In this document: positions 1-64,000 of the stretch, piece after piece | Position numbering within the stretch: the stretch's first letter is position 1 | Layout: every line of letters begins with the position of its first letter | Assembly (NCBI RefSeq): GCF_000447795.1 | Contig: NZ_AUNI01000021.1 | Coordinates: 124,001-188,000 of the forward strand | Source of the DNA: Bacteriovorax sp. Seq25_V | GTDB taxonomy: Bacteria; Bdellovibrionota; Bacteriovoracia; Bacteriovoracales; Bacteriovoracaceae | Length of the DNA stretch: 64,000 nt | Reading direction: 5' to 3' | Notes under the pieces: model-generated | Databases searched by the model: none | Seen by the model: only the letters and a program-made list of their open reading frames with translations | Told to the model about the DNA's origin: nothing | Program-made: the position numbers and the translations under genes

Positions 1-87
1 TGTTAAAAATAGATAGCTTGCAAAGAACCTTGTTAATTCCCCGTTTTGCTTCTTGCGCCAATGAAGGCGCCTCAAAAGAGGTAATTC

Positions 88-171
88 ATAGAGGAATTAA
101 CAAGGTTGTTAAAACTTCTTGTGATCATTATTCAGATAATAATCTGGATAGTTGAATACAAGAAGGGATAA
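88..171 (+). pseudogene. 27-residue hydrophobic peptide, ATA in place of start codon
   Basis: Read from 88 the frame gives a peptide matching copies 2 and 3 along its length: E at 2-3, R6, LK at 8-9, LV at 11-12, Q16, a run of hydrophobics, E23 and K25-K26. It ends at TAA 169-171, so it has the same 27-residue length. The purine-rich AGAGG at 77-81 sits six bases upstream, exactly as in copy 3. The codon at the start position is ATA, with an in-frame TAA just upstream. It is therefore either a silenced copy, a copy using a very rare AUA start, or one starting at TTG 106. The body shows no decay, which argues against long inactivity. Confidence 0.55.
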
Positions 172-178
172 CGTAATT

Positions 179-210
179 AAGGTGAGTACAAGCCTACTCA
201 CCTTTCCCTT
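179..210 (+). terminator. Terminator-like hairpin after peptide copy 1
   Basis: Arms AAGGTGAGTA (179-188) and TACTCACCTT (195-204) pair perfectly round a six-base loop and are followed by TTCCCTTGTTT. The other two copies have a hairpin at the same place with a different stem sequence. The downstream T-richness is moderate, so this could be an mRNA 3'-end stabiliser as well as a terminator. Confidence 0.55.
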
Positions 211-214
211 GTTT

Positions 215-243
215 AATATATCATTCAATATTGAAGTGACCAA
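215..243 (-). promoter_or_regulatory. Candidate antisense-RNA promoter, copy 1
   Basis: On the minus strand TTGGTC (238-243) and TATATT (215-220) are separated by 17 bp, with TGA immediately before the -10. Copies 2 and 3 have TTGCAT and TAAAGT at the homologous place, again 17 bp apart and again preceded by TGA. Transcription would start inside the terminator hairpin and run antisense across the peptide frame. Sequence inference only. Confidence 0.5.
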
Positions 244-307
244 ATTATATAAAAAAGTATCCTGGAACCTAATGGATAAAACGTGTAAATTACGATAGTC
301 TACTTGA

Positions 308-2083
308 ATGTGGCTAACAACAAAAATTTTATGGTTCGTCTATATAGTACTGAATATATGGATTATTACAGCGGCTCGTTTATGGAATGAGCACTTAACA
401 ATATATGCCTTACTCGTACATATACTAGGCCTTCTGATTATTTATCTTTATTCGGAGATAGTTAATAATCTTGTTAAGAATGTGTATCTTAGGACAGGTT
501 TTTCGTCATTTATTGCGTTTCTGTATTACCTCGCGGCCAGATATCATTATAGAGTAAGAACAAATTTTGATTATGCAGTATTTATCGAAAACTTTCATGA
601 AATGTTTTCGGAAGAAAGTGTCAAAGTTATCTTTGATACATTACGTACAAAAGATATTTTGAATGCTGTTGGTCTTGGTGTGATCATGCTTCTAATTCAT
701 TGGAAGTGGAAGTCATTCTCGGCTGACAAGGGACACGTTAATTATAAGAAGGGTCTAAGAAAAATTGTCATTCTCTTCGTTGTAATTGCAATGTCGCCTT
801 ATACATATGGGGAACTTTCATACATCATGAAGTCTGCATATGAGTACTATATGGGTGGTAAGTATCCAACAGGCAAGCTATACGAAAAATTAGTCTCAGA
901 AGAAGAACCATATAGACAGCAATTTAAAGCTAGATTCAATAATAAAAAAGATGTGATTATTATTGCCATGGAGTCCTTCAATGGGCTTTATACGAATAAG
1001 GAAATGAATGGAAAAGAATTAACTCCAACAATTAATTCTCTACTCAAAGAAGGTTTATTCGTAGAAGATTTTTATGGAAATTCTATCCAAACAGCAAAGG
1101 GCCATTTTTCAATACTATGTGGCCGAACGCCTTTAATTCGTGGAAAGGCTTCGTACATCGCTGATCCTGATAAACTTGATTGTGCGCCAAAGTTATTCAA
1201 AGAAAATGGGTATACGACATTTTTTCACCAATCACATGGTGATTTAAGTTTTGATAACACAGATGGCTTCTTAAGAAGTATAGGATTTGAAACCCTAAGG
1301 GTTTCAAGATCCGAACTTTTGACAGAAGAGCAGCGTAAGAAAAATATCTGGGGATGGGGTATGCAAGATAATTTTTCTTATGAGCAATTTATCGATAGTT
1401 TTAAAGAATTAAAAAAACAAGGTAAGCCCGTGTTTGCAATGATGGCAACAATTAGTCACCATATGAAATTTAGAGGTGTCCCAAAAGATCAGCGATATAT
1501 ATACCCAGAAGCATCGAATAACAAAGAATACTTCTTTAATTCTCTACATTTGAGCGATAAATATCTAGCTACATTTGTCAAAAGGATGAAAGAAGAGAAA
1601 TTATTTGATGACACAATTATTGTAATTGTAGGAGATCATAGTTTTCCAGCAGGAGAACACTGGTACTATGACAATCAAGCAAGTTATTATCAGGAATTTT
1701 TTAAAATTCCATTGATAATTATTTCAAAAGACCAAATACAACCGAAGATAATTTCGAAACAAACATTTTCTCAGGTTAACATCCTTCCTACTCTGTTAGA
1801 TTTAACAGGTTACAAGGGAGAAGTAAGGCTACAGGCTAAATCAATGTTTAGTACTCCTGGTGAATATGCTCATTTAATACAGCCATATAATGGACTTTAT
1901 TTTGGAGTTGCAAAGTACCCTTATAAATTAGTTTGGGAAAAAAGAAGTAACAGATACTTTCTTTATGATTTAGAGAAAGATCCCATGGAAGAAAATTCAA
2001 TATCAAATGAACAAATATTTGATGAATTTAAAGAACAGATGGATGTAATTATTTACAATGATAAAGCTATCAGAAAAAACTAA
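308..2083 (+). CDS. LtaS/OpgB-like phosphoglycerol (sulfatase-fold) transferase
   Basis: A 591-residue integral membrane enzyme of the lipoteichoic-acid-synthase/phosphoglycerol-transferase family of the alkaline phosphatase superfamily. The first ~190 residues hold several hydrophobic segments; the rest is a periplasmic sulfatase domain. Visible family marks are MESF at 221-224 (metal-binding Glu222), a Thr at 262 in the position of the catalytic nucleophile (QTAKGHFS), the HQSHGD stretch, and GDH at 442-444. Family members transfer glycerol phosphate or phosphoethanolamine to glycans, so a decorating role for the surface glycan is inferred. No strong ribosome site precedes ATG 308. It is the first gene of the plus-strand run and overlaps the next gene by 26 bases. 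Confidence 0.8.
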   Translation: MWLTTKILWFVYIVLNIWIITAARLWNEHLTIYALLVHILGLLIIYLYSEIVNNLVKNVYLRTGFSSFIAFLYYLAARYHYRVRTNFDYAVFIENFHEMFSEESVKVIFDTLRTKDILNAVGLGVIMLLIHWKWKSFSADKGHVNYKKGLRKIVILFVVIAMSPYTYGELSYIMKSAYEYYMGGKYPTGKLYEKLVSEEEPYRQQFKARFNNKKDVIIIAMESFNGLYTNKEMNGKELTPTINSLLKEGLFVEDFYGNSIQTAKGHFSILCGRTPLIRGKASYIADPDKLDCAPKLFKENGYTTFFHQSHGDLSFDNTDGFLRSIGFETLRVSRSELLTEEQRKKNIWGWGMQDNFSYEQFIDSFKELKKQGKPVFAMMATISHHMKFRGVPKDQRYIYPEASNNKEYFFNSLHLSDKYLATFVKRMKEEKLFDDTIIVIVGDHSFPAGEHWYYDNQASYYQEFFKIPLIIISKDQIQPKIISKQTFSQVNILPTLLDLTGYKGEVRLQAKSMFSTPGEYAHLIQPYNGLYFGVAKYPYKLVWEKRSNRYFLYDLEKDPMEENSISNEQIFDEFKEQMDVIIYNDKAIRKN

Positions 2084-3380
2084 GAAATTTTTATTAATAT
2101 TTCTTGGGTTTAAATTTATAACAATTTGGGCAGCTTCATTTAGTGATTTTGCAAATCCACATGTTCATCGTCAAAAAGATACTTTAGGTGTTGCCTATTC
2201 ATATTATTATAATTTTTTTGTTAAAACAGGATTCGAATGGAAGGAATTATTACCATCTGTAATGAATCGTGGCGATTCAAGTGGAATAACTCCTATGGAA
2301 TTCCCATTTCTTAACGTTATTCTTTCACCGTTCTTTTTAATATCAGAAAATTACAAATTTCAGTTTGCGCTATTAGGGTTTCTAGTAATTACATTTGGAT
2401 TCATAATTGTATCAATTAAGGTTTGGGAAAATAAAAAAATATATAATGTTGATGCTGAAATCATAATGAGGGTTCTACCATTTATTTCTATATTACCTAT
2501 ATATCTTGGGAAAGTAATACCAGACATCTGGGCATTTTACATAGGGTTGATAGGAATTGGAATTGCGTGGGAGAGGAAAATAACCTTCAAAAGTCTGATG
2601 TTGTTATCTCTAGCTTTAATGATAAAACCTAATGTTGCGCCAATATATTTTCTATTTCTATTGGAACAAAAAATATGTTTGAAACGATTAATGACAATGT
2701 CGATACCTGTAATCGTGTCTTTTTGTTATATGTTATTTGGTAATAAGTATATTGCTTCAGTACATGATTTAAAATTATATGCTACAGAGTTTCGTGGCCT
2801 AAGTTATAATTTAAATGAATTTTTCGCTCAAATTTATAAGTATCCCAAATATATAAATTCGATATTCATAACTAAATTTGCAATTATAATATGCTCCTTT
2901 GATCGAAGATTAAGGAATGAATATAAATTGATCACGCTATTTATAGTAATAAGTTTATTCTATGTTGCATTATGTGGAACTCATACAGTTATACATTCGT
3001 ATTATGTACTTCCAGTTGCAGTACTGAGTACAATTATTTTATTTAAAATTGAAAATAAAACTATTCTTAAACTAGTATTGTTACTTATTGTAGTGAGGAA
3101 TGTTGAGCTAGTTTATAATGAGTCGAAAAACATTTATAAGAATACGAATAAGTACTCATTTAGAAATGATTGTACAAAATTGAGTTCAAAATTGAAAACA
3201 CTTGGAATTGAGAAAGTTAGAACAAAATTTGAAAGATATCCGAATATTGGAGCTTGTGGACAAGTGTTTACAAACTCAAGTGAATCCAATTATGGCATTT
3301 ATGAGAGTGCTACACTTCCAGATTCGGTATCAATATTAGAGACATACGGGCCATATACATTAGTTCAATTTATAAAATAA
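2058..3380 (+). CDS. Polytopic membrane protein, possibly GT-C glycosyltransferase
   Basis: A 440-residue protein dominated by hydrophobic segments, with a short cytoplasmic start (MIKLSEKTKK) and a soluble C-terminal tail of about 90 residues. The first loop after TM1 is polar with acidic residues (the RQKDTLG and NRGDSSG stretches), as in GT-C enzymes that use lipid-linked sugar donors, but I recognise no family motif with certainty. It starts inside the end of the preceding LtaS-like gene, suggesting co-translation. Neighbouring membrane proteins at 3420 and 5569 share the same plan (TM core plus small polar tail), so it may transfer a sugar from polyprenyl phosphate in the periplasm. Function is inferred. 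Confidence 0.6.
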   Translation: MIKLSEKTKKFLLIFLGFKFITIWAASFSDFANPHVHRQKDTLGVAYSYYYNFFVKTGFEWKELLPSVMNRGDSSGITPMEFPFLNVILSPFFLISENYKFQFALLGFLVITFGFIIVSIKVWENKKIYNVDAEIIMRVLPFISILPIYLGKVIPDIWAFYIGLIGIGIAWERKITFKSLMLLSLALMIKPNVAPIYFLFLLEQKICLKRLMTMSIPVIVSFCYMLFGNKYIASVHDLKLYATEFRGLSYNLNEFFAQIYKYPKYINSIFITKFAIIICSFDRRLRNEYKLITLFIVISLFYVALCGTHTVIHSYYVLPVAVLSTIILFKIENKTILKLVLLLIVVRNVELVYNESKNIYKNTNKYSFRNDCTKLSSKLKTLGIEKVRTKFERYPNIGACGQVFTNSSESNYGIYESATLPDSVSILETYGPYTLVQFIK

Positions 3381-3419
3381 ATATGACCAATATTAGGTGA
3401 ATTGTTCAATGCGAGTCAC

Positions 3420-4802
3420 TCATAGAGAGCTAATTTCTTTAAAGATAACAAAGTATTCATCCTCATAATATATTTCATAGTTTAATTTTATGAAGTGAGA
3501 AATTAATCCTTCACGTTCAGTTCTTCTTTGAGGAAATGTATTAGAATGCTCCCCTTTTTCAACTATGAAGTAATCATAGTTATTAAGTTGCTTCCCGAAA
3601 CCTTTGTGGTGATAGATCTTTCTATTTGGAATAATTAAAGTGTTAATTATTCCACCTGTACTCCCAATTGTTTTTGAAATAGGCACGTTAGTAACGCTAG
3701 TTTTGAGTCGATTAATAGACTTTAGACGTAGTGATGATATTTCACAGTTTGAAAACTTGTCTCTGAAAATAGTATTTGAAAGTTTCGTAATTGAACCCAT
3801 TCCGGATAGAAGAAACAATATTAAAGATAAATTCAAGTATGAAATTGGAAAAAATTTAAAATCAACAAGTATCAAAGCAAATATAATGGAAAGAAATTGT
3901 ATATCATAATGATAGCCGAGTTTTCCACATAGGACATGAATTCCAAGTAAAGGTAAAAGGATCGAGAAGGCTAAAAAATCGGTTTGCGTAAATTTTGAGA
4001 TTTTAAATTTAATGAAGAATAATGGCGCAAAAGGATATAATAACTTTGCAAATCCAATTAGAGAAACATCACGCAAGCGCCCCATCAATGTTGTGAAAAA
4101 ATCATTCTTAAAACCTGAGAGTAACGTGTTGGAATAGTCAAAGGTAGTTCCAAGTAATAATTTGCGTCCAAATAATTCAAATAAAATAAATCCATAGATG
4201 ATTAATATTGAAATAATAAAATGAGATTTTGATTTTTTGTAGAAGAAAAATGGGACAAAAATAAGTGAGAATGCCCAACTCTCTTTGCAAATACATAGAC
4301 AAAAAATATATAGAATTGTTCGCTTATAATTTTCACGACTGAATTCAAAAAGCATGAGGATGATAAAAATAGATGACCAAGTTGTAGGATGAATGGGAAA
4401 GCGATAAGCGTTTAAAACACCCTTTGATAGAATAAAGAAGAATGGAAGGTAGAGGCCTTTATCTGAGTACTTCCAAAGAATGTGAAGAGTGCAAAACAAA
4501 ATAAGAGATTCGAAAATAACGCCTGAGTAAAGGTGATTATTAAGTAACAAATATAAAGGAGATGCTAGAAATATGATTGGGTCAAAATGATCATTAAAAA
4601 TATTGATGCCACGACCTGTTAGGAATGGATTTAGTTGGAAATTTGAGGTGATTTCCACTAGTGCCTGATGATAAACGCCGTAGTCTAGTAAGTTAAAGCA
4701 GCTGTATTCTAGACCTTTTATATTAGTAGCCAAAAGCAATGAAAAAATTGCAATAACACATAGTGCAATGATAGAATAATTGAAATTTTTATTTATAAAC
4801 AT
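3420..4802 (-). CDS. DUF2079-type membrane protein
   Basis: A 460-residue polytopic protein. After the first membrane segment it shows the pattern of the DUF2079 family: LLDYGVYHQAL, then about 25 residues later FNDHFDPIIFLASPLY. The D-x-x-x-x-x-Q and DHF residues are the conserved polar residues of that family and lie where GT-C enzymes keep catalytic acids. Biochemical function of the family is not established; a glycosyltransferase of GT-C type is the usual guess. The gene lies alone on the minus strand between plus-strand genes, tail-to-tail with 2058-3380 and head-to-head with 4857. A second, diverged member of the family is at 7852-9498. Confidence 0.7.
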   Translation of the reverse strand: MFINKNFNYSIIALCVIAIFSLLLATNIKGLEYSCFNLLDYGVYHQALVEITSNFQLNPFLTGRGINIFNDHFDPIIFLASPLYLLLNNHLYSGVIFESLILFCTLHILWKYSDKGLYLPFFFILSKGVLNAYRFPIHPTTWSSIFIILMLFEFSRENYKRTILYIFCLCICKESWAFSLIFVPFFFYKKSKSHFIISILIIYGFILFELFGRKLLLGTTFDYSNTLLSGFKNDFFTTLMGRLRDVSLIGFAKLLYPFAPLFFIKFKISKFTQTDFLAFSILLPLLGIHVLCGKLGYHYDIQFLSIIFALILVDFKFFPISYLNLSLILFLLSGMGSITKLSNTIFRDKFSNCEISSLRLKSINRLKTSVTNVPISKTIGSTGGIINTLIIPNRKIYHHKGFGKQLNNYDYFIVEKGEHSNTFPQRRTEREGLISHFIKLNYEIYYEDEYFVIFKEISSL

Positions 4803-4812
4803 CTGTTAATTT

Positions 4813-4831
4813 TAGTTTAATATATAAACTA
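4813..4831. promoter_or_regulatory. Inverted repeat between divergent genes
   Basis: TAGTTTA (4813-4819) and TAAACTA (4825-4831) form a perfect 7-bp inverted repeat with a five-base spacer, in the 54-bp gap between the divergent genes at 4802 and 4857. It could be an operator, but in such AT-rich sequence chance is a real alternative. Confidence 0.25.
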
Positions 4832-4856
4832 TCTAAAGTAATAATTTGGGGAAAAT

Positions 4857-5591
4857 GTGAAGCTTAGCGTTGTTATGCCTGTATATAATGAGGACAAAAC
4901 TGTAGTTGAAATGGTCAAGAGGGTTAAAGATGCTTTAACAAAATTACCAGATGCCATTTCTTCGACTGAAATTATTATTGTTGAAGATGGTTCAAAAGAT
5001 AATACGCAGGCTACTCTAAAGGAAAATTTCGCTTCAGATGATCAAATTAAATTATTTTTCCAACCTCATAATCAAGGGAAAGGTGCTGCGATTACAAAAG
5101 GTTTTTCGCTAACTACGGGTGACATTGTACTAGTTCAAGACGCAGATATGGAATATGATCCATATGAATATCCTATATTATTGAAGCCAATTATTGAAAA
5201 TGGCGCAGATGTTGTTTATGGATCTCGTTTTAAAGGTGAAGTGGCGAGGGTTTTATATTTTTGGCACTATCTAGGAAATCAATTTTTAACATTGCTTTCT
5301 AATATGTTTACGAATCTAAATTTAACTGACATGGAGACATGTTATAAAGTTTTTAAAGGTGATATTATTAGAAATATGATTCTTACTTCAAAGAGGTTCG
5401 GGATTGAGCCAGAAATGACTGCGAAAATTTCGAAAATGCCAGAAATTAAGATTTATGAAGTACCTATATCGTATTATGGAAGAACTTATGCAGAAGGTAA
5501 GAAAATCGGATGGAAAGATGGCTTCTCTGCACTCTGGTGTATATTTAAGTTCAATGTTTTAACAGACTATGCAAATTCATTTAAAAGATAG
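4857..5591 (+). CDS. Family 2 glycosyltransferase, DPM1-like
   Basis: A 244-residue GT-A enzyme resembling dolichyl-phosphate mannosyltransferase/polyprenyl-phosphate glycosyltransferases. It begins with VVMPVYNE; the nucleotide-binding acid lies in EDGS (43-46) and the metal-binding DAD at 95-97. The C-terminal FKFN and the [10 protein letters not shown] stretch are typical of the DPM1-like branch; no C-terminal membrane helices follow. The start is GTG, 4857, preceded by GGGG; an out-of-frame ATG overlaps it by two bases. It probably charges polyprenyl phosphate with a sugar used by the adjacent GT-C-like membrane proteins, especially 5569, which it overlaps by 23 bases. The sugar is unknown. 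Confidence 0.8.
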
Positions 5592-6984
5592 AAAGTCATT
5601 AATCTATCTTTATGTAATATTAGCTCTAATTATAGTTGTTAAGTTTCTTGAGACATTAACACCATTCAACTATGCTGATTCCTTATATTATGGAATGGTT
5701 ATAGGAAAAAATCTTTCTTGGCAAAGCCTCAAGGATTCATACTTAACAGTATGTGGATCGTTTCAAAGTGGACTAGTAGAATTTTTGCAAGCATATCCCA
5801 TAAGTAAAATGGGTGGAAATATTTGGACACAAGTAACAATGCAGGCGATGCACTTTATTTTTGGCCAATTACTCGCGGGATATATTCTTTATAAAAATAT
5901 TAAAGATAAAAAAATAGCAATTATTGCTTTTATTGCAGCTCTTACAATCTCTGTTGATTCAGATTTCTTTTTGTACTCTAAGACAGATGGTTACTTAGCA
6001 TCATTAGGACTTTATACATTTTTTAGTATTAGAAAAAGAAATAATCCATACATAATTGGATTATTACTCGGGCTAATTCCTTTGATTAAGTTGAGTGGTT
6101 TATTGATAACGGCACCATTAAGTCTATATTACATGATTAAAAATAGAGACTTTAAAAATATACTTAAAACTGCATTTGTAGCGCTTGCACTAACGAGTAT
6201 TATACTAATTAGAAATTATATTTTTACGGGAACACCATTCTATCCTGCCTTATTAAAAATATTTCCAGGCGACGTTAGTCAAACACCGAGAGAGTATTAC
6301 TTGAGCGCCTTATCTTCACCAATAAATTCGAGTGTGCTACTTAGGGTTATGAAAGATTTTTTCTTAGGTAAGATGGTTTTCATATTGATACCTTTCCTTA
6401 TTTATAAAAATAAATTTAAAAATATAGAGATATATTTATTGTCACTAGTGGTTTTTGGGATTTATGTAATAATTAATGGTGGAATTAGTGCGAGTAGATT
6501 CTTTTTCTTATGTTTCTTTTTGAATATATTCTACATAGGTATAAGCTTGGAGCATGCTCGGATAGCAAATAAGCAGTTGGTTCTCTTACTAATTTTAGTC
6601 CTGGTAGATTCGAAAATCGATAAAACGCTAAAACGTGATAAAGAGAATATCAAAAATATAATAACAAATAATTATCATAAATATCGCCAGGATAAAATAC
6701 CACTATCTAAATTTTGGGATTACATACCTGAAAATTCAAAAATATTATCAGATGAGTTTTCACAGCAGTTTTATGCTCCAAAGGGAGTTGAGTTGATATT
6801 TGGCCAATGCAATAAAAAATTTGAACCATTTAGAAATTGTACTGAAGAAGCTTATTCAAATATTGAAAGATTCGATTATGCAATATTAGCAGATAGATAT
6901 ACCAATAAGTGTTTTGATAAAGTTAAAAATAATGAAAAAATATATGAATATGGACGTTATAAATTATACAGGATTGAGAAATGA
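5569..6984 (+). CDS. GT-C-like integral membrane glycosyltransferase
   Basis: A 471-residue protein with about ten hydrophobic segments and a soluble C-terminal part of roughly 120 residues. An acid-containing loop follows the first segment ([10 protein letters not shown]), and the stretch [12 protein letters not shown] is of the kind seen in ArnT/PMT-like and other GT-C proteins. The gene overlaps the preceding polyprenyl-phosphate glycosyltransferase and is overlapped by the next gene with ATGA, so the three are probably translated together. The likely role is transfer of the sugar charged by the preceding enzyme onto a periplasmic glycan or lipid carrier. This is inference from layout and membrane topology. 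Confidence 0.6.
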
Positions 6985-7859
6985 AATATTTTGCACATGA
7001 GAGAGCGATTGTAGAGTCAGAAAATATTGGCAACGGAACAAGAATATGGGCTAATGCTCATATTTTGCCAAATGCAAAAATTGGAAGAGAATGTAACATT
7101 TGCGATGGTGTATTTATAGAGAATGATGTCCTCGTCGGAAATAGTGTAACGATAAAATGCGGAGTACAGTTGTGGGATGGAGTAAGGATTGAAGATAATG
7201 TCTTTATCGGTCCAAACGCAACATTTACAAATGATAAAAAACCAAGAAGTAAGGAATACCCAGATAAGTTCTTAGAAACAATAGTTGAAAAAAATGCGAG
7301 TATCGGCGCAAATGCTACGATTCTTCCTGGTATTAAGATAGGGCAAGGAAGTATGATTGGAGCTGGAAGTGTTGTTACTAAGACTGTACCGCCATTAGCT
7401 GTGATCACAGGAAATCCAGGAATTATTCGAGATTATACGCATGAACTAGATTCAAAGGCTTTGGGTGTGACTCTTGTAAAATTTAAAGAGATTCATGATT
7501 CACGCGGAAGCTTAACTTTTGGTGAGTTCGACAAAGAAATTCCATTTCAAGTAAAAAGATTTTTTACAATTTACGATGTGAAGTATGGCTATTCTAGAGG
7601 TGATCATGCACATAAAGAGTGTCACCAATTTATAATGTGTCAACGAGGTAGTGTGGATCTAGTCTTTGATGATGGCAAGAATAGACAGAAAATATCTCTC
7701 AAGGAACCTAATGTTGGTATTCATGTTAGTCCAGGAGTATGGACATCATTATATAACTTCTCAGAAGGTGCCTCTGTAATTGTCTTCACCTCTGAGTATT
7801 ATGATGAAAGTGACTACATAAGAAATTATGACGATTTTTTGAGATTTAAAAATGTTTAA
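6981..7859 (+). CDS. Bifunctional sugar N-acetyltransferase / 3,4-ketoisomerase (WxcM/FdtD-like)
   Basis: A 292-residue fusion. Residues 1-155 are a left-handed beta-helix acyltransferase, with repeated hexapeptides such as IGANAT and IGAGSV. Residues 162-292 are a cupin of the FdtA/QdtA/WxcM group, with cupin histidines at 209, 211 and 215 (RGDHAHKECHQF). Characterised relatives isomerise dTDP-4-keto-6-deoxyglucose to the 3-keto sugar and later acetylate the 3-amino product, giving dTDP-Fuc3NAc or dTDP-Qui3NAc. The matching aminotransferase is at 10373-11467. RmlA and RmlB, which make the precursor, are not in this window. The start overlaps the previous stop in ATGA. Confidence 0.85.
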   Translation: MKYFAHERAIVESENIGNGTRIWANAHILPNAKIGRECNICDGVFIENDVLVGNSVTIKCGVQLWDGVRIEDNVFIGPNATFTNDKKPRSKEYPDKFLETIVEKNASIGANATILPGIKIGQGSMIGAGSVVTKTVPPLAVITGNPGIIRDYTHELDSKALGVTLVKFKEIHDSRGSLTFGEFDKEIPFQVKRFFTIYDVKYGYSRGDHAHKECHQFIMCQRGSVDLVFDDGKNRQKISLKEPNVGIHVSPGVWTSLYNFSEGASVIVFTSEYYDESDYIRNYDDFLRFKNV

Positions 7860-9498
7860 ACTTTTAAAATTTCTTCTAGGTACAATAGTTTTTATAATTA
7901 TTACTGGTGGCTATAAGTTTCAAATTGGTAAAGCAAAAGTAGATTTAACAAACACTGATGTTCCAGGATTACTTTTTTTATTACTTATCTCTATAGGATA
8001 TATATTTAAACTTGAGTATTTTTTAAAAATAAAAAAATTCATGCTTGTTTGGTATGCAAAAATAACTGAAGAGAAGAATTCAAGAAGTCTTTTTAATATC
8101 ACGTTATTATATCTTACGGTGACAACATTCTTAGGTCATGTGTTTAAACAGTACTCATTTCAATCTCATGGATTGGATCAGGTATTTATTCATCAGCCAC
8201 TGTTTTATCCTTGGTTTAAAGAAAAGCTGCTATTTTGTAGCGTATGTCCAAATAATACATTTTTTGGGGAGCATATTAATTTTACCTTCTTACTTGTTGC
8301 ACCACTAACGTCATTATTTAAAAGTGATATCTTAGTCTTTCTTATAAATGTATTTTTGTTATACGGAGGAATGTATTTATTAATTACGAAAGGGCCCCTG
8401 AGAAACAAAGCTAATTACTGGTTTGTCTCACTGCTGATTTTGTGTTCAGCGAGAACCTATCGAAATGCTGGGATATGGGATTTACGAGAAGATCATTTTG
8501 CATTTTTCTTTATGGTATTAGCTCTGATTGCTATTTATAGAAAAAATATTTCTATTTACTTCATGAGCGTAGTTTTAGTGTTAATAAGTAAAGAAAATAT
8601 GTCTTACTTGGTACCATTTTTAATATTCCCACTACTTTTAGAAAAAGATTTGGATTATTCAAAAAAAGCTAGAGTCTACTTATCTCTTGGAACAGTAATG
8701 TTATCTCTAATTTGGATGAAGTTATCATTTGCTTATGTTTTTCCATATTTCAATAATAACATGCCTCCTTCAGCAAATATTGTCGATAGATTTGATGGTA
8801 TTGCTAAAAGTACTGGGGAGCTAGTTATTAAAATCTTAACAGATTATCATGTTCAAAAGAAATTAATCGTAGAAAGAGTTTTGACCGTTGGGGGTATTAA
8901 GTATGTGGCAATACTACTACTACCTTTTCTAATAAGTTGTAGGAAAAGATGGTATTGGATAATTGCAGCATCTCCTATTATAGGAATGAATCTTCTATCA
9001 TATGCCGGAACACAAAAGATGATGATTTTTCATTACGATTTAGTAATCATACCGATTTTAAGTATGGGTGTTTTATATGCAATAAAGAATCACGATAAAT
9101 ACTTACCAGTATATCTCTTAGCTGCATTAATGGTATCAGGTCGTTGGCCAAGCCAATATTTATCTAAAAATGTTCCATCAGGCACTACATATAATAAAGT
9201 AAAATTTCTTAAGTCGATTGATACAAAAGAAAGAGTATGTACATCATGGAAAAACTTAGCGTATTTATCACATTTAGAAGACGTCTGTGTGCTAACTTTT
9301 AATTCACTTACAAGAGAAGATTTTTATAAAGAAAATTATGATCGAGCTTATTACGGTGGTGCAGTAAAGAAAGATAGTTTGTTAATTATCGATCTTTCAG
9401 AACAAAAGCAGGCTTCGATATATAAAATTATCAGAAAAGAATACTTAGTTATAAAAGAGTCACCTACTCTATTGTTATTGAGACCGGTCGCTTTTTAG
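7852..9498 (+). CDS. DUF2079-like membrane protein, second copy
   Basis: A 548-residue polytopic protein. The stretch SHGLDQVFIHQPL followed by FFGEHINFTFLLVAPL has the same layout as the D...Q...H pattern in the DUF2079 protein at 3420-4802, with an insert containing two cysteines (FCSVCP) between the two halves. A polar C-terminal tail of about 120 residues follows the membrane core. It overlaps the preceding ketoisomerase gene by 8 bases, and its 3' end overlaps the minus-strand glycosyltransferase at 9464 by 35 bases. Role probably in transfer of a lipid-linked sugar; not established for the family. Confidence 0.6.
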   Translation: MFKLLKFLLGTIVFIIITGGYKFQIGKAKVDLTNTDVPGLLFLLLISIGYIFKLEYFLKIKKFMLVWYAKITEEKNSRSLFNITLLYLTVTTFLGHVFKQYSFQSHGLDQVFIHQPLFYPWFKEKLLFCSVCPNNTFFGEHINFTFLLVAPLTSLFKSDILVFLINVFLLYGGMYLLITKGPLRNKANYWFVSLLILCSARTYRNAGIWDLREDHFAFFFMVLALIAIYRKNISIYFMSVVLVLISKENMSYLVPFLIFPLLLEKDLDYSKKARVYLSLGTVMLSLIWMKLSFAYVFPYFNNNMPPSANIVDRFDGIAKSTGELVIKILTDYHVQKKLIVERVLTVGGIKYVAILLLPFLISCRKRWYWIIAASPIIGMNLLSYAGTQKMMIFHYDLVIIPILSMGVLYAIKNHDKYLPVYLLAALMVSGRWPSQYLSKNVPSGTTYNKVKFLKSIDTKERVCTSWKNLAYLSHLEDVCVLTFNSLTREDFYKENYDRAYYGGAVKKDSLLIIDLSEQKQASIYKIIRKEYLVIKESPTLLLLRPVAF

Positions 9499-10372
9499 TG
9501 TTTTCGTAAGCACGCCAGGTATAATTACCAATGATTGCAAGTCCAATCGAGTTGAGGCTTGCAAAGAACATTATAATGAGTACTGTTGCCGCATAACCTG
9601 GAACAGTTATTGCTCCTGATAATTTTGCAATGATAATTATTATTGCAAGGAAGATAGATGAAAGAAGAGCGATGATACCAATATTTGTTAGCAAGCGTAT
9701 CGGTAAATCTGTAAATGCAAATATACTATCCATTAAATATTTTAACTTTCTTTTAAATGTCCAAGCAGAAACACCAATTTCACGTTCTTGTCTTGTATAG
9801 GGAATAACTTTTCGCTTGAAGCCAATCCAATATAGAAGACCAATAAGTGAAGTGTTTAACTCCTCAAGTTTACATAATTGATCTCTTACTCTTCTATTAC
9901 ATCCAAAAATATCTACACCACCAGGAGGTAAATCAGGGATAACGAATTTCTTATATAGAAACCAGAAGGTTTTTGAAAATACTTCAGAGAAGAACGGATC
10001 ATTCCTTGTTTCACGTGTACCAATAGTTATGTCACACTCGGAGCTAATTAATGAATTATGAAAATCAATCATAAGCTCAGGAGGCTCCTGTAAATCAGCG
10101 GCCATGACTCCAAAATGATCACCTTTTGCAAATTTAAGTCCAGTATGAATTGCCGCAAAAGATCCAAAATTTCGAGAATGAGAAATTAGTTGATAATTTA
10201 ATTTAGTGTCTTGCAACTTCTCTTTAAGAATAAGGTAAGATCTATCGGGGGAACCATCAACAACGAAGACTACTTCTAGATTTGTTATTGAATTATTTAG
10301 CTGAATTAGTGCATCCAACAATGGAGGTATGTTCAGTTCATTCATATATACAGGGATGACAACGGAAAACAT
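9464..10372 (-). CDS. GtrB/ArnC-like polyprenyl-phosphate glycosyltransferase
   Basis: A 302-residue family 2 enzyme with two C-terminal membrane helices (about 230-290). VVIPVYMNE opens the GT-A domain, VVDGSPD holds Asp39, and AADLQEPPE at 91-98 is the metal site in the DLQ form typical of GtrB/ArnC/DPM3-like transferases. Such enzymes move a sugar from a nucleotide donor to undecaprenyl phosphate on the cytoplasmic face. Its start codon directly follows the stop of the FdtB-like aminotransferase gene, so the Fuc3NAc/Qui3NAc-type sugar is a possible substrate. Tail-to-tail overlap with the DUF2079-like gene at 7852-9498. Confidence 0.85.
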   Translation of the reverse strand: MFSVVIPVYMNELNIPPLLDALIQLNNSITNLEVVFVVDGSPDRSYLILKEKLQDTKLNYQLISHSRNFGSFAAIHTGLKFAKGDHFGVMAADLQEPPELMIDFHNSLISSECDITIGTRETRNDPFFSEVFSKTFWFLYKKFVIPDLPPGGVDIFGCNRRVRDQLCKLEELNTSLIGLLYWIGFKRKVIPYTRQEREIGVSAWTFKRKLKYLMDSIFAFTDLPIRLLTNIGIIALLSSIFLAIIIIIAKLSGAITVPGYAATVLIIMFFASLNSIGLAIIGNYTWRAYENTKKRPVSITIE

Positions 10373-11467
10373 TTAGGCCTCAAAATTATTCAAAAGTTCA
10401 CAAATATGAATGATATCATCAGAACTATGGATGGTAGATATAGGAAGAGATAACGTTGTTCTATGTATCTCTTCGGTGATAGGGAAATTTAAGTGATCGT
10501 AAGTTTCTTTAAAGCATTCCTGTTTGTGTGGAGGAATAGGATAATGGATTTCTGTCTTTACACCATTCTCTTCCAGATAAGATTTCAGTTCATCCCTTTT
10601 GTTATGTCTAATATTGAATATATGAAAGACATCGAAAAAATCTGGACTCTGAATTGGAAGAATAAATTTAGATGAATTAAGAAGCCTAAAATAGATTTGC
10701 GCAAGTGTTCTCTTGTGTTCAGTGATATTATAGATATCCTTGAGCTTGATATCTAAAAATCTGGCCTGACATTCATCAAGACGAGAGTTCATTCCTATAT
10801 AAATATTTTGATATTTTATATGAGAACCATAATTCCTCAAGGCCTTAACTTTATCAGCAAGCTTGTCATCTGATGTTACTATTGCACCAGCATCCCCTAG
10901 TGCGCCCAAATTTTTTGTTGGATAAAAACTAAATGCATTTATATGACCAAACGAGCCAGCTACATCACTTCCCTGTTTAGCTCCGTGTGCCTGGGCACAG
11001 TCTTCAATTACTTTTAGGTTGTTCGCTTTAGCAATGCTCATGATAGAGCTCATGTCACATAACTTTCCATACATATGAACACATAATATGGCTTTAGTAT
11101 TTGATGTAATGCTCTTTTCGATTTCGCTCGGATCAATATTATATGTATCTGAGCATGGCTCTACTAAAACTGGAATTAGCCCAGCTTGTTTAATTGATAG
11201 TACAGATGCAATATAGGAGTTTGCTGCAACAATAACTTCACTACCCTTTGGTAAATCTAGTGCGAGGAATGATATTGTTAATGCATCTAGTCCAGATGCA
11301 ACACCGATGCAGTGATTGCTATTTGTATAATTTGCAAAATTAGTTTCGAAACTTTGAACACCCTTGCCAAGGACATACCAACCACTTTTTAAAAACTCAG
11401 TGAATGAGTTTTCATACTGCATGAAGTATTTAGCATTTAATTTACCAAGATTTTCATATTCAATCAC
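10373..11467 (-). CDS. fdtB: dTDP-3-amino-3,6-dideoxyhexose transaminase, FdtB/QdtB-like
   Basis: A 364-residue DegT/DnrJ/EryC1 aminotransferase. Features seen: [11 protein letters not shown] near the PLP phosphate site, EDCAQAHGA with the PLP-binding Asp, and [14 protein letters not shown], where the Lys forms the Schiff base and NLGALGDAG is characteristic of the FdtB/QdtB/WecE-like group. It would aminate the 3-keto sugar made by the bifunctional protein at 6981. The start is GTG (MIEYEN) preceded by GGAA at suitable spacing; no nearby ATG fits. Divergent from the GT4 gene at 11514 with a 46-bp gap. The assignment to the 3-amino rather than another DegT reaction rests on sequence style and on the neighbouring ketoisomerase. 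Confidence 0.75.
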
Positions 11468-11501
11468 AGAATTTCCGATGTAAATGAAGTTATAACTAGG
11501 G

Positions 11502-11507
11502 TATTAT
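11502..11507 (+). promoter_or_regulatory. Candidate -10 box close to a start codon
   Basis: TATTAT lies six bases upstream of ATG 11514, in the sequence TAGGGTATTAT. A very similar block, TAGGGTATTATGCTAT, lies upstream of the aminotransferase gene at 28049. If it is a -10 box here, transcription would begin at about the start codon and the mRNA would be nearly leaderless. No convincing -35 is visible. Confidence 0.25.
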
Positions 11508-11513
11508 ATTGCT

Positions 11514-12473
11514 ATGAAGGGCAAAACTAAAGTCTTATTTATTACAGTTAGATCTGATATGGGTGGTGGCCCAAAGCACGTATATGAATTATGCTCTGGT
11601 CTCTCTGAAATAGATGTTTACATTGCAAGTCCTTGCGATGCGCCATACTACGAAAAATATAGAAGTATAAGTAATGGTCATATTAAAATCCCACATAGAA
11701 AGTTTTCACTACTTAAACTAATTGAGCTAATTCAATATTGTCGAAATAATGGCATCAATATCGTTCATTCTCACGGGCGTGGTGCAGGAATTTACTCAAG
11801 ATTTATGGGGCTCTTTGGATTTAAAGTTGTTCATACGTTTCATGGAGTTCATCACGCCTCCATAGTAGAGAGAATGCTCAAACATTTAACAAATAGATTT
11901 ATATGTGTTTCAAGAAGTGAAATGATAAATGCGCTCGCTTTTGGACTTTGTGAAAAAATAAATACAGTAGTAATTCCCAACGGGATAGAAGAAAAGAAAT
12001 ATAGTGATATAACTTCACCTGGAAAAAAGATCTTAGGTACAATCTCTCGTTTAGATCCCCATAAAAATAATGGAGAGCTTATACGATTTATGAAAGAGCT
12101 TCCAGAGTATCACTTGTTAATAGCAGGTGATGGAGAAGAGAAAGAATATTTAAAATCTATAGCACCAACCAATGTCGAATTTATGGGTTATGTAGACGAT
12201 ATACCAAATTTTTTGAATAAAATTGACATCTATGTAAGTGCTTCGAGAGGTGAAGGTTTACCATACTCAGTCTTGGAAGCGATGGCGGCAGGGAAGAAAA
12301 TTGTATTAAGTGATGTGGTTGGACATAATGACATAGAAGGAAATATTTTATTATATAAACCTGAGCAACTTGAGATATTTAAAAATGCACTTCTAAAAGC
12401 AGAAAATTGTAAAATATCCACAGAGTATTGTATAAATAATCAAATTAAGAAAATTGAACAAATATATGAATAA
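11514..12473 (+). CDS. Family 4 glycosyltransferase
   Basis: A 319-residue GT-B enzyme, short for GT4. The N-terminal domain has the glycine loop SDMGGGPKHVYEL and the HSHGRGAG segment; the C-terminal domain has VIPNGIEEKK, GTISRLDPHKN and the nucleotide-sugar E-x7-E region around SRGEGLPYSVLEAMAAG. It acts in the cytoplasm on the lipid-linked oligosaccharide; donor and acceptor cannot be read from sequence. It overlaps the next gene and is probably co-translated with it. No usable ribosome site precedes ATG 11514, which fits a short or absent leader. Confidence 0.85.
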   Translation: MKGKTKVLFITVRSDMGGGPKHVYELCSGLSEIDVYIASPCDAPYYEKYRSISNGHIKIPHRKFSLLKLIELIQYCRNNGINIVHSHGRGAGIYSRFMGLFGFKVVHTFHGVHHASIVERMLKHLTNRFICVSRSEMINALAFGLCEKINTVVIPNGIEEKKYSDITSPGKKILGTISRLDPHKNNGELIRFMKELPEYHLLIAGDGEEKEYLKSIAPTNVEFMGYVDDIPNFLNKIDIYVSASRGEGLPYSVLEAMAAGKKIVLSDVVGHNDIEGNILLYKPEQLEIFKNALLKAENCKISTEYCINNQIKKIEQIYE

Positions 12474-13746
12474 AAAAATATTAATAGTGTCGTATTTTTA
12501 TCCACCACAAAATGCTATTGCAGCTCAAAGACCAGCATCTTGGTATAAGTATTGGACAAGGCTTGGATTTGATGTTGAAGTTTTAACAACACCTAAGAGT
12601 TTCTATAGTGAGGAAAAGCAAACTACACCAAATATTTATGAAGTGGAACCACATAAGATTTATAACAAGATAAGAAAGTTTTATCATAGCAGTGTTAAAG
12701 GTGTAGTTCAGACAAATAATACTAATGAACATAAAAATGGTATTAAATCTAAATTAAAAAAGTGGCTTGTTTCAAGAGGCTTATCAACATCGACTAGAAT
12801 GCCAGATGCATCAGATTTATGGATAGGTAATGCTAAAGAATGGATAAAAGCGAAAGAAACTAAATGGGATTTAGTCGTATCAACATTCGGGCCTTATTCA
12901 ACACATATTATTGCTTCATGGGCAAAAGAAAATGGATATGCTCGAAAATGGTGTGCGGACTATAGAGATCTTTGGACAGGAGATACTATTTATCCTGGTT
13001 TTTTTCCATTAACACTGATTGAGGACAAGCTAGAATACAATTTATTACAGAATGCAGATTTTATTAGTGTGATATCTGAAGCACAAAAAACCTACTTTGA
13101 AACTAAGCTCTACAGACCCAATGTGTATATTTTTGAAAACGGATTTGATATCGAAGAAATTGATATATTAGAAAAAGGGAAATCATTACTAAGTAAAGAC
13201 AAAATAAATATTACATATACAGGGTCAATTTATCCTGGCAAGCGTGATCCTGCTCCATTATTTAAAGCGATGAAAAATCTGATAGAAAAAGGTAACAAAT
13301 TAGACTTAATTTGTGTGAATTTTTATGGTCAAAATGTTGGAGTTTTGCATGATGAAGTAAAAAGAATGGGATTAGAAGAATATGTTAGAATTGAAGGAAT
13401 GGTAGGAAGAGAAGAGTCGCTGAAAATACAAAAAGATAGTGATGTACTTCTCTTTTTAGAGAGCACTGAAAATGATGATCAAGGTGTTGTTTCTGGTAAA
13501 TTATTTGAATATATTTATTCCGGTCCATATATCTTCGGTGTGGGGATAAACGACAAAAGCCCATCTGGTAAAATTATTGTAGAAACTGAAAGTGGTATGA
13601 ATTTCTTGAACGATGTAGAGAAAATTGAAGAAGCATTAATGAAGTTGTTAGATAGAAAGTTGAAAAGAGCTGAAGACTTATCAAAGATTCTAAAATATTC
13701 ACGTAAAAATATAGCAGAAAATATGATTTCTGTATTGTTGGGTTAA
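12466..13746 (+). CDS. Glycosyltransferase, GT4-like (GT-B fold)
   Basis: About 426 residues from ATG 12466 (MNKKILIVSYFYPP); the frame is open four codons further upstream to a TTG but the ATG gives the standard GT4 N-terminus. FYPPQNAIAAQRP is the typical first loop of WbuB-like transferases, WCADYRDLWTG is the family's mid-domain signature, and VSGKLFEYIYSG near 350 is the donor-binding E-rich segment. It starts inside the end of the preceding GT4 gene (the stop overlaps as ATGAATAA) and is followed after two bases by the AsnB-like gene. A cytoplasmic sugar transfer step in repeat-unit assembly is inferred; donor unknown. Confidence 0.8.
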   Translation: MNKKILIVSYFYPPQNAIAAQRPASWYKYWTRLGFDVEVLTTPKSFYSEEKQTTPNIYEVEPHKIYNKIRKFYHSSVKGVVQTNNTNEHKNGIKSKLKKWLVSRGLSTSTRMPDASDLWIGNAKEWIKAKETKWDLVVSTFGPYSTHIIASWAKENGYARKWCADYRDLWTGDTIYPGFFPLTLIEDKLEYNLLQNADFISVISEAQKTYFETKLYRPNVYIFENGFDIEEIDILEKGKSLLSKDKINITYTGSIYPGKRDPAPLFKAMKNLIEKGNKLDLICVNFYGQNVGVLHDEVKRMGLEEYVRIEGMVGREESLKIQKDSDVLLFLESTENDDQGVVSGKLFEYIYSGPYIFGVGINDKSPSGKIIVETESGMNFLNDVEKIEEALMKLLDRKLKRAEDLSKILKYSRKNIAENMISVLLG

Positions 13747-13748
13747 AT

Positions 13749-15572
13749 ATGTGTGGGATAACTTGTTTAATTTCTAAAAGAGAAATTAATAAAGAAGACT
13801 TTAAAAAAAGAAATGATGTTATATCACATCGTGGACCAGATGGTGAAGGTTTTGAGTATTTTGAAAATGAAGATTATAAGATAGCTTTTGGACATAGAAG
13901 ATTGGCTATTTTAGATTTGAGCTCCAATGGTTTACAACCAATGACTTGTTTTCAAAGATATACGATAATATTCAATGGAGAGGTATATAACTACATAGAA
14001 CTTAGAAATGAATTAAAAGAGTATGAGTTCAAAACAGGGACTGATACTGAAGTTATTGTTGCAGCCTATGACAGATGGGGAACTAAATGTTTTGAAAAAT
14101 TCAACGGTATGTGGACAATAATTATTTATGATTCAATATCAGATAAAATAATAATTTCAAGAGATCGATTTGGAATAAAGCCATTATACTATGTAGAAAA
14201 TGAGCAAGATATCATTTTCGGCTCTGAGATAAAGCAAGTAGTAGGTAAAACAGTAAGGCCTAATAGAGAATTAATCTACGATTATTTAGTTCACGGTATT
14301 CAAGACCATACAAACGAGACAATGTTTGAAGGTGTCAGACAATTTCGTGCAGGATGTTTTGCAGTAATAGATTTAAAAGAAGAATCTTATAAATTAGAAT
14401 TTATTCCTTATTTTGATATAAATCAGAAGATTGAAAAACAAGGGCTAAAGAAACGTTTTTTTAATTCTATTAAATTGCGTTTGAGATCAGATGTTCCAGT
14501 GGGTTCTTGCTTGTCAGGAGGCTTAGATTCATCTTCGATAGTGTATGGATTAGCAACTGAAGTTAAGAAGGAGAATATTTTTACATTTACTTCAGTGTCA
14601 AAACATAAAAAATTTGATGAAACACAGTTTTCAGATATTGTTGTTGAGGATGTAGGTGCAAAAAACTTTAAAGTCGAGCCACAATTTAACAGTCTTGTAG
14701 CTGAACTTGATAAGATAATATGGCATCAAGATGAACCGTTTACTTCGACGAGTATCTTTGCACAATGGGAAATTTTTAAGTGTGCAAAGGAAAATAATAT
14801 AAAGGTCATGCTTGATGGACAAGGAGCAGACGAAGTCTTGAGTGGGTATCATCAGTTTTTTAAGAGTTATTTATTTTCTTACTTACAAGATCGAAGATAC
14901 TTAGATTTTTTTAGAGAGCTTAGAAAAATCATAAAAAATAACAATATGTCTTGGAAGTTTTGTCTTGAAGTACTTATCTTGTATTACCTTCCAGAGTTTA
15001 TCATTCAAAAAATTAGAAGTATTTTCAATAAAAACAATTCGAAACCAAATTGGATTAGAAATGATGTCAAAAGTCGGCCAGACCCAAGGACATATGAATA
15101 TGTAAAGAACTTGAATAAACATTGTGAAATGCAACTTAAGACTACTAACTTGCCAATGTTACTTCACTATGAAGATCGAAATTCGATGGCTTCATCTATT
15201 GAGGCGCGAGTTCCATTTTTAGATTTTGAATTAGTTCTCGAGACTATGTCTACGAATTACTCAGAGAGAATGAGTGATGGCTTGACTAAAACTTTACTAA
15301 GAAGGGAAATGAAAGATTTGGTTAATGACGAAATTTTAGAGCGAAAAGATAAAATGGGATTTGTTACGGCAGAAGAGATATGGTTTAAAAATAATGCGAG
15401 TGAAGTAGAAGGTATGATTCATTCTGCACTTGAAAGAATTAGTATAATTAATAAACATATAATCATTGAAGACTTTAAAAAATTTCTTAGCGATAAAAAA
15501 TCTTATAACTTCGCATTTTGGAGAATTATTTGTCTCGGAAGATGGTTGAAATTAAATAATATAGAGATTTGA
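13749..15572 (+). CDS. asnB: Glutamine-hydrolysing asparagine synthase-like amidotransferase
   Basis: A 607-residue protein. Cys2 after Met1 is the class II glutaminase nucleophile (MCGITCLIS), with HRGPDG and FNGEVYNY of the glutaminase domain. The synthase domain has the PP-loop SGGLDSSS beginning near residue 256. Homologues in polysaccharide clusters amidate uronic acids or amino-acid substituents rather than making free asparagine; here the uronic acid made by the WbpA-type pathway at 19128 is a likely substrate (inference). It follows two GT genes in the same run, and its 3' end overlaps the minus-strand GT4 at 15552 by 21 bases. Confidence 0.85.
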   Translation: MCGITCLISKREINKEDFKKRNDVISHRGPDGEGFEYFENEDYKIAFGHRRLAILDLSSNGLQPMTCFQRYTIIFNGEVYNYIELRNELKEYEFKTGTDTEVIVAAYDRWGTKCFEKFNGMWTIIIYDSISDKIIISRDRFGIKPLYYVENEQDIIFGSEIKQVVGKTVRPNRELIYDYLVHGIQDHTNETMFEGVRQFRAGCFAVIDLKEESYKLEFIPYFDINQKIEKQGLKKRFFNSIKLRLRSDVPVGSCLSGGLDSSSIVYGLATEVKKENIFTFTSVSKHKKFDETQFSDIVVEDVGAKNFKVEPQFNSLVAELDKIIWHQDEPFTSTSIFAQWEIFKCAKENNIKVMLDGQGADEVLSGYHQFFKSYLFSYLQDRRYLDFFRELRKIIKNNNMSWKFCLEVLILYYLPEFIIQKIRSIFNKNNSKPNWIRNDVKSRPDPRTYEYVKNLNKHCEMQLKTTNLPMLLHYEDRNSMASSIEARVPFLDFELVLETMSTNYSERMSDGLTKTLLRREMKDLVNDEILERKDKMGFVTAEEIWFKNNASEVEGMIHSALERISIINKHIIIEDFKKFLSDKKSYNFAFWRIICLGRWLKLNNIEI

Positions 15573-16727
15573 AATTTTCTTAGATATCGAATGTGCTGAA
15601 AATTCATTCATCGCATTTTCTCTTATTTTTTTAGAGTTAAAGTTATTAATGTTATTCTTAAGGTTTTTTAAAACGGTATAGACTTGCTCAGATGATAAAT
15701 TGTCTACAAGAAATCCATTAGAATCATCGATGAATTCTTCAGGTCCTCCACATTTTGTTGCGATAACAGGTGTGCCTGTATACAAGGCTTCAAGATAAAC
15801 GATCCCAAAAGTCTCGGATCTAGAAGTAAGAATAAAAAAATCACAATTATGAAAAAAGGAATTCAACTCTGAGTTCTCAATGTAACCTATCCAATTAATA
15901 AATAAGTCAGGTGCGTGTGTATGATGAAGACTTTTAAGATGAGATTCCTCTGTGCCAGTTCCAATAATTGTAAGATGGAAATCTGATTGTTCTTCAGAGC
16001 TCATTTTCGAAAAAGCTTCGAGCAAAATATCAAATCCTTTTTGATGATTAAGTCCACCTATAGAGAGAAGCTTGATTTTTTCTTTTTTATTGTTTTGATT
16101 TTTTAGAGTGAAAGAAGATTCATCAACGATATTAGGAATGACTTGAACATTTGGAACTGAATATTTGAGCATATCATTCTTTAAAGAATTACTCACGGCT
16201 ATATTGGTAACAGCAGAAGAATACGTATCCAGAATATGTGATTGAAGTTTCGATGTCGTATCTAAATATGTTGGAAAGGGAAATGGACTCATGTGTTCTG
16301 TTATAATGTAAGGGATACTGAACTTGGATGCGATGTAGCCTGCTGGATAAACAACATGACAATGTATAAAGTCTATATTAGAAAATTTCTTTAAAACTTT
16401 TTTAACTGTTAGATAAAGAGGTATCCAAAGTAAAGGTACTTTATGAGAAAATGTAATAGTTGGAATTGAAATTTCAATTAAATTATCAAGAATGTTCCTC
16501 TCGGAAGATTTTGATTTAAACATTCTAATTAGATTAATTACTATTTTATAAGGATTTTTAAGAGAGCTATACAACTCCTCCTGACCCCAATTAAGTATAT
16601 AGAATGTTTGATTGGGATTGTGTTGAGCTAATGCTTTTGCTTGGTTATAAGTGAAAATACCGTTGTTAGGATATTTTTTAGTTGGATACCAAGAAGGTAA
16701 TATTAGAATATGATCAGCTCTTTTCAA
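15552..16727 (-). CDS. Family 4 glycosyltransferase, TTG start
   Basis: A 391-residue GT-B enzyme. LPSWYPTKKYPNNGIF is the N-terminal loop common to GT4 colanic-acid-type transferases; VIPNIVDESSF, SIGGLNHQKGFD and SRSETFGIVYLEAL form the donor-binding half with the E-x7-E motif. The start is TTG at 16725-16727 (MKRADHIL), with AGGA four bases upstream; no ATG or GTG fits better. The gene overlaps the flippase gene upstream by 14 bases. The order epimerase, flippase, glycosyltransferase on the minus strand looks like one operon. Sugar specificity unknown. Confidence 0.85.
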   Translation of the reverse strand: MKRADHILILPSWYPTKKYPNNGIFTYNQAKALAQHNPNQTFYILNWGQEELYSSLKNPYKIVINLIRMFKSKSSERNILDNLIEISIPTITFSHKVPLLWIPLYLTVKKVLKKFSNIDFIHCHVVYPAGYIASKFSIPYIITEHMSPFPFPTYLDTTSKLQSHILDTYSSAVTNIAVSNSLKNDMLKYSVPNVQVIPNIVDESSFTLKNQNNKKEKIKLLSIGGLNHQKGFDILLEAFSKMSSEEQSDFHLTIIGTGTEESHLKSLHHTHAPDLFINWIGYIENSELNSFFHNCDFFILTSRSETFGIVYLEALYTGTPVIATKCGGPEEFIDDSNGFLVDNLSSEQVYTVLKNLKNNINNFNSKKIRENAMNEFSAHSISKKISNLYII

Positions 16728-17967
16728 GATTTCCTCGTACTTTATATATAAGTATAAGATTATAGATAATTATAAAAATTATTTCGAGTAGTACCCAAAG
16801 TTTTAGACCACTTAAAAAATCATTCGTGTAATGACCATACATGAAAGATGAAACACGAACCAAAGGAAAAACTATGCCAAATAATAGAGAATATCTTTGT
16901 AGTCCTAGGGTGATATAGCTACCTGAGGTTGGAGAACTGATAAACATAATCAGCATTATAAAAGAGAGAATTTGAGCGATTTGACCAGCGAGAAGCCATG
17001 AGTCGCCAAATACAAGCTTGAATAGAAAACTCCCACCGAAGAAAAGAACAATAAAAGGGAAAAATCCAAATATAGAGAGCTTTAACCAAGTTTTTTTCAA
17101 TAAAGCATAAGAATTAATTTTGTCATTATTCCATTGTTTTGAAAATTCTTGATAGAACACTTGGCCAACAGCCCCACAGATAAAAGCAATTGGTAAGCTA
17201 ATAATCTTCCATGCTAAACTAAACTGTCCGGCAGTAGATACATCGAAAAATTTAACAATTAAAATGGGAGGCAATTGTAATGATGCAATATCTAAAAGTG
17301 CAGTTGGGAAAATATACTTTGGTATATCTTTGTACTCTTTAGTGCTCTTAACTAGAACCTTGATTTTTTCACTTATGTGCCATCTCTTTACTACATAAAT
17401 GCAGATTATAAATGTAATAGTAAGCCCAAGTAATTGGGCAAGAATAAGACCTGTAGTAATTTTAAATAAGCCTAAGACTATTCCAGTAATAGCTATTGAT
17501 GAAGATTGAAAAATTCTAATCTTAGAAATTAATTTATAAAATTTAAAACGTGTAAGAATAGAGTTAGACGAGGCAATAAAGGAAAGAAATAATGCAATGA
17601 AAGGAATTAGAAGTGCTATATTCTGTATTTCAAATACTTTTAAATAATACGAGGGAACAAAGCAAAAAACCAACAGGGTCACGATAAAAAATATAAAAGT
17701 TAAAGAATTTGTGAAAGAAAAAAGCTGTGTTGCCTGCTTGTCACTTCTTGGAAGAACATAAGTGGTTTCAAATTTTAATGTAAAAAAAATTGCTAGAATA
17801 TTACCCCATGCTGTCAAAAGAGCAAGTTGCCCAAAATTAGATGGTATGTATAGTCGAGTTAATACAGGACTAAGAAGAATAGGAATGAGCTGTGCAAAAC
17901 CAGCACCAGCAAGCAAGGTTGCAATATTTTTTCCAAACTCGGATTTAGGAAAATATTTTGATATCAC
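16714..17967 (-). CDS. Wzx-like oligosaccharide flippase
   Basis: A 417-residue membrane protein with about 12 hydrophobic segments, of the polysaccharide transporter (MOP/PST) family. The N-terminal stretch FGKNIATLLAGAGFAQL followed by SPVLTRLYIPSNFGQLAL is typical of Wzx flippases. It would move undecaprenyl-pyrophosphate-linked repeat units across the inner membrane for Wzy-dependent polymerisation; the likely polymerase is at 24356-25480. The start is GTG, overlapping the stop of the epimerase gene as GTGA. It is the only MOP-type flippase in the window; the ABC exporter at 51918 may serve the second glycan. Confidence 0.9.
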   Translation of the reverse strand: MISKYFPKSEFGKNIATLLAGAGFAQLIPILLSPVLTRLYIPSNFGQLALLTAWGNILAIFFTLKFETTYVLPRSDKQATQLFSFTNSLTFIFFIVTLLVFCFVPSYYLKVFEIQNIALLIPFIALFLSFIASSNSILTRFKFYKLISKIRIFQSSSIAITGIVLGLFKITTGLILAQLLGLTITFIICIYVVKRWHISEKIKVLVKSTKEYKDIPKYIFPTALLDIASLQLPPILIVKFFDVSTAGQFSLAWKIISLPIAFICGAVGQVFYQEFSKQWNNDKINSYALLKKTWLKLSIFGFFPFIVLFFGGSFLFKLVFGDSWLLAGQIAQILSFIMLIMFISSPTSGSYITLGLQRYSLLFGIVFPLVRVSSFMYGHYTNDFLSGLKLWVLLEIIFIIIYNLILIYKVRGNLEKS

Positions 17968-19034
17968 TTATTACCTAAAGAATGTGTAAGTTGTTCTACA
18001 ATACGTTTTGACGCTGTTCCATTCCCATAAAAATTTTCAAATTGTTCTATACCTACACTCGAAATAAAGTTTTCATATTCAGCAATAATAAGATCTTCAT
18101 CTGCCCCAACAAGCTTATTAATCCCAGCATTAGTCAGTTCAACCCATTCGGTTTCATCGCGTAAAACAATACATCTTTTATTAAAAAAATAGGATTCTTT
18201 TTGTAGTCCACCAGAATCTGTCATAACAAACATACTATTGTGTATCAGATTAAGCATATCTAAGTAACCAACTGGATCAATTACTTTGAAAGATATTTGA
18301 ATTGAGAGTTTATCAATTAAAGCTTTAGTTCTTGGGTGTAGAGGACAAATAATTGTTGTCTTTTTTGAGATTGTGTTTAAAGCACTTATTATATTCTTTA
18401 GTCTGGTCGGATCATCTGTATTTTCTGCTCTGTGAAGTGTGCATAGAATAAAGTCAGTCGTTATGGGTAATGTCCTTTTTTTAGCCTTGTCTCTAAAGTG
18501 CAATGCTGCGTCAAGCATAACATCGCCGACATTATCTATTAAACAGTCGATGTTTTTGTATCCCTCTTTTTCTAGATTATGAACAGCTTCTACAGTTGGA
18601 CAAAAAAGGAAACTGGATATTCTGTCTGTTAAAATTCTGTTTATTTCTTCGGGCATGCGGTTGTTAAAACTCCTAAGGCCTGCTTCTATATGACAAATTG
18701 GTATATGAAGTTTACTAGCAGAAATCGCAGCAGCAAGAGTTGAGTTAGTATCGCCATAAACAATAACAAGAGAAGGTTTTTCTTTGATAAGAATATCTTC
18801 TATTGAAGAAATCATCTCACCAGTCATATGACCATGACTTTTACCATTGATACCGAGGTTATAATCAGGCTTTGATATATCAAGCTCTTCAAAAAAGATA
18901 TCCGACATATTAGCGTCAAAATGTTGCCCTGTGTGAATTAGGATATGCTCCAAACCATTATTAATGATTTCCTTAATAACTACTGAAGCCTTTATAAACT
19001 GTGGTCTGGCACCAATAACAGTAACAAATTTCAT
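17964..19034 (-). CDS. wbpI: UDP-2-acetamido sugar 2-epimerase, WbpI/WecB family
   Basis: A 356-residue non-hydrolysing UDP-HexNAc 2-epimerase. VIGARPQFIKAS at the N-terminus, VYGDTNSTLAA, HIEAGLRSFNNRMPEE and the SGGLQKE motif are all present. WecB (UDP-GlcNAc to UDP-ManNAc) and WbpI (UDP-GlcNAc(3NAc)A to the manno isomer) cannot be separated by these motifs. WbpI is preferred because wbpA, wbpB, wbpD and wbpE homologues are adjacent. The strong ribosome site AGAAGG precedes ATG, and a promoter pair lies in the intergenic gap shared with wbpA. First gene of a three-gene minus-strand operon. Confidence 0.85.
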   Translation of the reverse strand: MKFVTVIGARPQFIKASVVIKEIINNGLEHILIHTGQHFDANMSDIFFEELDISKPDYNLGINGKSHGHMTGEMISSIEDILIKEKPSLVIVYGDTNSTLAAAISASKLHIPICHIEAGLRSFNNRMPEEINRILTDRISSFLFCPTVEAVHNLEKEGYKNIDCLIDNVGDVMLDAALHFRDKAKKRTLPITTDFILCTLHRAENTDDPTRLKNIISALNTISKKTTIICPLHPRTKALIDKLSIQISFKVIDPVGYLDMLNLIHNSMFVMTDSGGLQKESYFFNKRCIVLRDETEWVELTNAGINKLVGADEDLIIAEYENFISSVGIEQFENFYGNGTASKRIVEQLTHSLGNK

Positions 19035-19076
19035 AACACCTTCTGATTAATAATCTATTAATTTTAAACCTAATAA

Positions 19077-19105
19077 ACTATAATTTAAAATACTTGGAAA
19101 CACAA
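19077..19105 (-). promoter_or_regulatory. Candidate promoter of the epimerase operon
   Basis: On the minus strand TTGTGT (19100-19105) and TATAGT (19077-19082) are 17 bp apart; transcription would start about 35 bases before the wbpI start codon. Read on the plus strand the same place gives TATAAT (19079-19084), 43 bases before wbpA, so the two operons may share an overlapping -10 region. Confidence 0.4.
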
Positions 19106-19127
19106 AATATTGCAGTATTGGTGAGAT

Positions 19128-20429
19128 ATGAAGCTATTAAAGAAAATAGAAAATAATGAATTGGTTGTTGGGATAATTGGACTTGGTTACGTCGGTCTAC
19201 CACTTCTTTTAAGATTTAACGAAGAGAATATTAATGTTATTGGTTTTGATGTAGATATTCAAAAAACTGAGAAGTTGAACTCTGGCCATTCTTACATTGA
19301 ACATATTGACTCAAAACGAATTGCAGAAATGAGAAATCTAGGGAAATTTACTGCAACTACAGACTTTAGTAAAATAAGCGATGTCGATGCGATAATAATC
19401 TGTGTACCTACACCATTGAACAAATACCGAGAGCCTGATTTAAGCTATGTGACTAATACTATTGATTCGTTTCTACCATACTTAAGGTCACAGCAATTGA
19501 TTTCTCTAGAAAGTACTACTTATCCAGGCACAACAGACGAGGAAATAGTTAGTCGTTTGGAAAAGACAAATTTGAAAGTAGGGGAAGATATATTTGTTGT
19601 GTATTCGCCAGAAAGAGAAGATCCAGGTAACGAAAGATATAGTACCAAAACAATCCCAAAAGTGTGTGGTGGAATAACAGCTGGATGCTTAGAAGTAGGA
19701 GTCAGCCTATATTCAAAAATAATTGATACAGTGGTACCAGTTAGTTCATGTCGAGCAGCAGAAATGACTAAGCTTCTCGAAAATATTCATAGAGCGGTTA
19801 ATATTGGTCTAGTAAACGAAATGAAGATTGTTGCTGATCGCATGGGTATAGATATATTTGAGGTGATAAATGCTGCTGGAACAAAACCATTTGGTTTTGT
19901 TCCATATTTTCCAGGGCCCGGTTTGGGTGGGCACTGTATTCCAATCGATCCATTCTATTTGACTTGGAAGGCACGTGAATATGGAGTACATACAAGATTT
20001 ATCGAACTAGCCGGAGAAATAAACTCTGCAATGCCAGACTATGTTTTATCAAAAATAGTAAAAGGGCTAAATGCAGTAGGAAAATCATTAAATGGATCTA
20101 AAGTATTAGTTCTAGGAATTGCATATAAAAAGAATGTAGATGATATGAGAGAATCTCCATCTGTTGAGATTATGGAGCTATTGCGAGAAGCAAAAGCCGA
20201 TGTTGCTTATTCTGATCCACATGTTCCAGTGTTTCCTAAGATGCGTGAGCACAAATTTGATTTAAGAAGTGTCGAACTTACGCCTAAAAACTTAGAAGAA
20301 TATGATTGTGTCGTACTAGCTACGGCACATGATAAATTTGATTACGAACAAATTTTTGAATATTCTAAGATGATTGTAGATACAAGAGGTGTCTACAAAA
20401 TTAGGCATGAAAAATTAATTAAGGCGTAG
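19128..20429 (+). CDS. wbpA: UDP-N-acetylglucosamine 6-dehydrogenase, WbpA-like
   Basis: A 433-residue UDP-sugar dehydrogenase: NAD-binding [12 protein letters not shown] near the N-terminus, central helix with the EMTKLLEN segment, and the active-site Cys270 in [11 protein letters not shown]. The [10 protein letters not shown] stretch is the form found in the WbpA/WbpO-type enzymes acting on N-acetylated sugars. It oxidises UDP-GlcNAc at C6 to UDP-GlcNAcA, the first step towards 2,3-diacetamido uronic acids. It heads a plus-strand operon with the oxidoreductase and acetyltransferase that follow at 3 and 1 base spacing, and is divergent from the epimerase gene. Confidence 0.9.
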
Positions 20430-20432
20430 AAG

Positions 20433-21368
20433 ATGAAAAATTTTATAGCTGTTGGAGTTGGTGGTTATATAGCACCAAGACATTTAGAGGCAATTAATCA
20501 TGTTGGTGGAAAGATAATCGCAGCATATGATAATAAAGATTCTGTTGGAATTTTGGATCGATTCACACAAGATGTTCCATTTTTCACTACATTTGAGGAG
20601 TACTCATATTTCTTGGATAAAATTTCATCGAGTTCAAGTATTGATTACTGCTCTGTGATGAGTCCAAACTATATGCATAAGTTTCACATATGGCACGGTC
20701 TAAAAAATGGAGCAGATGTAATTTGCGAGAAACCACTCGTTCTAGATGTAAATGAAATTGATGAGCTTGTTTCATTAGAGCAAAAATTTGGAAAAAAAAT
20801 TAATACAGTTCTTCAATTAAGAGTACATGAAACAATTAAAGAACTAAGAAAAAAAATACTACAGGATAATAAGCAAGAAAAATACGAGGTTGATTTAACA
20901 TATATAACGTCAAGAGGACCATGGTATATGTCTTCATGGAAAGGAAATACTTATCAATCTGGTGGCTTGCCACTAAATATAGGTATACACTTTTTTGATA
21001 TGTTAACATGGCTTTTTGGAAAACTTGAAAAACAGGAAGTACATCACTTTGATGAGAGTTCATGTGCAGGATTTCTTGAATTAGAAAAAGCAAAAGTGAA
21101 ATGGTTTCTATCTTTAGATAAGAACATGTTACCTGAAAGCGCTAAACAACAGAATAAAACTACGTATAGAAATATAACTTTTAATGGTGAAGAAATTGAA
21201 TTCTCAGATGGCTTTACTGAGCTTCATAAAACGGTATATACAGACGTGCTTAATGGTCATGGTTATGGAGTTGAGGACGCAAGAAATGCGATTACGATTG
21301 TTGACTCAATGAGAAAAATGTCATTGATAAGTGCAAGCGAGAATAAACACCCATTTTTGAGGAAATAG
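20433..21368 (+). CDS. wbpB: UDP-GlcNAcA 3-dehydrogenase, WbpB/WlbA-like
   Basis: A 311-residue Gfo/Idh/MocA-type oxidoreductase. [14 protein letters not shown] is the modified N-terminal Rossmann loop of the WbpB/WlbA subgroup, and [18 protein letters not shown] and [13 protein letters not shown] are the substrate-domain marks. It oxidises C3 of UDP-GlcNAcA to the 3-keto form with tightly bound NAD, in a coupled cycle with the WbpE-type transaminase. It starts three bases after wbpA and is followed at one base by wbpD, with GAGG ahead of the next start. The neighbourhood strongly supports the assignment. Confidence 0.9.
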
Positions 21369-21369
21369 A

Positions 21370-21939
21370 ATGATACATGACACAGCTATTGTAGACGCAG
21401 GAGCAGAGATTGGAGAAGGTACTCGTGTTTGGCACTGGGTGCATATTTGTTCAAAAGCTAAAATTGGAAATGGATGCTCTCTCGGACAAAATGTGTTTGT
21501 CGGCAATAATGTAATCATTGGAAATAACGTGAAAATTCAAAACAACGTTTCTGTGTATGATAATGTGTTTATAGAAGACGATGTGTTTTGTGGCCCTAGT
21601 ATGGTTTTTACAAATGTTTATAATCCGCGTTCTTATATAACTAGAAAAAATGAGTACAGGGATACAAAAGTACGAAGGGGTGTAACAATTGGTGCAAATG
21701 CAACAATTGTTTGTGGTGTAACAATAAATGAGTATGCATTCATTGCTGCAGGAGCAGTCATTAATCGTGATGTTAAAAAATTTGCATTAATTGCTGGTGT
21801 TCCGGGAAAGCAAATTGGATGGATGAGTAAGTATGGAGAGAAAATCCCTCTCCCATTAAGCGGAAAAGGGGAATTCACATGTCCTCATACACAAGAGAAG
21901 TATAATCTGGACGGAGATGTCTTAACTCTTAAACCTTAG
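21370..21939 (+). CDS. wbpD: UDP-2-acetamido-3-amino uronate N-acetyltransferase, WbpD-like
   Basis: A 189-residue left-handed beta-helix acetyltransferase with hexapeptide repeats ([23 protein letters not shown]) and the loop [20 protein letters not shown] before the catalytic coil, as in WbpD/WlbB. It acetylates the 3-amino group made by WbpE to give UDP-GlcNAc(3NAc)A. The preceding wbpB ends one base upstream. Its last 18 bases overlap the end of the transaminase gene, which lies on the opposite strand, so the pathway's fourth enzyme is transcribed convergently. Confidence 0.9.
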
Positions 21940-23001
21940 TAAAAGGTTACAAACTTTATCGATACTTTCTTCAGTTAAATATGGATGAAATGGCAAAGAG
22001 ATAACACGATTAGAAGCATTGATAGTGTTAACATTGTTATATGCACTTGAAAGTTTGGAATATACTGGTTGTTTAGAAAGTGGGACAGGATAGTGAACTG
22101 CACTTGGTATTCCATGATCTTTTAAGAATTTGATGACTGCATCTCTGTTATCAACTTCAATTGTAAACTGAGCATAGGCTGAAGTATTATTTCCAATATT
22201 TTGTAATTTAAAAGTCGATTCTAGATTTGATCTATATCTATCTGCAACAACTTGGCGTGAATTTAGCTCGTCTGGAAAAATTTTCAACTTCTCGATCAAA
22301 ATCGCGGCCTGTATAGTGTCGAGTCGACCGTTTACACCAATATGTGTGTGTACATATCGTTCAGACTGACCATGTTTTAATATAATTCTAATTTTTTCGT
22401 TAAGTTCATCAGAATTAGTGAAAAGAGCACCGCCATCGCCGTAGCCACCAAGCGGCTTTGAAGGGAAAAAACTAGTGCAGCTAATTGTAGCTTGCGTACA
22501 TGACTTTACTCCCCTAGTAACAGCTCCGAAACTTTGTGCAGCATCTTCAATGATAGAAATATCATGAGAAATGTTTTGGAGAGAAGAAATATCATACGCT
22601 AAACCATATAAGGAAACAGGTATAATAGCCTTTGTTTTATTAGTTATCTTTTTTGAAACATCATCTAAACACATATTGTACGTATCAGGATTTATGTCAG
22701 CAAATATTGGAGTTGCTCCTAGTAAACTGACAACTTCAGCAGTAGCAAAAAAAGTAAAGTCTGGAATAATGACTTCATCTCCAGGACCTATTTCTAAAGC
22801 CATAAGTGCAATAAGAAGAGCGTCTGTTCCAGATGCACATCCGATAGAGTGTTTTACTCCTAAATATTGTGAAAGAGAAGATTCTAGATTAGCTACCTCT
22901 GGTCCTAAAATGTATTGACCGTGATTTAATACATTAGAGATCGCATTATCTACTTCAACTTTAATTCGTTGATATTGTTTATTTAAGTCTATAAATTCCA
23001 T
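21922..23001 (-). CDS. wbpE: UDP-3-keto-GlcNAcA transaminase, WbpE/WlbC-like
   Basis: A 359-residue DegT-family aminotransferase. [14 protein letters not shown] is the usual N-terminus of WbpE/WlbC proteins, [16 protein letters not shown] binds PLP phosphate, EDAAQSFGA carries the PLP-stacking Asp, and [14 protein letters not shown] holds the Schiff-base Lys. It aminates C3 of the keto sugar from WbpB using glutamate. It is the only gene of this pathway on its strand here: convergent with wbpD (overlap 18 bases) and divergent from the phosphoglycosyltransferase at 23071 with a 69-bp gap. Confidence 0.9.
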
Positions 23002-23070
23002 AATTTCTACCTATAATAAAAGTACAAGTGTATTTTAGCGATTACTAAAAAATATGTATAGGGTTAAGTT

Positions 23071-24375
23071 ATGTTGAAAGAGTACGGAAATAATATAAGT
23101 ACGGTACATCGAGTAACGGATGTGAGCATAGTAATATTATGTTGGTATGCGTCTTATGCTTTACGATTTGAGGTATTACCTGCTGGACAGCAAGGATTAT
23201 TTGTCGAATTTTCTTATATCAGTATTTTCATAGCACTTACGACATTTTACTGTTTTGAAAAATTCGAACTTTATAAATCTTATAGATTAAAGTCGATATA
23301 TAGTGAAATTTCTCAAGTTAGTAAGGCGAACTTTACGGTATTTGTGGTTCTAATATTTACACTCTACTTCATAAGAGACGAAAAAATTTCGAGAATACAT
23401 CTAGTTACATTCTTTTTGCTTTCGGAAGTATGTCTTACAATTTCACGTTTACTAAAAGCAAACATGCTTAGAACAATGCGCGCTAAAGGAAAAAACATAA
23501 GGTATATAAAAGCAGTTGGAGATGGTGAACAACTCACAAAATTTCTGGAAGTTGTATATAAAATGAAAGGTAGTGGATTAACTTTAGTGGACGATGAAAA
23601 AAAAGCGGATGCCTTTGTTGTTGGATATAAGAGTGAAAGTCAGAACGAACTCAACCAATTCATGAGAAGCCATTATAATGATGTAAGAGAGATACATTTA
23701 TTACCTGAAATATCATATTCTTTATTAGGAAACAAAATTGAAGACTTCGATGGAATTCCAATGGTAACTGTCAATCAGCCAAAGTTTCCGACATTAGAAT
23801 TGGCATTGAAAAGAGTTATTGACTTAGCAGCTAGCACAATTGGACTACTATTAATCTCCCCTATTCTCATTATTATAGCAATTCTAGTTAAATTTACATC
23901 AAAGGGTCCAGTCCTTTATGGGCAAGAAAGAGTAGGCCTTGATGGGAAAAAATTTAAAATGTGGAAATTTAGATCGATGAGAGAAGCGAAAAATGATGAA
24001 GATAAGTTAGTATGGAGCTCAAAAGAAGATCCAAGAATCACAAAGATTGGTTCATTTATTAGAAAAACAAGTATAGATGAACTACCACAGTTGTTTAATA
24101 TTTTAATGGGTGAAATGTCTTTAGTTGGGCCAAGACCTGAAAGAACAGAGTTTGTAGAAAAGTTTAAGAATGAAATTCCAAGCTATATGTTGAGGCATAA
24201 GATGAAAGCAGGGTTGACTGGATGGGCCCAAGTGAATGGCTGGCGTGGGGATACTGACTTGAATTCAAGAATAGAATGCGACCTATACTACATTAAAAAT
24301 TGGTCTATTTGGTTAGATATAAAAATTATTTTACTCACATTTGTGAAAGGCTTCGTTAATGAGAATGCTTACTAA
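23071..24375 (+). CDS. Polyprenyl-phosphate sugar-1-phosphate transferase, WbaP/WcaJ type
   Basis: A 434-residue polyisoprenyl-phosphate hexose-1-phosphate transferase. Four hydrophobic segments in the first ~130 residues and a degenerate nucleotide-binding-like middle precede the catalytic domain from about 240. The key Asp-Glu pair is D336-E337 in SIDELPQLFN, followed by GEMSLVGPRPE and GLTGWAQVNG. It starts a repeat unit by putting a sugar-1-phosphate on undecaprenyl phosphate. A second, short initiating enzyme is at 25475, which suggests two separately initiated glycans. Its 3' end overlaps the Wzy-like gene on the other strand by 20 bases. Confidence 0.9.
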   Translation: MLKEYGNNISTVHRVTDVSIVILCWYASYALRFEVLPAGQQGLFVEFSYISIFIALTTFYCFEKFELYKSYRLKSIYSEISQVSKANFTVFVVLIFTLYFIRDEKISRIHLVTFFLLSEVCLTISRLLKANMLRTMRAKGKNIRYIKAVGDGEQLTKFLEVVYKMKGSGLTLVDDEKKADAFVVGYKSESQNELNQFMRSHYNDVREIHLLPEISYSLLGNKIEDFDGIPMVTVNQPKFPTLELALKRVIDLAASTIGLLLISPILIIIAILVKFTSKGPVLYGQERVGLDGKKFKMWKFRSMREAKNDEDKLVWSSKEDPRITKIGSFIRKTSIDELPQLFNILMGEMSLVGPRPERTEFVEKFKNEIPSYMLRHKMKAGLTGWAQVNGWRGDTDLNSRIECDLYYIKNWSIWLDIKIILLTFVKGFVNENAY

Positions 24376-25480
24376 ATAACTGGTCTTTTTTCTTGGTATT
24401 TAGATATATTAAAATTAATGAAATCATAAGATAAACAATTATTTCATTTGTCACATTCAATTGCATGGTTGGAAAGATAAAGAGAGTTAACAGAAGAGCT
24501 AGTTTTGATGAGTAAGAAGAAACATGCTTATGCAGAGAAAAAATAAAGTAGCAAAACAATAAATACCCAATTATCCCAAACTCAGAAAGTATCTGAAAAT
24601 TTAAAGAATGTTGTTGATAGTTTGATATATAGAGATCCATATCATGAATCGGGAAAACATTAGCTTCATTGGCGCGCTGTTGTGCAAATCTTTTAGCTCC
24701 ATTAAAAAAACCTACACCAAGAGGGTTCTTTAAAAACATGTCAAGATAAACGCAATGAATAGCAAATCTTCCATTTGTAATTTTTGTAGCTAATAGATGA
24801 AAACTAGTATCTGAAAATTGATATAAGAGTGAAACAAGGATTGGATATGATATAACTGAATATAGAATTAAATATGATAATAATCGTTTTAAGTTAAATG
24901 AAAGAAAATATATTAAAATCGAAACAACAGAACAAATTAGAAATGTTCTACTTGCACACGAAAGTATAATTACTAAAGCGATAGGAATATAACGATATTT
25001 TTTTGTATAGATGAAATAGATAATTGAACCAAAGTAAAAAAAACCAGTATAGTTTGGCTCTCCAATGAGTCCCGAAAGCATTGGGATTTTGATATTTATT
25101 GGAGAATATAGCACTGTTTTATAAAAAATATTTTTTGTTAGTATAAATTCTACAAAAGAAAATAAAATTCCATATATAGCTGAAGCCTTAAAAAAAATAT
25201 CAATGCTCTTTAAGGGTTTATAATAGACGATTTGAGATATTAATATGATGAAAAGACAGAGTTGTGATATTCTTACTAGTGAGGATATATCTAAATTAAC
25301 TAGACTATATATAACAGAATAAACGGCGAGAAAAAAAAGTACATATGTTTTCTTATCAATGAATTTTGATTTATATAAAAAAAATAAAGAACTAACTGGA
25401 AATATTAATTGAAAATATGTCTTATATTCACCTATATTTTTTATAAGAAATGTTGGGAGCAGAGTTAAAAGTATATGCAT
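24356..25480 (-). CDS. Wzy-like O-antigen polymerase
   Basis: A 374-residue polytopic protein with about ten hydrophobic segments and a large periplasmic loop (around 240-290) that includes FLKNPLGVGFFNGAKRFAQQ. The NPLGVGF stretch matches the PL-x-G-x-G motif of Wzy/WaaL (Wzy_C) proteins. The position between two initiating enzymes suits a polymerase rather than a ligase; the likelier ligase is at 57963. The start ATG lies in the palindrome ATGCAT, which on the other strand is the start of the next gene. The 3' end overlaps the WbaP-like gene by 20 bases. Confidence 0.75.
   Translation of the reverse strand: MHILLTLLPTFLIKNIGEYKTYFQLIFPVSSLFFLYKSKFIDKKTYVLFFLAVYSVIYSLVNLDISSLVRISQLCLFIILISQIVYYKPLKSIDIFFKASAIYGILFSFVEFILTKNIFYKTVLYSPINIKIPMLSGLIGEPNYTGFFYFGSIIYFIYTKKYRYIPIALVIILSCASRTFLICSVVSILIYFLSFNLKRLLSYLILYSVISYPILVSLLYQFSDTSFHLLATKITNGRFAIHCVYLDMFLKNPLGVGFFNGAKRFAQQRANEANVFPIHDMDLYISNYQQHSLNFQILSEFGIIGYLLFCYFIFSLHKHVSSYSSKLALLLTLFIFPTMQLNVTNEIIVYLMISLILIYLNTKKKDQLFSKHSH
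25475..25480. other. Shared start-codon palindrome of two divergent genes
   Basis: ATGCAT holds the ATG of the plus-strand sugar transferase (25475-25477) and, reversed, the ATG of the minus-strand polymerase (25480-25478). The two genes therefore have no intergenic space and each leader lies inside the other's coding sequence. Neither gene has another plausible start in its first 30 codons. Confidence 0.7.
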
Positions 25481-26107
25481 AAAACACCAAGTAAACAGAA
25501 TTTTTTATTTAATTATTATATAAAACGTTTGTTCGATTTGACTATCGCTTTTGCATTAGGCATCGCTACTATCCCACTTTTACTTTTTGGTTCATTAGTT
25601 ATCTTTATCTTTTTAGGGAGACCAGTTTGCTTTAATCAAGAAAGACCTGGTAAAAATAAAAAGACATTCAAAATATGGAAGCTAAGAACTATGTCTAATG
25701 AAAAAGATAATAATGGCCATCTTCTTCCAGATGAACAAAGATTAGGCAAAGTAGGTAAAATTATACGAGCGCTTAGTATTGATGAGTTACCACAGTTGTA
25801 TAATGTTTTTAGGGGCGAGATGAGTTTGGTGGGACCTAGACCATTGCTAGTTGAATATCTTGATATTTATACTGATGAGGAAATGACTAGGCAAAGTGTA
25901 TTACCAGGTATAACTGGTTGGGCTCAAATTAATGGGCGTAATGCAATAACATGGAAAGAAAAGCTAGCCTTAGATGTATGGTACGTTCAAAATTGGAGTT
26001 TGATGTTGGACATGAAAATTTTAGTAATGACTATTGCTAGGATATTCAAAAGATCCAATATATCCAAAGAACCAAATGTCGTAACTAAGTACAATGGTCA
26101 CAACTAG
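25475..26107 (+). CDS. Small monotopic phosphoglycosyltransferase, PglC-like
   Basis: A 210-residue minimal phosphoglycosyltransferase: one re-entrant N-terminal hydrophobic helix (about 20-50, KRLFDLTIAFALG), then the catalytic core with D103-E104 in SIDELPQLYN, GEMSLVGPRPLL and GITGWAQINGRNA. The size and the NGRNAITWKEKL stretch match the PglC group, which transfers phospho-N,N'-diacetylbacillosamine to undecaprenyl phosphate. PglF-, PglE- and PglD-like genes lie next to it, supporting that donor. It ends with a 4-base overlap with the PglF-like gene on the opposite strand. Confidence 0.85.
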   Translation: MHKTPSKQNFLFNYYIKRLFDLTIAFALGIATIPLLLFGSLVIFIFLGRPVCFNQERPGKNKKTFKIWKLRTMSNEKDNNGHLLPDEQRLGKVGKIIRALSIDELPQLYNVFRGEMSLVGPRPLLVEYLDIYTDEEMTRQSVLPGITGWAQINGRNAITWKEKLALDVWYVQNWSLMLDMKILVMTIARIFKRSNISKEPNVVTKYNGHN

Positions 26108-27969
26108 TTAAGAAGATCTTCTTGATTTGGTGTGTACTCAACCACAATAGATTTGATAAGCTTAATCACTGAGCTTTTGTCTGATTCACATTTAATAGAA
26201 AGTAAATCATGTATAAGTTCGTTAAAATTTAAAGGATTGGGGCGAGTATTGGCTATGCGTATCTTGTTGTGATGTGTTTTTAATAATTCTTCGTCTTTAG
26301 AAAATAACTCTTCATAAAGCTTTTCACCTGGTCGAAGTCCAGTGAACTTAATTTTTATATCATGCTCAACCTTGAGGCCGGATATTTGAATTAAATTGAG
26401 CGCTAGATCAACAATTTTTACAGGTTCACCCATATCTAAAACAAATATTTCACCACCTTTAGCCATGGAAGAGGCTTGGAGAACTAATTGACAAGCTTCT
26501 GGAATGGACATGAAGTATCTAGTTATATCTGGGTGTGTAACCGTTATTGGTCCACCATTTTCAATTTGCTTTTTAAAAAGTGGAATAACGCTACCATTAC
26601 TTCCTAAAACATTTCCAAATCTAACTATTGAAAAATTAGTATTCATAGATATAGAGTTTATGTTTTGACAAATCATCTCAGCAATTCTTTTCGTTGACCC
26701 CATAATATTTGTAGGATTAACAGCCTTATCTGTTGAAACCATAATAAAATGTTTAGCCCCAAATTTATCAGCGGATTCTGCAACAATTTTTGTTCCTAGC
26801 ACATTGGTAAAAATAGCTTCAGTAGGATTAGATTCCATCATTGGAACATGCTTGTATGCAGCAGCATGAAGTACTAGATCTGGCCTGTGCCTATTGAATA
26901 CTTCTTCAACTCTGTTTTTAAAACGAACATCTCCAATGCATGGGATAAATTTAATATTAGGAAATTCTTCTATTAAATTCATTTCTAATTCATAAAGAAA
27001 TAATTCACATATCTCTAATAAAATGACTGTCTTTGGATTAAGTAGCGAAACTTGCCGACATAGTTCGGATCCGATAGATCCTCCAGCTCCGGTGATAAGA
27101 ACACAGCTATCAGAAATAAGGCTTTTCATATTTTCACGATCTAGATTAATCGGGTCGCGTCCAAGTAGATCTTCAAGCTTTATATTACGAAGAAGAGACA
27201 ATTCAATTTTTCCAGAGAGAATTTCATTCAACTTAGGTAACGTTTTGAACTCGATGTTTGTATCCTTACAGATAGAAATTATGGTTTTCATTTGTGATGA
27301 TGTTGCCGAAGGGATAGCGATAAAAACCTTGGAAATAGAATGTTTTTCAATTAGATCTGGTAGAAGTGAAATATTACCAAGAGTCCTTATGCCTAGGATT
27401 GATCGACCTTTCTTAACGCTGTCATCATCGAGAAATCCAATAATATTCAAATTCATAGAAGGAGTATTTAAAACTTCTCTGGCAAGTTGATTTCCTGCCA
27501 CGCCAGCCCCAATTATTATAATATTATCTTTAGAAGGTTGAGAGTTTGTACCCTTATTATTTTTGTTATCTTTCCAGAGTCGATAGAGAAACCTTCCACC
27601 TCCTAGACCTAATAAAATAAGAGTATAATCTATTATTGCTATAGACCTTGGGAAGCCCTCGAGCCTATTAAGTGCAAAAGTTAAAATTAGAGCACTCGCA
27701 GTACCGTATGTAGAAGCCTTTAGGATACGAATAAGGTCAATAGTTGAGGAAAAGCGCCACATTCCACGATAGAGGCCCATAACGGAAAAAAAGAAAACCT
27801 GGCATGATATAAAAATAAAAGATACCGCAACGAGGTCACTTATTGGTGCGTCAAAAACAGAGAATGTTTCGAAGCGTAAAAAAATAGAAAAATAAAATGA
27901 AAAAGTCGCGATGAAAATATCGTATAAGAAGGCGATAAGAATTCTTGGATTTTTTAGTAATTGAATCAT
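26104..27969 (-). CDS. pglF: Membrane UDP-GlcNAc 4,6-dehydratase, PglF/CapD/WbpM-like
   Basis: A 621-residue protein with four N-terminal membrane helices, a first Rossmann domain (GAGVAGNQLARE, about 155-290) and the catalytic SDR domain from about 290 (ITGAGGSIGSELCRQ). The catalytic STDKAVNPTNIMGSTKR has Thr-Asp-Lys and Met where ordinary SDRs have Tyr, as in PglF. It makes UDP-4-keto-6-deoxy-GlcNAc, the precursor of bacillosamine and related 6-deoxy amino sugars. The transaminase and acetyltransferase for the next steps are at 28049 and 30277. It lies between the PglC-like and PglE-like genes, on the opposite strand from both. Confidence 0.9.
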   Translation of the reverse strand: MIQLLKNPRILIAFLYDIFIATFSFYFSIFLRFETFSVFDAPISDLVAVSFIFISCQVFFFSVMGLYRGMWRFSSTIDLIRILKASTYGTASALILTFALNRLEGFPRSIAIIDYTLILLGLGGGRFLYRLWKDNKNNKGTNSQPSKDNIIIIGAGVAGNQLAREVLNTPSMNLNIIGFLDDDSVKKGRSILGIRTLGNISLLPDLIEKHSISKVFIAIPSATSSQMKTIISICKDTNIEFKTLPKLNEILSGKIELSLLRNIKLEDLLGRDPINLDRENMKSLISDSCVLITGAGGSIGSELCRQVSLLNPKTVILLEICELFLYELEMNLIEEFPNIKFIPCIGDVRFKNRVEEVFNRHRPDLVLHAAAYKHVPMMESNPTEAIFTNVLGTKIVAESADKFGAKHFIMVSTDKAVNPTNIMGSTKRIAEMICQNINSISMNTNFSIVRFGNVLGSNGSVIPLFKKQIENGGPITVTHPDITRYFMSIPEACQLVLQASSMAKGGEIFVLDMGEPVKIVDLALNLIQISGLKVEHDIKIKFTGLRPGEKLYEELFSKDEELLKTHHNKIRIANTRPNPLNFNELIHDLLSIKCESDKSSVIKLIKSIVVEYTPNQEDLLN

Positions 27970-28048
27970 TTTTATACCTATTTAACTTTTATAGGGTATT
28001 ATGCTATTTAAAAAACATTTAATAAAGAGATTTAATTAAGAGTTGATG

Positions 28049-29170
28049 ATGGAAAATAGACTATATTTATCACCTCCGCATATGTCGGGAAATGAGAAAA
28101 AATATATTGATTTAGCATTTGAGTCTAACTGGATAGCTCCATTAGGACCGAATGTGGATAAATTTGAATCAACTATGAATGAATATTTAGGAAGTCATTA
28201 TGCCGTTGCCATGACATCTGGAACTGCCGCAATTCATATCGCGCTTGTTATGCTAGATGTAAAACCAGGTGATTATGTTCTGTGTAGCTCAATGACATTT
28301 GTGGCAAGTGCAAATCCTGTTTTGTATCTTGGCGCAGAACCGGTATTCATTGATTCAGAACATAATAGTTGGAATATTTGCCCGCGATCACTAGAAAAAG
28401 CGATGCAAAATTTAGAGAAGAAGCCTAAGGCATTGATTGTGGTTGATCTGCTTGGCCAGAGTGCTGACTATGGTGAAATCAAAAAAGTTTGTGACAAATA
28501 TAATTTACCAATTATTGAAGACGCAGCTGAGGCACTTGGAGCGAAATATAATGGTATAAAGTGCGGTACATTTGGTGAGTATGGAGTTTTCTCATTTAAT
28601 GGGAATAAAATTCTATCTACTTCCGGCGGAGGAATGCTTATTTGTAAGACAAAGGAGCAGGCTCTTAGGGCAAAGCACTTAATAACACAGGCAAGAGAAG
28701 ATGCACCATACTATCTACATACTGAGGTTGGTTATAACTATCGAATGAGTAATATCGTTGCTGGATTAGGTATCGCACAATTAGGAATTCTCGAAGATAG
28801 AGTAAATAAGAAGAGATTTATTAATAAATGTTATCAAGAAAAATTGAAAGATATTTCTTACATTAGGTTTATGCCTGAGCCGGAATGGAGTTATTCTAAC
28901 AGATGGCTGACAAGTATACTAGTTGATGACGACTCACTTTTAACACCGACAGAAATAATTAGTGAACTTGAGAAAAATAATATTGAAGCGAGAAGGCTAT
29001 GGAAACCATTACATTCGCAACCTTTGTTTGAGAAAAACAAATATTTCTTTGATAATGAGTCTGTTTGTGACTCACTCTTTGAGAGTGGTGTTTCTCTACC
29101 ATCGGGAACACAGATGACAGAAAAAGATATCGAAAGAGTTTGTAATATAATTAAAAATATTAAGAAGTGA
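28049..29170 (+). CDS. UDP-4-amino-sugar transaminase, PglE-like
   Basis: About 373 residues of DegT/DnrJ/EryC1 type. It opens with LYLSPPHMSGNEKKYI and SNWIAPLGPNVDKFE, characteristic of PglE/LegC-like enzymes; SGTAAIHIAL, EDAAEALGA and FSFNGNKILSTSGGG give the PLP site with the Schiff-base Lys. It would aminate the 4-keto sugar from the PglF-like enzyme. The open frame begins at TTG 28043 and has two consecutive ATGs; ATG 28049 is preferred because AAGAG ends six bases upstream. It overlaps the next GT gene in GTGA. Confidence 0.85.
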   Translation: MENRLYLSPPHMSGNEKKYIDLAFESNWIAPLGPNVDKFESTMNEYLGSHYAVAMTSGTAAIHIALVMLDVKPGDYVLCSSMTFVASANPVLYLGAEPVFIDSEHNSWNICPRSLEKAMQNLEKKPKALIVVDLLGQSADYGEIKKVCDKYNLPIIEDAAEALGAKYNGIKCGTFGEYGVFSFNGNKILSTSGGGMLICKTKEQALRAKHLITQAREDAPYYLHTEVGYNYRMSNIVAGLGIAQLGILEDRVNKKRFINKCYQEKLKDISYIRFMPEPEWSYSNRWLTSILVDDDSLLTPTEIISELEKNNIEARRLWKPLHSQPLFEKNKYFFDNESVCDSLFESGVSLPSGTQMTEKDIERVCNIIKNIKK

Positions 29171-30318
29171 AATCTATGAAGCCAAGAGTAATGCGAGTTG
29201 TAACAATTACAGATGCATTCATTCATATAAAAGGACAGCTGGAGCAGTATAAACAAGAGGGAAAAGAAATTATTCTTGTATCTGCGAATGGAAATCTTGA
29301 TGATGAAATAAAAGGAATTGGCTTTAGACATGAAAATTTAGTAATTAAAAGGGATATTTCACCTATTTTTGATCTAGTATCTGTGATTCAACTAATTATT
29401 CTAATACGTCGACATAAGCCCAATATCTTGCATTCTTCAACACCTAAGGCGGGTATAGTTTGTGCTTTAGCAGGTTTTCTAGCTTTAGTTCCAGTTCGGA
29501 TTCACACTTTTACGGGGCAAAGGTGGGCGACGTTAAAGGGCCCTAAGAGATTATTGCTAAAGATGATTGATAGATTGATAGTGACTATGAATACAAGAGT
29601 CTATTCAGACTCAGAATCACAGAATCAATATTTAATAGAACAGAAGATCGTTAAGCCTGAAAAAATATTTTGTATTCATAAAGGAAGTCTTGGTGGAATC
29701 GATATAGCTAGATTTTCAAATTCAAAATATAAAAAGGATAAGAACGAGGTTGTATATTTATTCTTGGGTAGAATAAATAAAGATAAGGGAATAGAAGAAT
29801 TAATTTCTGCTTTCAATCTTCTGGTTAAGGAGGCCAATGATGTAGCATTGATGCTCGTTGGTCCAAATGAAATGATGAATGGAGATTTGAGTAATGATAC
29901 AAGAGAAATATTGGAAAAAAACAAAAAAATTAAAATAATCGGGTCTACAAATACACCTGAGAAATATATTGGGATAGCAGATGTTTTATGCCTACCAAGC
30001 TATAGGGAGGGTTTTGGAACAGTTGTAATTGAAGCTGCATCTATGGGGGTTCCTGCGATCGGAACAAAAATACCCGGACTTGTGGATTCGATAGTTCCAA
30101 ACAAAACTGGATTACTGGTAGAGAAGCAAAGTGTAGATAGTTTGTTCAGCGGAATGTTGAAAATGTATCAGGATTCAAACTTAAGAACTGAAATGGGAAA
30201 TAGTGCTTATCGGAGAGCAAAAGAAGACTTTAGTTATCAAATAATTGCAGAGAAACAATGGAGTGAATATATAAGTCTACTTGCCAAATACTCGAGCAGG
30301 AGTGCCAACATAAGTTAA
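29167..30318 (+). CDS. Family 4 glycosyltransferase, PglA-like
   Basis: A 383-residue GT-B enzyme. The N-terminal half has VTITDAFIHIKGQL and the HSSTPKAGIVCALAG segment, typical of PglA/WbnK-type GT4 enzymes that add the second sugar to a lipid-linked amino sugar; FTGQRWATLKG follows. The donor half has FLGRINKDKGIEEL and YREGFGTVVIEAASMG. The start is GTG 29167 overlapping the transaminase stop, or ATG 29176 three codons later. The neighbouring bacillosamine-type genes suggest it acts on undecaprenyl-PP-diNAcBac. Its 3' end overlaps the acetyltransferase gene on the other strand by 42 bases. Confidence 0.8.
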   Translation: MKSMKPRVMRVVTITDAFIHIKGQLEQYKQEGKEIILVSANGNLDDEIKGIGFRHENLVIKRDISPIFDLVSVIQLIILIRRHKPNILHSSTPKAGIVCALAGFLALVPVRIHTFTGQRWATLKGPKRLLLKMIDRLIVTMNTRVYSDSESQNQYLIEQKIVKPEKIFCIHKGSLGGIDIARFSNSKYKKDKNEVVYLFLGRINKDKGIEELISAFNLLVKEANDVALMLVGPNEMMNGDLSNDTREILEKNKKIKIIGSTNTPEKYIGIADVLCLPSYREGFGTVVIEAASMGVPAIGTKIPGLVDSIVPNKTGLLVEKQSVDSLFSGMLKMYQDSNLRTEMGNSAYRRAKEDFSYQIIAEKQWSEYISLLAKYSSRSANIS

Positions 30319-30915
30319 TCCCCTTTGAGTGTCCCTTGTGACACACGCACCTCCACCAATAAAAGATTCTTCAGCTAGATGAAGACCTTGAAGGACCGAA
30401 GAGGAAATTCCAACCAAAACGCTTTCCCCAATTGTTACGTTGCCAGCTATATTAGCTCCGGGCATTACTGAGGAGTATTTCCCAATTATTGTATCATGCC
30501 CTATCGTGCAGTTGGGGCTAAGAAATACGAAATCATTTATTGTTATATTGGTGGTTAGAGTTGTGTTTTCTTGAATGATAATCCCTTGTCCTAGTTTGAT
30601 GTGTTGAAATGAATCGATAGACACATTGGGATGAATTAGATTTGGAAAGGAAATATTATTATTGTTAATTTTGTTAATAAGTTTTGTTTTCTGTTCTGGA
30701 TATCCGATTGCTAATACAAGGGCTGTCTTGGATTCAATTGAGTTGATATCTGATATCTTTCCTAATACTGGATAGCCATCAATAAGAATTCCGATTTCTT
30801 TTAGATCATCGTACCACCCTATAAAATTATATGAAGATTTTTTAGAATTAATTTTATTAATTAAGCAGAGAATCTCTCTTCCCATGCCCCCTGCTCCAAT
30901 TATTGCTATATCCAT
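30277..30915 (-). CDS. Sugar N/O-acetyltransferase, PglD/NeuD-like
   Basis: A 212-residue acyltransferase with an N-terminal Rossmann-like domain (IIGAGGMGREIL) and a C-terminal left-handed beta-helix (LGQGIIIQENTTL, FVFLSPNCTIGHDTIIGKYSSV). The catalytic His lies in CTIGHDT. This two-domain architecture is that of PglD, which acetylates UDP-4-amino sugar, and of NeuD. Beside PglE- and PglF-like genes, PglD is the better guess. It is first to end in the minus-strand run of GT2 genes that starts at 32653, and overlaps the GT4 gene tail-to-tail by 42 bases. Confidence 0.85.
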   Translation of the reverse strand: MDIAIIGAGGMGREILCLINKINSKKSSYNFIGWYDDLKEIGILIDGYPVLGKISDINSIESKTALVLAIGYPEQKTKLINKINNNNISFPNLIHPNVSIDSFQHIKLGQGIIIQENTTLTTNITINDFVFLSPNCTIGHDTIIGKYSSVMPGANIAGNVTIGESVLVGISSSVLQGLHLAEESFIGGGACVTRDTQRGLTYVGTPARVFGK

Positions 30916-30924
30916 AAAAAATCC

Positions 30925-31719
30925 TTAAGAATTATTTTGATGAGACAAAATATAAAACAAGCTCCTCATCGAACCTATAATCAATTTTAGTATATTAATC
31001 ACTAAGAAAGCAAAGGATAAAGGACCTGTGAATAGAGATGAAATTGCAGCCTTTGCTTTTAATATATCGAGAAAATATTTTGAAGATCTGCTTTTAATGT
31101 CAGTCTTACTTATATTGTATGTATAGAGATCCTCGTGAATATTGTAAAATTTGAAATCTTTAAGGTAGGCACTTGTTAAGAAATAATAGTCCTCACCTAT
31201 TCGCAGCGATTCAGAATATTTACATTTTAAAAACACATCCTTTCTGAAAATTATACTTGCATGTACGACAGAGTTTTGAAGAAGCCAATTTCTCAATGTG
31301 GGAAGTGTTGGACAGGTTATGCTGTCCCATCTTCTTCCGTTCCAATTGAGTGAACAGTTGCTACCTACAAAATCATATGCAGCATTTGTTTCAAGGAAAT
31401 TAACAAGCACTTCTATTCTTCTTGAATTTGATAAATCATCACAGTCTTGAATTGCTATATATAAACCATTTGCTTTTGAGATAAGTAAATTTCGCATTGC
31501 TCCTGGACCTATATTTGTCACTGATTGAACAATACATAAATTAGGAAAGAGATTTTGATATTCCTGAATTTTTTCAACGGTGTCATCTGTACTCGCATCA
31601 TCTCCGATGAGAACTTCAATATTTTTATAAGTAAAAGAATTGATATTATTGGCGAGGTTTAAGATATGTTTCGATCCATTATGTACTGGTATAATCAATG
31701 ATACAAGAGGTTGAGGCAT
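30925..31719 (-). CDS. Family 2 glycosyltransferase
   Basis: A 264-residue GT-A enzyme. LIIPVHNGSKHILN, IGDDASTDDT (nucleotide-binding Asp) and IAIQDCDDLSN (metal-binding D-x-D in DCDD form) mark the donor domain, and GEDYYFLTSAYL is the acceptor-side ED motif. A hydrophobic stretch near the C-terminus (FLVINILKLIIGSM) may attach it to the membrane. It lies between the acetyltransferase and another GT2 gene on the same strand with short gaps, probably one operon. Sugar unknown. Confidence 0.85.
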   Translation of the reverse strand: MPQPLVSLIIPVHNGSKHILNLANNINSFTYKNIEVLIGDDASTDDTVEKIQEYQNLFPNLCIVQSVTNIGPGAMRNLLISKANGLYIAIQDCDDLSNSRRIEVLVNFLETNAAYDFVGSNCSLNWNGRRWDSITCPTLPTLRNWLLQNSVVHASIIFRKDVFLKCKYSESLRIGEDYYFLTSAYLKDFKFYNIHEDLYTYNISKTDIKSRSSKYFLDILKAKAAISSLFTGPLSFAFLVINILKLIIGSMRSLFYILSHQNNS

Positions 31720-31744
31720 ATTGGGTCCAATTCTAGTGTGTTCG

Positions 31745-32653
31745 TTATTTACTAAAACCTGTCTTCGTTAGGGCTGTTCCGGTAAGAATTCGGAACAATC
31801 CTTTAATGTTACCTAGAAAACTTCTTAGTCGATTTGATTTAGGCCTAGAGAGACCAATTGCTAAATTAATTAAACTTACTCCAATCATAGACCATAGAAC
31901 AAATAGGCGATTGAAATTACGACTTTTGGATATAAAATACCACCAACCAGTTATCTGCCACTCCCCTAGTGCAATTAGCCTCTCTTTTCTTACTGGATGA
32001 TGATAATGAAAACATCTTGAAGATGAGCAAAGAGCAATTCTGTTTTCGCGTGAAACTCGAAATGAAAAGTCTACATCTTCGTAGTAACCTGTCCCGTCAA
32101 ACCATTCGTCATACTTATAAGATTCCAAAATTTCTCTTTTCCAGAAGGTTGCACCACCATATATCCACTCAAGTTCAAGATCGACTTTTGAAGGTCTAAT
32201 AGCAGAAGGACATCCTGATTTAGTGAATAATCCACCCGGTAGCTTATCTAAAAGTAAAAATTCTCTTATTAAAGAACGTTTTAAATCAACTTGGTTATTA
32301 ATTGTAATGCCTACGCCTGATAAGTTGCTTTCTTTGATAATAAATTTTTCTAGATTTTCCAAACATTTATCTTCAAGGACCAGATCGTCGTCAAGAAAAC
32401 CAATCCAGTCATCATTGGAAGTTAGTTTGGATATGCACACATTTCTCTGTTTAGGTAAAGATGGAGGGCGAACAGTAAAATATTCAATTGGTAGATTTGG
32501 AAACTCGTCAACGACGTCCTTAATAGGATGGTCTGACCCATCAGCAACAATAATACGATCAGGTAAGCGAGTTTGAATAGAAATTGAACTCAGAAGAGTT
32601 TTCATGTCAACTGGTCGATCTTTAGTGCATATTGCTAAAGTTATAGTAGTCAA
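31745..32653 (-). CDS. Family 2 glycosyltransferase
   Basis: A 302-residue GT-A enzyme: LAICTKDRPVDMKTLL at the N-terminus, VADGSDHP, and IGFLDDDLVLEDKCL with the metal-binding DDD. The WYFISKSRNFNRLFVLW region and a C-terminal hydrophobic patch suggest membrane contact. The CTKDRP start and the DDDLV form resemble rhamnosyltransferase-like enzymes, but donor cannot be assigned. It follows the methyltransferase-like gene by 9 bases in a minus-strand run. Confidence 0.85.
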   Translation of the reverse strand: MTTITLAICTKDRPVDMKTLLSSISIQTRLPDRIIVADGSDHPIKDVVDEFPNLPIEYFTVRPPSLPKQRNVCISKLTSNDDWIGFLDDDLVLEDKCLENLEKFIIKESNLSGVGITINNQVDLKRSLIREFLLLDKLPGGLFTKSGCPSAIRPSKVDLELEWIYGGATFWKREILESYKYDEWFDGTGYYEDVDFSFRVSRENRIALCSSSRCFHYHHPVRKERLIALGEWQITGWWYFISKSRNFNRLFVLWSMIGVSLINLAIGLSRPKSNRLRSFLGNIKGLFRILTGTALTKTGFSK

Positions 32654-32662
32654 TAAACCCCC

Positions 32663-33559
32663 TTAAAGTTTGACAAATCTAACTTTAAATTTCCCGTCAA
32701 ATGGACGCCAAAATGGTGGGCGTTGAGCAGTAAAATGAGCATACCATTGAGGAATTTCTTCAAAAAGATTAGTAGAATCATTCCATGGATACTCATCGAA
32801 AATAATATGCTCTCCGTCAGGTAGAGTTTTATGAATTCTGTTACAGCAATAAAAGAATTTCTCTGAAGATTTTGAATCTCTCATATATTTAAAATAATTA
32901 TCAACAGTAGCTTTATTCATTTCCTGCATTGATGCAATGTTTATGAACAAATCAATATTAAGATTTGAAATAAGGTTATAATTTTCAGCTTCCAAATAAT
33001 TGAAAGAGCATAATTTGTCGTTGATGTTATCTTTACTTAAGAGCTTAAAATCTGCATTAGGGTTTATATTCTTTGTAATTTGTGCATCGAAAATTAGTTG
33101 TTTTCCTAGATTAACGAAAACAATCTTCACACTCGAATTGAAGGCGCTTAATAAGTTACCGAAATAACCATAGCCATCTCCTATTATACATATTGTCATG
33201 CCATCTTTTAGAGCATTGAAAGATACAAGTTGTTCGAGTACAATTGCATGCTTTGCACTATCTAAAAGATGTAGTCTTTTCGATTTGGAAGAAATTTTTT
33301 TGGTCAAATTATCAATAGATTTATCTTTAACAAATTTCTTTCTATAGTATTTTGTAAGTAGTAGGTGAATAATATTACGGCAATACATATTAAAACTATT
33401 GTGAATATAGTCACCAAATCCGCCCATTCCTCTGATTTCAATGTTATTGTCTTTCAAGACTAGATTTTGAAATCCATGTTTTTGCCAATGGCTAGAAACG
33501 ACGGATAAATTTGAATTGTCTAAATAATACTTTTCAAATAAAAATTGTATGATTTGCAT
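32663..33559 (-). CDS. Putative sugar O-methyltransferase (NanM-like)
   Basis: A 298-residue protein that resembles the putative sugar O-methyltransferases found in Leptospira and other surface-glycan clusters. CIIGDGYGYFGNLL around 140-155 is a glycine-rich SAM-type loop, followed by VFVNLGKQLIFD and, later, LFINIASMQEMN in the place of motif III. The C-terminal QWYAHFTAQRPPFWRPF is distinctive. It probably methylates a hydroxyl on a sugar of the repeat unit; the acceptor is unknown. A 17-bp inverted repeat sits just upstream of the ribosome site CAGAGG. Distinct from the Rossmann methyltransferases at 38704 and 40977. Confidence 0.6.
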   Translation of the reverse strand: MQIIQFLFEKYYLDNSNLSVVSSHWQKHGFQNLVLKDNNIEIRGMGGFGDYIHNSFNMYCRNIIHLLLTKYYRKKFVKDKSIDNLTKKISSKSKRLHLLDSAKHAIVLEQLVSFNALKDGMTICIIGDGYGYFGNLLSAFNSSVKIVFVNLGKQLIFDAQITKNINPNADFKLLSKDNINDKLCSFNYLEAENYNLISNLNIDLFINIASMQEMNKATVDNYFKYMRDSKSSEKFFYCCNRIHKTLPDGEHIIFDEYPWNDSTNLFEEIPQWYAHFTAQRPPFWRPFDGKFKVRFVKL

Positions 33560-33570
33560 ATGAACCTCTG

Positions 33571-33587
33571 TTAGGATGATATCCTAA
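33571..33587. promoter_or_regulatory. Inverted repeat before the methyltransferase gene
   Basis: TTAGGAT (33571-33577) and ATCCTAA (33581-33587) pair perfectly round GAT, eleven bases upstream of start codon 33559. The ribosome site AGAGG lies between the repeat and the start. It could be an operator or an mRNA hairpin affecting translation; the rest of the 127-bp gap contains no gene I can support. Confidence 0.3.
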
Positions 33588-33686
33588 TGAATGCCTTTTA
33601 AAAAATAAAATATGACTAAATTTTAACGAGTCGCATATAAATATCTTTGCCGTTGTTGCGCCGTGGCTAGGTTTTGAATTGTTAGC

Positions 33687-35153
33687 TCAAAGGGCAGAGA
33701 CAAACTTTGTCATGTTTTCATCAGTACATGGTGAAAGGTAATTTATAATATACTTTCTTGCAGAATTATACTCATTATTAAAAATAGCTGGATCCATATT
33801 ATAAAAATAATCAAGCAAAAGAATAAGAGGTGAGCTTGGCACCCAAGTTTTCTTTAAGCTATGTAACTCGAAAAGTGGATCATAATTAGTCTCAGTGAAT
33901 TGAATATTTATGACTGGCTTTGAAAGCATTAAAGCCTCTAGGCCAACCGTACTACCCCAGTACATTACAACGAACGAAGAATTTAAATCTTCGAAAAGAG
34001 ACTTATTAATAGAAATTTTAACATTGGAATATTTCTCAAAATTAATTGTTACAGATTTTTTTAGCTGATTAAAAGGAAGCGCTGGATGACAACGAATTAT
34101 GATATTCCAATCGACAAGTTGATCTAGTTGCTTCCCAAAATGATTTAAGAAAGATGAAGCCTGCAATACGCCTTCTAGTGCAATTAGCAAATTTTTAGAT
34201 TTGTTTACGACAGGTGTTAGTTGATAAAGATCTTTATATCTAAGAGCACAAGTCGGAATATTTTGATTGTTAAATGCTGAATATTTCTTGAGGATATTTG
34301 CAGTAATTGGACCAGTTGTTAAAATTTTATCTGGTTTTGGGGAAAGACTTAATTCTTCGTCACCAAAAAACATATTTGAAGAGGCTAGTGGTATAACATT
34401 ATGTTGATATCCAATTTTTTTTATATGCTTAGCCGATTTATTTATTCCTGCAAGTAGCATTTTTTCCCATGGGTTATTTTCGAAAGTGTATAATAAGGTT
34501 CTAGCGTGGGGCCATTTTCCAAGTCTTAACCCCGCAGTATAATATAACATAGCAAAAAAAGTAGTAGGATTAATGTGATCAAGAAGATGAATATGGAATA
34601 TTCTTCTATCGAGGTCATCATCAAATGTTTCTTTGTAAATACGGAAAAAATTAGCGATAAGATGATAAAGTATCCATAGGATATCAGTAGGATTAATAAT
34701 TTTGAAAATAGAAACAATATTCTGATTTGATTTACTTAATGCTAACTTATGACAATTAACAGGCTCTAGCAAATAGACAACCTCAAAATTCTCAGGAAGA
34801 TACTTAGGAAGATCTCCAAAAAAAGAATCAACATAATTATCCAAGCTTTGAGTTGGATACAAGAAGCTTTTTATGATTAGAATATCTTTTGATACTTTAG
34901 AAGGATTACAATTTGATTTTACGAACCTTGCATAACTACATTTTACGATAGTTGAAATGATTAACCGAACTAATTTATATAAATAAATCGGAATAAGTTT
35001 TATAAATTGAACTTTTTTTTCATCAAAGACATCATTAAAAGGTTGATAGAAGCGATTCTTTGATGCAATCGGACTTGCCCACCAAACTAATGAATTAAGT
35101 CTTATACTCAATCTTGAAATTGTATTTATCCTATACTGAAGCTGTTCATCCAT
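33687..35153 (-). CDS. GT-B-like surface carbohydrate biosynthesis protein
   Basis: A 488-residue cytoplasmic protein. Two stretches point to a GT-B fold related to O-antigen proteins of Leptospira type: LYTFENNPWEKMLLAG and IGYQHNVIPL in the first half, then a C-terminal half with IIIRCHPALPF and MYWGSTVGLEALMLSKPVINI, which is the donor-site pattern of CDP-glycerol-transferase- and sialyltransferase-like enzymes. It has no signal peptide. It lies in a minus-strand run with a GNAT protein and a PFTS-motif protein, which together look like one module acting on the same sugar. Specificity unknown. Confidence 0.5.
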   Translation of the reverse strand: MDEQLQYRINTISRLSIRLNSLVWWASPIASKNRFYQPFNDVFDEKKVQFIKLIPIYLYKLVRLIISTIVKCSYARFVKSNCNPSKVSKDILIIKSFLYPTQSLDNYVDSFFGDLPKYLPENFEVVYLLEPVNCHKLALSKSNQNIVSIFKIINPTDILWILYHLIANFFRIYKETFDDDLDRRIFHIHLLDHINPTTFFAMLYYTAGLRLGKWPHARTLLYTFENNPWEKMLLAGINKSAKHIKKIGYQHNVIPLASSNMFFGDEELSLSPKPDKILTTGPITANILKKYSAFNNQNIPTCALRYKDLYQLTPVVNKSKNLLIALEGVLQASSFLNHFGKQLDQLVDWNIIIRCHPALPFNQLKKSVTINFEKYSNVKISINKSLFEDLNSSFVVMYWGSTVGLEALMLSKPVINIQFTETNYDPLFELHSLKKTWVPSSPLILLLDYFYNMDPAIFNNEYNSARKYIINYLSPCTDENMTKFVSAL

Positions 35154-35256
35154 GATTATATGTTATATAAACGCACAGTTGAAGTCTATATTAGATTGTG
35201 AAAGAGAGCATGTTATTTTTGATATGTTTTAGTTGGTAAGTAAGATTATTATTACT

Positions 35257-36783
35257 CTAAGATAGCATTTTAAAAAAAGTGTTGTGTAGATCGGTGATGT
35301 TACTTATGAACAATAGTTTTTTGGAAGAATAATAAGTTTGATTTTCTAACAGATTATTGGGATCATAGAAAATTGCAGGAACACCTGATTTCTCAGAGAT
35401 GTAAGCTGTAGATGTAAATGGAATAGATATAGTTAGATCAGACTGGATTACAACCTGATGAAGATTTGCATTATCGGGAAGAATTGTTATCTTTTGATCA
35501 CTTATAAGATTTGAAATAAATTGTATATATTTTTTATCATGAATACTTGTGTATTCTCTTTTGTGCTTTAAGAAAATCCTTACATTCTTTTCTGGGTGTG
35601 TAATACTGAATGACTTTTGAATTTGTAGTACATCTTCTACAAACTTAGTCATGGTGTTTTCATTATAATACAAATATGGAATATTGTTGTCAAAGCACCA
35701 TCGGTTATTTATCGGAGTTACATCAAATAGTGTGACACAAATATCATTATCTTTTTTTTGAAAATCAAAAATAGTTGAAGACTTGAAGTAAAAACAACCG
35801 ATGACCTTGGAGTTAAATGGCTTGAAAAATCTTTCTTTAAAAAAAACATCTTGTTCACTGAACCATGAATAGGAGTTGTCGATATTTAAGAAACTATAAC
35901 CAGGATGCGCCTCACTTTTTTTAACTCCATCAATTATGTGCCAATACAGAGGGGGAATGTTTACTGAATACCACAGCATAGAAAGAGAAAAATTCTTGTT
36001 TATCAATGAATTAGTCCAAAGAGATTGTTCTAGAAATAAAGAGTTTGTAATAATAACCTCATTTATAAATTCCTTCTTGTTTAAGAAAGAAGCCAATTGT
36101 ACCCAAGGCAAATCCCTGTGAAGAAGTGAGATTGAAGGATTCAAAATAATTTTTGCAATAGAGTAAAGTGAATATGATAAGTGTCTCAATAATAGTATTA
36201 AAAGCATGAAAAAATCTAAATGTAGTTCACAGGCCTTAAGGAGTGGAAATCTGTCGAAAACAAGGTATTGAGAGTGACGGTTTATTCCAGATTGAATTAT
36301 GTTGTAATCAGACTTGTGAATAACGTCTTTATTAATGAATTCAATAAGTGAAATATCCTCTACTTCTGTTGGAATACCTAGAAGAATTGTTGATTTCCTA
36401 TTTTTCTTTTTTGCTAAATTAAATTTGATTACCAATTTCATCAATTCAATAGCTATAAAAAGGTTTCTTGCTGATAGGGTAAATAGTGACTTGCATAGGT
36501 AAGAAAGGCTACATTTGAACTTGTGATGTTTGATCATCCCATAAGAACCGAGGTGGATAGTTTCTTGGTTTAAGGTTGGGGGGGTATTAATATCAAACTT
36601 ATAACTATTTTCAAAATTTGATAAAAGGGACTGTTTCAGCCTGTTTTCAATATATGGTTTTGTACTGTCAAGAAGGGCAATTCGAATTGGAGAAGAGAAA
36701 GAAACTTTTTTTGCAAAAAAATCATTTACGCACTTAAATCGTTTTGCAGTAAATTGGAAGTAATCTAGCTCGCTAGGATTCAC
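35257..36783 (-). CDS. Polysaccharide biosynthesis PFTS-motif protein
   Basis: A 508-residue protein. The C-terminal stretch DLTISIPFTSTAYISEKSGVPAIFYDP contains the PFTS motif that names a family of polysaccharide-cluster proteins, followed by the acid-glycine pattern of a GT-B donor site; IFLKHKRE earlier has the position of the basic residues. A central hydrophobic region (about 185-215) may contact the membrane. The family's reaction is not established; a glycosyltransferase is likely. The start is GTG overlapping the TAG of the upstream GNAT gene. Paired with 33687, which has a similar C-terminal half but different N-terminus. Confidence 0.6.
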   Translation of the reverse strand: MNPSELDYFQFTAKRFKCVNDFFAKKVSFSSPIRIALLDSTKPYIENRLKQSLLSNFENSYKFDINTPPTLNQETIHLGSYGMIKHHKFKCSLSYLCKSLFTLSARNLFIAIELMKLVIKFNLAKKKNRKSTILLGIPTEVEDISLIEFINKDVIHKSDYNIIQSGINRHSQYLVFDRFPLLKACELHLDFFMLLILLLRHLSYSLYSIAKIILNPSISLLHRDLPWVQLASFLNKKEFINEVIITNSLFLEQSLWTNSLINKNFSLSMLWYSVNIPPLYWHIIDGVKKSEAHPGYSFLNIDNSYSWFSEQDVFFKERFFKPFNSKVIGCFYFKSSTIFDFQKKDNDICVTLFDVTPINNRWCFDNNIPYLYYNENTMTKFVEDVLQIQKSFSITHPEKNVRIFLKHKREYTSIHDKKYIQFISNLISDQKITILPDNANLHQVVIQSDLTISIPFTSTAYISEKSGVPAIFYDPNNLLENQTYYSSKKLLFISNITDLHNTFFKMLS

Positions 36784-37721
36784 TATAATTGGTCCAGTTC
36801 GTTAATATTAAATTCATGTCTTAAAGAGTCTTTTAAAGTGTTTGGTGTAAAATTATTGTCATTATATCTAACTACCATATGACCACCATAGCTGCAATTT
36901 CTCTTTGAAATAGTAAAGTCAATATTTTTAATGAGTGGATAAAGTGAATGATTCGAGCTTATTGGTAATATCAACGAATTATCATGTAAATGTATTAGGC
37001 TCTTGATTTGAGTATGGCTTATTCCACTATCGCTAATAGAAAATTCAATTGGAGAATTGTTTTGATAAATAATGTATCCTAATAAAATTTTGTTGGAAGT
37101 GATCCATTTTAAATGAAATGGTGAATTGCTTTCAAGTACCTTTTGAATGTCTACCCAGTTTTTGTGACTCCGAATAACGTAGCCATTACATTTGCAGTAT
37201 GATTTTTCATACATCTTGATTGAATTAAAAAAATCATAAGAATGATAATCTTTTAGTTCTATTGTGTTGGCAACTATAGAGTCTTGAATAGAATTTTTCA
37301 AAATTAATCTGTCATAAGTTGAAATGCTTGTAAAACCAAACTTCAAATAATAATAGTCAACAGACCTTCTTGCTATGACGAGGCCTAAATCAAACTTTGA
37401 GGCACAGTGTTTTAACGTGAAGTTTATAAGTGAACTTGAGAGCTTTTTTCCTTGGTGCTCTGGAGAAATACATATTGATGTAAGATTAGAAACATTATAT
37501 TTCTCATTATCATATAAAATTTGTATTGGAGCGATTCTAATGCAACCTATTACAGTATGATTATGCTTAATGACGATTACCTCATCTGGTTCGGACTTCT
37601 TAAACCAGGAAATATATTTCGACTCATTAGAGTTACCATTTTGGAAAACCTGAAGGGCAAGATTGTAGGCTTCACACCTTTCTGTCTCGTTAGCGATATG
37701 TATTTTATAGTTTTCATTCAT
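36783..37721 (-). CDS. GNAT-family acyltransferase
   Basis: A 312-residue protein whose first ~150 residues are a GNAT domain: VIGCIRIAPIQ is beta strand 4, TSICISPEHQGKKLSSSLI is the acetyl-CoA-binding loop (Q-x-x-x-L-S form), and DYYYLKFGF is the last strand with the Tyr. The second half has the layout of a second, degenerate domain, as in the Eis-like group. It lies upstream of two GT-B-like genes in the same operon, and probably acylates an amino sugar or amino-acid substituent of the glycan. It is also one candidate for the missing PseH N-acetyltransferase of the nonulosonate pathway. Confidence 0.7.
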   Translation of the reverse strand: MNENYKIHIANETERCEAYNLALQVFQNGNSNESKYISWFKKSEPDEVIVIKHNHTVIGCIRIAPIQILYDNEKYNVSNLTSICISPEHQGKKLSSSLINFTLKHCASKFDLGLVIARRSVDYYYLKFGFTSISTYDRLILKNSIQDSIVANTIELKDYHSYDFFNSIKMYEKSYCKCNGYVIRSHKNWVDIQKVLESNSPFHLKWITSNKILLGYIIYQNNSPIEFSISDSGISHTQIKSLIHLHDNSLILPISSNHSLYPLIKNIDFTISKRNCSYGGHMVVRYNDNNFTPNTLKDSLRHEFNINELDQL

Positions 37722-37829
37722 ATTATTATGCTATCATTAAAATTCAATGAGATAAAACAGCTAATTCGTGATTCAAAATGTTTGATAAGCTTTTTATTTA
37801 GTAATATTATAAATTAAAAAGGGCATAAG

Positions 37830-38657
37830 ATGAAAGATTTTGATGAAAAAACTTATCTGCAAAACTTGAAAGAATTAGACGTTTATGGTTTTACTGTTGT
37901 TTCTGGCTTGTTGTCTAGTGAAGAAATAAAAGAATATAAAAGCTTAGTTGAAGAAGAATATAATAAGGTTGCGGGAGTCGATTACCCCGACACTCCGAAG
38001 CGAGATAGTAAAGATAAGATCTTATATAATTTGCAAGCAAAGAATAAAAAGTTTATTGATATATTATGGGGAGATTGGACCAAAAGGTTTTATCGAGATA
38101 AATTAAACGATCCTTTTTATAGACTTAGACCAGCGAGTGAAATAAATTCGAACCTAATGTATTTCAACGCAAGATCATCTGGCCAGAAGTTAGATCTTCA
38201 TATAGATAGTCATTTCCCATATATAGGAGATCAATCCATAGTCATGCAATATGTTTTTTTCTTAGATGATTCAACTGTGGCCAATGGATGTACCATTGTT
38301 GTTCCTGGGTCACATCAGTCAGGTAAGTTTACTGATAGAGATTTAGAGAAGGTTGAGAATCTAGAAGCAAAGGCCGGTGATTTGGTTATTTGGGATAGTC
38401 GTCTTTGGCATGGAACAAGAGAAAATAAGTCAGGTGCTTCAAGATGGGCCTTAGTTGCTACTGTTGGAATGTGGTGGGTTAAACCAATGATGGATATACC
38501 AAGAACGATAACACAAGAAACTTACAATGTGCTCAGTAATGAACAAAAAGCATTTCTAGGCTTTTGTTCATTACCACCTTCTAATGAATTTGAACGGATC
38601 AATACAAAACAAAATTATGAGTTTCTCAAAGAAAATGTTAAAGACTATTTTGTTTGA
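37830..38657 (+). CDS. Phytanoyl-CoA dioxygenase (PhyH)-family Fe(II)/2-oxoglutarate oxygenase
   Basis: A 275-residue non-haem iron oxygenase. The iron ligands are H124 and D126 in LDLHIDSH, and H194 in RLWHGTREN; R205 is placed to bind 2-oxoglutarate. GCTIVVPGSHQSGKF and AGDLVIWDSR are typical of the PhyH family. Homologues in surface-glycan clusters hydroxylate sugars or acyl groups. It is the only plus-strand gene between 30.3 and 54.9 kb, has GGG at a usable distance before ATG, and is followed by a perfect 24-bp palindrome shared with the opposing operon. Confidence 0.85.
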   Translation: MKDFDEKTYLQNLKELDVYGFTVVSGLLSSEEIKEYKSLVEEEYNKVAGVDYPDTPKRDSKDKILYNLQAKNKKFIDILWGDWTKRFYRDKLNDPFYRLRPASEINSNLMYFNARSSGQKLDLHIDSHFPYIGDQSIVMQYVFFLDDSTVANGCTIVVPGSHQSGKFTDRDLEKVENLEAKAGDLVIWDSRLWHGTRENKSGASRWALVATVGMWWVKPMMDIPRTITQETYNVLSNEQKAFLGFCSLPPSNEFERINTKQNYEFLKENVKDYFV

Positions 38658-38688
38658 TTTGGATAAATTGAAGGTAAGGTAAATAGCT

Positions 38689-38712
38689 CATGATTGACTT
38701 AAGTCAATCATG
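38689..38712. terminator. Perfect 24-bp palindrome between convergent genes
   Basis: CATGATTGACTT is followed directly by its exact reverse complement. It spans the stop codon (38704-38706) of the minus-strand methyltransferase and lies 31 bases beyond the oxygenase stop. As RNA it folds to a TGATTGAC/GTCAATCA stem with loop TTAA on either strand. A bidirectional terminator is the simplest role, but neither side has a T-run, so a binding site is possible. Confidence 0.45.
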
Positions 38713-39564
38713 GACTAGAGAACAATAAGCTGAAACAACTCTTCCGATTCCAGAGTTGGCGCATCCCCTACGGAAGGAGATTAGCTTTTGAATAGAATCT
38801 TTTGCGAGCATGTTTTCAAAATGTACACGACTGTAGTGAGCACTTCTCCCAGTTTCGGGTAATTTCTGGTAGTTGCTATGATCATTAAATAAAAAAAGCT
38901 CGATTGGGAATTCAGCGAGTGTATCTATGATTCTAAAATCATTGTGAATTAAAAATTTCACAAGTCCTTCAGTATTAAAGTAGTTTAAATGGTCAGGCGT
39001 GCAAACCCAATAATCTCTTTCGATATAATTATTCTCTTTTAGATAGGTCTGAATTAATGAAAAGTCGTTAGGAACAGAAATTTTAAACACGCATTTTTTA
39101 GATGCCAAAAGTTTTATTTTTTTGATGAGAGCATTGGGGTCAATTACATGCTCAAGCACATGATTAAGTGTTATGAAATCAAATTTATCTCCTCTTTTAA
39201 TGAGGTTGTCGATCGTCTCAAATACATCACCCTGAATGACTTTATCTGTGAGTGACGGGAAATGCTTAGTTATCCCATCCTTTGAGAAATCTGCCCCTAG
39301 GACACTCCAGCCAAGCTTACTAAAATGATCTAGATAGAAGCCTTCTCCACAACCAATATCGATAAAACTTCCTTTGGCGCCATTCAAAATATATTCAGCC
39401 TCCATACAGCCTAGATATTTATTGTAAATTTCGTCAGTTGTGTACTCTCTTCCGTTCTGTAGTTTTTTACCTGTGTAGTTGTCATTATAATATTCTTTTA
39501 GTTCATTAGAGTTTGGCTTAGGTGAAATTTCGAAGAAACCTTGCTCGTTCCATATCATATTCAT
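38704..39564 (-). CDS. Class I SAM-dependent methyltransferase
   Basis: About 286 residues from ATG 39564; the frame is open further upstream but AGAGG lies six bases before this ATG and the upstream part overlaps the cytidylyltransferase gene. FIDIGCGEGFYLDHF is the SAM-binding motif I, VLGADFSKDG motif post-I and FITLNHVLEHV the methyltransferase_23 acid/NHVLEH signature. It may methylate the nonulosonate or its substituents. It is the last gene of the long minus-strand operon that begins with the dehydratase at 54772, and its stop lies in the 24-bp palindrome. Confidence 0.85.
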   Translation of the reverse strand: MNMIWNEQGFFEISPKPNSNELKEYYNDNYTGKKLQNGREYTTDEIYNKYLGCMEAEYILNGAKGSFIDIGCGEGFYLDHFSKLGWSVLGADFSKDGITKHFPSLTDKVIQGDVFETIDNLIKRGDKFDFITLNHVLEHVIDPNALIKKIKLLASKKCVFKISVPNDFSLIQTYLKENNYIERDYWVCTPDHLNYFNTEGLVKFLIHNDFRIIDTLAEFPIELFLFNDHSNYQKLPETGRSAHYSRVHFENMLAKDSIQKLISFRRGCANSGIGRVVSAYCSLVHD

Positions 39565-39583
39565 AGAATTCCTCTTTTTAAAA

Positions 39584-40267
39584 TTAAGTCTTAAGCAGTT
39601 TAAATTGTCTACTGAGGAATTCAAAATCATCCTCAGTGTCTACGTCTATTCCGATATCCTGGGGTAGAACAACGTGTTGGATTGGGTTTATGTCAATCAG
39701 TTTATTTACTTTCAATGTGGATAATAAATTGAAGATATAGAAACAACCACAATCACAAAAGCAGGGTGATAAATTTTTTGTGGGCTTTAGATACTCATTA
39801 GGAAAGAGTGGTGCTAGACCATCCGACCCATGTGTAAGCGCCAAAAAAGGAGACATGTTATACTCAGTTGTAGATAGAACAAGCGATTTTGTGTTTTGAT
39901 TAAATTTAGTTACAGCTTCTACATAATGTTCTGGTTTTACCAGGGCTGAAGTAGCGAGGGAGAAAAGAACATTGTTGGTTTTATAAAACTCAGAAAACCT
40001 CGGTATGTCGTATCTAATTAGATCCATAAATGTAGCATTATCGTTGCTAAGAGAATGTGGTCGTAAGTCAAGACAATTTACTTTGTCATATTGCTCGACG
40101 ATCGACTGGATTTCAAGTGAATCGGTCGAAACAGCTATGCCTTCTAAGCATTTTACTTGTTGTAATGACTCAATTACGTGACATATTATAGGTTTATCAT
40201 CAACAATTCTAATGTTCTTTTTGGGGACGCGTTTAGAGCCTATTCTAGCTGGGATATATGCAAACAT
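39584..40267 (-). CDS. CMP-nonulosonate cytidylyltransferase (PseF/NeuA family)
   Basis: A 227-residue nucleotidyltransferase. AYIPARIGSKRVPKKNI is the CTP-binding loop with the conserved R and K residues, followed by VSTDSLEI and RPHSLSNDNAT. DIGIDVDTEDDF at the C-terminus supplies the metal-binding acids. It activates a nonulosonic acid as the CMP sugar, the last cytoplasmic step; with a PseI-type synthase in the same operon the product is probably CMP-pseudaminic acid or a derivative. Its start abuts the stop of the RraA-like gene. Confidence 0.85.
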   Translation of the reverse strand: MFAYIPARIGSKRVPKKNIRIVDDKPIICHVIESLQQVKCLEGIAVSTDSLEIQSIVEQYDKVNCLDLRPHSLSNDNATFMDLIRYDIPRFSEFYKTNNVLFSLATSALVKPEHYVEAVTKFNQNTKSLVLSTTEYNMSPFLALTHGSDGLAPLFPNEYLKPTKNLSPCFCDCGCFYIFNLLSTLKVNKLIDINPIQHVVLPQDIGIDVDTEDDFEFLSRQFKLLKT

Positions 40268-40974
40268 TATTTTTTATCCAATGGCTTCCCTAGTTCATCG
40301 AGATTTGAAAGATGTGCTGCAGCCAATAGGTTTGTCTCGTGTAGATAAGCTTTGTCGCAAACAATTTTCTTCGTGTCCCATTTTAGAGTATCAAGACAGA
40401 AAAACCAGATATCCTCTTGCATCTCTATTCTCTCCAATCTGGTAAGCATAGTCTCAGAAATTAGGTCATTCTCAATAATGACAACTCCACCATCATCGCA
40501 TACCGCAATTGCGCCTTCATACTTTCTTAATATTTCTATTCTTAAATTATCTGGGAACGCATCAGCTTCAACGTTAAAACATCCAATTGGAGATACACCA
40601 TTTGACCAAACATTGAAGCCCTCTCTTTTTATTGCACCTATGTCACGAATCATGCCGTCGACAACTAAACATTTAGCACCTTTGTATAATAGTATGAATT
40701 TAGATACTAAATCGCCAAGAATTGCCCGTTCTTCACAATTGTGTGTGAAAACGATTACAACATCATCTTCTTTAATATCTCTAATCTGCTCATGTAATGC
40801 ATAGTTTGAATTGTTTGCAGTAAATACACATTTTATAGAACCCGCTATGTGAGTATTTTGTTTTACAGGCAGAACACCTTTTAGGGCGCCTGTTTTGCCA
40901 AGAGCATCAGCAACCTCTGTTGTTGAAACTCTGTTCTTTTCAATAAAATCTATTATTCTTTCTTTTATTTCCAT
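40267..40974 (-). CDS. RraA/HMG-aldolase-like protein
   Basis: A 235-residue protein of the RraA-like family. The TEVADALGKTG opening, GDLVSKFILLYKGAKCLVVDG and D106-G107-x-x-R110-D111 form the fold's active site; the D-G-x-x-R-D motif is the metal- and substrate-binding motif of 4-hydroxy-4-methyl-2-oxoglutarate/4-carboxy-4-hydroxy-2-oxoadipate aldolases, and is intact. A C-terminal extension of about 50 residues is extra. RraA-type proteins are not standard parts of nonulosonate pathways; an aldol or retro-aldol step on a keto acid is possible. It sits between a methyltransferase and the cytidylyltransferase with almost no gaps. Confidence 0.7.
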   Translation of the reverse strand: MEIKERIIDFIEKNRVSTTEVADALGKTGALKGVLPVKQNTHIAGSIKCVFTANNSNYALHEQIRDIKEDDVVIVFTHNCEERAILGDLVSKFILLYKGAKCLVVDGMIRDIGAIKREGFNVWSNGVSPIGCFNVEADAFPDNLRIEILRKYEGAIAVCDDGGVVIIENDLISETMLTRLERIEMQEDIWFFCLDTLKWDTKKIVCDKAYLHETNLLAAAHLSNLDELGKPLDKK

Positions 40975-40976
40975 AA

Positions 40977-41612
40977 TTACCTCTCAATTGCAGACTTCCT
41001 TAAAATAGTCGTGAATTCATATAGTCTATAGTCTGAATACAATGAAACATGTTTTGAGATCTTTAACAGCTCAGTTAAAACAGCTTCTGGATTAAAATGA
41101 TAGTTTTTATTTAGTGTGTAATCTACTCTATCTGTAAGAAAATTCAAGGAGACAATATCGTTAGAATTTTCGAATAATCTTTTACATACATCAATGGCGT
41201 ATTGAAAATTATTTGCAATTTTATAGGTAAAAACACCTGATGCAACAGAAATATCAATATTTAAATTTGATAAATCTAGGTCTAGAATTTGACCGTGTAT
41301 AAATTTATAATTTGGCTTGCTATGTTTTTGTTCTGCTAGTTTTAGTAACGATTCAGAGATGTCGATACCGATGTAGTTGAAGTTACTTCCTACCTTGTCT
41401 TCAAGATAATATATCAAGTCACCAAGCCCACATCCAAAATCTAGAATCGTTTTTCCTGATGGGTCTATATCACGAAATAACATTTCAAACCTTAAAAACT
41501 GGCTTTCCTTGTCACGCCAACCTACAGATTTAATATCATCGCCAAGTTCTAAGCATCTTTGATTATAAAAATCAGAAATAGCTTGAAAGTCATTTTGTGA
41601 GTTATTTACCAC
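40977..41612 (-). CDS. Class I SAM-dependent methyltransferase
   Basis: A 211-residue Rossmann methyltransferase. ILDFGCGLGDLIYYL is motif I, NYIGIDISESLLKLA motif post-I, and DISVASGVFTYK motif III. It is short and without an N-terminal extension, as in small-molecule methyltransferases. It overlaps the amidohydrolase gene by 7 bases and is two bases from the RraA-like gene. The sugar acid or a pendant amino-acid group is a likely target; not proved. Confidence 0.8.
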   Translation of the reverse strand: MVNNSQNDFQAISDFYNQRCLELGDDIKSVGWRDKESQFLRFEMLFRDIDPSGKTILDFGCGLGDLIYYLEDKVGSNFNYIGIDISESLLKLAEQKHSKPNYKFIHGQILDLDLSNLNIDISVASGVFTYKIANNFQYAIDVCKRLFENSNDIVSLNFLTDRVDYTLNKNYHFNPEAVLTELLKISKHVSLYSDYRLYEFTTILRKSAIER

Positions 41613-42367
41613 TCCATCATCCTTGTGAAATTTCTATAAAATAACTTCTCAAGATCATCAGAAGAAATTCCACTTTCTTTTAAGTAAGCATATGAAGCAT
41701 TATATGTGTCTGTAATACTTCTGTCTGGATAATCGGATCCATAAAAAATTCTATCGAATCTCATACTTTTCATTGCATATATCATGTCTTTCGGAACTGA
41801 GCTGCCTTGATAATATAGTAATGAATAAGAGAAATCAAAGTACACATTTGGTAAACGTTTGGCCAGCATCATCATGTCGATAACATGATGTCCGCCCATG
41901 TGTGCCCATATAATTTTTGAATCAGGGCACTTTTTAGCACAACTAGCAAATTTGAAGGGTGAAAAACCATCCATTAATGCTGTTCCATCAGGAAAAGCAT
42001 CGATAAGAGTTGGTAGATTTAACTCACCGGCATATTGAATAAGCGCAACGACATTTGGGTCATCTACAGAAAACTGCTGAATCCTAGGATGAAGCTTTAA
42101 ACCACAAAAACCGAGGTTTTTAGCTCGTAGTAAATCAGTTTCAGCATCTATAGAATTAGGATCAATGTTGGCAAATGCTTCAATTCTTTCATACTTATTA
42201 ATTTGGTCTGCTACTTCCTCGAGGGACCAGCCCTGAATAATTAGATGAAGTACTATCGCCTTTGAAATGGATGCCTCTTGTAATTCGCCATTAAGCCCTT
42301 TGAAGGCAGCTTCAAGCGTACGATATTTAACTTTGTCTAAATGTAGGTGACTGTCAATAATCTTCAT
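41606..42367 (-). CDS. Amidohydrolase-2 family metal-dependent hydrolase
   Basis: A 253-residue TIM-barrel hydrolase. The metal ligands are visible: H7 and H9 in IDSHLHLD, a second-shell KLHPR, WAHMGGHH and the terminal FYGSDYPDRS with the catalytic Asp. Relatives cleave C-N bonds or decarboxylate small acids (ACMSD-like). It overlaps the ATP-grasp gene by ATGA-type contact and the methyltransferase by 7 bases. In this operon it may remove or rearrange an amide or carboxyl on the nonulosonate precursor; no such step is known to me from the standard pathway. Confidence 0.75.
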   Translation of the reverse strand: MKIIDSHLHLDKVKYRTLEAAFKGLNGELQEASISKAIVLHLIIQGWSLEEVADQINKYERIEAFANIDPNSIDAETDLLRAKNLGFCGLKLHPRIQQFSVDDPNVVALIQYAGELNLPTLIDAFPDGTALMDGFSPFKFASCAKKCPDSKIIWAHMGGHHVIDMMMLAKRLPNVYFDFSYSLLYYQGSSVPKDMIYAMKSMRFDRIFYGSDYPDRSITDTYNASYAYLKESGISSDDLEKLFYRNFTRMMEW

Positions 42368-43563
42368 TCTACTTCATATATAATCTGTTTCTCGGCAAGA
42401 TCAGCTTTCTTTAATGCTTCATCTAAAGAGGATGCCCAGGTGATTATACACCCAATACGATCGCCGTCACAAGCAGCTTCTGGAAAATCTTGGCCAACGA
42501 CAGCAAATGCTTGACCATAGGTGTTGTTAAAACCATTCACTTTGTCATAACCTTCAAGTTTTTTAATTCTACCTTTTTTACTTGGAGTAAACCTTAGAAC
42601 TCCAAAGCTGTGTCTTTGCTGCACTTTGTTGTTGGCTTGACCGGTCAAAATATTGATTAACTCATTGGTTACATTTCTAGATGTAACTAGTGGAATAAAT
42701 TTTTCAAATAGTAAGAAGCCTCCACCCCTGCCTGCAACTTCAATTATTCCAACAGTGCCATCCTCTTTTAAAATGACTTCAGCATGACCGATACCAAATG
42801 TGTAGCCAAGTGCTTTGAATGCATCAAAAACAGGGGTGCTTATATTACAAACTTCTTGATCACTAAGCTCTGGTGTAAATAGCTCAAATGCAACTGTGCC
42901 ATTAGTGTGAGGTAGTTTCTTCTTCTTAGTTATTGTCAATAAATCAGTTCTCTCTGGAGTACAGAAAACTTCAACAGTATATTCAGTACCCTTCATATAC
43001 TCTTCAATTATTATTTCTTTTGTGCGAGAGAAGTTGAGTGCAGAACTAATTAGTGTTGAATTTTCTTGTGAATCGGTACCGAGTAAAGCAACGCCCCTAC
43101 TACCAGCACTATCTGTTGGTTTAACAATTAATTGAACATTTGCATTGGAGCAGAAATTTAATGCATCATCTTTACTTTTAAAAATTGAAAATTTCGGGAT
43201 GGGTACATTTGATTTTGCCCAGATGTTTCTTTGTATTCCCTTATTTATGAGTGCTGATGTGAGAGGAATGTTTGGGCCCGGTAGTGAAAAGTGTTCTCTT
43301 ATTTGTGCGGCCAACATCATACCGGCTTCTGAACAATAACTAATCGCACCAACATAATTTAACTTAAGGTCATCTAGTGTTTTGAGTATCAAACTAGTAT
43401 CAGATATATTTAAATTTATACTTTTATCTGCGATTGTAAATCCTGGACAATCTTTTTGACCATCAATTGCAATTACCTTAAAACCCATCTGTTGAGCAGC
43501 CTTAATACCAGCAATTTGCCATGTTCCTGCTGTTGCTGCAATTAGCCAGCGTTCATTGTGCAT
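42364..43563 (-). CDS. ATP-grasp ligase
   Basis: A 399-residue ATP-grasp protein. The N-terminal domain is a Rossmann-like pre-ATP-grasp (LIAATAGTWQIAGIKAA); IVKPTDSAGSRGVALL is the ATP-lid segment, EEYMKGTEYTVEVF the hinge, and GIIEVAGRGGGFLLFEKF the metal-binding end. The family joins a carboxylate to an amine or thiol through an acyl phosphate. Beside FemAB-like, GNAT and class III aminotransferase genes it suggests that an amino acid or hydroxy acid is amide-linked to the sugar. It overlaps the PseG-like gene by 11 bases. Confidence 0.85.
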   Translation of the reverse strand: MHNERWLIAATAGTWQIAGIKAAQQMGFKVIAIDGQKDCPGFTIADKSINLNISDTSLILKTLDDLKLNYVGAISYCSEAGMMLAAQIREHFSLPGPNIPLTSALINKGIQRNIWAKSNVPIPKFSIFKSKDDALNFCSNANVQLIVKPTDSAGSRGVALLGTDSQENSTLISSALNFSRTKEIIIEEYMKGTEYTVEVFCTPERTDLLTITKKKKLPHTNGTVAFELFTPELSDQEVCNISTPVFDAFKALGYTFGIGHAEVILKEDGTVGIIEVAGRGGGFLLFEKFIPLVTSRNVTNELINILTGQANNKVQQRHSFGVLRFTPSKKGRIKKLEGYDKVNGFNNTYGQAFAVVGQDFPEAACDGDRIGCIITWASSLDEALKKADLAEKQIIYEVE

Positions 43564-44404
43564 TCAAAACCTCGACTATATATTTTGTTATATTTTCTAA
43601 ACCTTTACCATCAACTAAGGGTTTGAAATTCTTCTTGAATTCGGCAGGATTAAAAGAATTTAAATTATCTAAATATGAGTATCCTACTCCAATTATTGAA
43701 CCATTAGTACGCACGTGCGCTGAAATTCTTTCTTCAGCTTCTGTTTGGGGTATAATAACTACAGGTTTATGTAAATATAGTAATTCAAACAAAGTTCCAC
43801 CTCCGTTTGTAATAGCAATATCACATTGGTGCATCAATGATGGCAAGTTTTTAGGATTTTGTACTATCTTAAGGTTACTGTTTTCAAATGATTCTAATTT
43901 AGCGAGTGGCCCATAAACTAAAGTAACATAAAAACCTTTTTCTAAGAGAATCTTCGCAATAGGCAACGAATCTTTTTTTAGGTCACTACCACCAAGAGAA
44001 ATCAAGACTTGATTTTCAAAAATATTTTTGCCTTCTTTGGGTAGTTGTAAAATTTCGTCTCTAATAATTGCAAAATTGAAATTTTGAATTCGGTTATTAT
44101 GAGAATGTTGATTGTGTTCGTAAATTGATAAAGTTAGATCGGTAGATGAATTATAATTTGTATCTAAACCAATAGTTCGAATATTTCTCGCTTTTAAGAT
44201 ATTCACTTCTTCAGACATATCATATGGATTATCAAAAATAACTAAATCGCACTGGATTGAGCCGAAATTAAGATTTACGTGATTTAAATCAATAAACTCA
44301 GAGTGAAAATTTTTATTCAAATAGTTATGTAGAGAAAGAGATCTTCTATAGTGACCAAAGCCAATCTTATCATTTGAACAAGTTAATATCAAAATCCTTT
44401 TCAT
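43553..44404 (-). CDS. pseG: UDP-sugar hydrolase/transferase, PseG/SpsG family
   Basis: A 283-residue GT-B-like protein. TCSNDKIGFGHYRRSLSL holds the G-x-G-H of PseG (catalytic His), VLISLGGSDLKKD opens the second domain, and IAITNGGGTLFELLYLHKPVVIIP is the UDP-binding end. PseG hydrolyses UDP-2,4-diacetamido-2,4,6-trideoxy-L-altrose to release the free sugar for PseI, and it lies next to the PseI gene here with ATGA overlap. The glycine-rich loop is slightly different from textbook PseG, so a related hydrolase acting on another UDP-amino sugar is possible. Confidence 0.75.
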   Translation of the reverse strand: MKRILILTCSNDKIGFGHYRRSLSLHNYLNKNFHSEFIDLNHVNLNFGSIQCDLVIFDNPYDMSEEVNILKARNIRTIGLDTNYNSSTDLTLSIYEHNQHSHNNRIQNFNFAIIRDEILQLPKEGKNIFENQVLISLGGSDLKKDSLPIAKILLEKGFYVTLVYGPLAKLESFENSNLKIVQNPKNLPSLMHQCDIAITNGGGTLFELLYLHKPVVIIPQTEAEERISAHVRTNGSIIGVGYSYLDNLNSFNPAEFKKNFKPLVDGKGLENITKYIVEVLNAQ

Positions 44405-45462
44405 TCTATGTCTATGTCTATGTCTTCAAGTTTTAATCTTTCACCAAATTCTAGATCACGTTTAACTGGTTTATTGAGTACAGAGTCAAAATATTTTGGT
44501 GCTAAGCCCAGCCCCGGTCTAACTGATTTAATATTGTTTGGAGTTAGTAGCTCACCCTTTTTTATATTTTTTGAAACATATAAAGATCTTTTCCCCCTTA
44601 AGTTATTCTTTGAAGATTTCGTGAGATCAAAATTAGCAACGCCAATTGCTGACTCAACTTTTCTTATCGAGGAAACCATTTGTTTGAACTCAACAAAATC
44701 AAGAGAAAAGAAGGAGTCAACTCCTGTGTTAGATTTATCAACTGTAAAATGTTTTTCAATAATTTTGGCTCCAAGAGCTACTGAAGCAATAGGTACTTCA
44801 ATACCGAGTGTATGATCTGATAAACCAGCTATGCAATTATATCTTTTTCTTATTTCGGGTATTGTTGCAAGATTAATTTCATCAAGTGGCGCAGGATAAG
44901 CGGTTGTGCATTTTAAAAAAGCATATTGATAACAACCATTATCCTCAAGCGTTTTAATTGCAAGTTCAATATCTTCAACGGTCGCCAAACCTGTTGAAAG
45001 GATTATTGGTTTATTTGTAAGTGCGACTTTCTTGATTAACTGAAGATCATTTATTTCAGGAGATGCGATTTTGTATGCAGGAGTATTTAAGCTTTCAAGC
45101 AAGTCAACCGCTGTTTCATCAAATGGGCTAGAAAAGATATCTATTCCAACTTCATGCGCTACTTTGAATAATTTTTTATGCCATTCCCAAGGGGTGTGGG
45201 CTTCTTCATAAAGAGAATAAAGATTCTTGGAGCCTGCCCAAGGAGAATCTTTTGGCAACAAAAAATCTTCTTTGTTAGAATCTAAAGTGATGGTAGATGC
45301 TTTATAGGTTTGAAGTTTGACAGCGTCTGCACCAGCCTCCTTGGCTTTCTTTATGATTTCGATAGCATAATTAATATCACCATTATGATTACCAGACATT
45401 TCTGCAATTATATACGCTGGTGACAAATCAGAGATTTCAGTGCCATTAATTTTAAATATCAT
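44401..45462 (-). CDS. pseI: Pseudaminic acid synthase (NeuB family)
   Basis: A 353-residue nonulosonate synthase: TIM barrel with AEMSGNHNGD, AGADAVKLQTYKAST and LYEEAHTPWEWHKKLF, the last being a PseI rather than NeuB/LegI feature; LSDHTLG and EKHFTVDKSNTG follow, and an antifreeze-like SAF domain occupies about 290-345. It condenses phosphoenolpyruvate with the free 6-deoxy amino sugar from PseG. The C-terminal residues DIDIDIE come from a 3.5-copy hexanucleotide repeat at 44405-44425. Overlaps the PseG-like gene in ATGA. Confidence 0.9.
   Translation of the reverse strand: MIFKINGTEISDLSPAYIIAEMSGNHNGDINYAIEIIKKAKEAGADAVKLQTYKASTITLDSNKEDFLLPKDSPWAGSKNLYSLYEEAHTPWEWHKKLFKVAHEVGIDIFSSPFDETAVDLLESLNTPAYKIASPEINDLQLIKKVALTNKPIILSTGLATVEDIELAIKTLEDNGCYQYAFLKCTTAYPAPLDEINLATIPEIRKRYNCIAGLSDHTLGIEVPIASVALGAKIIEKHFTVDKSNTGVDSFFSLDFVEFKQMVSSIRKVESAIGVANFDLTKSSKNNLRGKRSLYVSKNIKKGELLTPNNIKSVRPGLGLAPKYFDSVLNKPVKRDLEFGERLKLEDIDIDIE
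44405..44425. repeat. Hexanucleotide tandem repeat at the end of pseI
   Basis: TCTATG is repeated three and a half times. On the minus strand it encodes Asp-Ile three times at the extreme C-terminus of PseI, just before the overlapping start of the PseG-like gene. A change of copy number keeps the frame and adds or removes one Asp-Ile pair. Confidence 0.8.
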
Positions 45463-45531
45463 TTCTACTCACATTAAATAAGGAATATCGTATAAATATA
45501 TCAAATATTTATAACAAATAAAGCAATAAGA

Positions 45532-46488
45532 CTAAATTTGTGCGCTGCTAAGGCTTGTCCATGGAGCATTCCTGATAATATTTGATGGTATCTCATGGTG
45601 TACAGGGAGAAGGTGAAGTTGTTCTAATTTTGGAAGAGCCCAATCTAGACTAGAATTGAAGAATCTCTTCTCAATCTCTATGTTATATTGTTTAAAGTAT
45701 TGAATAATATCTTGAGTTGCTCTAAAGGGAATTGCTGAAGGGAATGAAATATCATTCTGTTTAATAGGAATAATATCTTTAAGTGTTTCAATGTTATTTT
45801 TTCGTAATTCACTAAAGCTATGAAAACTATTGAGTTTTTCTGAAATATTATTAAGTGCGAATTCATGTAATCTTGATGGCACAGATTCAATACCATGCCA
45901 AAGTTGCAAGAAAGGATGTTTTCTATAATAGCTTAAAGATTTAGTGATATATTTTAAAAAAGAGTAGTCAAAGTTATAGTCTCGAATATTCTTAAGTTCA
46001 TTAGCTATCTCGATGGATTGACATAAGCATAGACCACCGGAAAATGTACCTAAAACCTTGGGTAGTGATATTAACGAAATAGCTGAATGTTTAAATATAT
46101 TTTCTGAATTGAAAATGAAAGAATCAGCACGATCATCTACAATAATTTCAGAAGGCAAATTGGCAAATACAAAACCTAGTTGATGATAATTAAATGAGAG
46201 ATTCGCTTTATAATTTAAGGTTGGAGTAGATTTTCTTGAAATAGCTTCTAATACACAATGAGAAGAATATGGAGCGGTAAAGATTTGGTCGTTGCGACCC
46301 TTGTTGTATAGTTCTAGAATTGCTGGAATAGATGCTCTCGCACTCGAGAAAAGAACGGGAAATGTGTTCGGATAAATAGTTTGAAATTTTAATTCAATAT
46401 CAAGACTAGTTTTCGAAGTAAACGCGAAAGTAGGTTTAGAGTTTAGCCAAAAATTTTTCACGAAGTTGCTCACTTGAGTTATATTCAA
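45532..46488 (-). CDS. Divergent DegT-like PLP-fold protein
   Basis: A 318-residue protein with the outline of a DegT/DnrJ aminotransferase: LFSSARASIPAIL (phosphate-binding start), FTAPYSSHCVLEAI, EIIVDDRADSF in place of the EDAAQ region, and SLISLPKVLGTFSGG, where the Lys would be the Schiff-base residue. It lacks the usual C-terminal dimer arm motifs and is shorter than the ~370 residues of the family. It overlaps the FemAB-like gene by 53 bases; GTG codons at positions 6 and 10 offer later starts. A catalytic or structural partner of the acyltransferase is possible; function unknown. Confidence 0.5.
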   Translation of the reverse strand: MNITQVSNFVKNFWLNSKPTFAFTSKTSLDIELKFQTIYPNTFPVLFSSARASIPAILELYNKGRNDQIFTAPYSSHCVLEAISRKSTPTLNYKANLSFNYHQLGFVFANLPSEIIVDDRADSFIFNSENIFKHSAISLISLPKVLGTFSGGLCLCQSIEIANELKNIRDYNFDYSFLKYITKSLSYYRKHPFLQLWHGIESVPSRLHEFALNNISEKLNSFHSFSELRKNNIETLKDIIPIKQNDISFPSAIPFRATQDIIQYFKQYNIEIEKRFFNSSLDWALPKLEQLHLLPVHHEIPSNIIRNAPWTSLSSAQI

Positions 46489-47488
46489 ATTTATTACATA
46501 TTAAAGCGCAAGTGACTCCAGAGAAACCTCTTTTAAAAAAATTAATAGCACTAACCTTCTTTTCAATTGATGTGTTGGAAATAGATGGAGGACACATCGC
46601 CATATCAACTAATGAAAGTCCTCTGTTATAAGCATATTCTACTCCTGACCATAGACCAAGATGCCCCACACCATCTGTATTTGATACAGAGGGATCGGTC
46701 GCACTTGATGCATAAAGAGCAATAAGGGAACTCTTAAAGAAAAAATAAGTTCCTAAAACCTCTTCATTTTTTGAGATAATTATTAAATAAGCATCGTCAG
46801 ATCTGATCATTTCATACATAAGATCGAAAGTTTTTTGGGGACGGGTTTCTCTTCCAGCAGCTTTGTTATGTAAAAACTTATACTTTTGACACTCGTCGTA
46901 AGAATAGGTTTTGTAATCGATAATACTTACAGAAAAACTCTTTTTCGTTTTATTAATAAGTGGCTTGTAGCTTTTTCTTAGATTGAACCATAGATGTTCG
47001 AGCCCGCTTCTGAGATCAATAACATTAGCCTCTATGATATAGTTGGAAGAACTGGCAGCTTGGAAAAAAGGGAAAAAATATTTATCAATTAAGTATGAAG
47101 AAGGATCATGCGCAAAATATATATTTCTAATATCAAATTTTTCAATGATCTGTGAAATTTGCTCTGAAATGAATTGTGATGTTTTACTCAATTGTTTCGT
47201 GGATTGATGAGTAAAAAATGGCGCTTTAATATATTCATTCTGCCCAAATGATATTTGATTATATCCAGTGCGACTGTTTTTGAAAATGTAAAGTGGCACA
47301 ATTGCAAGATACTCAGTATCTTTTTTTACTATAAAACTTGCATTATGAATCATTCCAGAAGATGAGAAATACTCTTCATAATAACTTAAAGCGGAAGCTG
47401 TATATATTGGCAGAGGCGTAACAAGGGATTTGTGCGCCCTTGACCATTCTTCTTTGAAGCTAATATCTGTTACTTTAATTGTTATCAT
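46436..47488 (-). CDS. FemAB/GNAT-like acyltransferase
   Basis: A 350-residue protein of the FemXAB-like double-GNAT type. The N-terminal half has IVPLYIFKNSRTG and FGQNEYIKAPFF; the C-terminal half has LHNKAAGRETRPQKTF, a short beta segment (YLIIISKNEEVLGTYFFFK) and GHLGLWSGVEYAYNRGLSLVDMAMCPPS. FemAB proteins transfer aminoacyl groups; relatives in glycan clusters N-acylate amino sugars. It may supply the PseH-like acylation, or attach the amino acid activated by the ATP-grasp enzyme. Starts at the stop of the class III aminotransferase gene. Confidence 0.7.
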   Translation of the reverse strand: MITIKVTDISFKEEWSRAHKSLVTPLPIYTASALSYYEEYFSSSGMIHNASFIVKKDTEYLAIVPLYIFKNSRTGYNQISFGQNEYIKAPFFTHQSTKQLSKTSQFISEQISQIIEKFDIRNIYFAHDPSSYLIDKYFFPFFQAASSSNYIIEANVIDLRSGLEHLWFNLRKSYKPLINKTKKSFSVSIIDYKTYSYDECQKYKFLHNKAAGRETRPQKTFDLMYEMIRSDDAYLIIISKNEEVLGTYFFFKSSLIALYASSATDPSVSNTDGVGHLGLWSGVEYAYNRGLSLVDMAMCPPSISNTSIEKKVSAINFFKRGFSGVTCALICNKFEYNSSEQLREKFLAKL

Positions 47489-48813
47489 TAGTTAAATTTT
47501 CTAAATACCGGTTTTACAATATCACCACTTATGTGCTTCTGAAGATCTCCATTTTCAAATCCGGACTTTATCTTGATTAAACATTCTCCAATAACGTCTA
47601 TCGCAAAATTAATATCAGACTCAGTGTGTGCAAAAGAGGGAACAACATATGGAAACATTAAGCCTCTTTTCAAGGACTCTTGTAGAAAGTATGTTCTTGC
47701 TTCCCAAGAAAAATTTCCTTTGTTGTCGACAAATCCGAACGAAGGTTTACATCCATATCCACCTATTTGTATGTAATCAATAGTGTTATCAGATAAAGCT
47801 CTTTGCCTAATACCTTTTTGTAGGCTCTCCCCAACTTTCCAAAAGTGGTCAATTATATTGTGCTTCATGATTTCTGTTATTGTAGCTTTTGCTGCTGCAA
47901 GAGAATGAGTTTCACCACCATGAGTAGTTGATAATAAGAAAACACGTTCTTGATCGTGATCAATCCCTCCAAGCTTCATTATATCTCTTTGACCAACTAA
48001 AGCACTGACAGAAAAGCCATTTGCCATTGCTTTTCCAAGGGCTGTCAAGTGAGGCTTTATGCCTAAAAACTCTTGAGCCCCACCAAGTCTAAATCTAAAG
48101 CCTGAAACAACTTCATCAAAAATTAAAACTGAACCATTTTTTTCGCATAAATCTTTTAATTGTTGTAGAAAGTTATTGCTTGGTTCTATGAAAGAAAGAG
48201 GCTCTAGTAAGAAGCAGGATATTTGATTTGGATATTCATCAAACAATTTTTTTACACTGTCTATATTGTTATATTCAAATTGTAAGGTTAGATCTCTAAC
48301 ACATTTTGGAACTCCTCTGCTTATTATTGTTGAGCCAATGAACCAATCGTGAACGGCATTAAATGGATCGTTCTTGCATCTTGCGACATAGTCTCTTCCT
48401 GTGTAGGCCCGGGAAAGTTTTACTGCTGCAGTTGTTGCATCAGAGCCATTTTTGGCAAACTTTACCATCTCGGCTGATGGAATAATTTGAGTTAGTAATT
48501 CTGCGAGATCTCCCTCAATAACTGAGGGTCTAGTGAAGTTTACGCCTTTATAAATTTCGGCTTCAACAGCTTTTAAAATAGGTCCATATGCATGACCAAG
48601 TGTTACGGTTCCTAAAGACATAGCAAAATCTGTAAATTCATTACCTGCCATGTCATATAATTTGCATCCCTTTCCGTGTGAAACAATAAATGGTTGATCC
48701 GATGGGAATTGATCTGAGCCTTTCGAGTATGTATGTGATCCGCCAGGAATTAAACTTTTGGCTCTGTCTGAAAAAGGTTTGTTTGCTTCAAAATTATATA
48801 TTTTTGTGTTCAA
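47488..48813 (-). CDS. Class III aminotransferase, glutamate-1-semialdehyde aminomutase-like
   Basis: A 441-residue PLP enzyme when begun at TTG 48813 (MNTKIYNFE). The family N-terminus SDRAKSLIPGGSHTYSKG follows shortly, and GGAG lies five bases before this TTG. An open frame continues 50 codons upstream but looks unlike the family. KNGSDATTAAVKLSRAYTGRD, LIFDEVVSGFRF and LGKAMANGF (Schiff-base Lys) identify the class. In flagellin- and glycan-modification islands such enzymes amine keto groups on the sugar or make an amino-acid side chain. The gap to the next upstream gene (125 bp) holds no other gene I can support. Confidence 0.85.
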   Translation of the reverse strand: MNTKIYNFEANKPFSDRAKSLIPGGSHTYSKGSDQFPSDQPFIVSHGKGCKLYDMAGNEFTDFAMSLGTVTLGHAYGPILKAVEAEIYKGVNFTRPSVIEGDLAELLTQIIPSAEMVKFAKNGSDATTAAVKLSRAYTGRDYVARCKNDPFNAVHDWFIGSTIISRGVPKCVRDLTLQFEYNNIDSVKKLFDEYPNQISCFLLEPLSFIEPSNNFLQQLKDLCEKNGSVLIFDEVVSGFRFRLGGAQEFLGIKPHLTALGKAMANGFSVSALVGQRDIMKLGGIDHDQERVFLLSTTHGGETHSLAAAKATITEIMKHNIIDHFWKVGESLQKGIRQRALSDNTIDYIQIGGYGCKPSFGFVDNKGNFSWEARTYFLQESLKRGLMFPYVVPSFAHTESDINFAIDVIGECLIKIKSGFENGDLQKHISGDIVKPVFRKFN

Positions 48814-48822
48814 ATGAACTCC
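48811..48822 (-). promoter_or_regulatory. Ribosome site that decides a TTG start
   Basis: GGAG (48819-48822) with a five-base spacer precedes TTG (48811-48813) on the minus strand. This explains why the aminotransferase begins here rather than at the more distant ATG at 48963. Confidence 0.65.
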
Positions 48823-48938
48823 AGTTTTTTTGTGATAATAAAGTAATATGATTTTAGCAGTGTGATAATTGGAAGTAAAAGAGAAATGATCTCGTAAGCA
48901 GTGTGCCAAGCGCAAGGTGCTCAATCTGGCCGAAAATT

Positions 48939-49808
48939 TTAGATTAAGCCATTTTTTTTCCACGTAAGTGGATCAATAACATCTTTTATGTTTGAACTAA
49001 ATTGTGAAAAATCAAGTTTTTCGCAAGGGCTTATTTCGTTATTAATAATAAAATCTTGTAATTGATCTTGAGAACAAACACCAAATACTATGGAATCGAT
49101 AAAGTCAAGGTTGTTGTTGAAGTTACAAACTGCTTGTATTCTATTAATTTTGTTATCTTTTAAAAAGCGACTATATCTTTCAAATAAATCAATATAAGGT
49201 TTGAAGTAAAGGTCTAGCTTATCGACAGGTTGAAGTAATAGACCTTGAAGATATATAGATCTTATATGTATTTCGATACCTTTTCTTTTAGCTTCTGTTA
49301 ATAAATTTTTGGCAAGAAATCTTTGGTCGAAAATATTTAGTGGAATTTGCACTATGTCAAGCTTGGTATCGTTATCTAGAATGAATTCCAATTCTTCGGG
49401 ATTATAAAGTGACACGCCAATCTTCTTTAAGAACCCCTCTGATTTGATAGCGTTTAAATTTTCAACAAGATTCCTATTATGCTTAAGATCATCAAATTTA
49501 TGAATTAAATATGCATATAGACTTTGGGAGTTTAAATTTAGCAAAGACTTTTCAATGCTGTCTCTGAGGCCTTTTTCATTCGAGGTATTCACTCCCTTTG
49601 TTATAACATTGAAATCACTAATATGATTATAGCTACCAAGTATTTTTTCCGCTTCACCGTAAGCTGAAGCGGTATCGAGTGTATTAACACCATTGGCTCT
49701 GGCGTAATCTAAAATTTTGAATACTTCTTCGATGTTAACTTGACCGTCTTTGTTAGTAAGCCCATAGTTTAAACCAAATTGTACTGTTCCAAGGACTAAA
49801 TTTTTCAT
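48939..49808 (-). CDS. Aldo/keto reductase
   Basis: A 289-residue TIM-barrel reductase. LGTVQFGLNYGLTN is the N-terminal form of sugar-cluster AKRs; GVNTLDTASAYGEAE holds the catalytic Asp and Tyr, and YAYLIHKFDD carries the His. The C-terminal NADP-binding segment is short (IVFGVCSQDQLQDF). Similar genes are found in flagellar and surface-glycan islands next to class III aminotransferases. It probably reduces a keto group on the sugar or on a side-chain precursor. The start directly follows the stop of the SDR-PseC fusion. Confidence 0.85.
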   Translation of the reverse strand: MKNLVLGTVQFGLNYGLTNKDGQVNIEEVFKILDYARANGVNTLDTASAYGEAEKILGSYNHISDFNVITKGVNTSNEKGLRDSIEKSLLNLNSQSLYAYLIHKFDDLKHNRNLVENLNAIKSEGFLKKIGVSLYNPEELEFILDNDTKLDIVQIPLNIFDQRFLAKNLLTEAKRKGIEIHIRSIYLQGLLLQPVDKLDLYFKPYIDLFERYSRFLKDNKINRIQAVCNFNNNLDFIDSIVFGVCSQDQLQDFIINNEISPCEKLDFSQFSSNIKDVIDPLTWKKNGLI

Positions 49809-51917
49809 CTAAGAGAGTACCTTTACAATCTGCGATATTATAAGATCTACTTCTTCATCGGTTATCGAAGGGAAAAGAGGTAATGTAATTGCTTGATTGT
49901 AGTAAATAAGGGAGTTGGAATAGTCCTTTAGAGGTATTTTAAATGTTTCGGCATAATATGGTTGTAATGGAATTGGAATATAGTGTACATGGGGAGATAC
50001 ACCTGCTGAAGATAATTCTTTAAAAACTTGAGCACGTGATTTTCCAAGTTTTTCATAATTAATCATTGCAACATAAAGATGATTCCCGCTTATATCTCTT
50101 GTTTTGTTTTGAACAAGTTTAAAATGTTTAAGAGATGAAAATGCTTTATCATAACGTTTGGCAACCTCAATTCTTCGCGATAGAAATCCTTCTAGCTTAT
50201 TCATTTGAGAAATACCAAGTGAGCATTGAATATCTGTTATTCTGTAATTATACCCAATTTGTTGCATTTCATAGTACCAGCTATTTTGAGATCCATCAGT
50301 ATAAGCTAGCTCATCATTTTTGAAAGGGTCATTCCCTTTAATTATTCCATGGCTTCTTAGTCTTAGTAATTGCTTATAAACTTCAGTACTGTTTGTAGTA
50401 ATTATAGAGCCTTCACCAGTTGCAATATTCTTGACGGGATGAAAAGAAAAACCGCACATAAGTGAGTTTGAACACGATCCAATTTTTCCACCTTCTAAAT
50501 AGTTACCACCGAGAGCATGAGCAGCATCTTCAATAATAACGGCACCATATTTATCGGCAACCTTTTTGAGTTCTTGCATATCGCAAGGGTGACCAGCAAA
50601 ATGTACGGGGATAATTGCTTTAACATTACCAAGCTCTTTACATTTTCTTTCAACTTCGATTGGGTCGAGATTGAGTGTCTCAATATTTATATCTGCAAAA
50701 GCAGGTATCGCGCCAGAGTAAACAGCGCAGTTAGAGCTTGCAACAAATGACAGTGGAGAAGTGATCACGCTGTCTCCTGGTAATACACCAGCAGCAAGAC
50801 AAGCAATATGAAGGCCACAGGTCCAATTAGAAACAGCGACTGCATATTTTGCTCCAACAAATTTTGCAATTACATCCTCAAACTCTTGAACCTTGGGTCC
50901 TTGTGTTAAAAAATTTCCATTCAAAGTTTTTATTACAGAGTTTATATCTGACTCATCTATGAATTGTTTTCCATAGTGGATTTGTTTTTCTTCCTTAATT
51001 GATACAGAAGATAAAAATTTAGTATGTACACCCACAAACTCAGCTTGTTTCATTAGTTCAAGTGATTCCTCAATTGTAAGAAACTTTGTGTTTAATAGAG
51101 ATATAGCTTTTTCGTTAGAGAGAGACATATTGAGAGGTCTATTTACGAGATTTCCAATATCCTTAATTGAACCTTTGTTTATTAAGGAAACATTAAGGTC
51201 AAATGCCTTAGCAACCTTTAAACCAAATTCATATTTTGAAACTTTTTCTGGACCTACAATATTAAAAATACCTTCAGCATTTCTTTCAACTAATAAATTA
51301 ATCTTTTTTATTAAATCTTCTACATAAATTGGAGTGTAGTAAACATCATCAAATAATGTGATAGTTTTTTTCTTTCTTAAGGAGTTTATTATAACATCGG
51401 AGAAAGATTTTCGGTATTTATGTCCCCATCCATAAAAATTAGTTCTTACAATAAGAGGATCGGATGCACTTCTCTTAACTTCAAACTCGGCATCAAGTTT
51501 TGTTTTTGCATAATTGTTAATAGGGATATCTATTTGATTCTCGTCTGAAAGCAAAGACGCTTGACTGCAGAAATGATCAGTAGAAATATGTACAAGTTTT
51601 GCATTGACTAGCTTAGAGGCCTTCGCAATATAACGAGAAGCTAAAACATTAGATTCGTAAGCTTGGAAGTAGTTCTTTTCACAATATTCGACATTAGTTA
51701 AGCCTGCTGTATGAATTATGATATCGGGGGAAAACTTTTCAATCTCACGATAAACTTTCATTTCGTCACTTAGATTTAGGTGTGTACAAGATACACCATC
51801 GAGCTCTACTAGTTTTGATTTACAAAATAAAGAAATATCCCAAATATCTTTCATGAAATAAGCTAAGTTTATCCCTAAAAGACCACTGCCACCTGTGATA
51901 AGAACTTTTTTCTTCAT
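49809..51917 (-). CDS. SDR reductase - PseC transaminase fusion
   Basis: A 702-residue two-domain protein. Residues 1-290 are an RmlD-like short-chain reductase: ITGGSGLLGINLA, VHISTDHFC and YAKTK (Y-x-x-x-K intact). Residues from about 315 are a full PseC: HYGKQFIDESDI, FLTQGPKVQEFE, EDAAHALGG and FHPVKNIATGEGS with the Schiff-base Lys496. PseC aminates C4 of UDP-4-keto-6-deoxy-L-AltNAc; the SDR would reduce a keto group on a related intermediate. The reading frame runs through the join without a stop. I know of no named fusion of this kind. The order dehydratase, exporter, fusion, reductase suggests the fusion works in the nonulosonate pathway. Confidence 0.85.
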   Translation of the reverse strand: MKKKVLITGGSGLLGINLAYFMKDIWDISLFCKSKLVELDGVSCTHLNLSDEMKVYREIEKFSPDIIIHTAGLTNVEYCEKNYFQAYESNVLASRYIAKASKLVNAKLVHISTDHFCSQASLLSDENQIDIPINNYAKTKLDAEFEVKRSASDPLIVRTNFYGWGHKYRKSFSDVIINSLRKKKTITLFDDVYYTPIYVEDLIKKINLLVERNAEGIFNIVGPEKVSKYEFGLKVAKAFDLNVSLINKGSIKDIGNLVNRPLNMSLSNEKAISLLNTKFLTIEESLELMKQAEFVGVHTKFLSSVSIKEEKQIHYGKQFIDESDINSVIKTLNGNFLTQGPKVQEFEDVIAKFVGAKYAVAVSNWTCGLHIACLAAGVLPGDSVITSPLSFVASSNCAVYSGAIPAFADINIETLNLDPIEVERKCKELGNVKAIIPVHFAGHPCDMQELKKVADKYGAVIIEDAAHALGGNYLEGGKIGSCSNSLMCGFSFHPVKNIATGEGSIITTNSTEVYKQLLRLRSHGIIKGNDPFKNDELAYTDGSQNSWYYEMQQIGYNYRITDIQCSLGISQMNKLEGFLSRRIEVAKRYDKAFSSLKHFKLVQNKTRDISGNHLYVAMINYEKLGKSRAQVFKELSSAGVSPHVHYIPIPLQPYYAETFKIPLKDYSNSLIYYNQAITLPLFPSITDEEVDLIISQIVKVLS

Positions 51918-53690
51918 TTATAATTCCTGTAGTTTAACTAATTTTGCAAATTTTCCATCGAGATTATTAAGTTGGATGAAGTTTCCTTCCTCTAATATTT
52001 TACCATTTTCTAAATAGTATATCTTTTCACAAGCTCTAACGGTACTTAGTCTATGCGCAACAATTACTAGAGTTATACTATGCTTTAAATTTTCAAGTGT
52101 AACTTGAATTTTAGCTTCCGAATGAGAGTCAAGCGCACTCGTTGGTTCATCCAAAATCAAAATGTTCGGTTTTTTATAAAGAGCTCTAGCGATAGCAAGA
52201 CGTTGTTTCTGACCACCAGATAAAGTTGACCCTTCTTCCTCTAGAATTGTATTTAAACCGTTAGGTAGGGATATAATTTCATCATATATATTTGCTAAGT
52301 GAAGACATTCTATAACTCGATCTTCGTTTGGAGTAGCTTCTCCAAGTGATACATTATCAATTATTGTTCCACTTAAAATAATTGTCTCTTGGGATACAAA
52401 ACCAATATGTGATCTCCAACTACTTATTGATAAGTTGGACATGTCCAATGAATCGATAAGAATCTTGCCAGATGTCGGGTGATTTAACCCCGTAAGTAAT
52501 TTTATAATAGTTGATTTTCCAGAACCGGAAGGTCCAACAAAAGCTACCGTTTCTCCCTTATTGATTTGAAGGCAAAGGTTTTTTAAGACCTCTGTGCTGT
52601 GATTGTAGGAAAAGGAGATGTTGTCGAAAATAATACTGGATTCAAATTTATGGAGATTAATTCCACTGTAATTCTCTTTTTGCCTTAAGGTTTCATCAAT
52701 AAAATTCTTCAATAAAACAAAACTTGGAGTGCTTGATATAATTACCTGCTTATTTGTAGTAAACTGGCTTACTAGAGGTAGTAGGTTTCTCAGAGTATAT
52801 AGAACAATTAATACTTCAGCAAAAGTCAGGTTAAAGTAGTTAATCGAGATAATAATAATTATAGACACAAGAATGACTGAAATAGGCTCATATATTATTG
52901 CGCTAAGCTCTCGAGTTAAAATCATCTTGGCGTGAGTGAGTTTGAAGTTGAGAAAACTATGTTTAAAGCGGGAAATATACAGGTGTTCGGCAGCAAAAGA
53001 TTTGATCGTAACTAAACCATCAAATACCCTTATTAGATGATTATTAATATTATTTCCTAATATTACACGTTCATTTGAAATTAAGAATATTTTTTTGTTA
53101 AATATTAAAGATGGTAGTAATGTAAATATGCTTACTGATCCAATCATTAATACAAGAGAAATAGAAAACGAAAGTAAGATTGAAAAGTAAAATACAAATT
53201 TTAACAAAATTGCCATAAGCCCAAAGGCATAATATAAGCACTCGCCTATCTTTTGAGTTTCAACATTAATGTAGTTGCTAACTTCCCCAGAATTGTGTTT
53301 ATTTAGCCATTGTCCACGTGAATATGTTAGAGCTTCAAAAAGCTGAAGACCTAAGTCTGTTTCATAAAGAACTCTTGTTTTTAAAACAAAATATTTAGTT
53401 AGGTAATTAAAAGCTGCTTTAAATGTAATTATTACTGCAAACAAAATGAAGTAATTGTTAATAGTCGTATCGATATTTAATCGAGAAAAAAGAGAGTTTA
53501 TTCTTATTGTAAACGTTGAATACTGTGATGGAGGAGTTGAGTTTAAATACTCAATAATAGGAATTAAGGAAACAACACTTAGGGCATCGACTACAGCAAA
53601 AAGTGTTGAAGAAGTAGTTGATGCAATTGCCATTTTTGAGTGTTTTGTAAATACACTCTGGAGCAAATGAAATGTGTCCTTGTAGTTCAC
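51918..53690 (-). CDS. ABC exporter, MsbA/PglK-like
   Basis: A 590-residue half-transporter: six membrane helices in about 1-320, then an ATPase with Walker A GPSGSGKST near 386, LSGGQKQRLAIARAL and LILDEPTSALD, and the H-loop AHRLST. It resembles PglK, which flips lipid-linked oligosaccharides, and MsbA. It starts with GTG (AGAG six bases upstream) and lies between the dehydratase and the SDR-PseC fusion, so it may flip a lipid-linked product of this operon. The glycan locus also has a MOP flippase at 16714, consistent with two separate products. Confidence 0.9.
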   Translation of the reverse strand: MNYKDTFHLLQSVFTKHSKMAIASTTSSTLFAVVDALSVVSLIPIIEYLNSTPPSQYSTFTIRINSLFSRLNIDTTINNYFILFAVIITFKAAFNYLTKYFVLKTRVLYETDLGLQLFEALTYSRGQWLNKHNSGEVSNYINVETQKIGECLYYAFGLMAILLKFVFYFSILLSFSISLVLMIGSVSIFTLLPSLIFNKKIFLISNERVILGNNINNHLIRVFDGLVTIKSFAAEHLYISRFKHSFLNFKLTHAKMILTRELSAIIYEPISVILVSIIIIISINYFNLTFAEVLIVLYTLRNLLPLVSQFTTNKQVIISSTPSFVLLKNFIDETLRQKENYSGINLHKFESSIIFDNISFSYNHSTEVLKNLCLQINKGETVAFVGPSGSGKSTIIKLLTGLNHPTSGKILIDSLDMSNLSISSWRSHIGFVSQETIILSGTIIDNVSLGEATPNEDRVIECLHLANIYDEIISLPNGLNTILEEEGSTLSGGQKQRLAIARALYKKPNILILDEPTSALDSHSEAKIQVTLENLKHSITLVIVAHRLSTVRACEKIYYLENGKILEEGNFIQLNNLDGKFAKLVKLQEL

Positions 53691-53701
53691 GTTATTCTCT
53701 A

Positions 53702-54772
53702 CTAGCGTAAAAGTTCGCCTTCCTGCTCTTTGTCTAGGTTAAATTCAAGCAAATTATTTTCTTTTAATAAATTAATTGTGCCTTGAAGATCTAAGACATC
53801 ATCGTCTGAACTAAATTCTTTTGATAATTCTTTCTCGGTGGATTTTATTATTCCATCATTTAATTCAGGTAGCATTGATTTGATTGCGTAATAATCGCCT
53901 TTTCTAACTGTGTGATTGATTTCTTCTTCAGAGATCATGATTTCATGCATTTTCTCGCCTGGTCTGATTCCAGTGATTTTAATTTCGATGCCAGTATTAC
54001 CTACAATAGCTTTTGCAATATTTTCAACCGTTGCGGCAGGGGCTATTGGAACAAAAGTCTCACCCGCTTCGGCATTTTGAATAGCTGCAAAAACAGTATC
54101 AACAGCTTTGTTTAAATTAAGAAGGAAGCGAGTCATGTTTGGTACTGTGACTGTTATAGGCCCACCAGCTTTCATTTGCTCGTGAAAAAGTGGAATAACA
54201 GAGCCTCTTGAGGCAAGAACATTCCCATACCTTACACAAATAAATCTAGTTTCAGGAATCAAGATATTAGCAGAAGTAAATATTCTTTCTTGAACTGCCT
54301 TTGTCATGCCCATTACGTTAACAGGCTTAGCGGCTTTATCTGTACTAATGCCGACGACTGTTTCTACATTAAAGTTATTTTCTCTAATTGCTTGTACAAT
54401 ATTACTTGCACCAATACAGTTTGTTAAAATTGCCTGGTGAGGAAAGTACTCACAAGTGGGAACTTGCTTCATTGCGGCTGCATTTACAACAATATCAGCA
54501 TCTTTGATAGCGGAGCAGACTGTTTGGTAGTCTCTTACGTCACCAATGCGAAACTCTAGAACTTTTTTAAAGTTTTCATAAACAGCTTCATCCATTCCGA
54601 CAATTCTGTTTTGATAAGACATTCTCATGTCGTGTTGTTTTGCTTCGTCTCGAGATAAAATTATAACTTTTTTTGGGTTTCCAAGTTCTCCTGATAATAC
54701 TCTTCGAACAAAAATTTTGCCCATTGAACCTGTACCACCTGTAACTAGAATTCTTTTACCTTCAAAAACCAT
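53702..54772 (-). CDS. UDP-GlcNAc 4,6-dehydratase, PseB/CapE-like (MxxxK type)
   Basis: A 356-residue soluble extended SDR. TGGTGSMGKI (11-20) binds NAD, GISTDKAAKP has the catalytic Thr144-Asp145-Lys146, and the usual Tyr of the YxxxK motif is Met154 (M-x-x-x-K158). This is the pattern of CapE/FnlA-like and PglF-like dehydratases, while PseB/FlaA1 has Tyr. The product is UDP-4-keto-6-deoxy-HexNAc, of L-arabino (5-inverting) or D-xylo form. PseC in the same operon favours the inverted form. It is the first gene of the 16-kb minus-strand operon and has a candidate promoter upstream. Confidence 0.8.
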   Translation of the reverse strand: MVFEGKRILVTGGTGSMGKIFVRRVLSGELGNPKKVIILSRDEAKQHDMRMSYQNRIVGMDEAVYENFKKVLEFRIGDVRDYQTVCSAIKDADIVVNAAAMKQVPTCEYFPHQAILTNCIGASNIVQAIRENNFNVETVVGISTDKAAKPVNVMGMTKAVQERIFTSANILIPETRFICVRYGNVLASRGSVIPLFHEQMKAGGPITVTVPNMTRFLLNLNKAVDTVFAAIQNAEAGETFVPIAPAATVENIAKAIVGNTGIEIKITGIRPGEKMHEIMISEEEINHTVRKGDYYAIKSMLPELNDGIIKSTEKELSKEFSSDDDVLDLQGTINLLKENNLLEFNLDKEQEGELLR

Positions 54773-54805
54773 AAATTTACCCTGTGTCTAAATGAAAACG
54801 ACATA

Positions 54806-54834
54806 AGTATCACTTTTTGAGCGTGGATAGGCAA
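54806..54834 (-). promoter_or_regulatory. Candidate promoter of the nonulosonate operon
   Basis: On the minus strand TTGCCT (54829-54834) and GATACT (54806-54811) are 17 bp apart, with a predicted start about 27 bases before the dehydratase start codon. The 161-bp gap serves both this operon and the divergent radical SAM gene; no other clear signal is seen on the plus side. Confidence 0.35.
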
Positions 54835-54933
54835 TAAGATAAGTTATTTATTCCTTTTTTTGTTTATTTTGTTCTCGATTTATCGTGTTTCTAAATATAG
54901 ACTGTTAGCAGCAAGTCATACGAGGAATTTTAA

Positions 54934-56184
54934 ATGAATAGCAATGATATAGGTCAGTCAAATATAGGTGAACTAGATCCAACGATTAAAAACCAAGCAA
55001 TAAATAAAAGTAGAGCTAAGGCTGGTGCGGTTGTATACGATATTGAGCCATCTCCATACTGGAACGCGCTTGATGAGGATTACGGCAAGGGTGGGTCTGC
55101 GGAGTTTCCTTTAAGGACTACTGTTGAGAAGCGTATTTTATCCAGCGAAAAAATTCTAAAATTAAGAAGCCCTGAAGTTAGAATCGAGCCAACAAATCTC
55201 TGTAATTACACATGTGTAATGTGTCCAAGAGATACGCATGATCGACTTAAGGGTTATATGCCGATGGAGTTTTATAAGAGCATAGTTGATGAGGTCATAC
55301 TGATGGGTGCAACTCAAATCACTCTTGTAAATTTTGGTGAACCATTTATTGACCCAACATTGGAAGATAAAATTTATTATGCAAGTCAAAAGGGTTTAAG
55401 AACTTACATCATTACAAATGCATCCTTATTTCATATGCCTAGTCGTTCTGAATTTGCAAAACAATTTGATTATAAAATGACAAAGATTGAGGCTGCAATC
55501 AGAGCAGGACTAACAGAGTGTAGATTAAGTTTCTATGGCGCAAATAAAGCTAAATATGAAGAAATTATGGTTGGTGGAAAGTTTGAGCAGGTCGAGTCTA
55601 ATATTGCACTACTTAGTAAGCTAAGATCTGAAATTGGGAAAGAGATTTATTCACCAACAAATAAAAATACAGTTAAAAATCCTGAAGTGTCGATGTATTT
55701 CCTAGAATTTGCAAAAGAGGGTGAATCATCAGAAATGAAAGAGTTTTTAGAGTACACTAAAAATTTTGCAGATTACGTAGAGGTATGGAGACCTCATAAC
55801 TTTGGTGATGGTAGAAGCTATAGAGATAGAGAGTCTGAAAAAGCTAAAGTTAAAAAGTCTTGTGGTAGACCAAACTCTGGCCCAATTCAAATAAATTGGA
55901 AAGGTATAGTTGTGCCATGTTGTTATGACTACAATGAGGAAATTCCTCTTGGAAATGTTGCTCTACAAACTGTTGAAGAAGTAGTACGTGGTACGGCGTA
56001 TGAAAAATTAAGAGAGTCACATAATTCTAAAAAATTTGATATGGTTCCATATTGTGATCAATGTGATCAACTTTGTGAAAGAAATGATGCACTCATCGTT
56101 TCGACTAATCCAAAACATCAAAATAGATCAAATGAAGACATTATGAAGTCACCAAATACATTGGCTGATTTTAAGATGGAATAA
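54934..56184 (+). CDS. Radical SAM / SPASM-domain protein
   Basis: A 416-residue iron-sulfur protein. C90-x3-C94-x2-C97 binds the radical SAM cluster; the C-terminal part is a SPASM domain (CGRPNSGPIQINWKG, VVPCCYDYNEEIPLGN and CDQCDQLCER, six or more cysteines) for auxiliary clusters. Members modify peptides or act on sugars; in glycan clusters the substrate is rarely known. A ribosome site GAGG precedes ATG. It is divergent from the dehydratase operon, and its stop overlaps the next gene's ATG as TAATG, so the two are translationally coupled. Confidence 0.85.
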   Translation: MNSNDIGQSNIGELDPTIKNQAINKSRAKAGAVVYDIEPSPYWNALDEDYGKGGSAEFPLRTTVEKRILSSEKILKLRSPEVRIEPTNLCNYTCVMCPRDTHDRLKGYMPMEFYKSIVDEVILMGATQITLVNFGEPFIDPTLEDKIYYASQKGLRTYIITNASLFHMPSRSEFAKQFDYKMTKIEAAIRAGLTECRLSFYGANKAKYEEIMVGGKFEQVESNIALLSKLRSEIGKEIYSPTNKNTVKNPEVSMYFLEFAKEGESSEMKEFLEYTKNFADYVEVWRPHNFGDGRSYRDRESEKAKVKKSCGRPNSGPIQINWKGIVVPCCYDYNEEIPLGNVALQTVEEVVRGTAYEKLRESHNSKKFDMVPYCDQCDQLCERNDALIVSTNPKHQNRSNEDIMKSPNTLADFKME

Positions 56185-56936
56185 TGAATCGAATTTTCGT
56201 TGATGAGCCTAACTCATATTCAAAGTTTGTAAGCAAAATTTTGTCACAGTTTTTTACGATTTCGCCCACTTCAAAAGTGGGCGTTTATTTTTCAAGTAGT
56301 AGTACAGAAAATTTGAAGGAAGTTAAGATTTTAGTTTTGGAGCACGGAAATTTTGTTTTTAAAGATTTAGAAAAAATTAACAAAATTGAATGGGATTTAG
56401 TGATCTCTCCGCGAAATATAGAGTTTAATGCCAAGAAACTTCTTCTCAAAAGTTTTTATGAGGAATTTATCTTAACTAAGTATGAAATTCCATGCCAGTC
56501 ATATCTTGCAGAGGAGATCGTATATTGTTCGCAGCCGCTAAAAGAAGACAAGCGAAACATTGGCTATGAGCAGATACAACTTGAAAGATTTATTGAGGAA
56601 ATTCTCAGAAAAAATAATATAAAAAGAAATCTCTTGGTGAGAGTCCATCCGCGAGAAGATAGGGCTAAATATTTTAAGTATGATAAACCTATTGAAGATT
56701 TACTACCAGTTTATAGTACATGGATAGGCCATAGTTCAATGATTCTTTATGGTGCTAAGGCATGTGGTCATAATGCAATAATTATCGAGAATGAATTTCA
56801 GCTCGATGAGAATTTAGAGAAATTCATAATATCAAGATTGAAGACTAGGGTTAATCAAATGATATCTAGAAAACGATGTCTTGAAGAAATTATACAACAA
56901 ATCAAGAAATTTAACGTTGAAGATCGTGAATATTAA
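56184..56936 (+). CDS. Unrecognised protein, possible GT-B half-domain
   Basis: A 250-residue cytoplasmic protein without a signal peptide. LLVRVHPREDRAKYFKY and PVYSTWIGHSSMILYGAKACGHNAIII resemble the C-terminal donor domain of polysialyltransferase/CDP-glycerol-transferase-like enzymes (a basic HP motif, then the GHSS-x-x-L-x-G stretch). The N-terminal half (about 1-130) is too short for a full GT-B domain. It is co-translated with the radical SAM gene, which implies a joint task. Its 3' end overlaps the KdsD gene on the other strand by 26 bases. Function not assigned. Confidence 0.45.
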   Translation: MNRIFVDEPNSYSKFVSKILSQFFTISPTSKVGVYFSSSSTENLKEVKILVLEHGNFVFKDLEKINKIEWDLVISPRNIEFNAKKLLLKSFYEEFILTKYEIPCQSYLAEEIVYCSQPLKEDKRNIGYEQIQLERFIEEILRKNNIKRNLLVRVHPREDRAKYFKYDKPIEDLLPVYSTWIGHSSMILYGAKACGHNAIIIENEFQLDENLEKFIISRLKTRVNQMISRKRCLEEIIQQIKKFNVEDREY

Positions 56937-57861
56937 CGAGGCCAATAACCTTCCCGTTACCTTCTGTGACAATAAGTAGAGAGATTTTCATCTGTGTGAA
57001 TAATCTTTCCATATCAAAAAATGAAGCGTCCTTATCAATAGTTACTGGAGATTTAGACATTATTTCATGTGCAACTATAGTTGTAATCTTTTCGTTGTAT
57101 TTAGCAAATGATCTTCTAAGGTCTCCATCGGTTATAATCCCTACAAGTTTATCATTATCAGTGACAAGTGCTGTTCCAAATCTACTTTGTGACATTGTTG
57201 AAACAAGTTGGGGAAAGCTTGAATCTGTAGAAACAAAAGGTAGCATTTCTGTAGACATGATATGGTGAGCACGTGTTAATAGTTTACGCCCTAGTTGGCC
57301 ACCAGGATGAAAACGCGCAAAATTTTCGGGCTTAAACTGTCTAGCCTCCATAAGTGCAATAGCTATTGAGTCACCAATAACAAGTGTCGCCGTAGTTGTT
57401 GTTGTTGGGGCAAGCTTTAAAGGACAGGCTTCATCTTTGATTGAAATATTTATGCTGTTGGTAGAATGTAATGCCAACGTAGAGTTGGGATTGTTTGTAA
57501 TTGCTGTAATAATATTTTTATTATCCTTAAAAAAAGGAAGGAGTTTTATTACTTCGTCAGTTTCCCCAGAGTTGCTGATCGCAATTATATGATCATTTGA
57601 ATCTATAAGTCCAAGATCCCCATGATATGCTTCGCCAGGATGAAGAAAATATGATGGAGTACCTGTGCTTGATAAGGTTGCTGCAATTTTTCTTCCAATG
57701 ATTCCAGACTTGCCCATTCCTGTTATAATGACTCTACCAGTGCTAGATAATATTTGTTCTATGACATTCGAGAAATTTTTATCGAGGGCATCCATTGTAC
57801 TTTTAAGCCCCGCAATTTCAGATGTGATGACTCGTTTGGCAATTTCAATATGATTAAACAT
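56911..57861 (-). CDS. kdsD: Arabinose-5-phosphate isomerase, KdsD/KpsF
   Basis: A 316-residue isomerase: a SIS domain in about 40-170 (GRVIITGMGKSGIIGRKIAATLSS begins the sugar-phosphate site, with ISNSGETDE) and two CBS domains from about 205 (IMSTEMLPF, LVGIITDGDLRR). It converts ribulose-5-P to arabinose-5-P for KDO synthesis, supporting a Gram-negative outer membrane with LPS or a KDO-linked capsule (KpsF-type). The last 26 bases overlap the plus-strand gene. It precedes the O-antigen ligase-like gene on the same strand but with a 101-bp gap that holds nothing I can support. Confidence 0.9.
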   Translation of the reverse strand: MFNHIEIAKRVITSEIAGLKSTMDALDKNFSNVIEQILSSTGRVIITGMGKSGIIGRKIAATLSSTGTPSYFLHPGEAYHGDLGLIDSNDHIIAISNSGETDEVIKLLPFFKDNKNIITAITNNPNSTLALHSTNSINISIKDEACPLKLAPTTTTTATLVIGDSIAIALMEARQFKPENFARFHPGGQLGRKLLTRAHHIMSTEMLPFVSTDSSFPQLVSTMSQSRFGTALVTDNDKLVGIITDGDLRRSFAKYNEKITTIVAHEIMSKSPVTIDKDASFFDMERLFTQMKISLLIVTEGNGKVIGLVNIHDLQR

Positions 57862-57962
57862 ATAGATCCTAAAAAAAATTGATTTTAAAAATACTAAATA
57901 ATTTAATAAAAAATAGCAATAATGATTGATTTAATTCGTACTTGTTAACTGGTTGTTGACTT

Positions 57963-59150
57963 TCAAATATTATGTGAACAGATTTTTGTCTGAAAGACAG
58001 AACCTAGCGCCCAAATGGCCATGATCATAAAAAGATTTTCACCATCTCCAAAAGTGTACTGAACCATACCAGAAATAATAAAACTTACCACAAAAGGAAA
58101 GGTAATTGCGCTGAAAATGAAAGTCTCATAAAGCCAAAGGCCAAGAAAAAATAATAGTATCAACGCGCCGATATAACCAGTACTTCCAAGGTGCTCAAGA
58201 ATATTATTATGAGCATGACCTTCAATATTTGGGTACGCAATACCATGTCTCTTTTTAATTTCAATCATACTCGGTTCAAGATTTCTGTAACCATAACCAA
58301 AGAATGGTTTCTCATTTGCAGCGGCAAAGGCCGTCTGATAAAAGGCAACTCTTTGATCATTAGATCCTTGGCGATCAAAAAACATCTTGCGCACACTTGG
58401 AATAGCGAGACTCCCTGCAAGCGTAATAATTGCTAGTAACCCAACTGTTAAAAATGTTTTCTTATTGGATTTAAAAAAGAAAAAAGGCAATGCCCCAAGA
58501 TAGCCAAGCCACGCACCTCTTGCCAGTGAAAGATAAAGTCCCGCGAAATTAATTATCCAAGCAATATAGAGGATATTTACGTTAATATAATTTTTAAATT
58601 TTTCACGGTAAAGAATGGCTCCAGTTAATAAGATCATAAAAAGACTAATCCCATAACCGTAAGTCATGTACATTCCATACAGGCCACAAGCGCGAGTTTC
58701 ATGGCAAGCAGCTTTCATCTTTATTGGGTTAAACCCAGTGTAGACAGCAATAAGTCCAGACAACGTAGCGATCGATGTTGCAATCACGAAAGTGTTAAGT
58801 AGGACTTTCTTGCTCTTATCTTGCATAAAATCTTTAAAAGTATAGAAGTATGCAGGAATAGCAAGAAGACTTAGAACAAAGTACTTAATTTTAAAAATAT
58901 TTTTTAAAGGTCTAGCAATTGAATCAGTATTTAGGAGCACCGAAATAATGATAGCGATACACATTGCAAGCAAGGCCCAAAAAGATTTAGGTAATTTAAA
59001 TGGGCGTTCTTTATAGAATTTTATCGAAAAATAAATCCCTGGAATAAAAATGAGTACGTGACTTGCTGCTGTAACAGAAACAGATGTGAATATACCAGCG
59101 GCCAAAATAAATAGAGACGCAAGCGTCAGTCGATATGATAGTTTTTCCAT
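57963..59150 (-). CDS. O-antigen ligase family protein
   Basis: A 395-residue membrane protein with about 11 hydrophobic segments. The Wzy_C/WaaL region is SLARGAWLGYLGALPFF, then a periplasmic loop with NEKPFFGYGYRNLEP and GHAHNNILEHLGSTG, carrying the Arg and His typical of ligases/polymerases. WaaL joins the finished O-polysaccharide to lipid A-core in the periplasm; the H-x-H-N-x-x-L pattern favours ligase over polymerase. It is followed at 15 bases by the mutarotase-like gene, likely the same operon. Confidence 0.85.
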   Translation of the reverse strand: MEKLSYRLTLASLFILAAGIFTSVSVTAASHVLIFIPGIYFSIKFYKERPFKLPKSFWALLAMCIAIIISVLLNTDSIARPLKNIFKIKYFVLSLLAIPAYFYTFKDFMQDKSKKVLLNTFVIATSIATLSGLIAVYTGFNPIKMKAACHETRACGLYGMYMTYGYGISLFMILLTGAILYREKFKNYINVNILYIAWIINFAGLYLSLARGAWLGYLGALPFFFFKSNKKTFLTVGLLAIITLAGSLAIPSVRKMFFDRQGSNDQRVAFYQTAFAAANEKPFFGYGYRNLEPSMIEIKKRHGIAYPNIEGHAHNNILEHLGSTGYIGALILLFFLGLWLYETFIFSAITFPFVVSFIISGMVQYTFGDGENLFMIMAIWALGSVFQTKICSHNI

Positions 59151-59165
59151 GAGGTTAGTATAATT

Positions 59166-59858
59166 TCACAGACAACTTATTGTAAATTGGAAACTCCTCT
59201 GCTCTCCTACATTTACCCACCATGGCTCAAGACAAACAAACGGAGCACCAGGAGGAGACCATACTCCAAGTAGTTCACTTTCATATTCAATTTCAATTGT
59301 ATTACTGAGCTGTGCACTATGACCTACGAAGTCATTGATAAATACAAGGGCATCATCAACAAATGTCTGGTCATTTATTGTGAGAAACTGTGAATTACTC
59401 TCAAAAATATTTGTATAATCAATCCTACCATCCCTTAACTTGTAATACTTTGAATTAGGAAGAAGAACTTGAGTAGGTAGCGCTTCAATATTAAAGGCCG
59501 GATGTGCACCAATCATAAAAGGCAATTCAGTTAGAACATTGTAAGTTGTCACAATCTTTGGGCCTTGAAGTTCATATGTGATTTGTAGCTCTTCATGTAG
59601 TTGATAGGTAAGTTTCGTATTACTCTCTAAAATAAGATCAAATTCACTATCTCTCGCATAGCCATGCTTTGTCTCGCAACTACTAGGTTCATAGCCTATT
59701 CTTGGGAAAAGTACAGGAGCACTTCTTCCCCACCACTTGTCATCGGCTTGCCACAGATATTCATATCCCGTTTGTAAATTTTCAATACTTCGAAGTTCAG
59801 CTCCAATACTGGAAACTTGAACTTTTAAAAACTCATTTTGTAAAAAATTGAACTGCAT
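59166..59858 (-). CDS. Aldose 1-epimerase (mutarotase)-like protein
   Basis: A 230-residue beta-sandwich protein when begun at ATG 59858 (MQFNFLQNEF). SSIGAELRSIEN, GYEYLWQADDKWWGRSAPVLFPRIG and MIGAHPAFN (catalytic His) mark the galactose-mutarotase-like fold; LEPWWVN closes it with the Glu. A longer open frame reaches 59999, but its extra residues are only the antisense of repeat copy 2 and are rejected. It probably interconverts anomers of a hexose or hexose-6-phosphate. The short gap after the ligase gene suggests one operon. Confidence 0.8.
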   Translation of the reverse strand: MQFNFLQNEFLKVQVSSIGAELRSIENLQTGYEYLWQADDKWWGRSAPVLFPRIGYEPSSCETKHGYARDSEFDLILESNTKLTYQLHEELQITYELQGPKIVTTYNVLTELPFMIGAHPAFNIEALPTQVLLPNSKYYKLRDGRIDYTNIFESNSQFLTINDQTFVDDALVFINDFVGHSAQLSNTIEIEYESELLGVWSPPGAPFVCLEPWWVNVGEQRSFQFTISCL

Positions 59859-59985
59859 AAAAAAATCATCGCACAATATTGATGACTTAGAAACTAAGAA
59901 AGTGAAAGGAGTTTGCAAAGAGACCTCATGAAATTCGCCATTCTTCTTTGACCCCAATGAAGGGGACCTTAACAAAGGAGAAATC

Positions 59986-60069
59986 ATGGACGAATTCATG
60001 AGGTTCTTAAAGTTTCTAGTTCTAATTCTTCAGCTTTTGCTGTTGATCTTAGAACTTAGAAAACTTTAG
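59986..60069 (+). CDS. 27-residue hydrophobic peptide, type I toxin-like
   Basis: ATG at 59986 follows AAAGGAG with a five-base spacer; the frame ends in TAG 60067-60069. The peptide has an acidic start (Asp-Glu at 2-3), Arg6 and Lys9, then a hydrophobic helix with a single Gln16, a Leu run, Glu23 and a basic end (Arg25-Lys26). This is the pattern of small membrane toxins such as TisB, ZorO and ShoB, though no family is recognised. Copy 3 encodes the same peptide with only conservative changes (D/E, F/L, L/V, I/L) and synonymous ones, so it is under protein-level selection. Too short for most gene finders. Confidence 0.75.
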   Translation: MDEFMRFLKFLVLILQLLLLILELRKL

Positions 60070-60075
60070 GGTAAT

Positions 60076-60110
60076 AGAGGTGCTGTTCACCCATCACCTC
60101 TTCCTTATGT
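60076..60110 (+). terminator. Terminator-like hairpin after peptide copy 2
   Basis: AGAGGTG (60076-60082) pairs with CACCTCT (60095-60101), followed by TCCTTATGT. It is homologous to the hairpins in copies 1 and 3. The T-run is weak. Confidence 0.5.
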
Positions 60111-60111
60111 A

Positions 60112-60140
60112 ACTTTATCAGTTTTAAAAATTTGATGCAA
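60112..60140 (-). promoter_or_regulatory. Candidate antisense-RNA promoter, copy 2
   Basis: Minus-strand TTGCAT (60135-60140) and TAAAGT (60112-60117) are 17 bp apart with TGA before the -10. An RNA from it starts in the terminator hairpin and is antisense to the peptide gene; it could also continue into the mutarotase gene at 59858. Copies 1 and 3 share the arrangement. Confidence 0.5.
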
Positions 60141-60168
60141 TTAATTTAAAAAAGTATCCAGGAGACAT

Positions 60169-61266
60169 TTATGACAATGTTCGTTCGATAATATCTAGTA
60201 TTCTTGATTTAAAAGTTTCTTTTGAAAACTCTTCTGCGCGTGCAAAGAGTTTGCTTTTATCAAAGTTCTTCCATTCGAAATTTTCTATTGCCTTAATTAG
60301 GGCATCAGGAGTCTGTTCAGTGAAAAATTCTGCAACTTCATCATTCAAAGTTTCTAAAACTCCACCAAATTTATAAGCAATAACAGGAGTGCCACTAGCG
60401 AGTGACTCAAGAGGAGTAATTCCAAAGTCTTCAACACCTGGAAAAATAAGTGCTTTAGCTTTCCTAAACTGATCAATAACTTCATCACGTGTGAGATTGC
60501 CAAAGAAAGTGATTGTCGGGCCGGCCATCTCTTTAAGCATTTTTTCTTGTTGACCACCACCAATGATATGAAGCTTCTTGCCAAGTTTATTAAAACATTC
60601 AATCGCGAGATCGACACGTTTGTTTGGAGCGAATGCTGTTACCATGACATAGTAATCTTCTTTTGGAGTCTCAACACTTTGTAGAGGCCTAAAATCTTTG
60701 AGGTCTACAAAAGGATGAATAACTGAGGCATTGATATTGTAGTACTGCTTTATCCTTTGTGCGACAAAGAAGCTATTACCAATCATCACATCAACGTTCT
60801 TATTACTATCGATATCCCATCGTGTAAGATAGTTCTTGAAAACTTTAATACCCTGACGTTGATAGAAAGGAGCATCTTTTCCAAAGTAAACATCAAACTG
60901 ATCATAAAGGTAGCGCATCGGCGAATGCACATAACTAATATGTTTCGCCCTAAAAGGTTTCTTAACACCTTTAATTACACAGTGAGAAGAACTCAAAATA
61001 AGATCAGCATCTTCAAGAATTTTAATAGACTCAGCCGCCATTGGAAAAAGCGGCAGAAACTTTCTGTAGTGTTTTCCTATGCCTGGTATTGAATTTAGAA
61101 ATGAACTCGTAATTTTCTTGCTTTCAATAATAGCGCTTGTACTACCCTTGTCATGTATAAGGGTATAAATTGGAGCATCAGGAAACATCTCACAAAATGC
61201 TTCGAGAACGCGCTCTCCACCTCTAAAGCCTGTTAGCCAGTCGTGTAATAAAACTACTTTTGTCAT
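60169..61266 (-). CDS. Family 4 glycosyltransferase, WbaZ/MtfB-like
   Basis: A 365-residue GT-B enzyme from ATG 61266. VVLLHDWLTGFRGGERVLEAFCEMFP is the family's N-terminal signature; SYVHSPMRYLYD, VMIGNSFFVAQRI, FAPNKRVDLAIECFN and FPGVEDFGITPLESLASGTP follow in GT4 order. Related enzymes add mannose or another hexose from GDP/UDP donors. A longer open frame to 61446 is the antisense shadow of repeat copy 3. The gene lies between copies 2 and 3 of the same-orientation repeat and could be lost or duplicated by recombination between them. Confidence 0.85.
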   Translation of the reverse strand: MTKVVLLHDWLTGFRGGERVLEAFCEMFPDAPIYTLIHDKGSTSAIIESKKITSSFLNSIPGIGKHYRKFLPLFPMAAESIKILEDADLILSSSHCVIKGVKKPFRAKHISYVHSPMRYLYDQFDVYFGKDAPFYQRQGIKVFKNYLTRWDIDSNKNVDVMIGNSFFVAQRIKQYYNINASVIHPFVDLKDFRPLQSVETPKEDYYVMVTAFAPNKRVDLAIECFNKLGKKLHIIGGGQQEKMLKEMAGPTITFFGNLTRDEVIDQFRKAKALIFPGVEDFGITPLESLASGTPVIAYKFGGVLETLNDEVAEFFTEQTPDALIKAIENFEWKNFDKSKLFARAEEFSKETFKSRILDIIERTLS

Positions 61267-61432
61267 AGATAGAACTATAACATTCAATATTTGATTTAGT
61301 AAGAAAAATGAGTCTGTAATTTCAGCCTCTTGTCGATCATTTAATTGCGAGGCACTTGCATAGAAACCCCATGAATCCCTGTGACGGTCTTTAGTGCCAA
61401 TGATGGCACCCTTTGAACAAAAGGAGATTTTC

Positions 61433-61516
61433 ATGGAGGAATTCATGAGGTTCTTAAAGCTTCTGGTTGTAATACTTCAGCTATTGCTGTTGCTATTAGA
61501 ACTTAGAAAACTTTAG
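61433..61516 (+). CDS. 27-residue hydrophobic peptide, type I toxin-like
   Basis: ATG 61433 follows AAGGAG with a six-base spacer; TAG is at 61514-61516. The peptide has Glu-Glu at 2-3, Arg6, Lys9, Gln16, a run of six leucines from position 17, Glu23 and Arg25-Lys26. It matches copy 2 at all but four conservative positions and copy 1 at every charged position. A membrane-inserting toxin is the leading guess; a small regulator of an inner-membrane partner is the alternative. Neither a named toxin family nor an annotated homologue is recognised. Confidence 0.75.
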   Translation: MEEFMRFLKLLVVILQLLLLLLELRKL

Positions 61517-61522
61517 GGTAAT

Positions 61523-61555
61523 AGAGGTGATGTAACCGCATCACCTCTTCCTTAT
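61523..61555 (+). terminator. Terminator-like hairpin after peptide copy 3
   Basis: AGAGGTGATG (61523-61532) pairs perfectly with CATCACCTCT (61539-61548) round a six-base loop and is followed by TCCTTATG. It is the longest of the three homologous hairpins. Confidence 0.55.
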
Positions 61556-61558
61556 GTA

Positions 61559-61587
61559 ACTTTATCAGTTTTGAAAAATTGATGCAA
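61559..61587 (-). promoter_or_regulatory. Candidate antisense-RNA promoter, copy 3
   Basis: Minus-strand TTGCAT (61582-61587) and TAAAGT (61559-61564) are 17 bp apart, with TGA before the -10, exactly as in copy 2. An RNA from it would be antisense to the peptide gene and could continue towards the GT4 gene at 61266. Confidence 0.5.
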
Positions 61588-61703
61588 TAAATTTGGAAAA
61601 GGCTCCAGGATACCTAGCGATAGTCATGATTAAGAAATATTAGCTCAAAAAGGTTTGTCAGATAAAAGCAAATTTTGTAGAAGCATGAAAAAATGAGGTG
61701 AAA

Positions 61704-62165
61704 ATGAAAACAAATTTTAAGAATGGAATTATTGTAATTCTACTAACACTCACATGCCATGCAGGGACATATTGTACAGAAGAAAACTTAGAAATAGCAA
61801 AGTCAATGCAAGATGATATTTGGGTTGATTATGAATCACACATTAATAACTTTAATAGACTATGTAATTTTAAGAACCCGAATCATATAGAAATTTGTAA
61901 AGTTATAAAAAGAACTAAAGGTGAGTACATAAGTCTAATGGAAGATCTTCCGTTTATAATAGAAGAGTTAGTTTTCGTTGGTGAGCAGTTTGGTAAGATT
62001 TTAAGCACGTGTGATCCAGGTTCTGAAATTGGCGACGTGGCCCTTAGTCGACTCGGTGGAACAAATAATGCTCTTAGTGGATTAGACGAGACAGACTCTA
62101 TTTATAATCAAAATAAGAAAGTCTGTGAGTCAAATATTGAGTATTGGATGAAGAGATGTTGGTAA
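61704..62165 (+). CDS. Small secreted cysteine-containing protein, unknown
   Basis: A 153-residue protein from ATG 61704 (GAGGTG lies three bases upstream; a GTG two codons earlier is the alternative start). An N-terminal signal peptide (MKTNFKNGIIVILLTLTCHAG) probably ends near the HAG site; the mature part has about six cysteines, is acidic and rich in polar helices, with no motif I recognise. Its stop TAA overlaps the ATG of the next gene by one base, so it is co-translated with a secreted metallopeptidase-like protein and may be its partner, inhibitor or substrate. Confidence 0.6.
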   Translation: MKTNFKNGIIVILLTLTCHAGTYCTEENLEIAKSMQDDIWVDYESHINNFNRLCNFKNPNHIEICKVIKRTKGEYISLMEDLPFIIEELVFVGEQFGKILSTCDPGSEIGDVALSRLGGTNNALSGLDETDSIYNQNKKVCESNIEYWMKRCW

Positions 62166-62650
62166 TGAAGTATTGTTTGGCATTTCTTTTTACTTTCGCC
62201 TTGTATGGAGCGGAATATTCTACATATACCAGGTGTAGTGATCCAAGAACTGGTGAGCAAGTAAGAGTTGTAAACGATAGTAGACTTGATAATATTGGAT
62301 ACGCCCAAATGGGGCCTCGTGGTTACGCAGTTATAGTGTGGAATCCTACATTTGCAAACGCTCTTCATCCATTATTAGCAAGCTTCTTCGCTCATCATGA
62401 ATGCGCGCATATTCAGCTATTTCATTCTCTTAGAGTTAATAAGCCTTACTGGACTCAATCGAAAGAACAAGAGGCTGATTGTGATGCTGTGGGAGCGATG
62501 ATAGATAAAGGAATTTTGTCTGGTTATGATGATTACCAGTTTGAGATACTTAAAAGAGAATTATCAAAGTTGCAGCCACATTCTACTCATACTCATTATG
62601 CTGGATACATTCGTGCATACAATCTAACAAATTACTGCCCTTTTAATTAA
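62165..62650 (+). CDS. Small secreted zincin-like metallopeptidase
   Basis: A 161-residue protein from ATG 62165, just after the stop of the upstream gene. A signal peptide (MKYCLAFLFTFALYGAE) leads. The zinc motif H78-E-C-A-H82 is complete (HExxH), and KEQEADCDAVG about 20 residues later supplies the third acid, probably E103, in an E-A-D pattern like that of M48-type peptidases. The protein is small for a peptidase family, so it may be a minimal catalytic domain. Its 3' end overlaps the lipoprotein gene on the opposite strand by 4 bases. Acts in the periplasm or outside. Confidence 0.65.
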   Translation: MKYCLAFLFTFALYGAEYSTYTRCSDPRTGEQVRVVNDSRLDNIGYAQMGPRGYAVIVWNPTFANALHPLLASFFAHHECAHIQLFHSLRVNKPYWTQSKEQEADCDAVGAMIDKGILSGYDDYQFEILKRELSKLQPHSTHTHYAGYIRAYNLTNYCPFN

Positions 62651-63894
62651 AGGGCACATGTATCAAATGTCCTCAGTGAGAGGTTGTTGTATTTTCCTAG
62701 ATCTTTGTGACCAACTATTGATTCAAATTTACCATTTCGAACAAATATATTCGGTGTATTTGTAATAAGATTTGCTTTGATCTTAATTGAAGTATTCTGA
62801 GAAATGTTCTTAAATGTTGGAGTTTGATTAAGTATATTCTCTTGAACATTTGTTGGAACAATTACCGTTTCCACGGCTTCTCCATTGAATGGGTTATAAT
62901 GGTTTTCGATCGCTTCAAACAGAAAAAGATCTTTGCTCGTTTCAACTTCTCCTGCTGTAGCAATTTCACCAAAGGCATTAAGTGTTATTGGAAGCATTAA
63001 TTTATTATTGATCCAAAAATTTGGTTTCTTAGAAAAGCAATCGACTCTATCAGAGATAGAAATAGCATCCTCTGTGATATCTATGTCTGGCATTAATAAC
63101 GTGACCTCTTCATAGTCTGATGGTTTCATCATCATTGAGTTAAGGATCTGTGCCTTTTTTAGCGAAATATCCTTGAGATTCTTGTTTATTTTATTAATTG
63201 ATAAAAGCTCTGTGCTCTTGATTGAGTCAGACTTATTGCAAACTCCATAGCCAGTGAGGCATGATTGGTTTACTCCAATTGAGAGACGTCCTTCCTGAGC
63301 GCTAATAAGACCAAGAAATTTGCTGTTAGAGTTTATGATTCCGCTTTTTCCACAATCCTTTAAATTCAATTCTTCAAAAGACTCAGAGGCAGCTTTAAGG
63401 CGAAAGATAGATTTGAATGTGAGTTCGCAAAGTATGTTTTCTTGGATGTATTCAGTGCCAGAGTTTGTGATAGTGGCATTATTGACAAAAGTAAGGTTTT
63501 TATGAAGCTCCATACTGTCTACAGCAGTTCCAAGCTCTGAATCAAAAGTGACTAGTTTTAGATTTTGACCATTCTCAGAAGTATAAAAGTCAGAAACATC
63601 GGTACAGAGTCCATGATTATTCTTTATATCGTAACCACTGGTTATTTTACACGAAGAGATACATTCTGATGGAACAACAGCTGAATTCTTTTGTAGGACG
63701 ACACCCTCACAAAAGTGGTTACCTGATTTAATAAGTAAAACAGACTCAAGACAGTCATTACCATCGCATTTATAGTTAATTTGTTTTGTTGCAGTTGGTG
63801 CAATATTGGAAATTGACTTATTCTGACGAGACTCTTCGTTGTTGCAAGAAGAGAAAATAAGTATTGAAAATAGAATTAGGGAGTATTTTTTCAT
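62647..63894 (-). CDS. Lipoprotein with a decayed trypsin-like fold
   Basis: A 415-residue lipoprotein: signal peptide with lipobox FSSC and Cys17 as the lipidated residue. Residues 60-82 (HFCEGVVLQKNSAVVPSEC) line up with the trypsin stretch fC-x-G-x-L-I...LTAAHC, but the catalytic His place reads Ser-Glu. Later, DCGKSGIINSNSKFLGLIS lines up with C-x-G-D-S-G-G-P...LVGI, keeping a Ser but not the GDSGG. The C-terminal 200 residues are unrecognised. I infer a catalytically inactive S1-fold surface protein; the residue alignment is by eye. The gene starts with ATG 63894 and is tail-to-tail with the metallopeptidase gene. Confidence 0.55.
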   Translation of the reverse strand: MKKYSLILFSILIFSSCNNEESRQNKSISNIAPTATKQINYKCDGNDCLESVLLIKSGNHFCEGVVLQKNSAVVPSECISSCKITSGYDIKNNHGLCTDVSDFYTSENGQNLKLVTFDSELGTAVDSMELHKNLTFVNNATITNSGTEYIQENILCELTFKSIFRLKAASESFEELNLKDCGKSGIINSNSKFLGLISAQEGRLSIGVNQSCLTGYGVCNKSDSIKSTELLSINKINKNLKDISLKKAQILNSMMMKPSDYEEVTLLMPDIDITEDAISISDRVDCFSKKPNFWINNKLMLPITLNAFGEIATAGEVETSKDLFLFEAIENHYNPFNGEAVETVIVPTNVQENILNQTPTFKNISQNTSIKIKANLITNTPNIFVRNGKFESIVGHKDLGKYNNLSLRTFDTCAL

Positions 63895-64000
63895 AAGACT
63901 AATATATCAATCTGAGTAAAAAAAAGTACTAAACAAGGTAAATATGTAAGGCTGTACAAGCTTTTGACAACATTTTTAGGCACCGGCAAGTGAGTTGGTT

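Follow-up and report, generated by a model that had tools for sequence, protein, structure and literature searches.

A pseudaminic acid-type gene run in Bacteriovorax with a candidate kit for a tailor-made N-acyl group

We analysed a 64,000-nt stretch of Bacteriovorax sp. Seq25_V (GCF_000447795.1, contig NZ_AUNI01000021.1, positions 124,001 to 188,000; hereafter, the window), in which 15 contiguous minus-strand open reading frames (ORFs), reading from position 54772 in the first gene to 38704 in the last, combine a pseudaminic acid (Pse) backbone with a set of additional enzymes. Tentatively, and judging from the sequence, we favour the possibility that the product of the run is a CMP-activated nonulosonate of the pseudaminic type destined for a surface polysaccharide, with an N-acyl group that would be a tailor-made, probably O-methylated hydroxy acid. 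The methoxy-acyl Pse chemotype is already known from Campylobacter jejuni, but the gene kit for it appears to be new.

Organization of the nonulosonate run

The unbroken same-strand run proposed in the preliminary description was borne out, with nearly all of the 15 ORFs abutting or overlapping: among the 14 junctions, 9 are overlaps, 2 have zero gap, and the remaining 3 leave 2, 11 and 69 bases between the ORFs. According to the window annotation, the run is embedded in a large polysaccharide locus that also encodes pathways to other sugars. Chance origin is not an issue, given the long ORFs, the strong family matches and the gene order partly kept in relatives. The expected active-site motifs are intact in the RraA-like protein, the aldo/keto reductase (AKR), the class III aminotransferase (AT3), the ATP-grasp protein, both methyltransferases and the short-chain dehydrogenase/reductase (SDR).

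In the established pathway, PseB, PseC, PseG, PseI and PseF produce the nine-carbon backbone from UDP-GlcNAc. The first gene of the run encodes a PseB-like UDP-GlcNAc 4,6-dehydratase (53702..54772; PF02719; TIGR03589, 295 bits, below the cut-off of 408), with a 75% identical relative in cluster L144 adjoining the same radical-SAM gene as in the window. It is followed by an ABC exporter with membrane and ATPase parts (51918..53690; PF00664/PF00005), a possible glycan flippase, which adjoins PseB/PseC in clusters L033 and L060 as well. The next product (49809..51917) is a 702-aa fusion of an RmlD-like SDR (PF04321), in which the YxxxK motif is present, to a PseC aminotransferase (PF01041; TIGR03588, 444 bits, above the cut-off of 423.5); the same fusion occurs in G267 and G317. 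Further downstream are the nonulosonate synthase PseI (44401..45462; TIGR03586, 475 bits, above the cut-off of 340), a PseG-like UDP-sugar hydrolase (43553..44404; TIGR03590, 68.5 bits, below the cut-off of 153.6) and a PseF-like CMP-nonulosonate cytidylyltransferase (39584..40267; PF02348; TIGR03584, 123 bits, below the cut-off of 205.7), the only cytidylyltransferase in the run. Thus, the backbone recognized earlier stands, with PseC and PseI exceeding the curated cut-offs and PseB, PseG and PseF assigned to the right families below them. The SDR-PseC fusion, the presence of an ABC exporter within the run and the absence of PseH had not been described before.

The run shares equivalents of PseB, PseC, PseG, PseI and PseF with the CMP-pseudaminic pathway of C. 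jejuni and Helicobacter pylori (PseB-C-H-G-I-F), but differs from it in having no PseH, in the fusion of PseC to an SDR and in about nine extra genes interleaved with the backbone genes. No PseH N-acetyltransferase was found in the run, and the best match in the genome (39.9 bits, cut-off 93.1) is on another contig. Among the 7 Pse clusters compared, the 5 ligase-less ones (L033, L144, L153, L060 and L145) include a GNAT within the cluster, whereas both ligase-bearing ones (the window and L108) have none. The absence of PseH is nevertheless a soft argument, because the sample is 7 clusters and, even where the cluster includes the GNAT, PseH-like proteins score under the curated cut-off. A generic 312-aa GNAT, a weak match encoded approximately 1 kb beyond the run (36783-37721), could stand in for PseH.

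Recurrent core and putative side-chain module

Four of the extra genes form a separate recurrent core. These encode the AKR (48939..49808; PF00248), with the catalytic tetrad Asp-Tyr-Lys-His; AT3, an aminotransferase of the GSA type (47488..48963; NF004856, 545 bits, above the cut-off of 486), with its Lys intact; a FemAB-like acyl/aminoacyl transferase (46436..47488; TIGR04421, FemAB_IMCC1989, 85 bits, below the cut-off of 250); and a divergent PLP-fold protein (45532..46488, the true start possibly lying downstream of 46488; TIGR04422, PLP_IMCC1989, 131 bits, above the cut-off of 75), which has an invariant Lys in the alignment and no significant similarity to PseC by hhalign. FemAB-type proteins classically use aminoacyl-tRNA, and the FemAB-like protein weakly matches, in the PDB, a peptide synthase that depends on aminoacyl-tRNA (E=1.4). 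Single-sequence AlphaFold models of this protein and of the amidohydrolase described below had a pLDDT of about 43, too low for use. Within the one phylum compared, the core is common, wholly or partly, to 6 other clusters, being found in L033, L144/L154, L153 and L108 and in part in L060 and L145. The AKR recurs in L033, L108, L144 and L153 and the FemAB-like gene in L033, L108, L144 and L145; the FemAB/PLP pair is adjacent in the window and L033 and forms convergent neighbours in L144, where the class III aminotransferase is fused to a cytidylyltransferase (SpsF::aminotransferase). All 4 genes stand beside the nonulosonate core in the ligase-less L033 and L144, as do AKR and AT3 in L153, and the side-chain genes are thus not their specific partner.

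The ATP-grasp, amidohydrolase, methyltransferase and RraA-type aldolase genes constitute a second module. The ATP-grasp protein (42364..43563; PF13535), a carboxylate-amine ligase proposed to be the N-acylating enzyme, carries the motifs KPTDSAGSRGV and IEVAGRGGG (patterns KPxDxxGSxGV and IEVxGRGGG) and a LAL_C2-like C-terminus (PF18603 match below that family's cut-off); its closest solved relatives are 4dim and the L-amino acid ligase 3vot. The amidohydrolase with an HxH motif (AmidoH, 41606..42367; PF04909) is a proposed deacylase, or else a lactonase or hydratase. It adjoins the ATP-grasp gene in L055 and L056 and a methyltransferase gene in L054 (MT2) and L060; a reaction common to its relatives is doubtful, because parts of the HxH metal motif are lost in them. 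Pairs of a hydrolase and a new acylating enzyme occur elsewhere, as PIG-L with a formyltransferase (L144) and AmidoH with a formyltransferase (L060). The SAM motif D.GCG.G is intact in both methyltransferases, MT2 (40977..41612; PF13847) and MT1, the last gene (38704..39630; PF13489). MT2 has no fixed association with the ligase, since its plasmid relatives lie beside WbqC and acetyltransferases, with no ATP-grasp gene.

The RraA-like pyruvate aldolase/oxaloacetate decarboxylase (40267..40974; PF03737, 74 bits; PDB 3noj, E=1e-15) contains a GD..RD motif that aligns to 3noj and is invariant in 3 relatives. It is rare, being present in 8 of 358 genomes, with 2 close relatives besides its own. 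In L056, from another family, genes for RraA (43% identity), ATP-grasp and AmidoH are contiguous; in L071, RraA is present with no ligase nearby. L108, which was retrieved by an ATP-grasp profile built without it and has the order PseI-PseG-MT2-X-ATP-grasp, places a pyruvate aldolase of a different family, 4-hydroxy-2-oxovalerate aldolase (PRK08195, 248 bits, above the cut-off of 229), beside the same ligase and methyltransferase as in the window. Aldolases of this type are also uncommon, being encoded in 6 of 125 family genomes (E<=1e-20). The 294-aa protein X encoded between MT2 and the ATP-grasp gene of L108 had no Pfam, NCBIfam or PDB match; by eye, it looks NodB-like. The co-occurrence elsewhere for which the preliminary description proposed to look was seen in the one-phylum comparison, the neighbourhoods being kept as modules rather than scattered.

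Candidate pathway and alternative explanations

According to the reading we favour, AmidoH would strip an existing acyl group to leave a free amine, and the ATP-grasp ligase, rather than PseH, would acylate the sugar amine with a small acid. This acid may originate from the RraA-type aldolase, which would join pyruvate (or oxaloacetate) to an aldehyde, yielding a 4-hydroxy-2-oxo acid for reduction by the AKR or the fused SDR and O-methylation by MT2. Neither reductase is a clear candidate for this step, as both also occur in ligase-less clusters. The AKR, AT3, FemAB and PLP core would modify the sugar proper, perhaps by introducing an additional amine and acylating it. The glycan structure, the site of the amide and the role of the aldolase are all predictions from gene content. 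The preliminary description had assigned the whole set to an amide-linked, possibly methylated hydroxy or amino acid; the backbone and the suited enzymes agree with this proposal, but the 4 core genes are not confined to clusters with the side-chain genes. The 450 Da flagellin glycan of Treponema denticola, said to have been described by Kurniyati in 2017, is reportedly a Pse-type sugar with a 2-methoxy-4,5,6-trihydroxyhexanoyl amide, the acyl that aldol addition of pyruvate to glyceraldehyde, reduction, O-methylation and ligation would give, a likeness at the level of structure and a lead only.

It is conceivable, if somewhat unlikely, that the ATP-grasp enzyme instead attaches an amino acid in the manner of L-amino-acid ligases, alone or with FemAB, with RraA and AmidoH supplying or recycling the residue and no aldol-derived hydroxy acid involved. 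The LAL_C2-like end, the L-amino acid ligase structures among the best ATP-grasp relatives, the tRNA-dependent chemistry of FemAB-type proteins with the weak PDB match, and the fact that amino-acyl nonulosonates are known are consistent with such a role; however, a pyruvate aldolase, superfluous for a plain amino acid, accompanies the ligase in the window, L056 and L108. The aldolases may also be viewed through their other neighbours: RraA overlaps PseF in the window, L175 has an aldolase of the same family as that of L108, which may make an ulosonic acid there, adjoining genes for a cytidylyltransferase and a HAD-like phosphatase, and a KdsB-like gene was noticed by eye near the L108 cluster. 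These arrangements would fit an RraA (or L108 aldolase) that forms an additional 3-deoxy-2-ulosonic acid or cleaves surplus nonulosonate, with the neighbouring cytidylyltransferase activating the product and the acyl chain being unrelated. Such a function appears unlikely in view of L056, where RraA adjoins ATP-grasp and AmidoH and the contig has no cytidylyltransferase, and of the window, which already has PseI and a single cytidylyltransferase in the run. Finally, the run could be an ordinary Pse operon that yields essentially diacetyl-Pse, with a GNAT (that at 36783 or a different one) in the role of PseH and with the extra genes devoted to another residue of the same polysaccharide. The size of the locus, its other sugar pathways and the GNAT about 1 kb away speak for this option, which we consider quite unlikely, because the genes for PseF, PseG and PseI are intermingled with the additional ones along a single overlapping run and several of the latter recur with Pse genes in L108.

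Extended beyond the window, the favoured reading leads to a more speculative and rather improbable generalization, namely, that a reusable kit, consisting of a pyruvate aldolase of either of 2 families, an O-methyltransferase, a hydrolase and an ATP-grasp ligase, builds polyhydroxy-methoxy acyls and ligates them to nonulosonates, replacing PseH. Nonulosonates with odd N-acyl groups are carried by many bacteria, and the kit, if real, would explain at the gene level how methoxy-acyl pseudaminic acids arise. A compact candidate kit with parts recurring together and an exchangeable aldolase family would make the origin of the acyl testable in vitro and would let genomes yield product predictions.

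Related systems and wider distribution

The suggestion that the chemotype is unknown did not hold. C. jejuni NCTC 11168 makes 7-acetamido-5-(2,3-di-O-methylglyceroyl)amino pseudaminic acid in a Cj1295-dependent manner (PMC3068675). Both this compound and the predicted product of the run are of the Pse type and bear an O-methylated hydroxy acid in amide linkage. An amine-freeing hydrolase is proposed in both cases, removal of the acetamido group followed by methylglyceroyl substitution being the authors' hypothesis for C. jejuni, but the gene implicated there is aminopeptidase-like and that of the run belongs to PF04909; that paper describes the making and attachment of such N-acyl groups in C. 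jejuni as largely unassigned, and its accessible part does not name an ATP-grasp/RraA set (PMC3068675). Tannerella forsythia has N-glyceroyl Pse (PMC6388019). In Shewanella oneidensis, the sfmABCDE products include an ATP-grasp protein and a methyltransferase that act on a glycan containing a mono-N-acetyl Pse-like sugar and showing an O-methyl signal; sfm and the run share an ATP-grasp_4 protein, a SAM methyltransferase and a PseI-like enzyme (PMC3765264). By contrast, sfm also has a TPP enzyme and a ketoreductase and is used on flagellin, and its operon lacks the RraA, amidohydrolase, AKR and class III aminotransferase of the run (PMC3765264). Neither a TPP enzyme nor Maf is encoded among the run genes or their annotated neighbours, the setting being a polysaccharide locus. 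RraA-like and PF04909 genes also lie close together, as in the run, in protocatechuate 4,5-cleavage (LigK/HMG-CHA aldolase with the LigI/LigJ amidohydrolases), but the run has an anabolic glycan context, identity is low, and RraA scores far below the LigK cut-off (TIGR02798, 60 bits versus 304.5).

A scan of genome contigs with a single ATP-grasp sequence and poor peptide patterns retrieved distant ATP-grasp proteins only; L026, a candidate from the single-sequence scan, proved to be an ordinary polysaccharide cluster that includes an ATP-grasp gene. Viral contigs contained no RraA relative and one amidohydrolase, with the other module genes not nearby. Plasmids yielded distant ATP-grasp and MT2 relatives only (<=32% identity among the matches listed), in other sugar clusters, and plasmid class III aminotransferases were located in rhizobial clusters with DUF4910 and PIG-L and no nonulosonate genes.

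Two flanking genes may be functionally linked to the run. On the minus strand, a PFTS-motif polysaccharide protein (35257..36783; TIGR04417, over the cut-off) is a candidate nonulosonate transferase, and its homologue in L144 is located between PseI and FemAB. A PhyH-type 2-oxoglutarate dioxygenase gene on the plus strand (37830..38657; PF05721) is convergent with the run and possibly accessory; PhyH genes are found near AmidoH or RraA in L054, L055 and L071 too.

The 15-gene run and its core partners

The nonulosonate run named in the preliminary description was confirmed: 15 ORFs, all on the minus strand, fill the interval 38704-54772. Of its 14 junctions, 9 are overlaps, 2 have no gap and the others have gaps of 2, 11 and 69 bases, making a single transcription unit plausible. 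In transcription order, the genes encode a PseB-like dehydratase, an ABC exporter, an RmlD-SDR::PseC fusion, an aldo/keto reductase (AKR), a class III aminotransferase (AT3), FemAB, a PLP-fold protein, PseI, PseG, an ATP-grasp ligase (42364..43563), an amidohydrolase (AmidoH), the methyltransferase MT2, an RraA-like aldolase (40267..40974), PseF and the methyltransferase MT1. PseI, PseC, AT3 and the PLP protein passed curated cut-offs, which PseB, PseG, PseF and FemAB did not reach; active-site motifs were intact in a motif check. The surroundings in the window form a large surface-polysaccharide locus.

A TIGR04422 search of 291 genomes of the phylum matched two relatives, one of which, locus L033, has the order ABC-PseB-PseC-AKR-cytidylyltransferase (SpsF-like)-AT3-small GNAT-PseI-PseG-FemAB-PLP. 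The L144/L154 cluster encodes AKR, an SpsF::AT3 fusion, PseG, GNAT, formyltransferase, PIG-L, PseI, a PFTS protein, FemAB, PLP, SDR::PseC and a radical-SAM/PseB pair; L153 carries PseB, SDR::PseC, AKR, SpsF, AT3, PseG fused to GNAT, and PseI; and L108 carries SpsF, PseI, PseG, AT3 (60%), AKR, FemAB and PseB. The core is present in part in L060 and L145. Given this recurrence, AKR, AT3, FemAB and PLP, previously counted among the non-standard enzymes, are regular partners of the nonulosonate core.

The 699-aa SpsF-like cytidylyltransferase::AT3 fusion (L144:1712-3811) ties AT3 to the cytidylyltransferase's pathway. In a Vibrio cluster described in the literature, the fusion partner of an SpsF-like domain is an aldo/keto reductase (PMC7371886). 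Some class III aminotransferases act on sugar carbonyls (C-6' aminotransferases in the PDB), and by analogy the pair AKR and AT3 may introduce an amine into the sugar. Nonulosonate clusters are not the only setting of AT3: relatives of it lie in other sugar clusters of rhizobial plasmids. In two such loci (L121 and L122), a same-family aminotransferase gene adjoins oxidoreductase, DUF4910, rfbC, methyltransferase, glucose-1-phosphate cytidylyltransferase and PIG-L genes, a neighbourhood conserved in Agrobacterium and Shinella.

A radical-SAM/SPASM gene (54934-56184) diverges from PseB (53702-54772). With the divergent pair in L144 the two share 73% and 75% identity, well beyond the level of most other cluster genes, which marks the junction as a possible recombination anchor. 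Near the run, a PFTS-motif protein (TIGR04417; 35257-36783), whose L144 homologue (7704-9260) lies between PseI and FemAB, is a candidate nonulosonate transferase.

The proposed side-chain module and its aldolases

An AmidoH search of 369 genomes led to L056, a locus from another family in which RraA, ATP-grasp and AmidoH genes are contiguous in the same relative order as in the window, without MT2 or Pse genes; its RraA is 43% identical to the window protein over the full length. Since no nonulosonate genes were found on its 15 kb contig, the module may also decorate other sugars. The L056 island (6433-10350) reads RraA-ATP-grasp-AmidoH-GT2 amid housekeeping genes. Partial combinations include ATP-grasp-AmidoH (L055), MT2-AmidoH (L054) and, in the Pse cluster L060, AmidoH-MT-PseG-PseI; L054 and L055 each also carry two 2-oxoglutarate oxygenase-like genes and one GH130-like gene.

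An ATP-grasp profile built from three proteins, L108 not among them, matched L108, with the order PseI-PseG-MT2 (33%)-X-ATP-grasp-PLP-aldolase. Protein X (294 aa; 8665-9549), NodB-like by eye only, had no match in Pfam, NCBIfam or PDB. The L108 aldolase has a 4-hydroxy-2-oxovalerate aldolase domain (PRK08195, above cut-off), of a different family from RraA, and like RraA is a pyruvate aldolase; both types are uncommon in this genome group. It looks as if the ligase and methyltransferase have stayed together and one pyruvate aldolase next to them has given way to another. Caution comes from L175, where a HAD-like phosphatase, a cytidylyltransferase and a two-domain 4-hydroxy-2-oxovalerate-aldolase-like protein, encoded in a row (7050-9951), look like an alternative ulosonic-acid pathway; aldolases of this sort may thus also serve ulosonic-acid synthesis.

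Proposed N-acylation and chemical precedents

No PseH of curated grade was found in the genome itself or in six comparison genomes, indicating that genomes of this group call for a less stringent threshold than the curated one. Five clusters lacking the ligase (L033, L144, L153, L060 and L145) have a small or fused GNAT, that of L145 being a weak match partly read by eye, and no GNAT lies inside the window run or L108, the two ligase-bearing clusters of this small set. A generic GNAT is encoded just beyond the run (36783-37721). The most likely reading is that N-acylation falls to the ligase, which would use a purpose-made acid. In the scheme that we propose, built by assigning predicted reactions to the observed gene content, order, motifs and recurrence, RraA would catalyse an aldol addition as the first step toward the acid, AKR or SDR would reduce the product, MT2 would O-methylate the acid, AmidoH would set the amine free and the ATP-grasp protein would ligate the acid. 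The pairing of a hydrolase with a new acyl enzyme has parallels in L144 (PIG-L and formyltransferase) and L060 (AmidoH and formyltransferase). The metal-binding HxH of AmidoH is intact in the window protein and variable among relatives, which weakens the case for one shared hydrolase role. The 450 Da glycan of T. denticola has a 2-methoxy-4,5,6-trihydroxyhexanoyl group, which the aldolase route would explain well.

The pairing of a hydrolase with a new acyl enzyme has another parallel in the hypothesis put forward by the authors of PMC3068675 that in C. jejuni an acetamido group is removed and methylglyceroyl then substituted. The suggested amide-linked, methylated side chain, initially described as an unfamiliar chemotype, is not new: Pse bearing amide-linked O-methylated hydroxy acids (PMC3068675) and N-glyceroyl Pse (PMC6388019) are known, and a Shewanella operon that, like the run, includes an ATP-grasp protein and a methyltransferase targets a Pse-type glycan (PMC3765264). 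The T. denticola glycan is reported as novel, with a mass of 450.2 Da, in PMC9481697. The original interpretation is supported in part: the modules recur with partly conserved order, but four of the odd enzymes belong to the core and the chemotype has precedents. No account of the proposed gene kit, or of how its modules recur, was found in the literature searched. PhyH-type dioxygenases, encoded in the window (37830-38657) and in L054, L055 and L071, repeatedly occur near AmidoH, ATP-grasp or RraA genes and may hydroxylate the side chain.

Follow-up and report, generated by a model that had tools for sequence, protein, structure and literature searches.

A recurrent fusion of an RmlD-type reductase with the aminotransferase PseC, and its possible place at a 4-keto sugar branch point

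On family knowledge and from their NCBIfam names, we take PseB and CapE/FnlA to be 5-inverting dehydratases that make UDP-4-keto-6-deoxy-L-HexNAc. FnlA or CapE together with a reductase provides a route to 2-acetamido-2,6-dideoxy-L-hexoses, and we know of no case in which the reductase of this route, or that of the viral Mg534/Mg535 route, is fused to an aminotransferase. In Megavirus, as given in an excerpt of PMC4691112, a 5-inverting UDP-GlcNAc 4,6-dehydratase (Mg534) is followed by a C3-epimerase/4-reductase (Mg535), yielding UDP-L-RhaNAc. The same excerpt describes a fork in Mimivirus (R141, L780 and L136), where UDP-4-keto-6-deoxyglucose is the shared substrate of a 4-reductase and a PLP aminotransferase. 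Classification of the dehydratases differs between sources; NCBIfam names FnlA a 4,6-dehydratase/5-epimerase, whereas the excerpted part of a review (PMC8987622) classes the dehydratase of the UDP-L-FucNAc route as retaining, not 5-inverting. A further arrangement is found in the pseudaminic acid operon of Bacillus thuringiensis, in which a second SDR, Pal, lies beside the dehydratase Pen (PMC5109656, in excerpt).

We analyzed a window of 64,000 nt from Bacteriovorax sp. Seq25_V, by which we mean the whole stretch of DNA; the fusion gene, the dehydratase, exporter, aldo/keto reductase and class III aminotransferase genes near it and the PseI, PseG-like and PseF-like genes all lie on its minus strand. 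At 49809–51917, an ORF with an ATG start encodes a protein of 702 aa, while the translated plus-strand frame over the same interval contains many stops. A first-pass annotation had read this frame as an RmlD-like reductase with an intact YxxxK motif joined to a full PseC with Lys496, and profile searches agree. Pfam matched PF04321 (RmlD_sub_bind) at residues 4–289 (E 6e-38) and PF01041 (DegT) at residues 320–697 (E 9e-100), and the NCBIfam PseC model TIGR03588 matched residues 313–701 with 444.1 bits against a cut-off of 423.5, covering profile positions 2–380 of 380. The SDR domain (residues 1–296, 51030–51917) contains the sole YxxxK of the protein, YAKTK, at residues 136–140 (51498–51512). 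It is followed without interruption by a short linker between the two matches (residues 297–312, 50982–51029) and by the PseC domain (residues 313–701, 49815–50981), where the lysine of an FHPVKN motif is residue 496 (codon 50430–50432), the PLP lysine of this family. In the predicted full-length model, residues 297–304 form a helix and the domains are confident (mean pLDDT 92.6); as pTM is 0.70, we draw nothing from the domain arrangement. The genome encodes no further PseC that passes the cut-off. The fusion differs from ordinary PseC in its N-terminal SDR and in its score, which is low compared to the 480–582 bits of 54 Burkholderiales PseCs (E up to 1e-120).

The fusion gene lies in a close-packed run in which 12 of 13 gaps are at most 11 bp, eight of them overlaps. 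The run opens with a UDP-GlcNAc 4,6-dehydratase of the CapE/FnlA/PseB group (53702–54772), the predicted supplier of the 4-keto sugar on the basis of solved relatives and NCBIfam, and an ABC exporter with a fused ATPase (51918–53690, profile match) that adjoins the fusion gene with a gap of 0. On the other side, also with a gap of 0, stands an aldo/keto reductase (AKR; 48939–49808, PF00248), then a GSAM-like class III aminotransferase (47488–48963, NF004856 over cut-off) and an overlapping pair at 45532–47488. This pair, with relatives in genome G055 (locus L026), comprises a FemAB-like protein, which with 84.9 bits misses the TIGR04421 cut-off of 250, and a putative PLP aminotransferase, which with 130.8 bits passes that of TIGR04422 (75). 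The later part of the run encodes the pseudaminic acid synthase PseI (44401–45462; TIGR03586, 475 bits against 340), a PseG-like UDP-sugar hydrolase (43553–44404; TIGR03590 at 68.5 bits, short of the required 153.6) and a PseF-like cytidylyltransferase (39584–40267; PF02348, with TIGR03584 at 123 bits, below the cut-off of 206). Between the last two, at 40267–43563, lie genes for an ATP-grasp ligase, an amidohydrolase, a methyltransferase and an RraA/aldolase-like protein, possibly an acyl-tailoring set for nonulosonate amines.

Among 129 genomes of the class, counting the one that holds the window, three have a match that spans both domains: that of the window and, at full length, G041 (55% identity) and G055 (51%). 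A fourth genome of the class, G126, holds a close standalone SDR relative (38%, with the SDR domain alone as query). Scanning the genome collection with the SDR domain returned 98 relatives, and we analyzed the best 80 of the 98 loci, those of G041 and G055 included (L069 and L074 are the same places and add no further cases). Besides the window's own fusion, the two domains are joined as SDR-PseC in ten of these 80, among them G041 and G055, and in the reverse order, PseC-SDR, in one (L148, 681 aa). A separate SDR gene with PseC nearby was found in 38, and 31 showed no PseC in the locus DNA examined, some of which reach a contig end; L125 and L134 are cut by a contig end. We counted L140 as fused (688 aa) although the start of its PseC frame lies 3 bp inside the SDR match. 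An additional SDR-PseC frame is present in L249 (699 aa), and a second, more divergent PseC-SDR frame in L253 of genome G185 (684 aa). Both reverse-order fusions, L148 and L253, come from Pelagibacteraceae, and the divergent SDR part of L253 has RTNFSGIS in place of RTNFFGWG. With 11 fused loci among the best 80 of 98 in addition to the window, one of them in the opposite order, the join is not a sequencing or assembly error in a pair of otherwise always separate genes. Plasmids gave no such protein: none of the 54 records with a match covered 80% of the fusion at E 1e-60.

In a quick tree, which lacks L253, fused sequences are spread over Bdellovibrionota, Bacteroidota and Pelagibacteraceae, and the fused label needs at least five changes. 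Constraining all 12 fused rows together nevertheless gave a tree of slightly higher likelihood (AU p 0.54), so the forward SDR-PseC order may have a single origin. The reversed order (L148 and the divergent L253) is a separate event or a domain permutation. Because the pair recurs fused or nearby across loci, with the SDR family often next to PseB and PseC in several phyla, we regard the SDR as an old companion of the pseudaminic acid pathway; the first-pass view that an SDR of this type is foreign to that pathway is not supported. The open-licence literature that we searched contained no description of an SDR-PseC fusion or of an RmlD partner of PseC, weak evidence that this recurrent domain architecture, built from known kinds of enzymes, is new as far as searched.

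By sequence and predicted fold, the SDR is of RmlD type. Its profile match to the RmlD structure 2ggs reaches 189 bits, and its AlphaFold model (mean pLDDT 96) has RmlD proteins as its top Foldseek matches, with VIA Z of 32.5–36.0 to the RmlD structures listed and the best value for 1vl0 (Z 36.0, rmsd 1.7 over 277 residues). Unlike RmlD proper (dTDP-4-dehydrorhamnose reductase), it scores only 133.6 bits with TIGR01214, below the cut-off of 224.05, and carries a conserved block of its own, RTNF[FY]GWG...[RK].SFSD, which is strongly conserved in 79 aligned SDRs (L139, with an internal stop, and L145, too short, were left out). Since the score lies below the RmlD cut-off, the family does not give the substrate, and because a separate RmlD over cut-off (294 bits) is encoded elsewhere in the genome, the domain is unlikely to be the rhamnose reductase of this organism. 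The active site is conserved, with Tyr136 and Lys140 invariant in all 79 sequences and upstream S112 and T113 present in 76 and 78 of them, respectively. Two other identities were discarded. Gene order suggested Pal, but profile search and fold comparison place the SDR with RmlD, and we retain Pal only as a functional rival. The SDRs AciB and AciE of acinetaminic acid synthesis are members of PF00106/PF13561 rather than RmlD relatives (PMC5595891, in excerpt).

The dehydratase of the window is closest to CapE among solved relatives (240 bits), followed by FnlA (236), PseB (215) and Pen (167). It remains below the cut-offs of both the PseB model (TIGR03589, 295.0 bits against 407.75) and the FnlA model (TIGR04130, 254.9 against 730); it is the best PseB-type match in its genome, where none exceeds the cut-off. 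G041 has, one gene upstream of its fusion, a dehydratase that by sequence is FnlA-like and not PseB, with 504 bits to the FnlA structure 4j2o against 240 to PseB, and 552 bits with TIGR04130 (cut-off 730) against 323 with TIGR03589. In 48 of the best 80 of 98 loci, the SDR has a strong PseB match no more than 3 kb away; the other 32 include loci that stop at a contig end and loci whose matches are weaker. NCBIfam scores for seven dehydratases taken from SDR loci put five above the PseB cut-off, at 440–522 bits (L080, L102, L116, L119 and L140), and leave those of the window (295) and G041 (323) below it. SDR-PseB pairs also stand beside LegB/LegC (L072 and L102) and, in SAR116 loci, beside a KdsA relative (Kdo synthesis). 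A related trio occurs in L035:500-3579 of genome G025: an RmlD-like SDR of 297 aa (23% to the SDR family of the fusion), a dehydratase 65% identical to that of the window and a relative of the WecB-like 2-epimerase at 17964–19034 of the window, which together look like a route to L-FucNAc or L-QuiNAc.

The SDR accompanies PseB-type dehydratases even where the locus shows no PseC. For 13 genomes, hand-chosen from the 31 with no PseC in the SDR locus, a search of assemblies that may be incomplete single-cell or metagenome products found no PseC over cut-off (best 397.5 bits against 423.5), and in 12 of these 13 loci the SDR is next to PseB. As a control, eight of nine genomes with SDR and PseC loci contained a PseC over cut-off, the ninth (that of L140) reaching 421.6 bits. 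The SDR thus tracks the maker of UDP-4-keto-6-deoxy-L-HexNAc whether PseC is there or not; the reaction expected of an RmlD-type enzyme on this ketone is reduction at C4.

We favor, with somewhat more confidence than doubt, a reading in which the fusion works at a branch point and unites the two arms of a fork, one domain reducing and the other aminating C4 of the same UDP-4-keto-6-deoxy-L-HexNAc. A dehydratase of CapE/FnlA/PseB type, probably that at 53702–54772, would make this sugar. The C-terminal PseC domain would aminate C4 of part of it, toward pseudaminic acid, and the N-terminal SDR would reduce the same C4 ketone, probably with NADPH, to UDP-2-acetamido-2,6-dideoxy-L-hexose. Here, we infer the substrate, cofactor, direction and product stereochemistry as well as the activity of both domains and their joint control. 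The first-pass annotation had proposed an extra redox step coupled to C4 amination. Redox activity beside amination is probable from sequence, but the reduced amino sugar that it anticipated is chemically unlikely, because amination at C4 leaves no ketone to reduce. The fusion itself is confirmed and the earlier interpretation partly supported. Competition for one ketone fits better, because some genomes that lack a PseC over cut-off nonetheless carry a PseB-SDR pair. Fusion in both orders and the 4-bp overlaps of adjacent SDR and PseC genes described below also speak for the fork. Against it, competing enzymes are seldom fused, and fusions more commonly join consecutive steps. The 32 loci with no strong PseB match near the SDR, the SDR score below the RmlD cut-off, the failure of the window's dehydratase to reach either the PseB or the FnlA cut-off and the retaining class given in PMC8987622, where we follow the NCBIfam name, weigh on the same side.

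Related routes and forks have been described. The FnlA/CapE and Mg534/Mg535 routes likewise combine a dehydratase and a reductase to give 2-acetamido-2,6-dideoxy-L-hexoses (for the viral pair, see the excerpt of PMC4691112), and the partner dehydratase of G041 is FnlA-like. The Mimivirus fork offers one 4-keto-6-deoxy sugar to both a reductase and an aminotransferase, as excerpted from PMC4691112, but there the proteins are separate and the sugars belong to the UDP-glucose series. Both arms in one chain are undescribed as far as the open-licence literature was searched.

Among alternatives, a role in series before PseC is unlikely but survives best. Like Pal, the SDR would complete or correct the dehydratase reaction, by 5,6-reduction or C5 epimerization, to give the right 4-keto sugar. 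The common gene order PseB-SDR-PseC mirrors the order of the Pen and Pal steps, fusion of consecutive enzymes is normal, and excerpts of PMC5109656 and PMC7439481 have Pen and Pal stand in for PseB in B. thuringiensis. Pal, however, belongs to another SDR subfamily: by profile its structure (6bwl) matches just the N-terminal half of the domain, at 43.9 bits where RmlD reaches 189, and in the fold comparison it has Z 31.0 against 36.0. Moreover, the five dehydratases that pass the PseB cut-off should need no helper, even if those of the window and G041 fall below it, and the PseB-SDR pairs in genomes without PseC over cut-off speak against a step that prepares the substrate of PseC.

We give a low probability to the idea that the SDR acts later, on the nonulosonic acid side chain, in concert with the AKR and class III aminotransferase encoded nearby. 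Its basis is an association that the fork reading leaves unexplained. Of 37 loci that have both SDR and PseC and no less than 6 kb of DNA downstream, 29 also contain AKR and GSAM. The corresponding counts for PseC loci that lack a clear SDR match are three of 53 in Burkholderiales, two of these three showing weak SDR-like matches (68 and 87 bits), and one of 13 in the phylum of the window. The groups were sampled differently, the first by way of the SDR, the counts are raw as to phylogeny, and several of the 54 Burkholderiales loci (for example, L202, L217 and L229) are short, so that AKR or GSAM could have escaped notice. The phylum set leaves out L029, L030 and L038, includes L033, L034 and L039 from another family, has PseC-like genes only partly checked against the cut-off, and contains two loci, L033 and L041, too short downstream to show AKR or GSAM. 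The association points to a larger module, perhaps one for side-chain amination of the nonulosonate. We do not tie the SDR to that step, because AKR and GSAM occur without a clear SDR match in L040 and L196 (and in L208 with the weak 68-bit match) and, conversely, some loci with PseB and Kdo or Leg genes have the SDR but neither of the two. In addition, its fusion partner PseC acts on a UDP-sugar.

These loci show further peculiarities. In G055, L025:17211-19310 encodes a 699-aa fusion of a cytidylyltransferase (PF02348) with a class III aminotransferase (PF00202), and GSAM genes of 675–680 aa in L078, L100, L108 and L111 may, judged by length, be the same fusion. In G041, L024:3151-4638 encodes a 495-aa fusion of PseG (over cut-off) with a GNAT domain whose PseH match stays below cut-off. 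The same locus contains, at 96–1082, a second NeuB that is divergent, passing neither the NeuB nor the PseI cut-off; it overlaps its own weak cytidylyltransferase (1079–1816) and lies beside a second, closer PseI relative. Such a divergent NeuB is present in 17 of 37 SDR+PseC loci with 6 kb downstream, where a second ulosonic acid may be made.

A plain operon fusion, in which two co-transcribed genes for different sugars lost the intervening stop and gained no joint function, appears quite improbable. The arrangement lends itself to it: in 23 of the 26 loci where SDR and PseC are adjacent separate genes in this order, PseC could start at a codon that gives an overlap of exactly 4 bp with the end of the SDR gene (TTG or GTG in four, L080, L089, L096 and L130), and a small indel would therefore suffice for fusion. 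A single origin of the SDR-PseC order, not rejected by the constrained tree, agrees with such an accident, but lineages as distant from each other as Bdellovibrionota, Bacteroidota and Pelagibacteraceae have kept the fused form, and it exists in either order. Least probable of all is a cofactor-binding regulatory or scaffolding role for PseC, as that of MAT2B for methionine adenosyltransferase: MAT2B is among the closest solved relatives of the SDR by profile and fold (141 bits, Z 33.2–33.8), but the active-site Tyr and Lys are invariant in 79 of 79 SDRs and the standalone gene persists in genomes without PseC over cut-off.

Returning to the branch-point reading, the tethered reductase and aminotransferase might also set the ratio of 2-acetamido-2,6-dideoxy-L-hexose to pseudaminic acid, possibly with both sugars in one glycan in fixed proportion, the pair having been joined by selection at least twice, once per order, or joined once with the order swapped afterward. 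We hold this extension to be rather doubtful. If the branch-point reading is right, a widespread SDR would gain a substrate and a place in a pathway, as the C4-reductase arm that drains the PseB/FnlA product, and clusters annotated simply as pseudaminic acid loci would also make a second L-sugar. With the fusion, the partition of a metabolite at such a branch would then be directly measurable within one protein.
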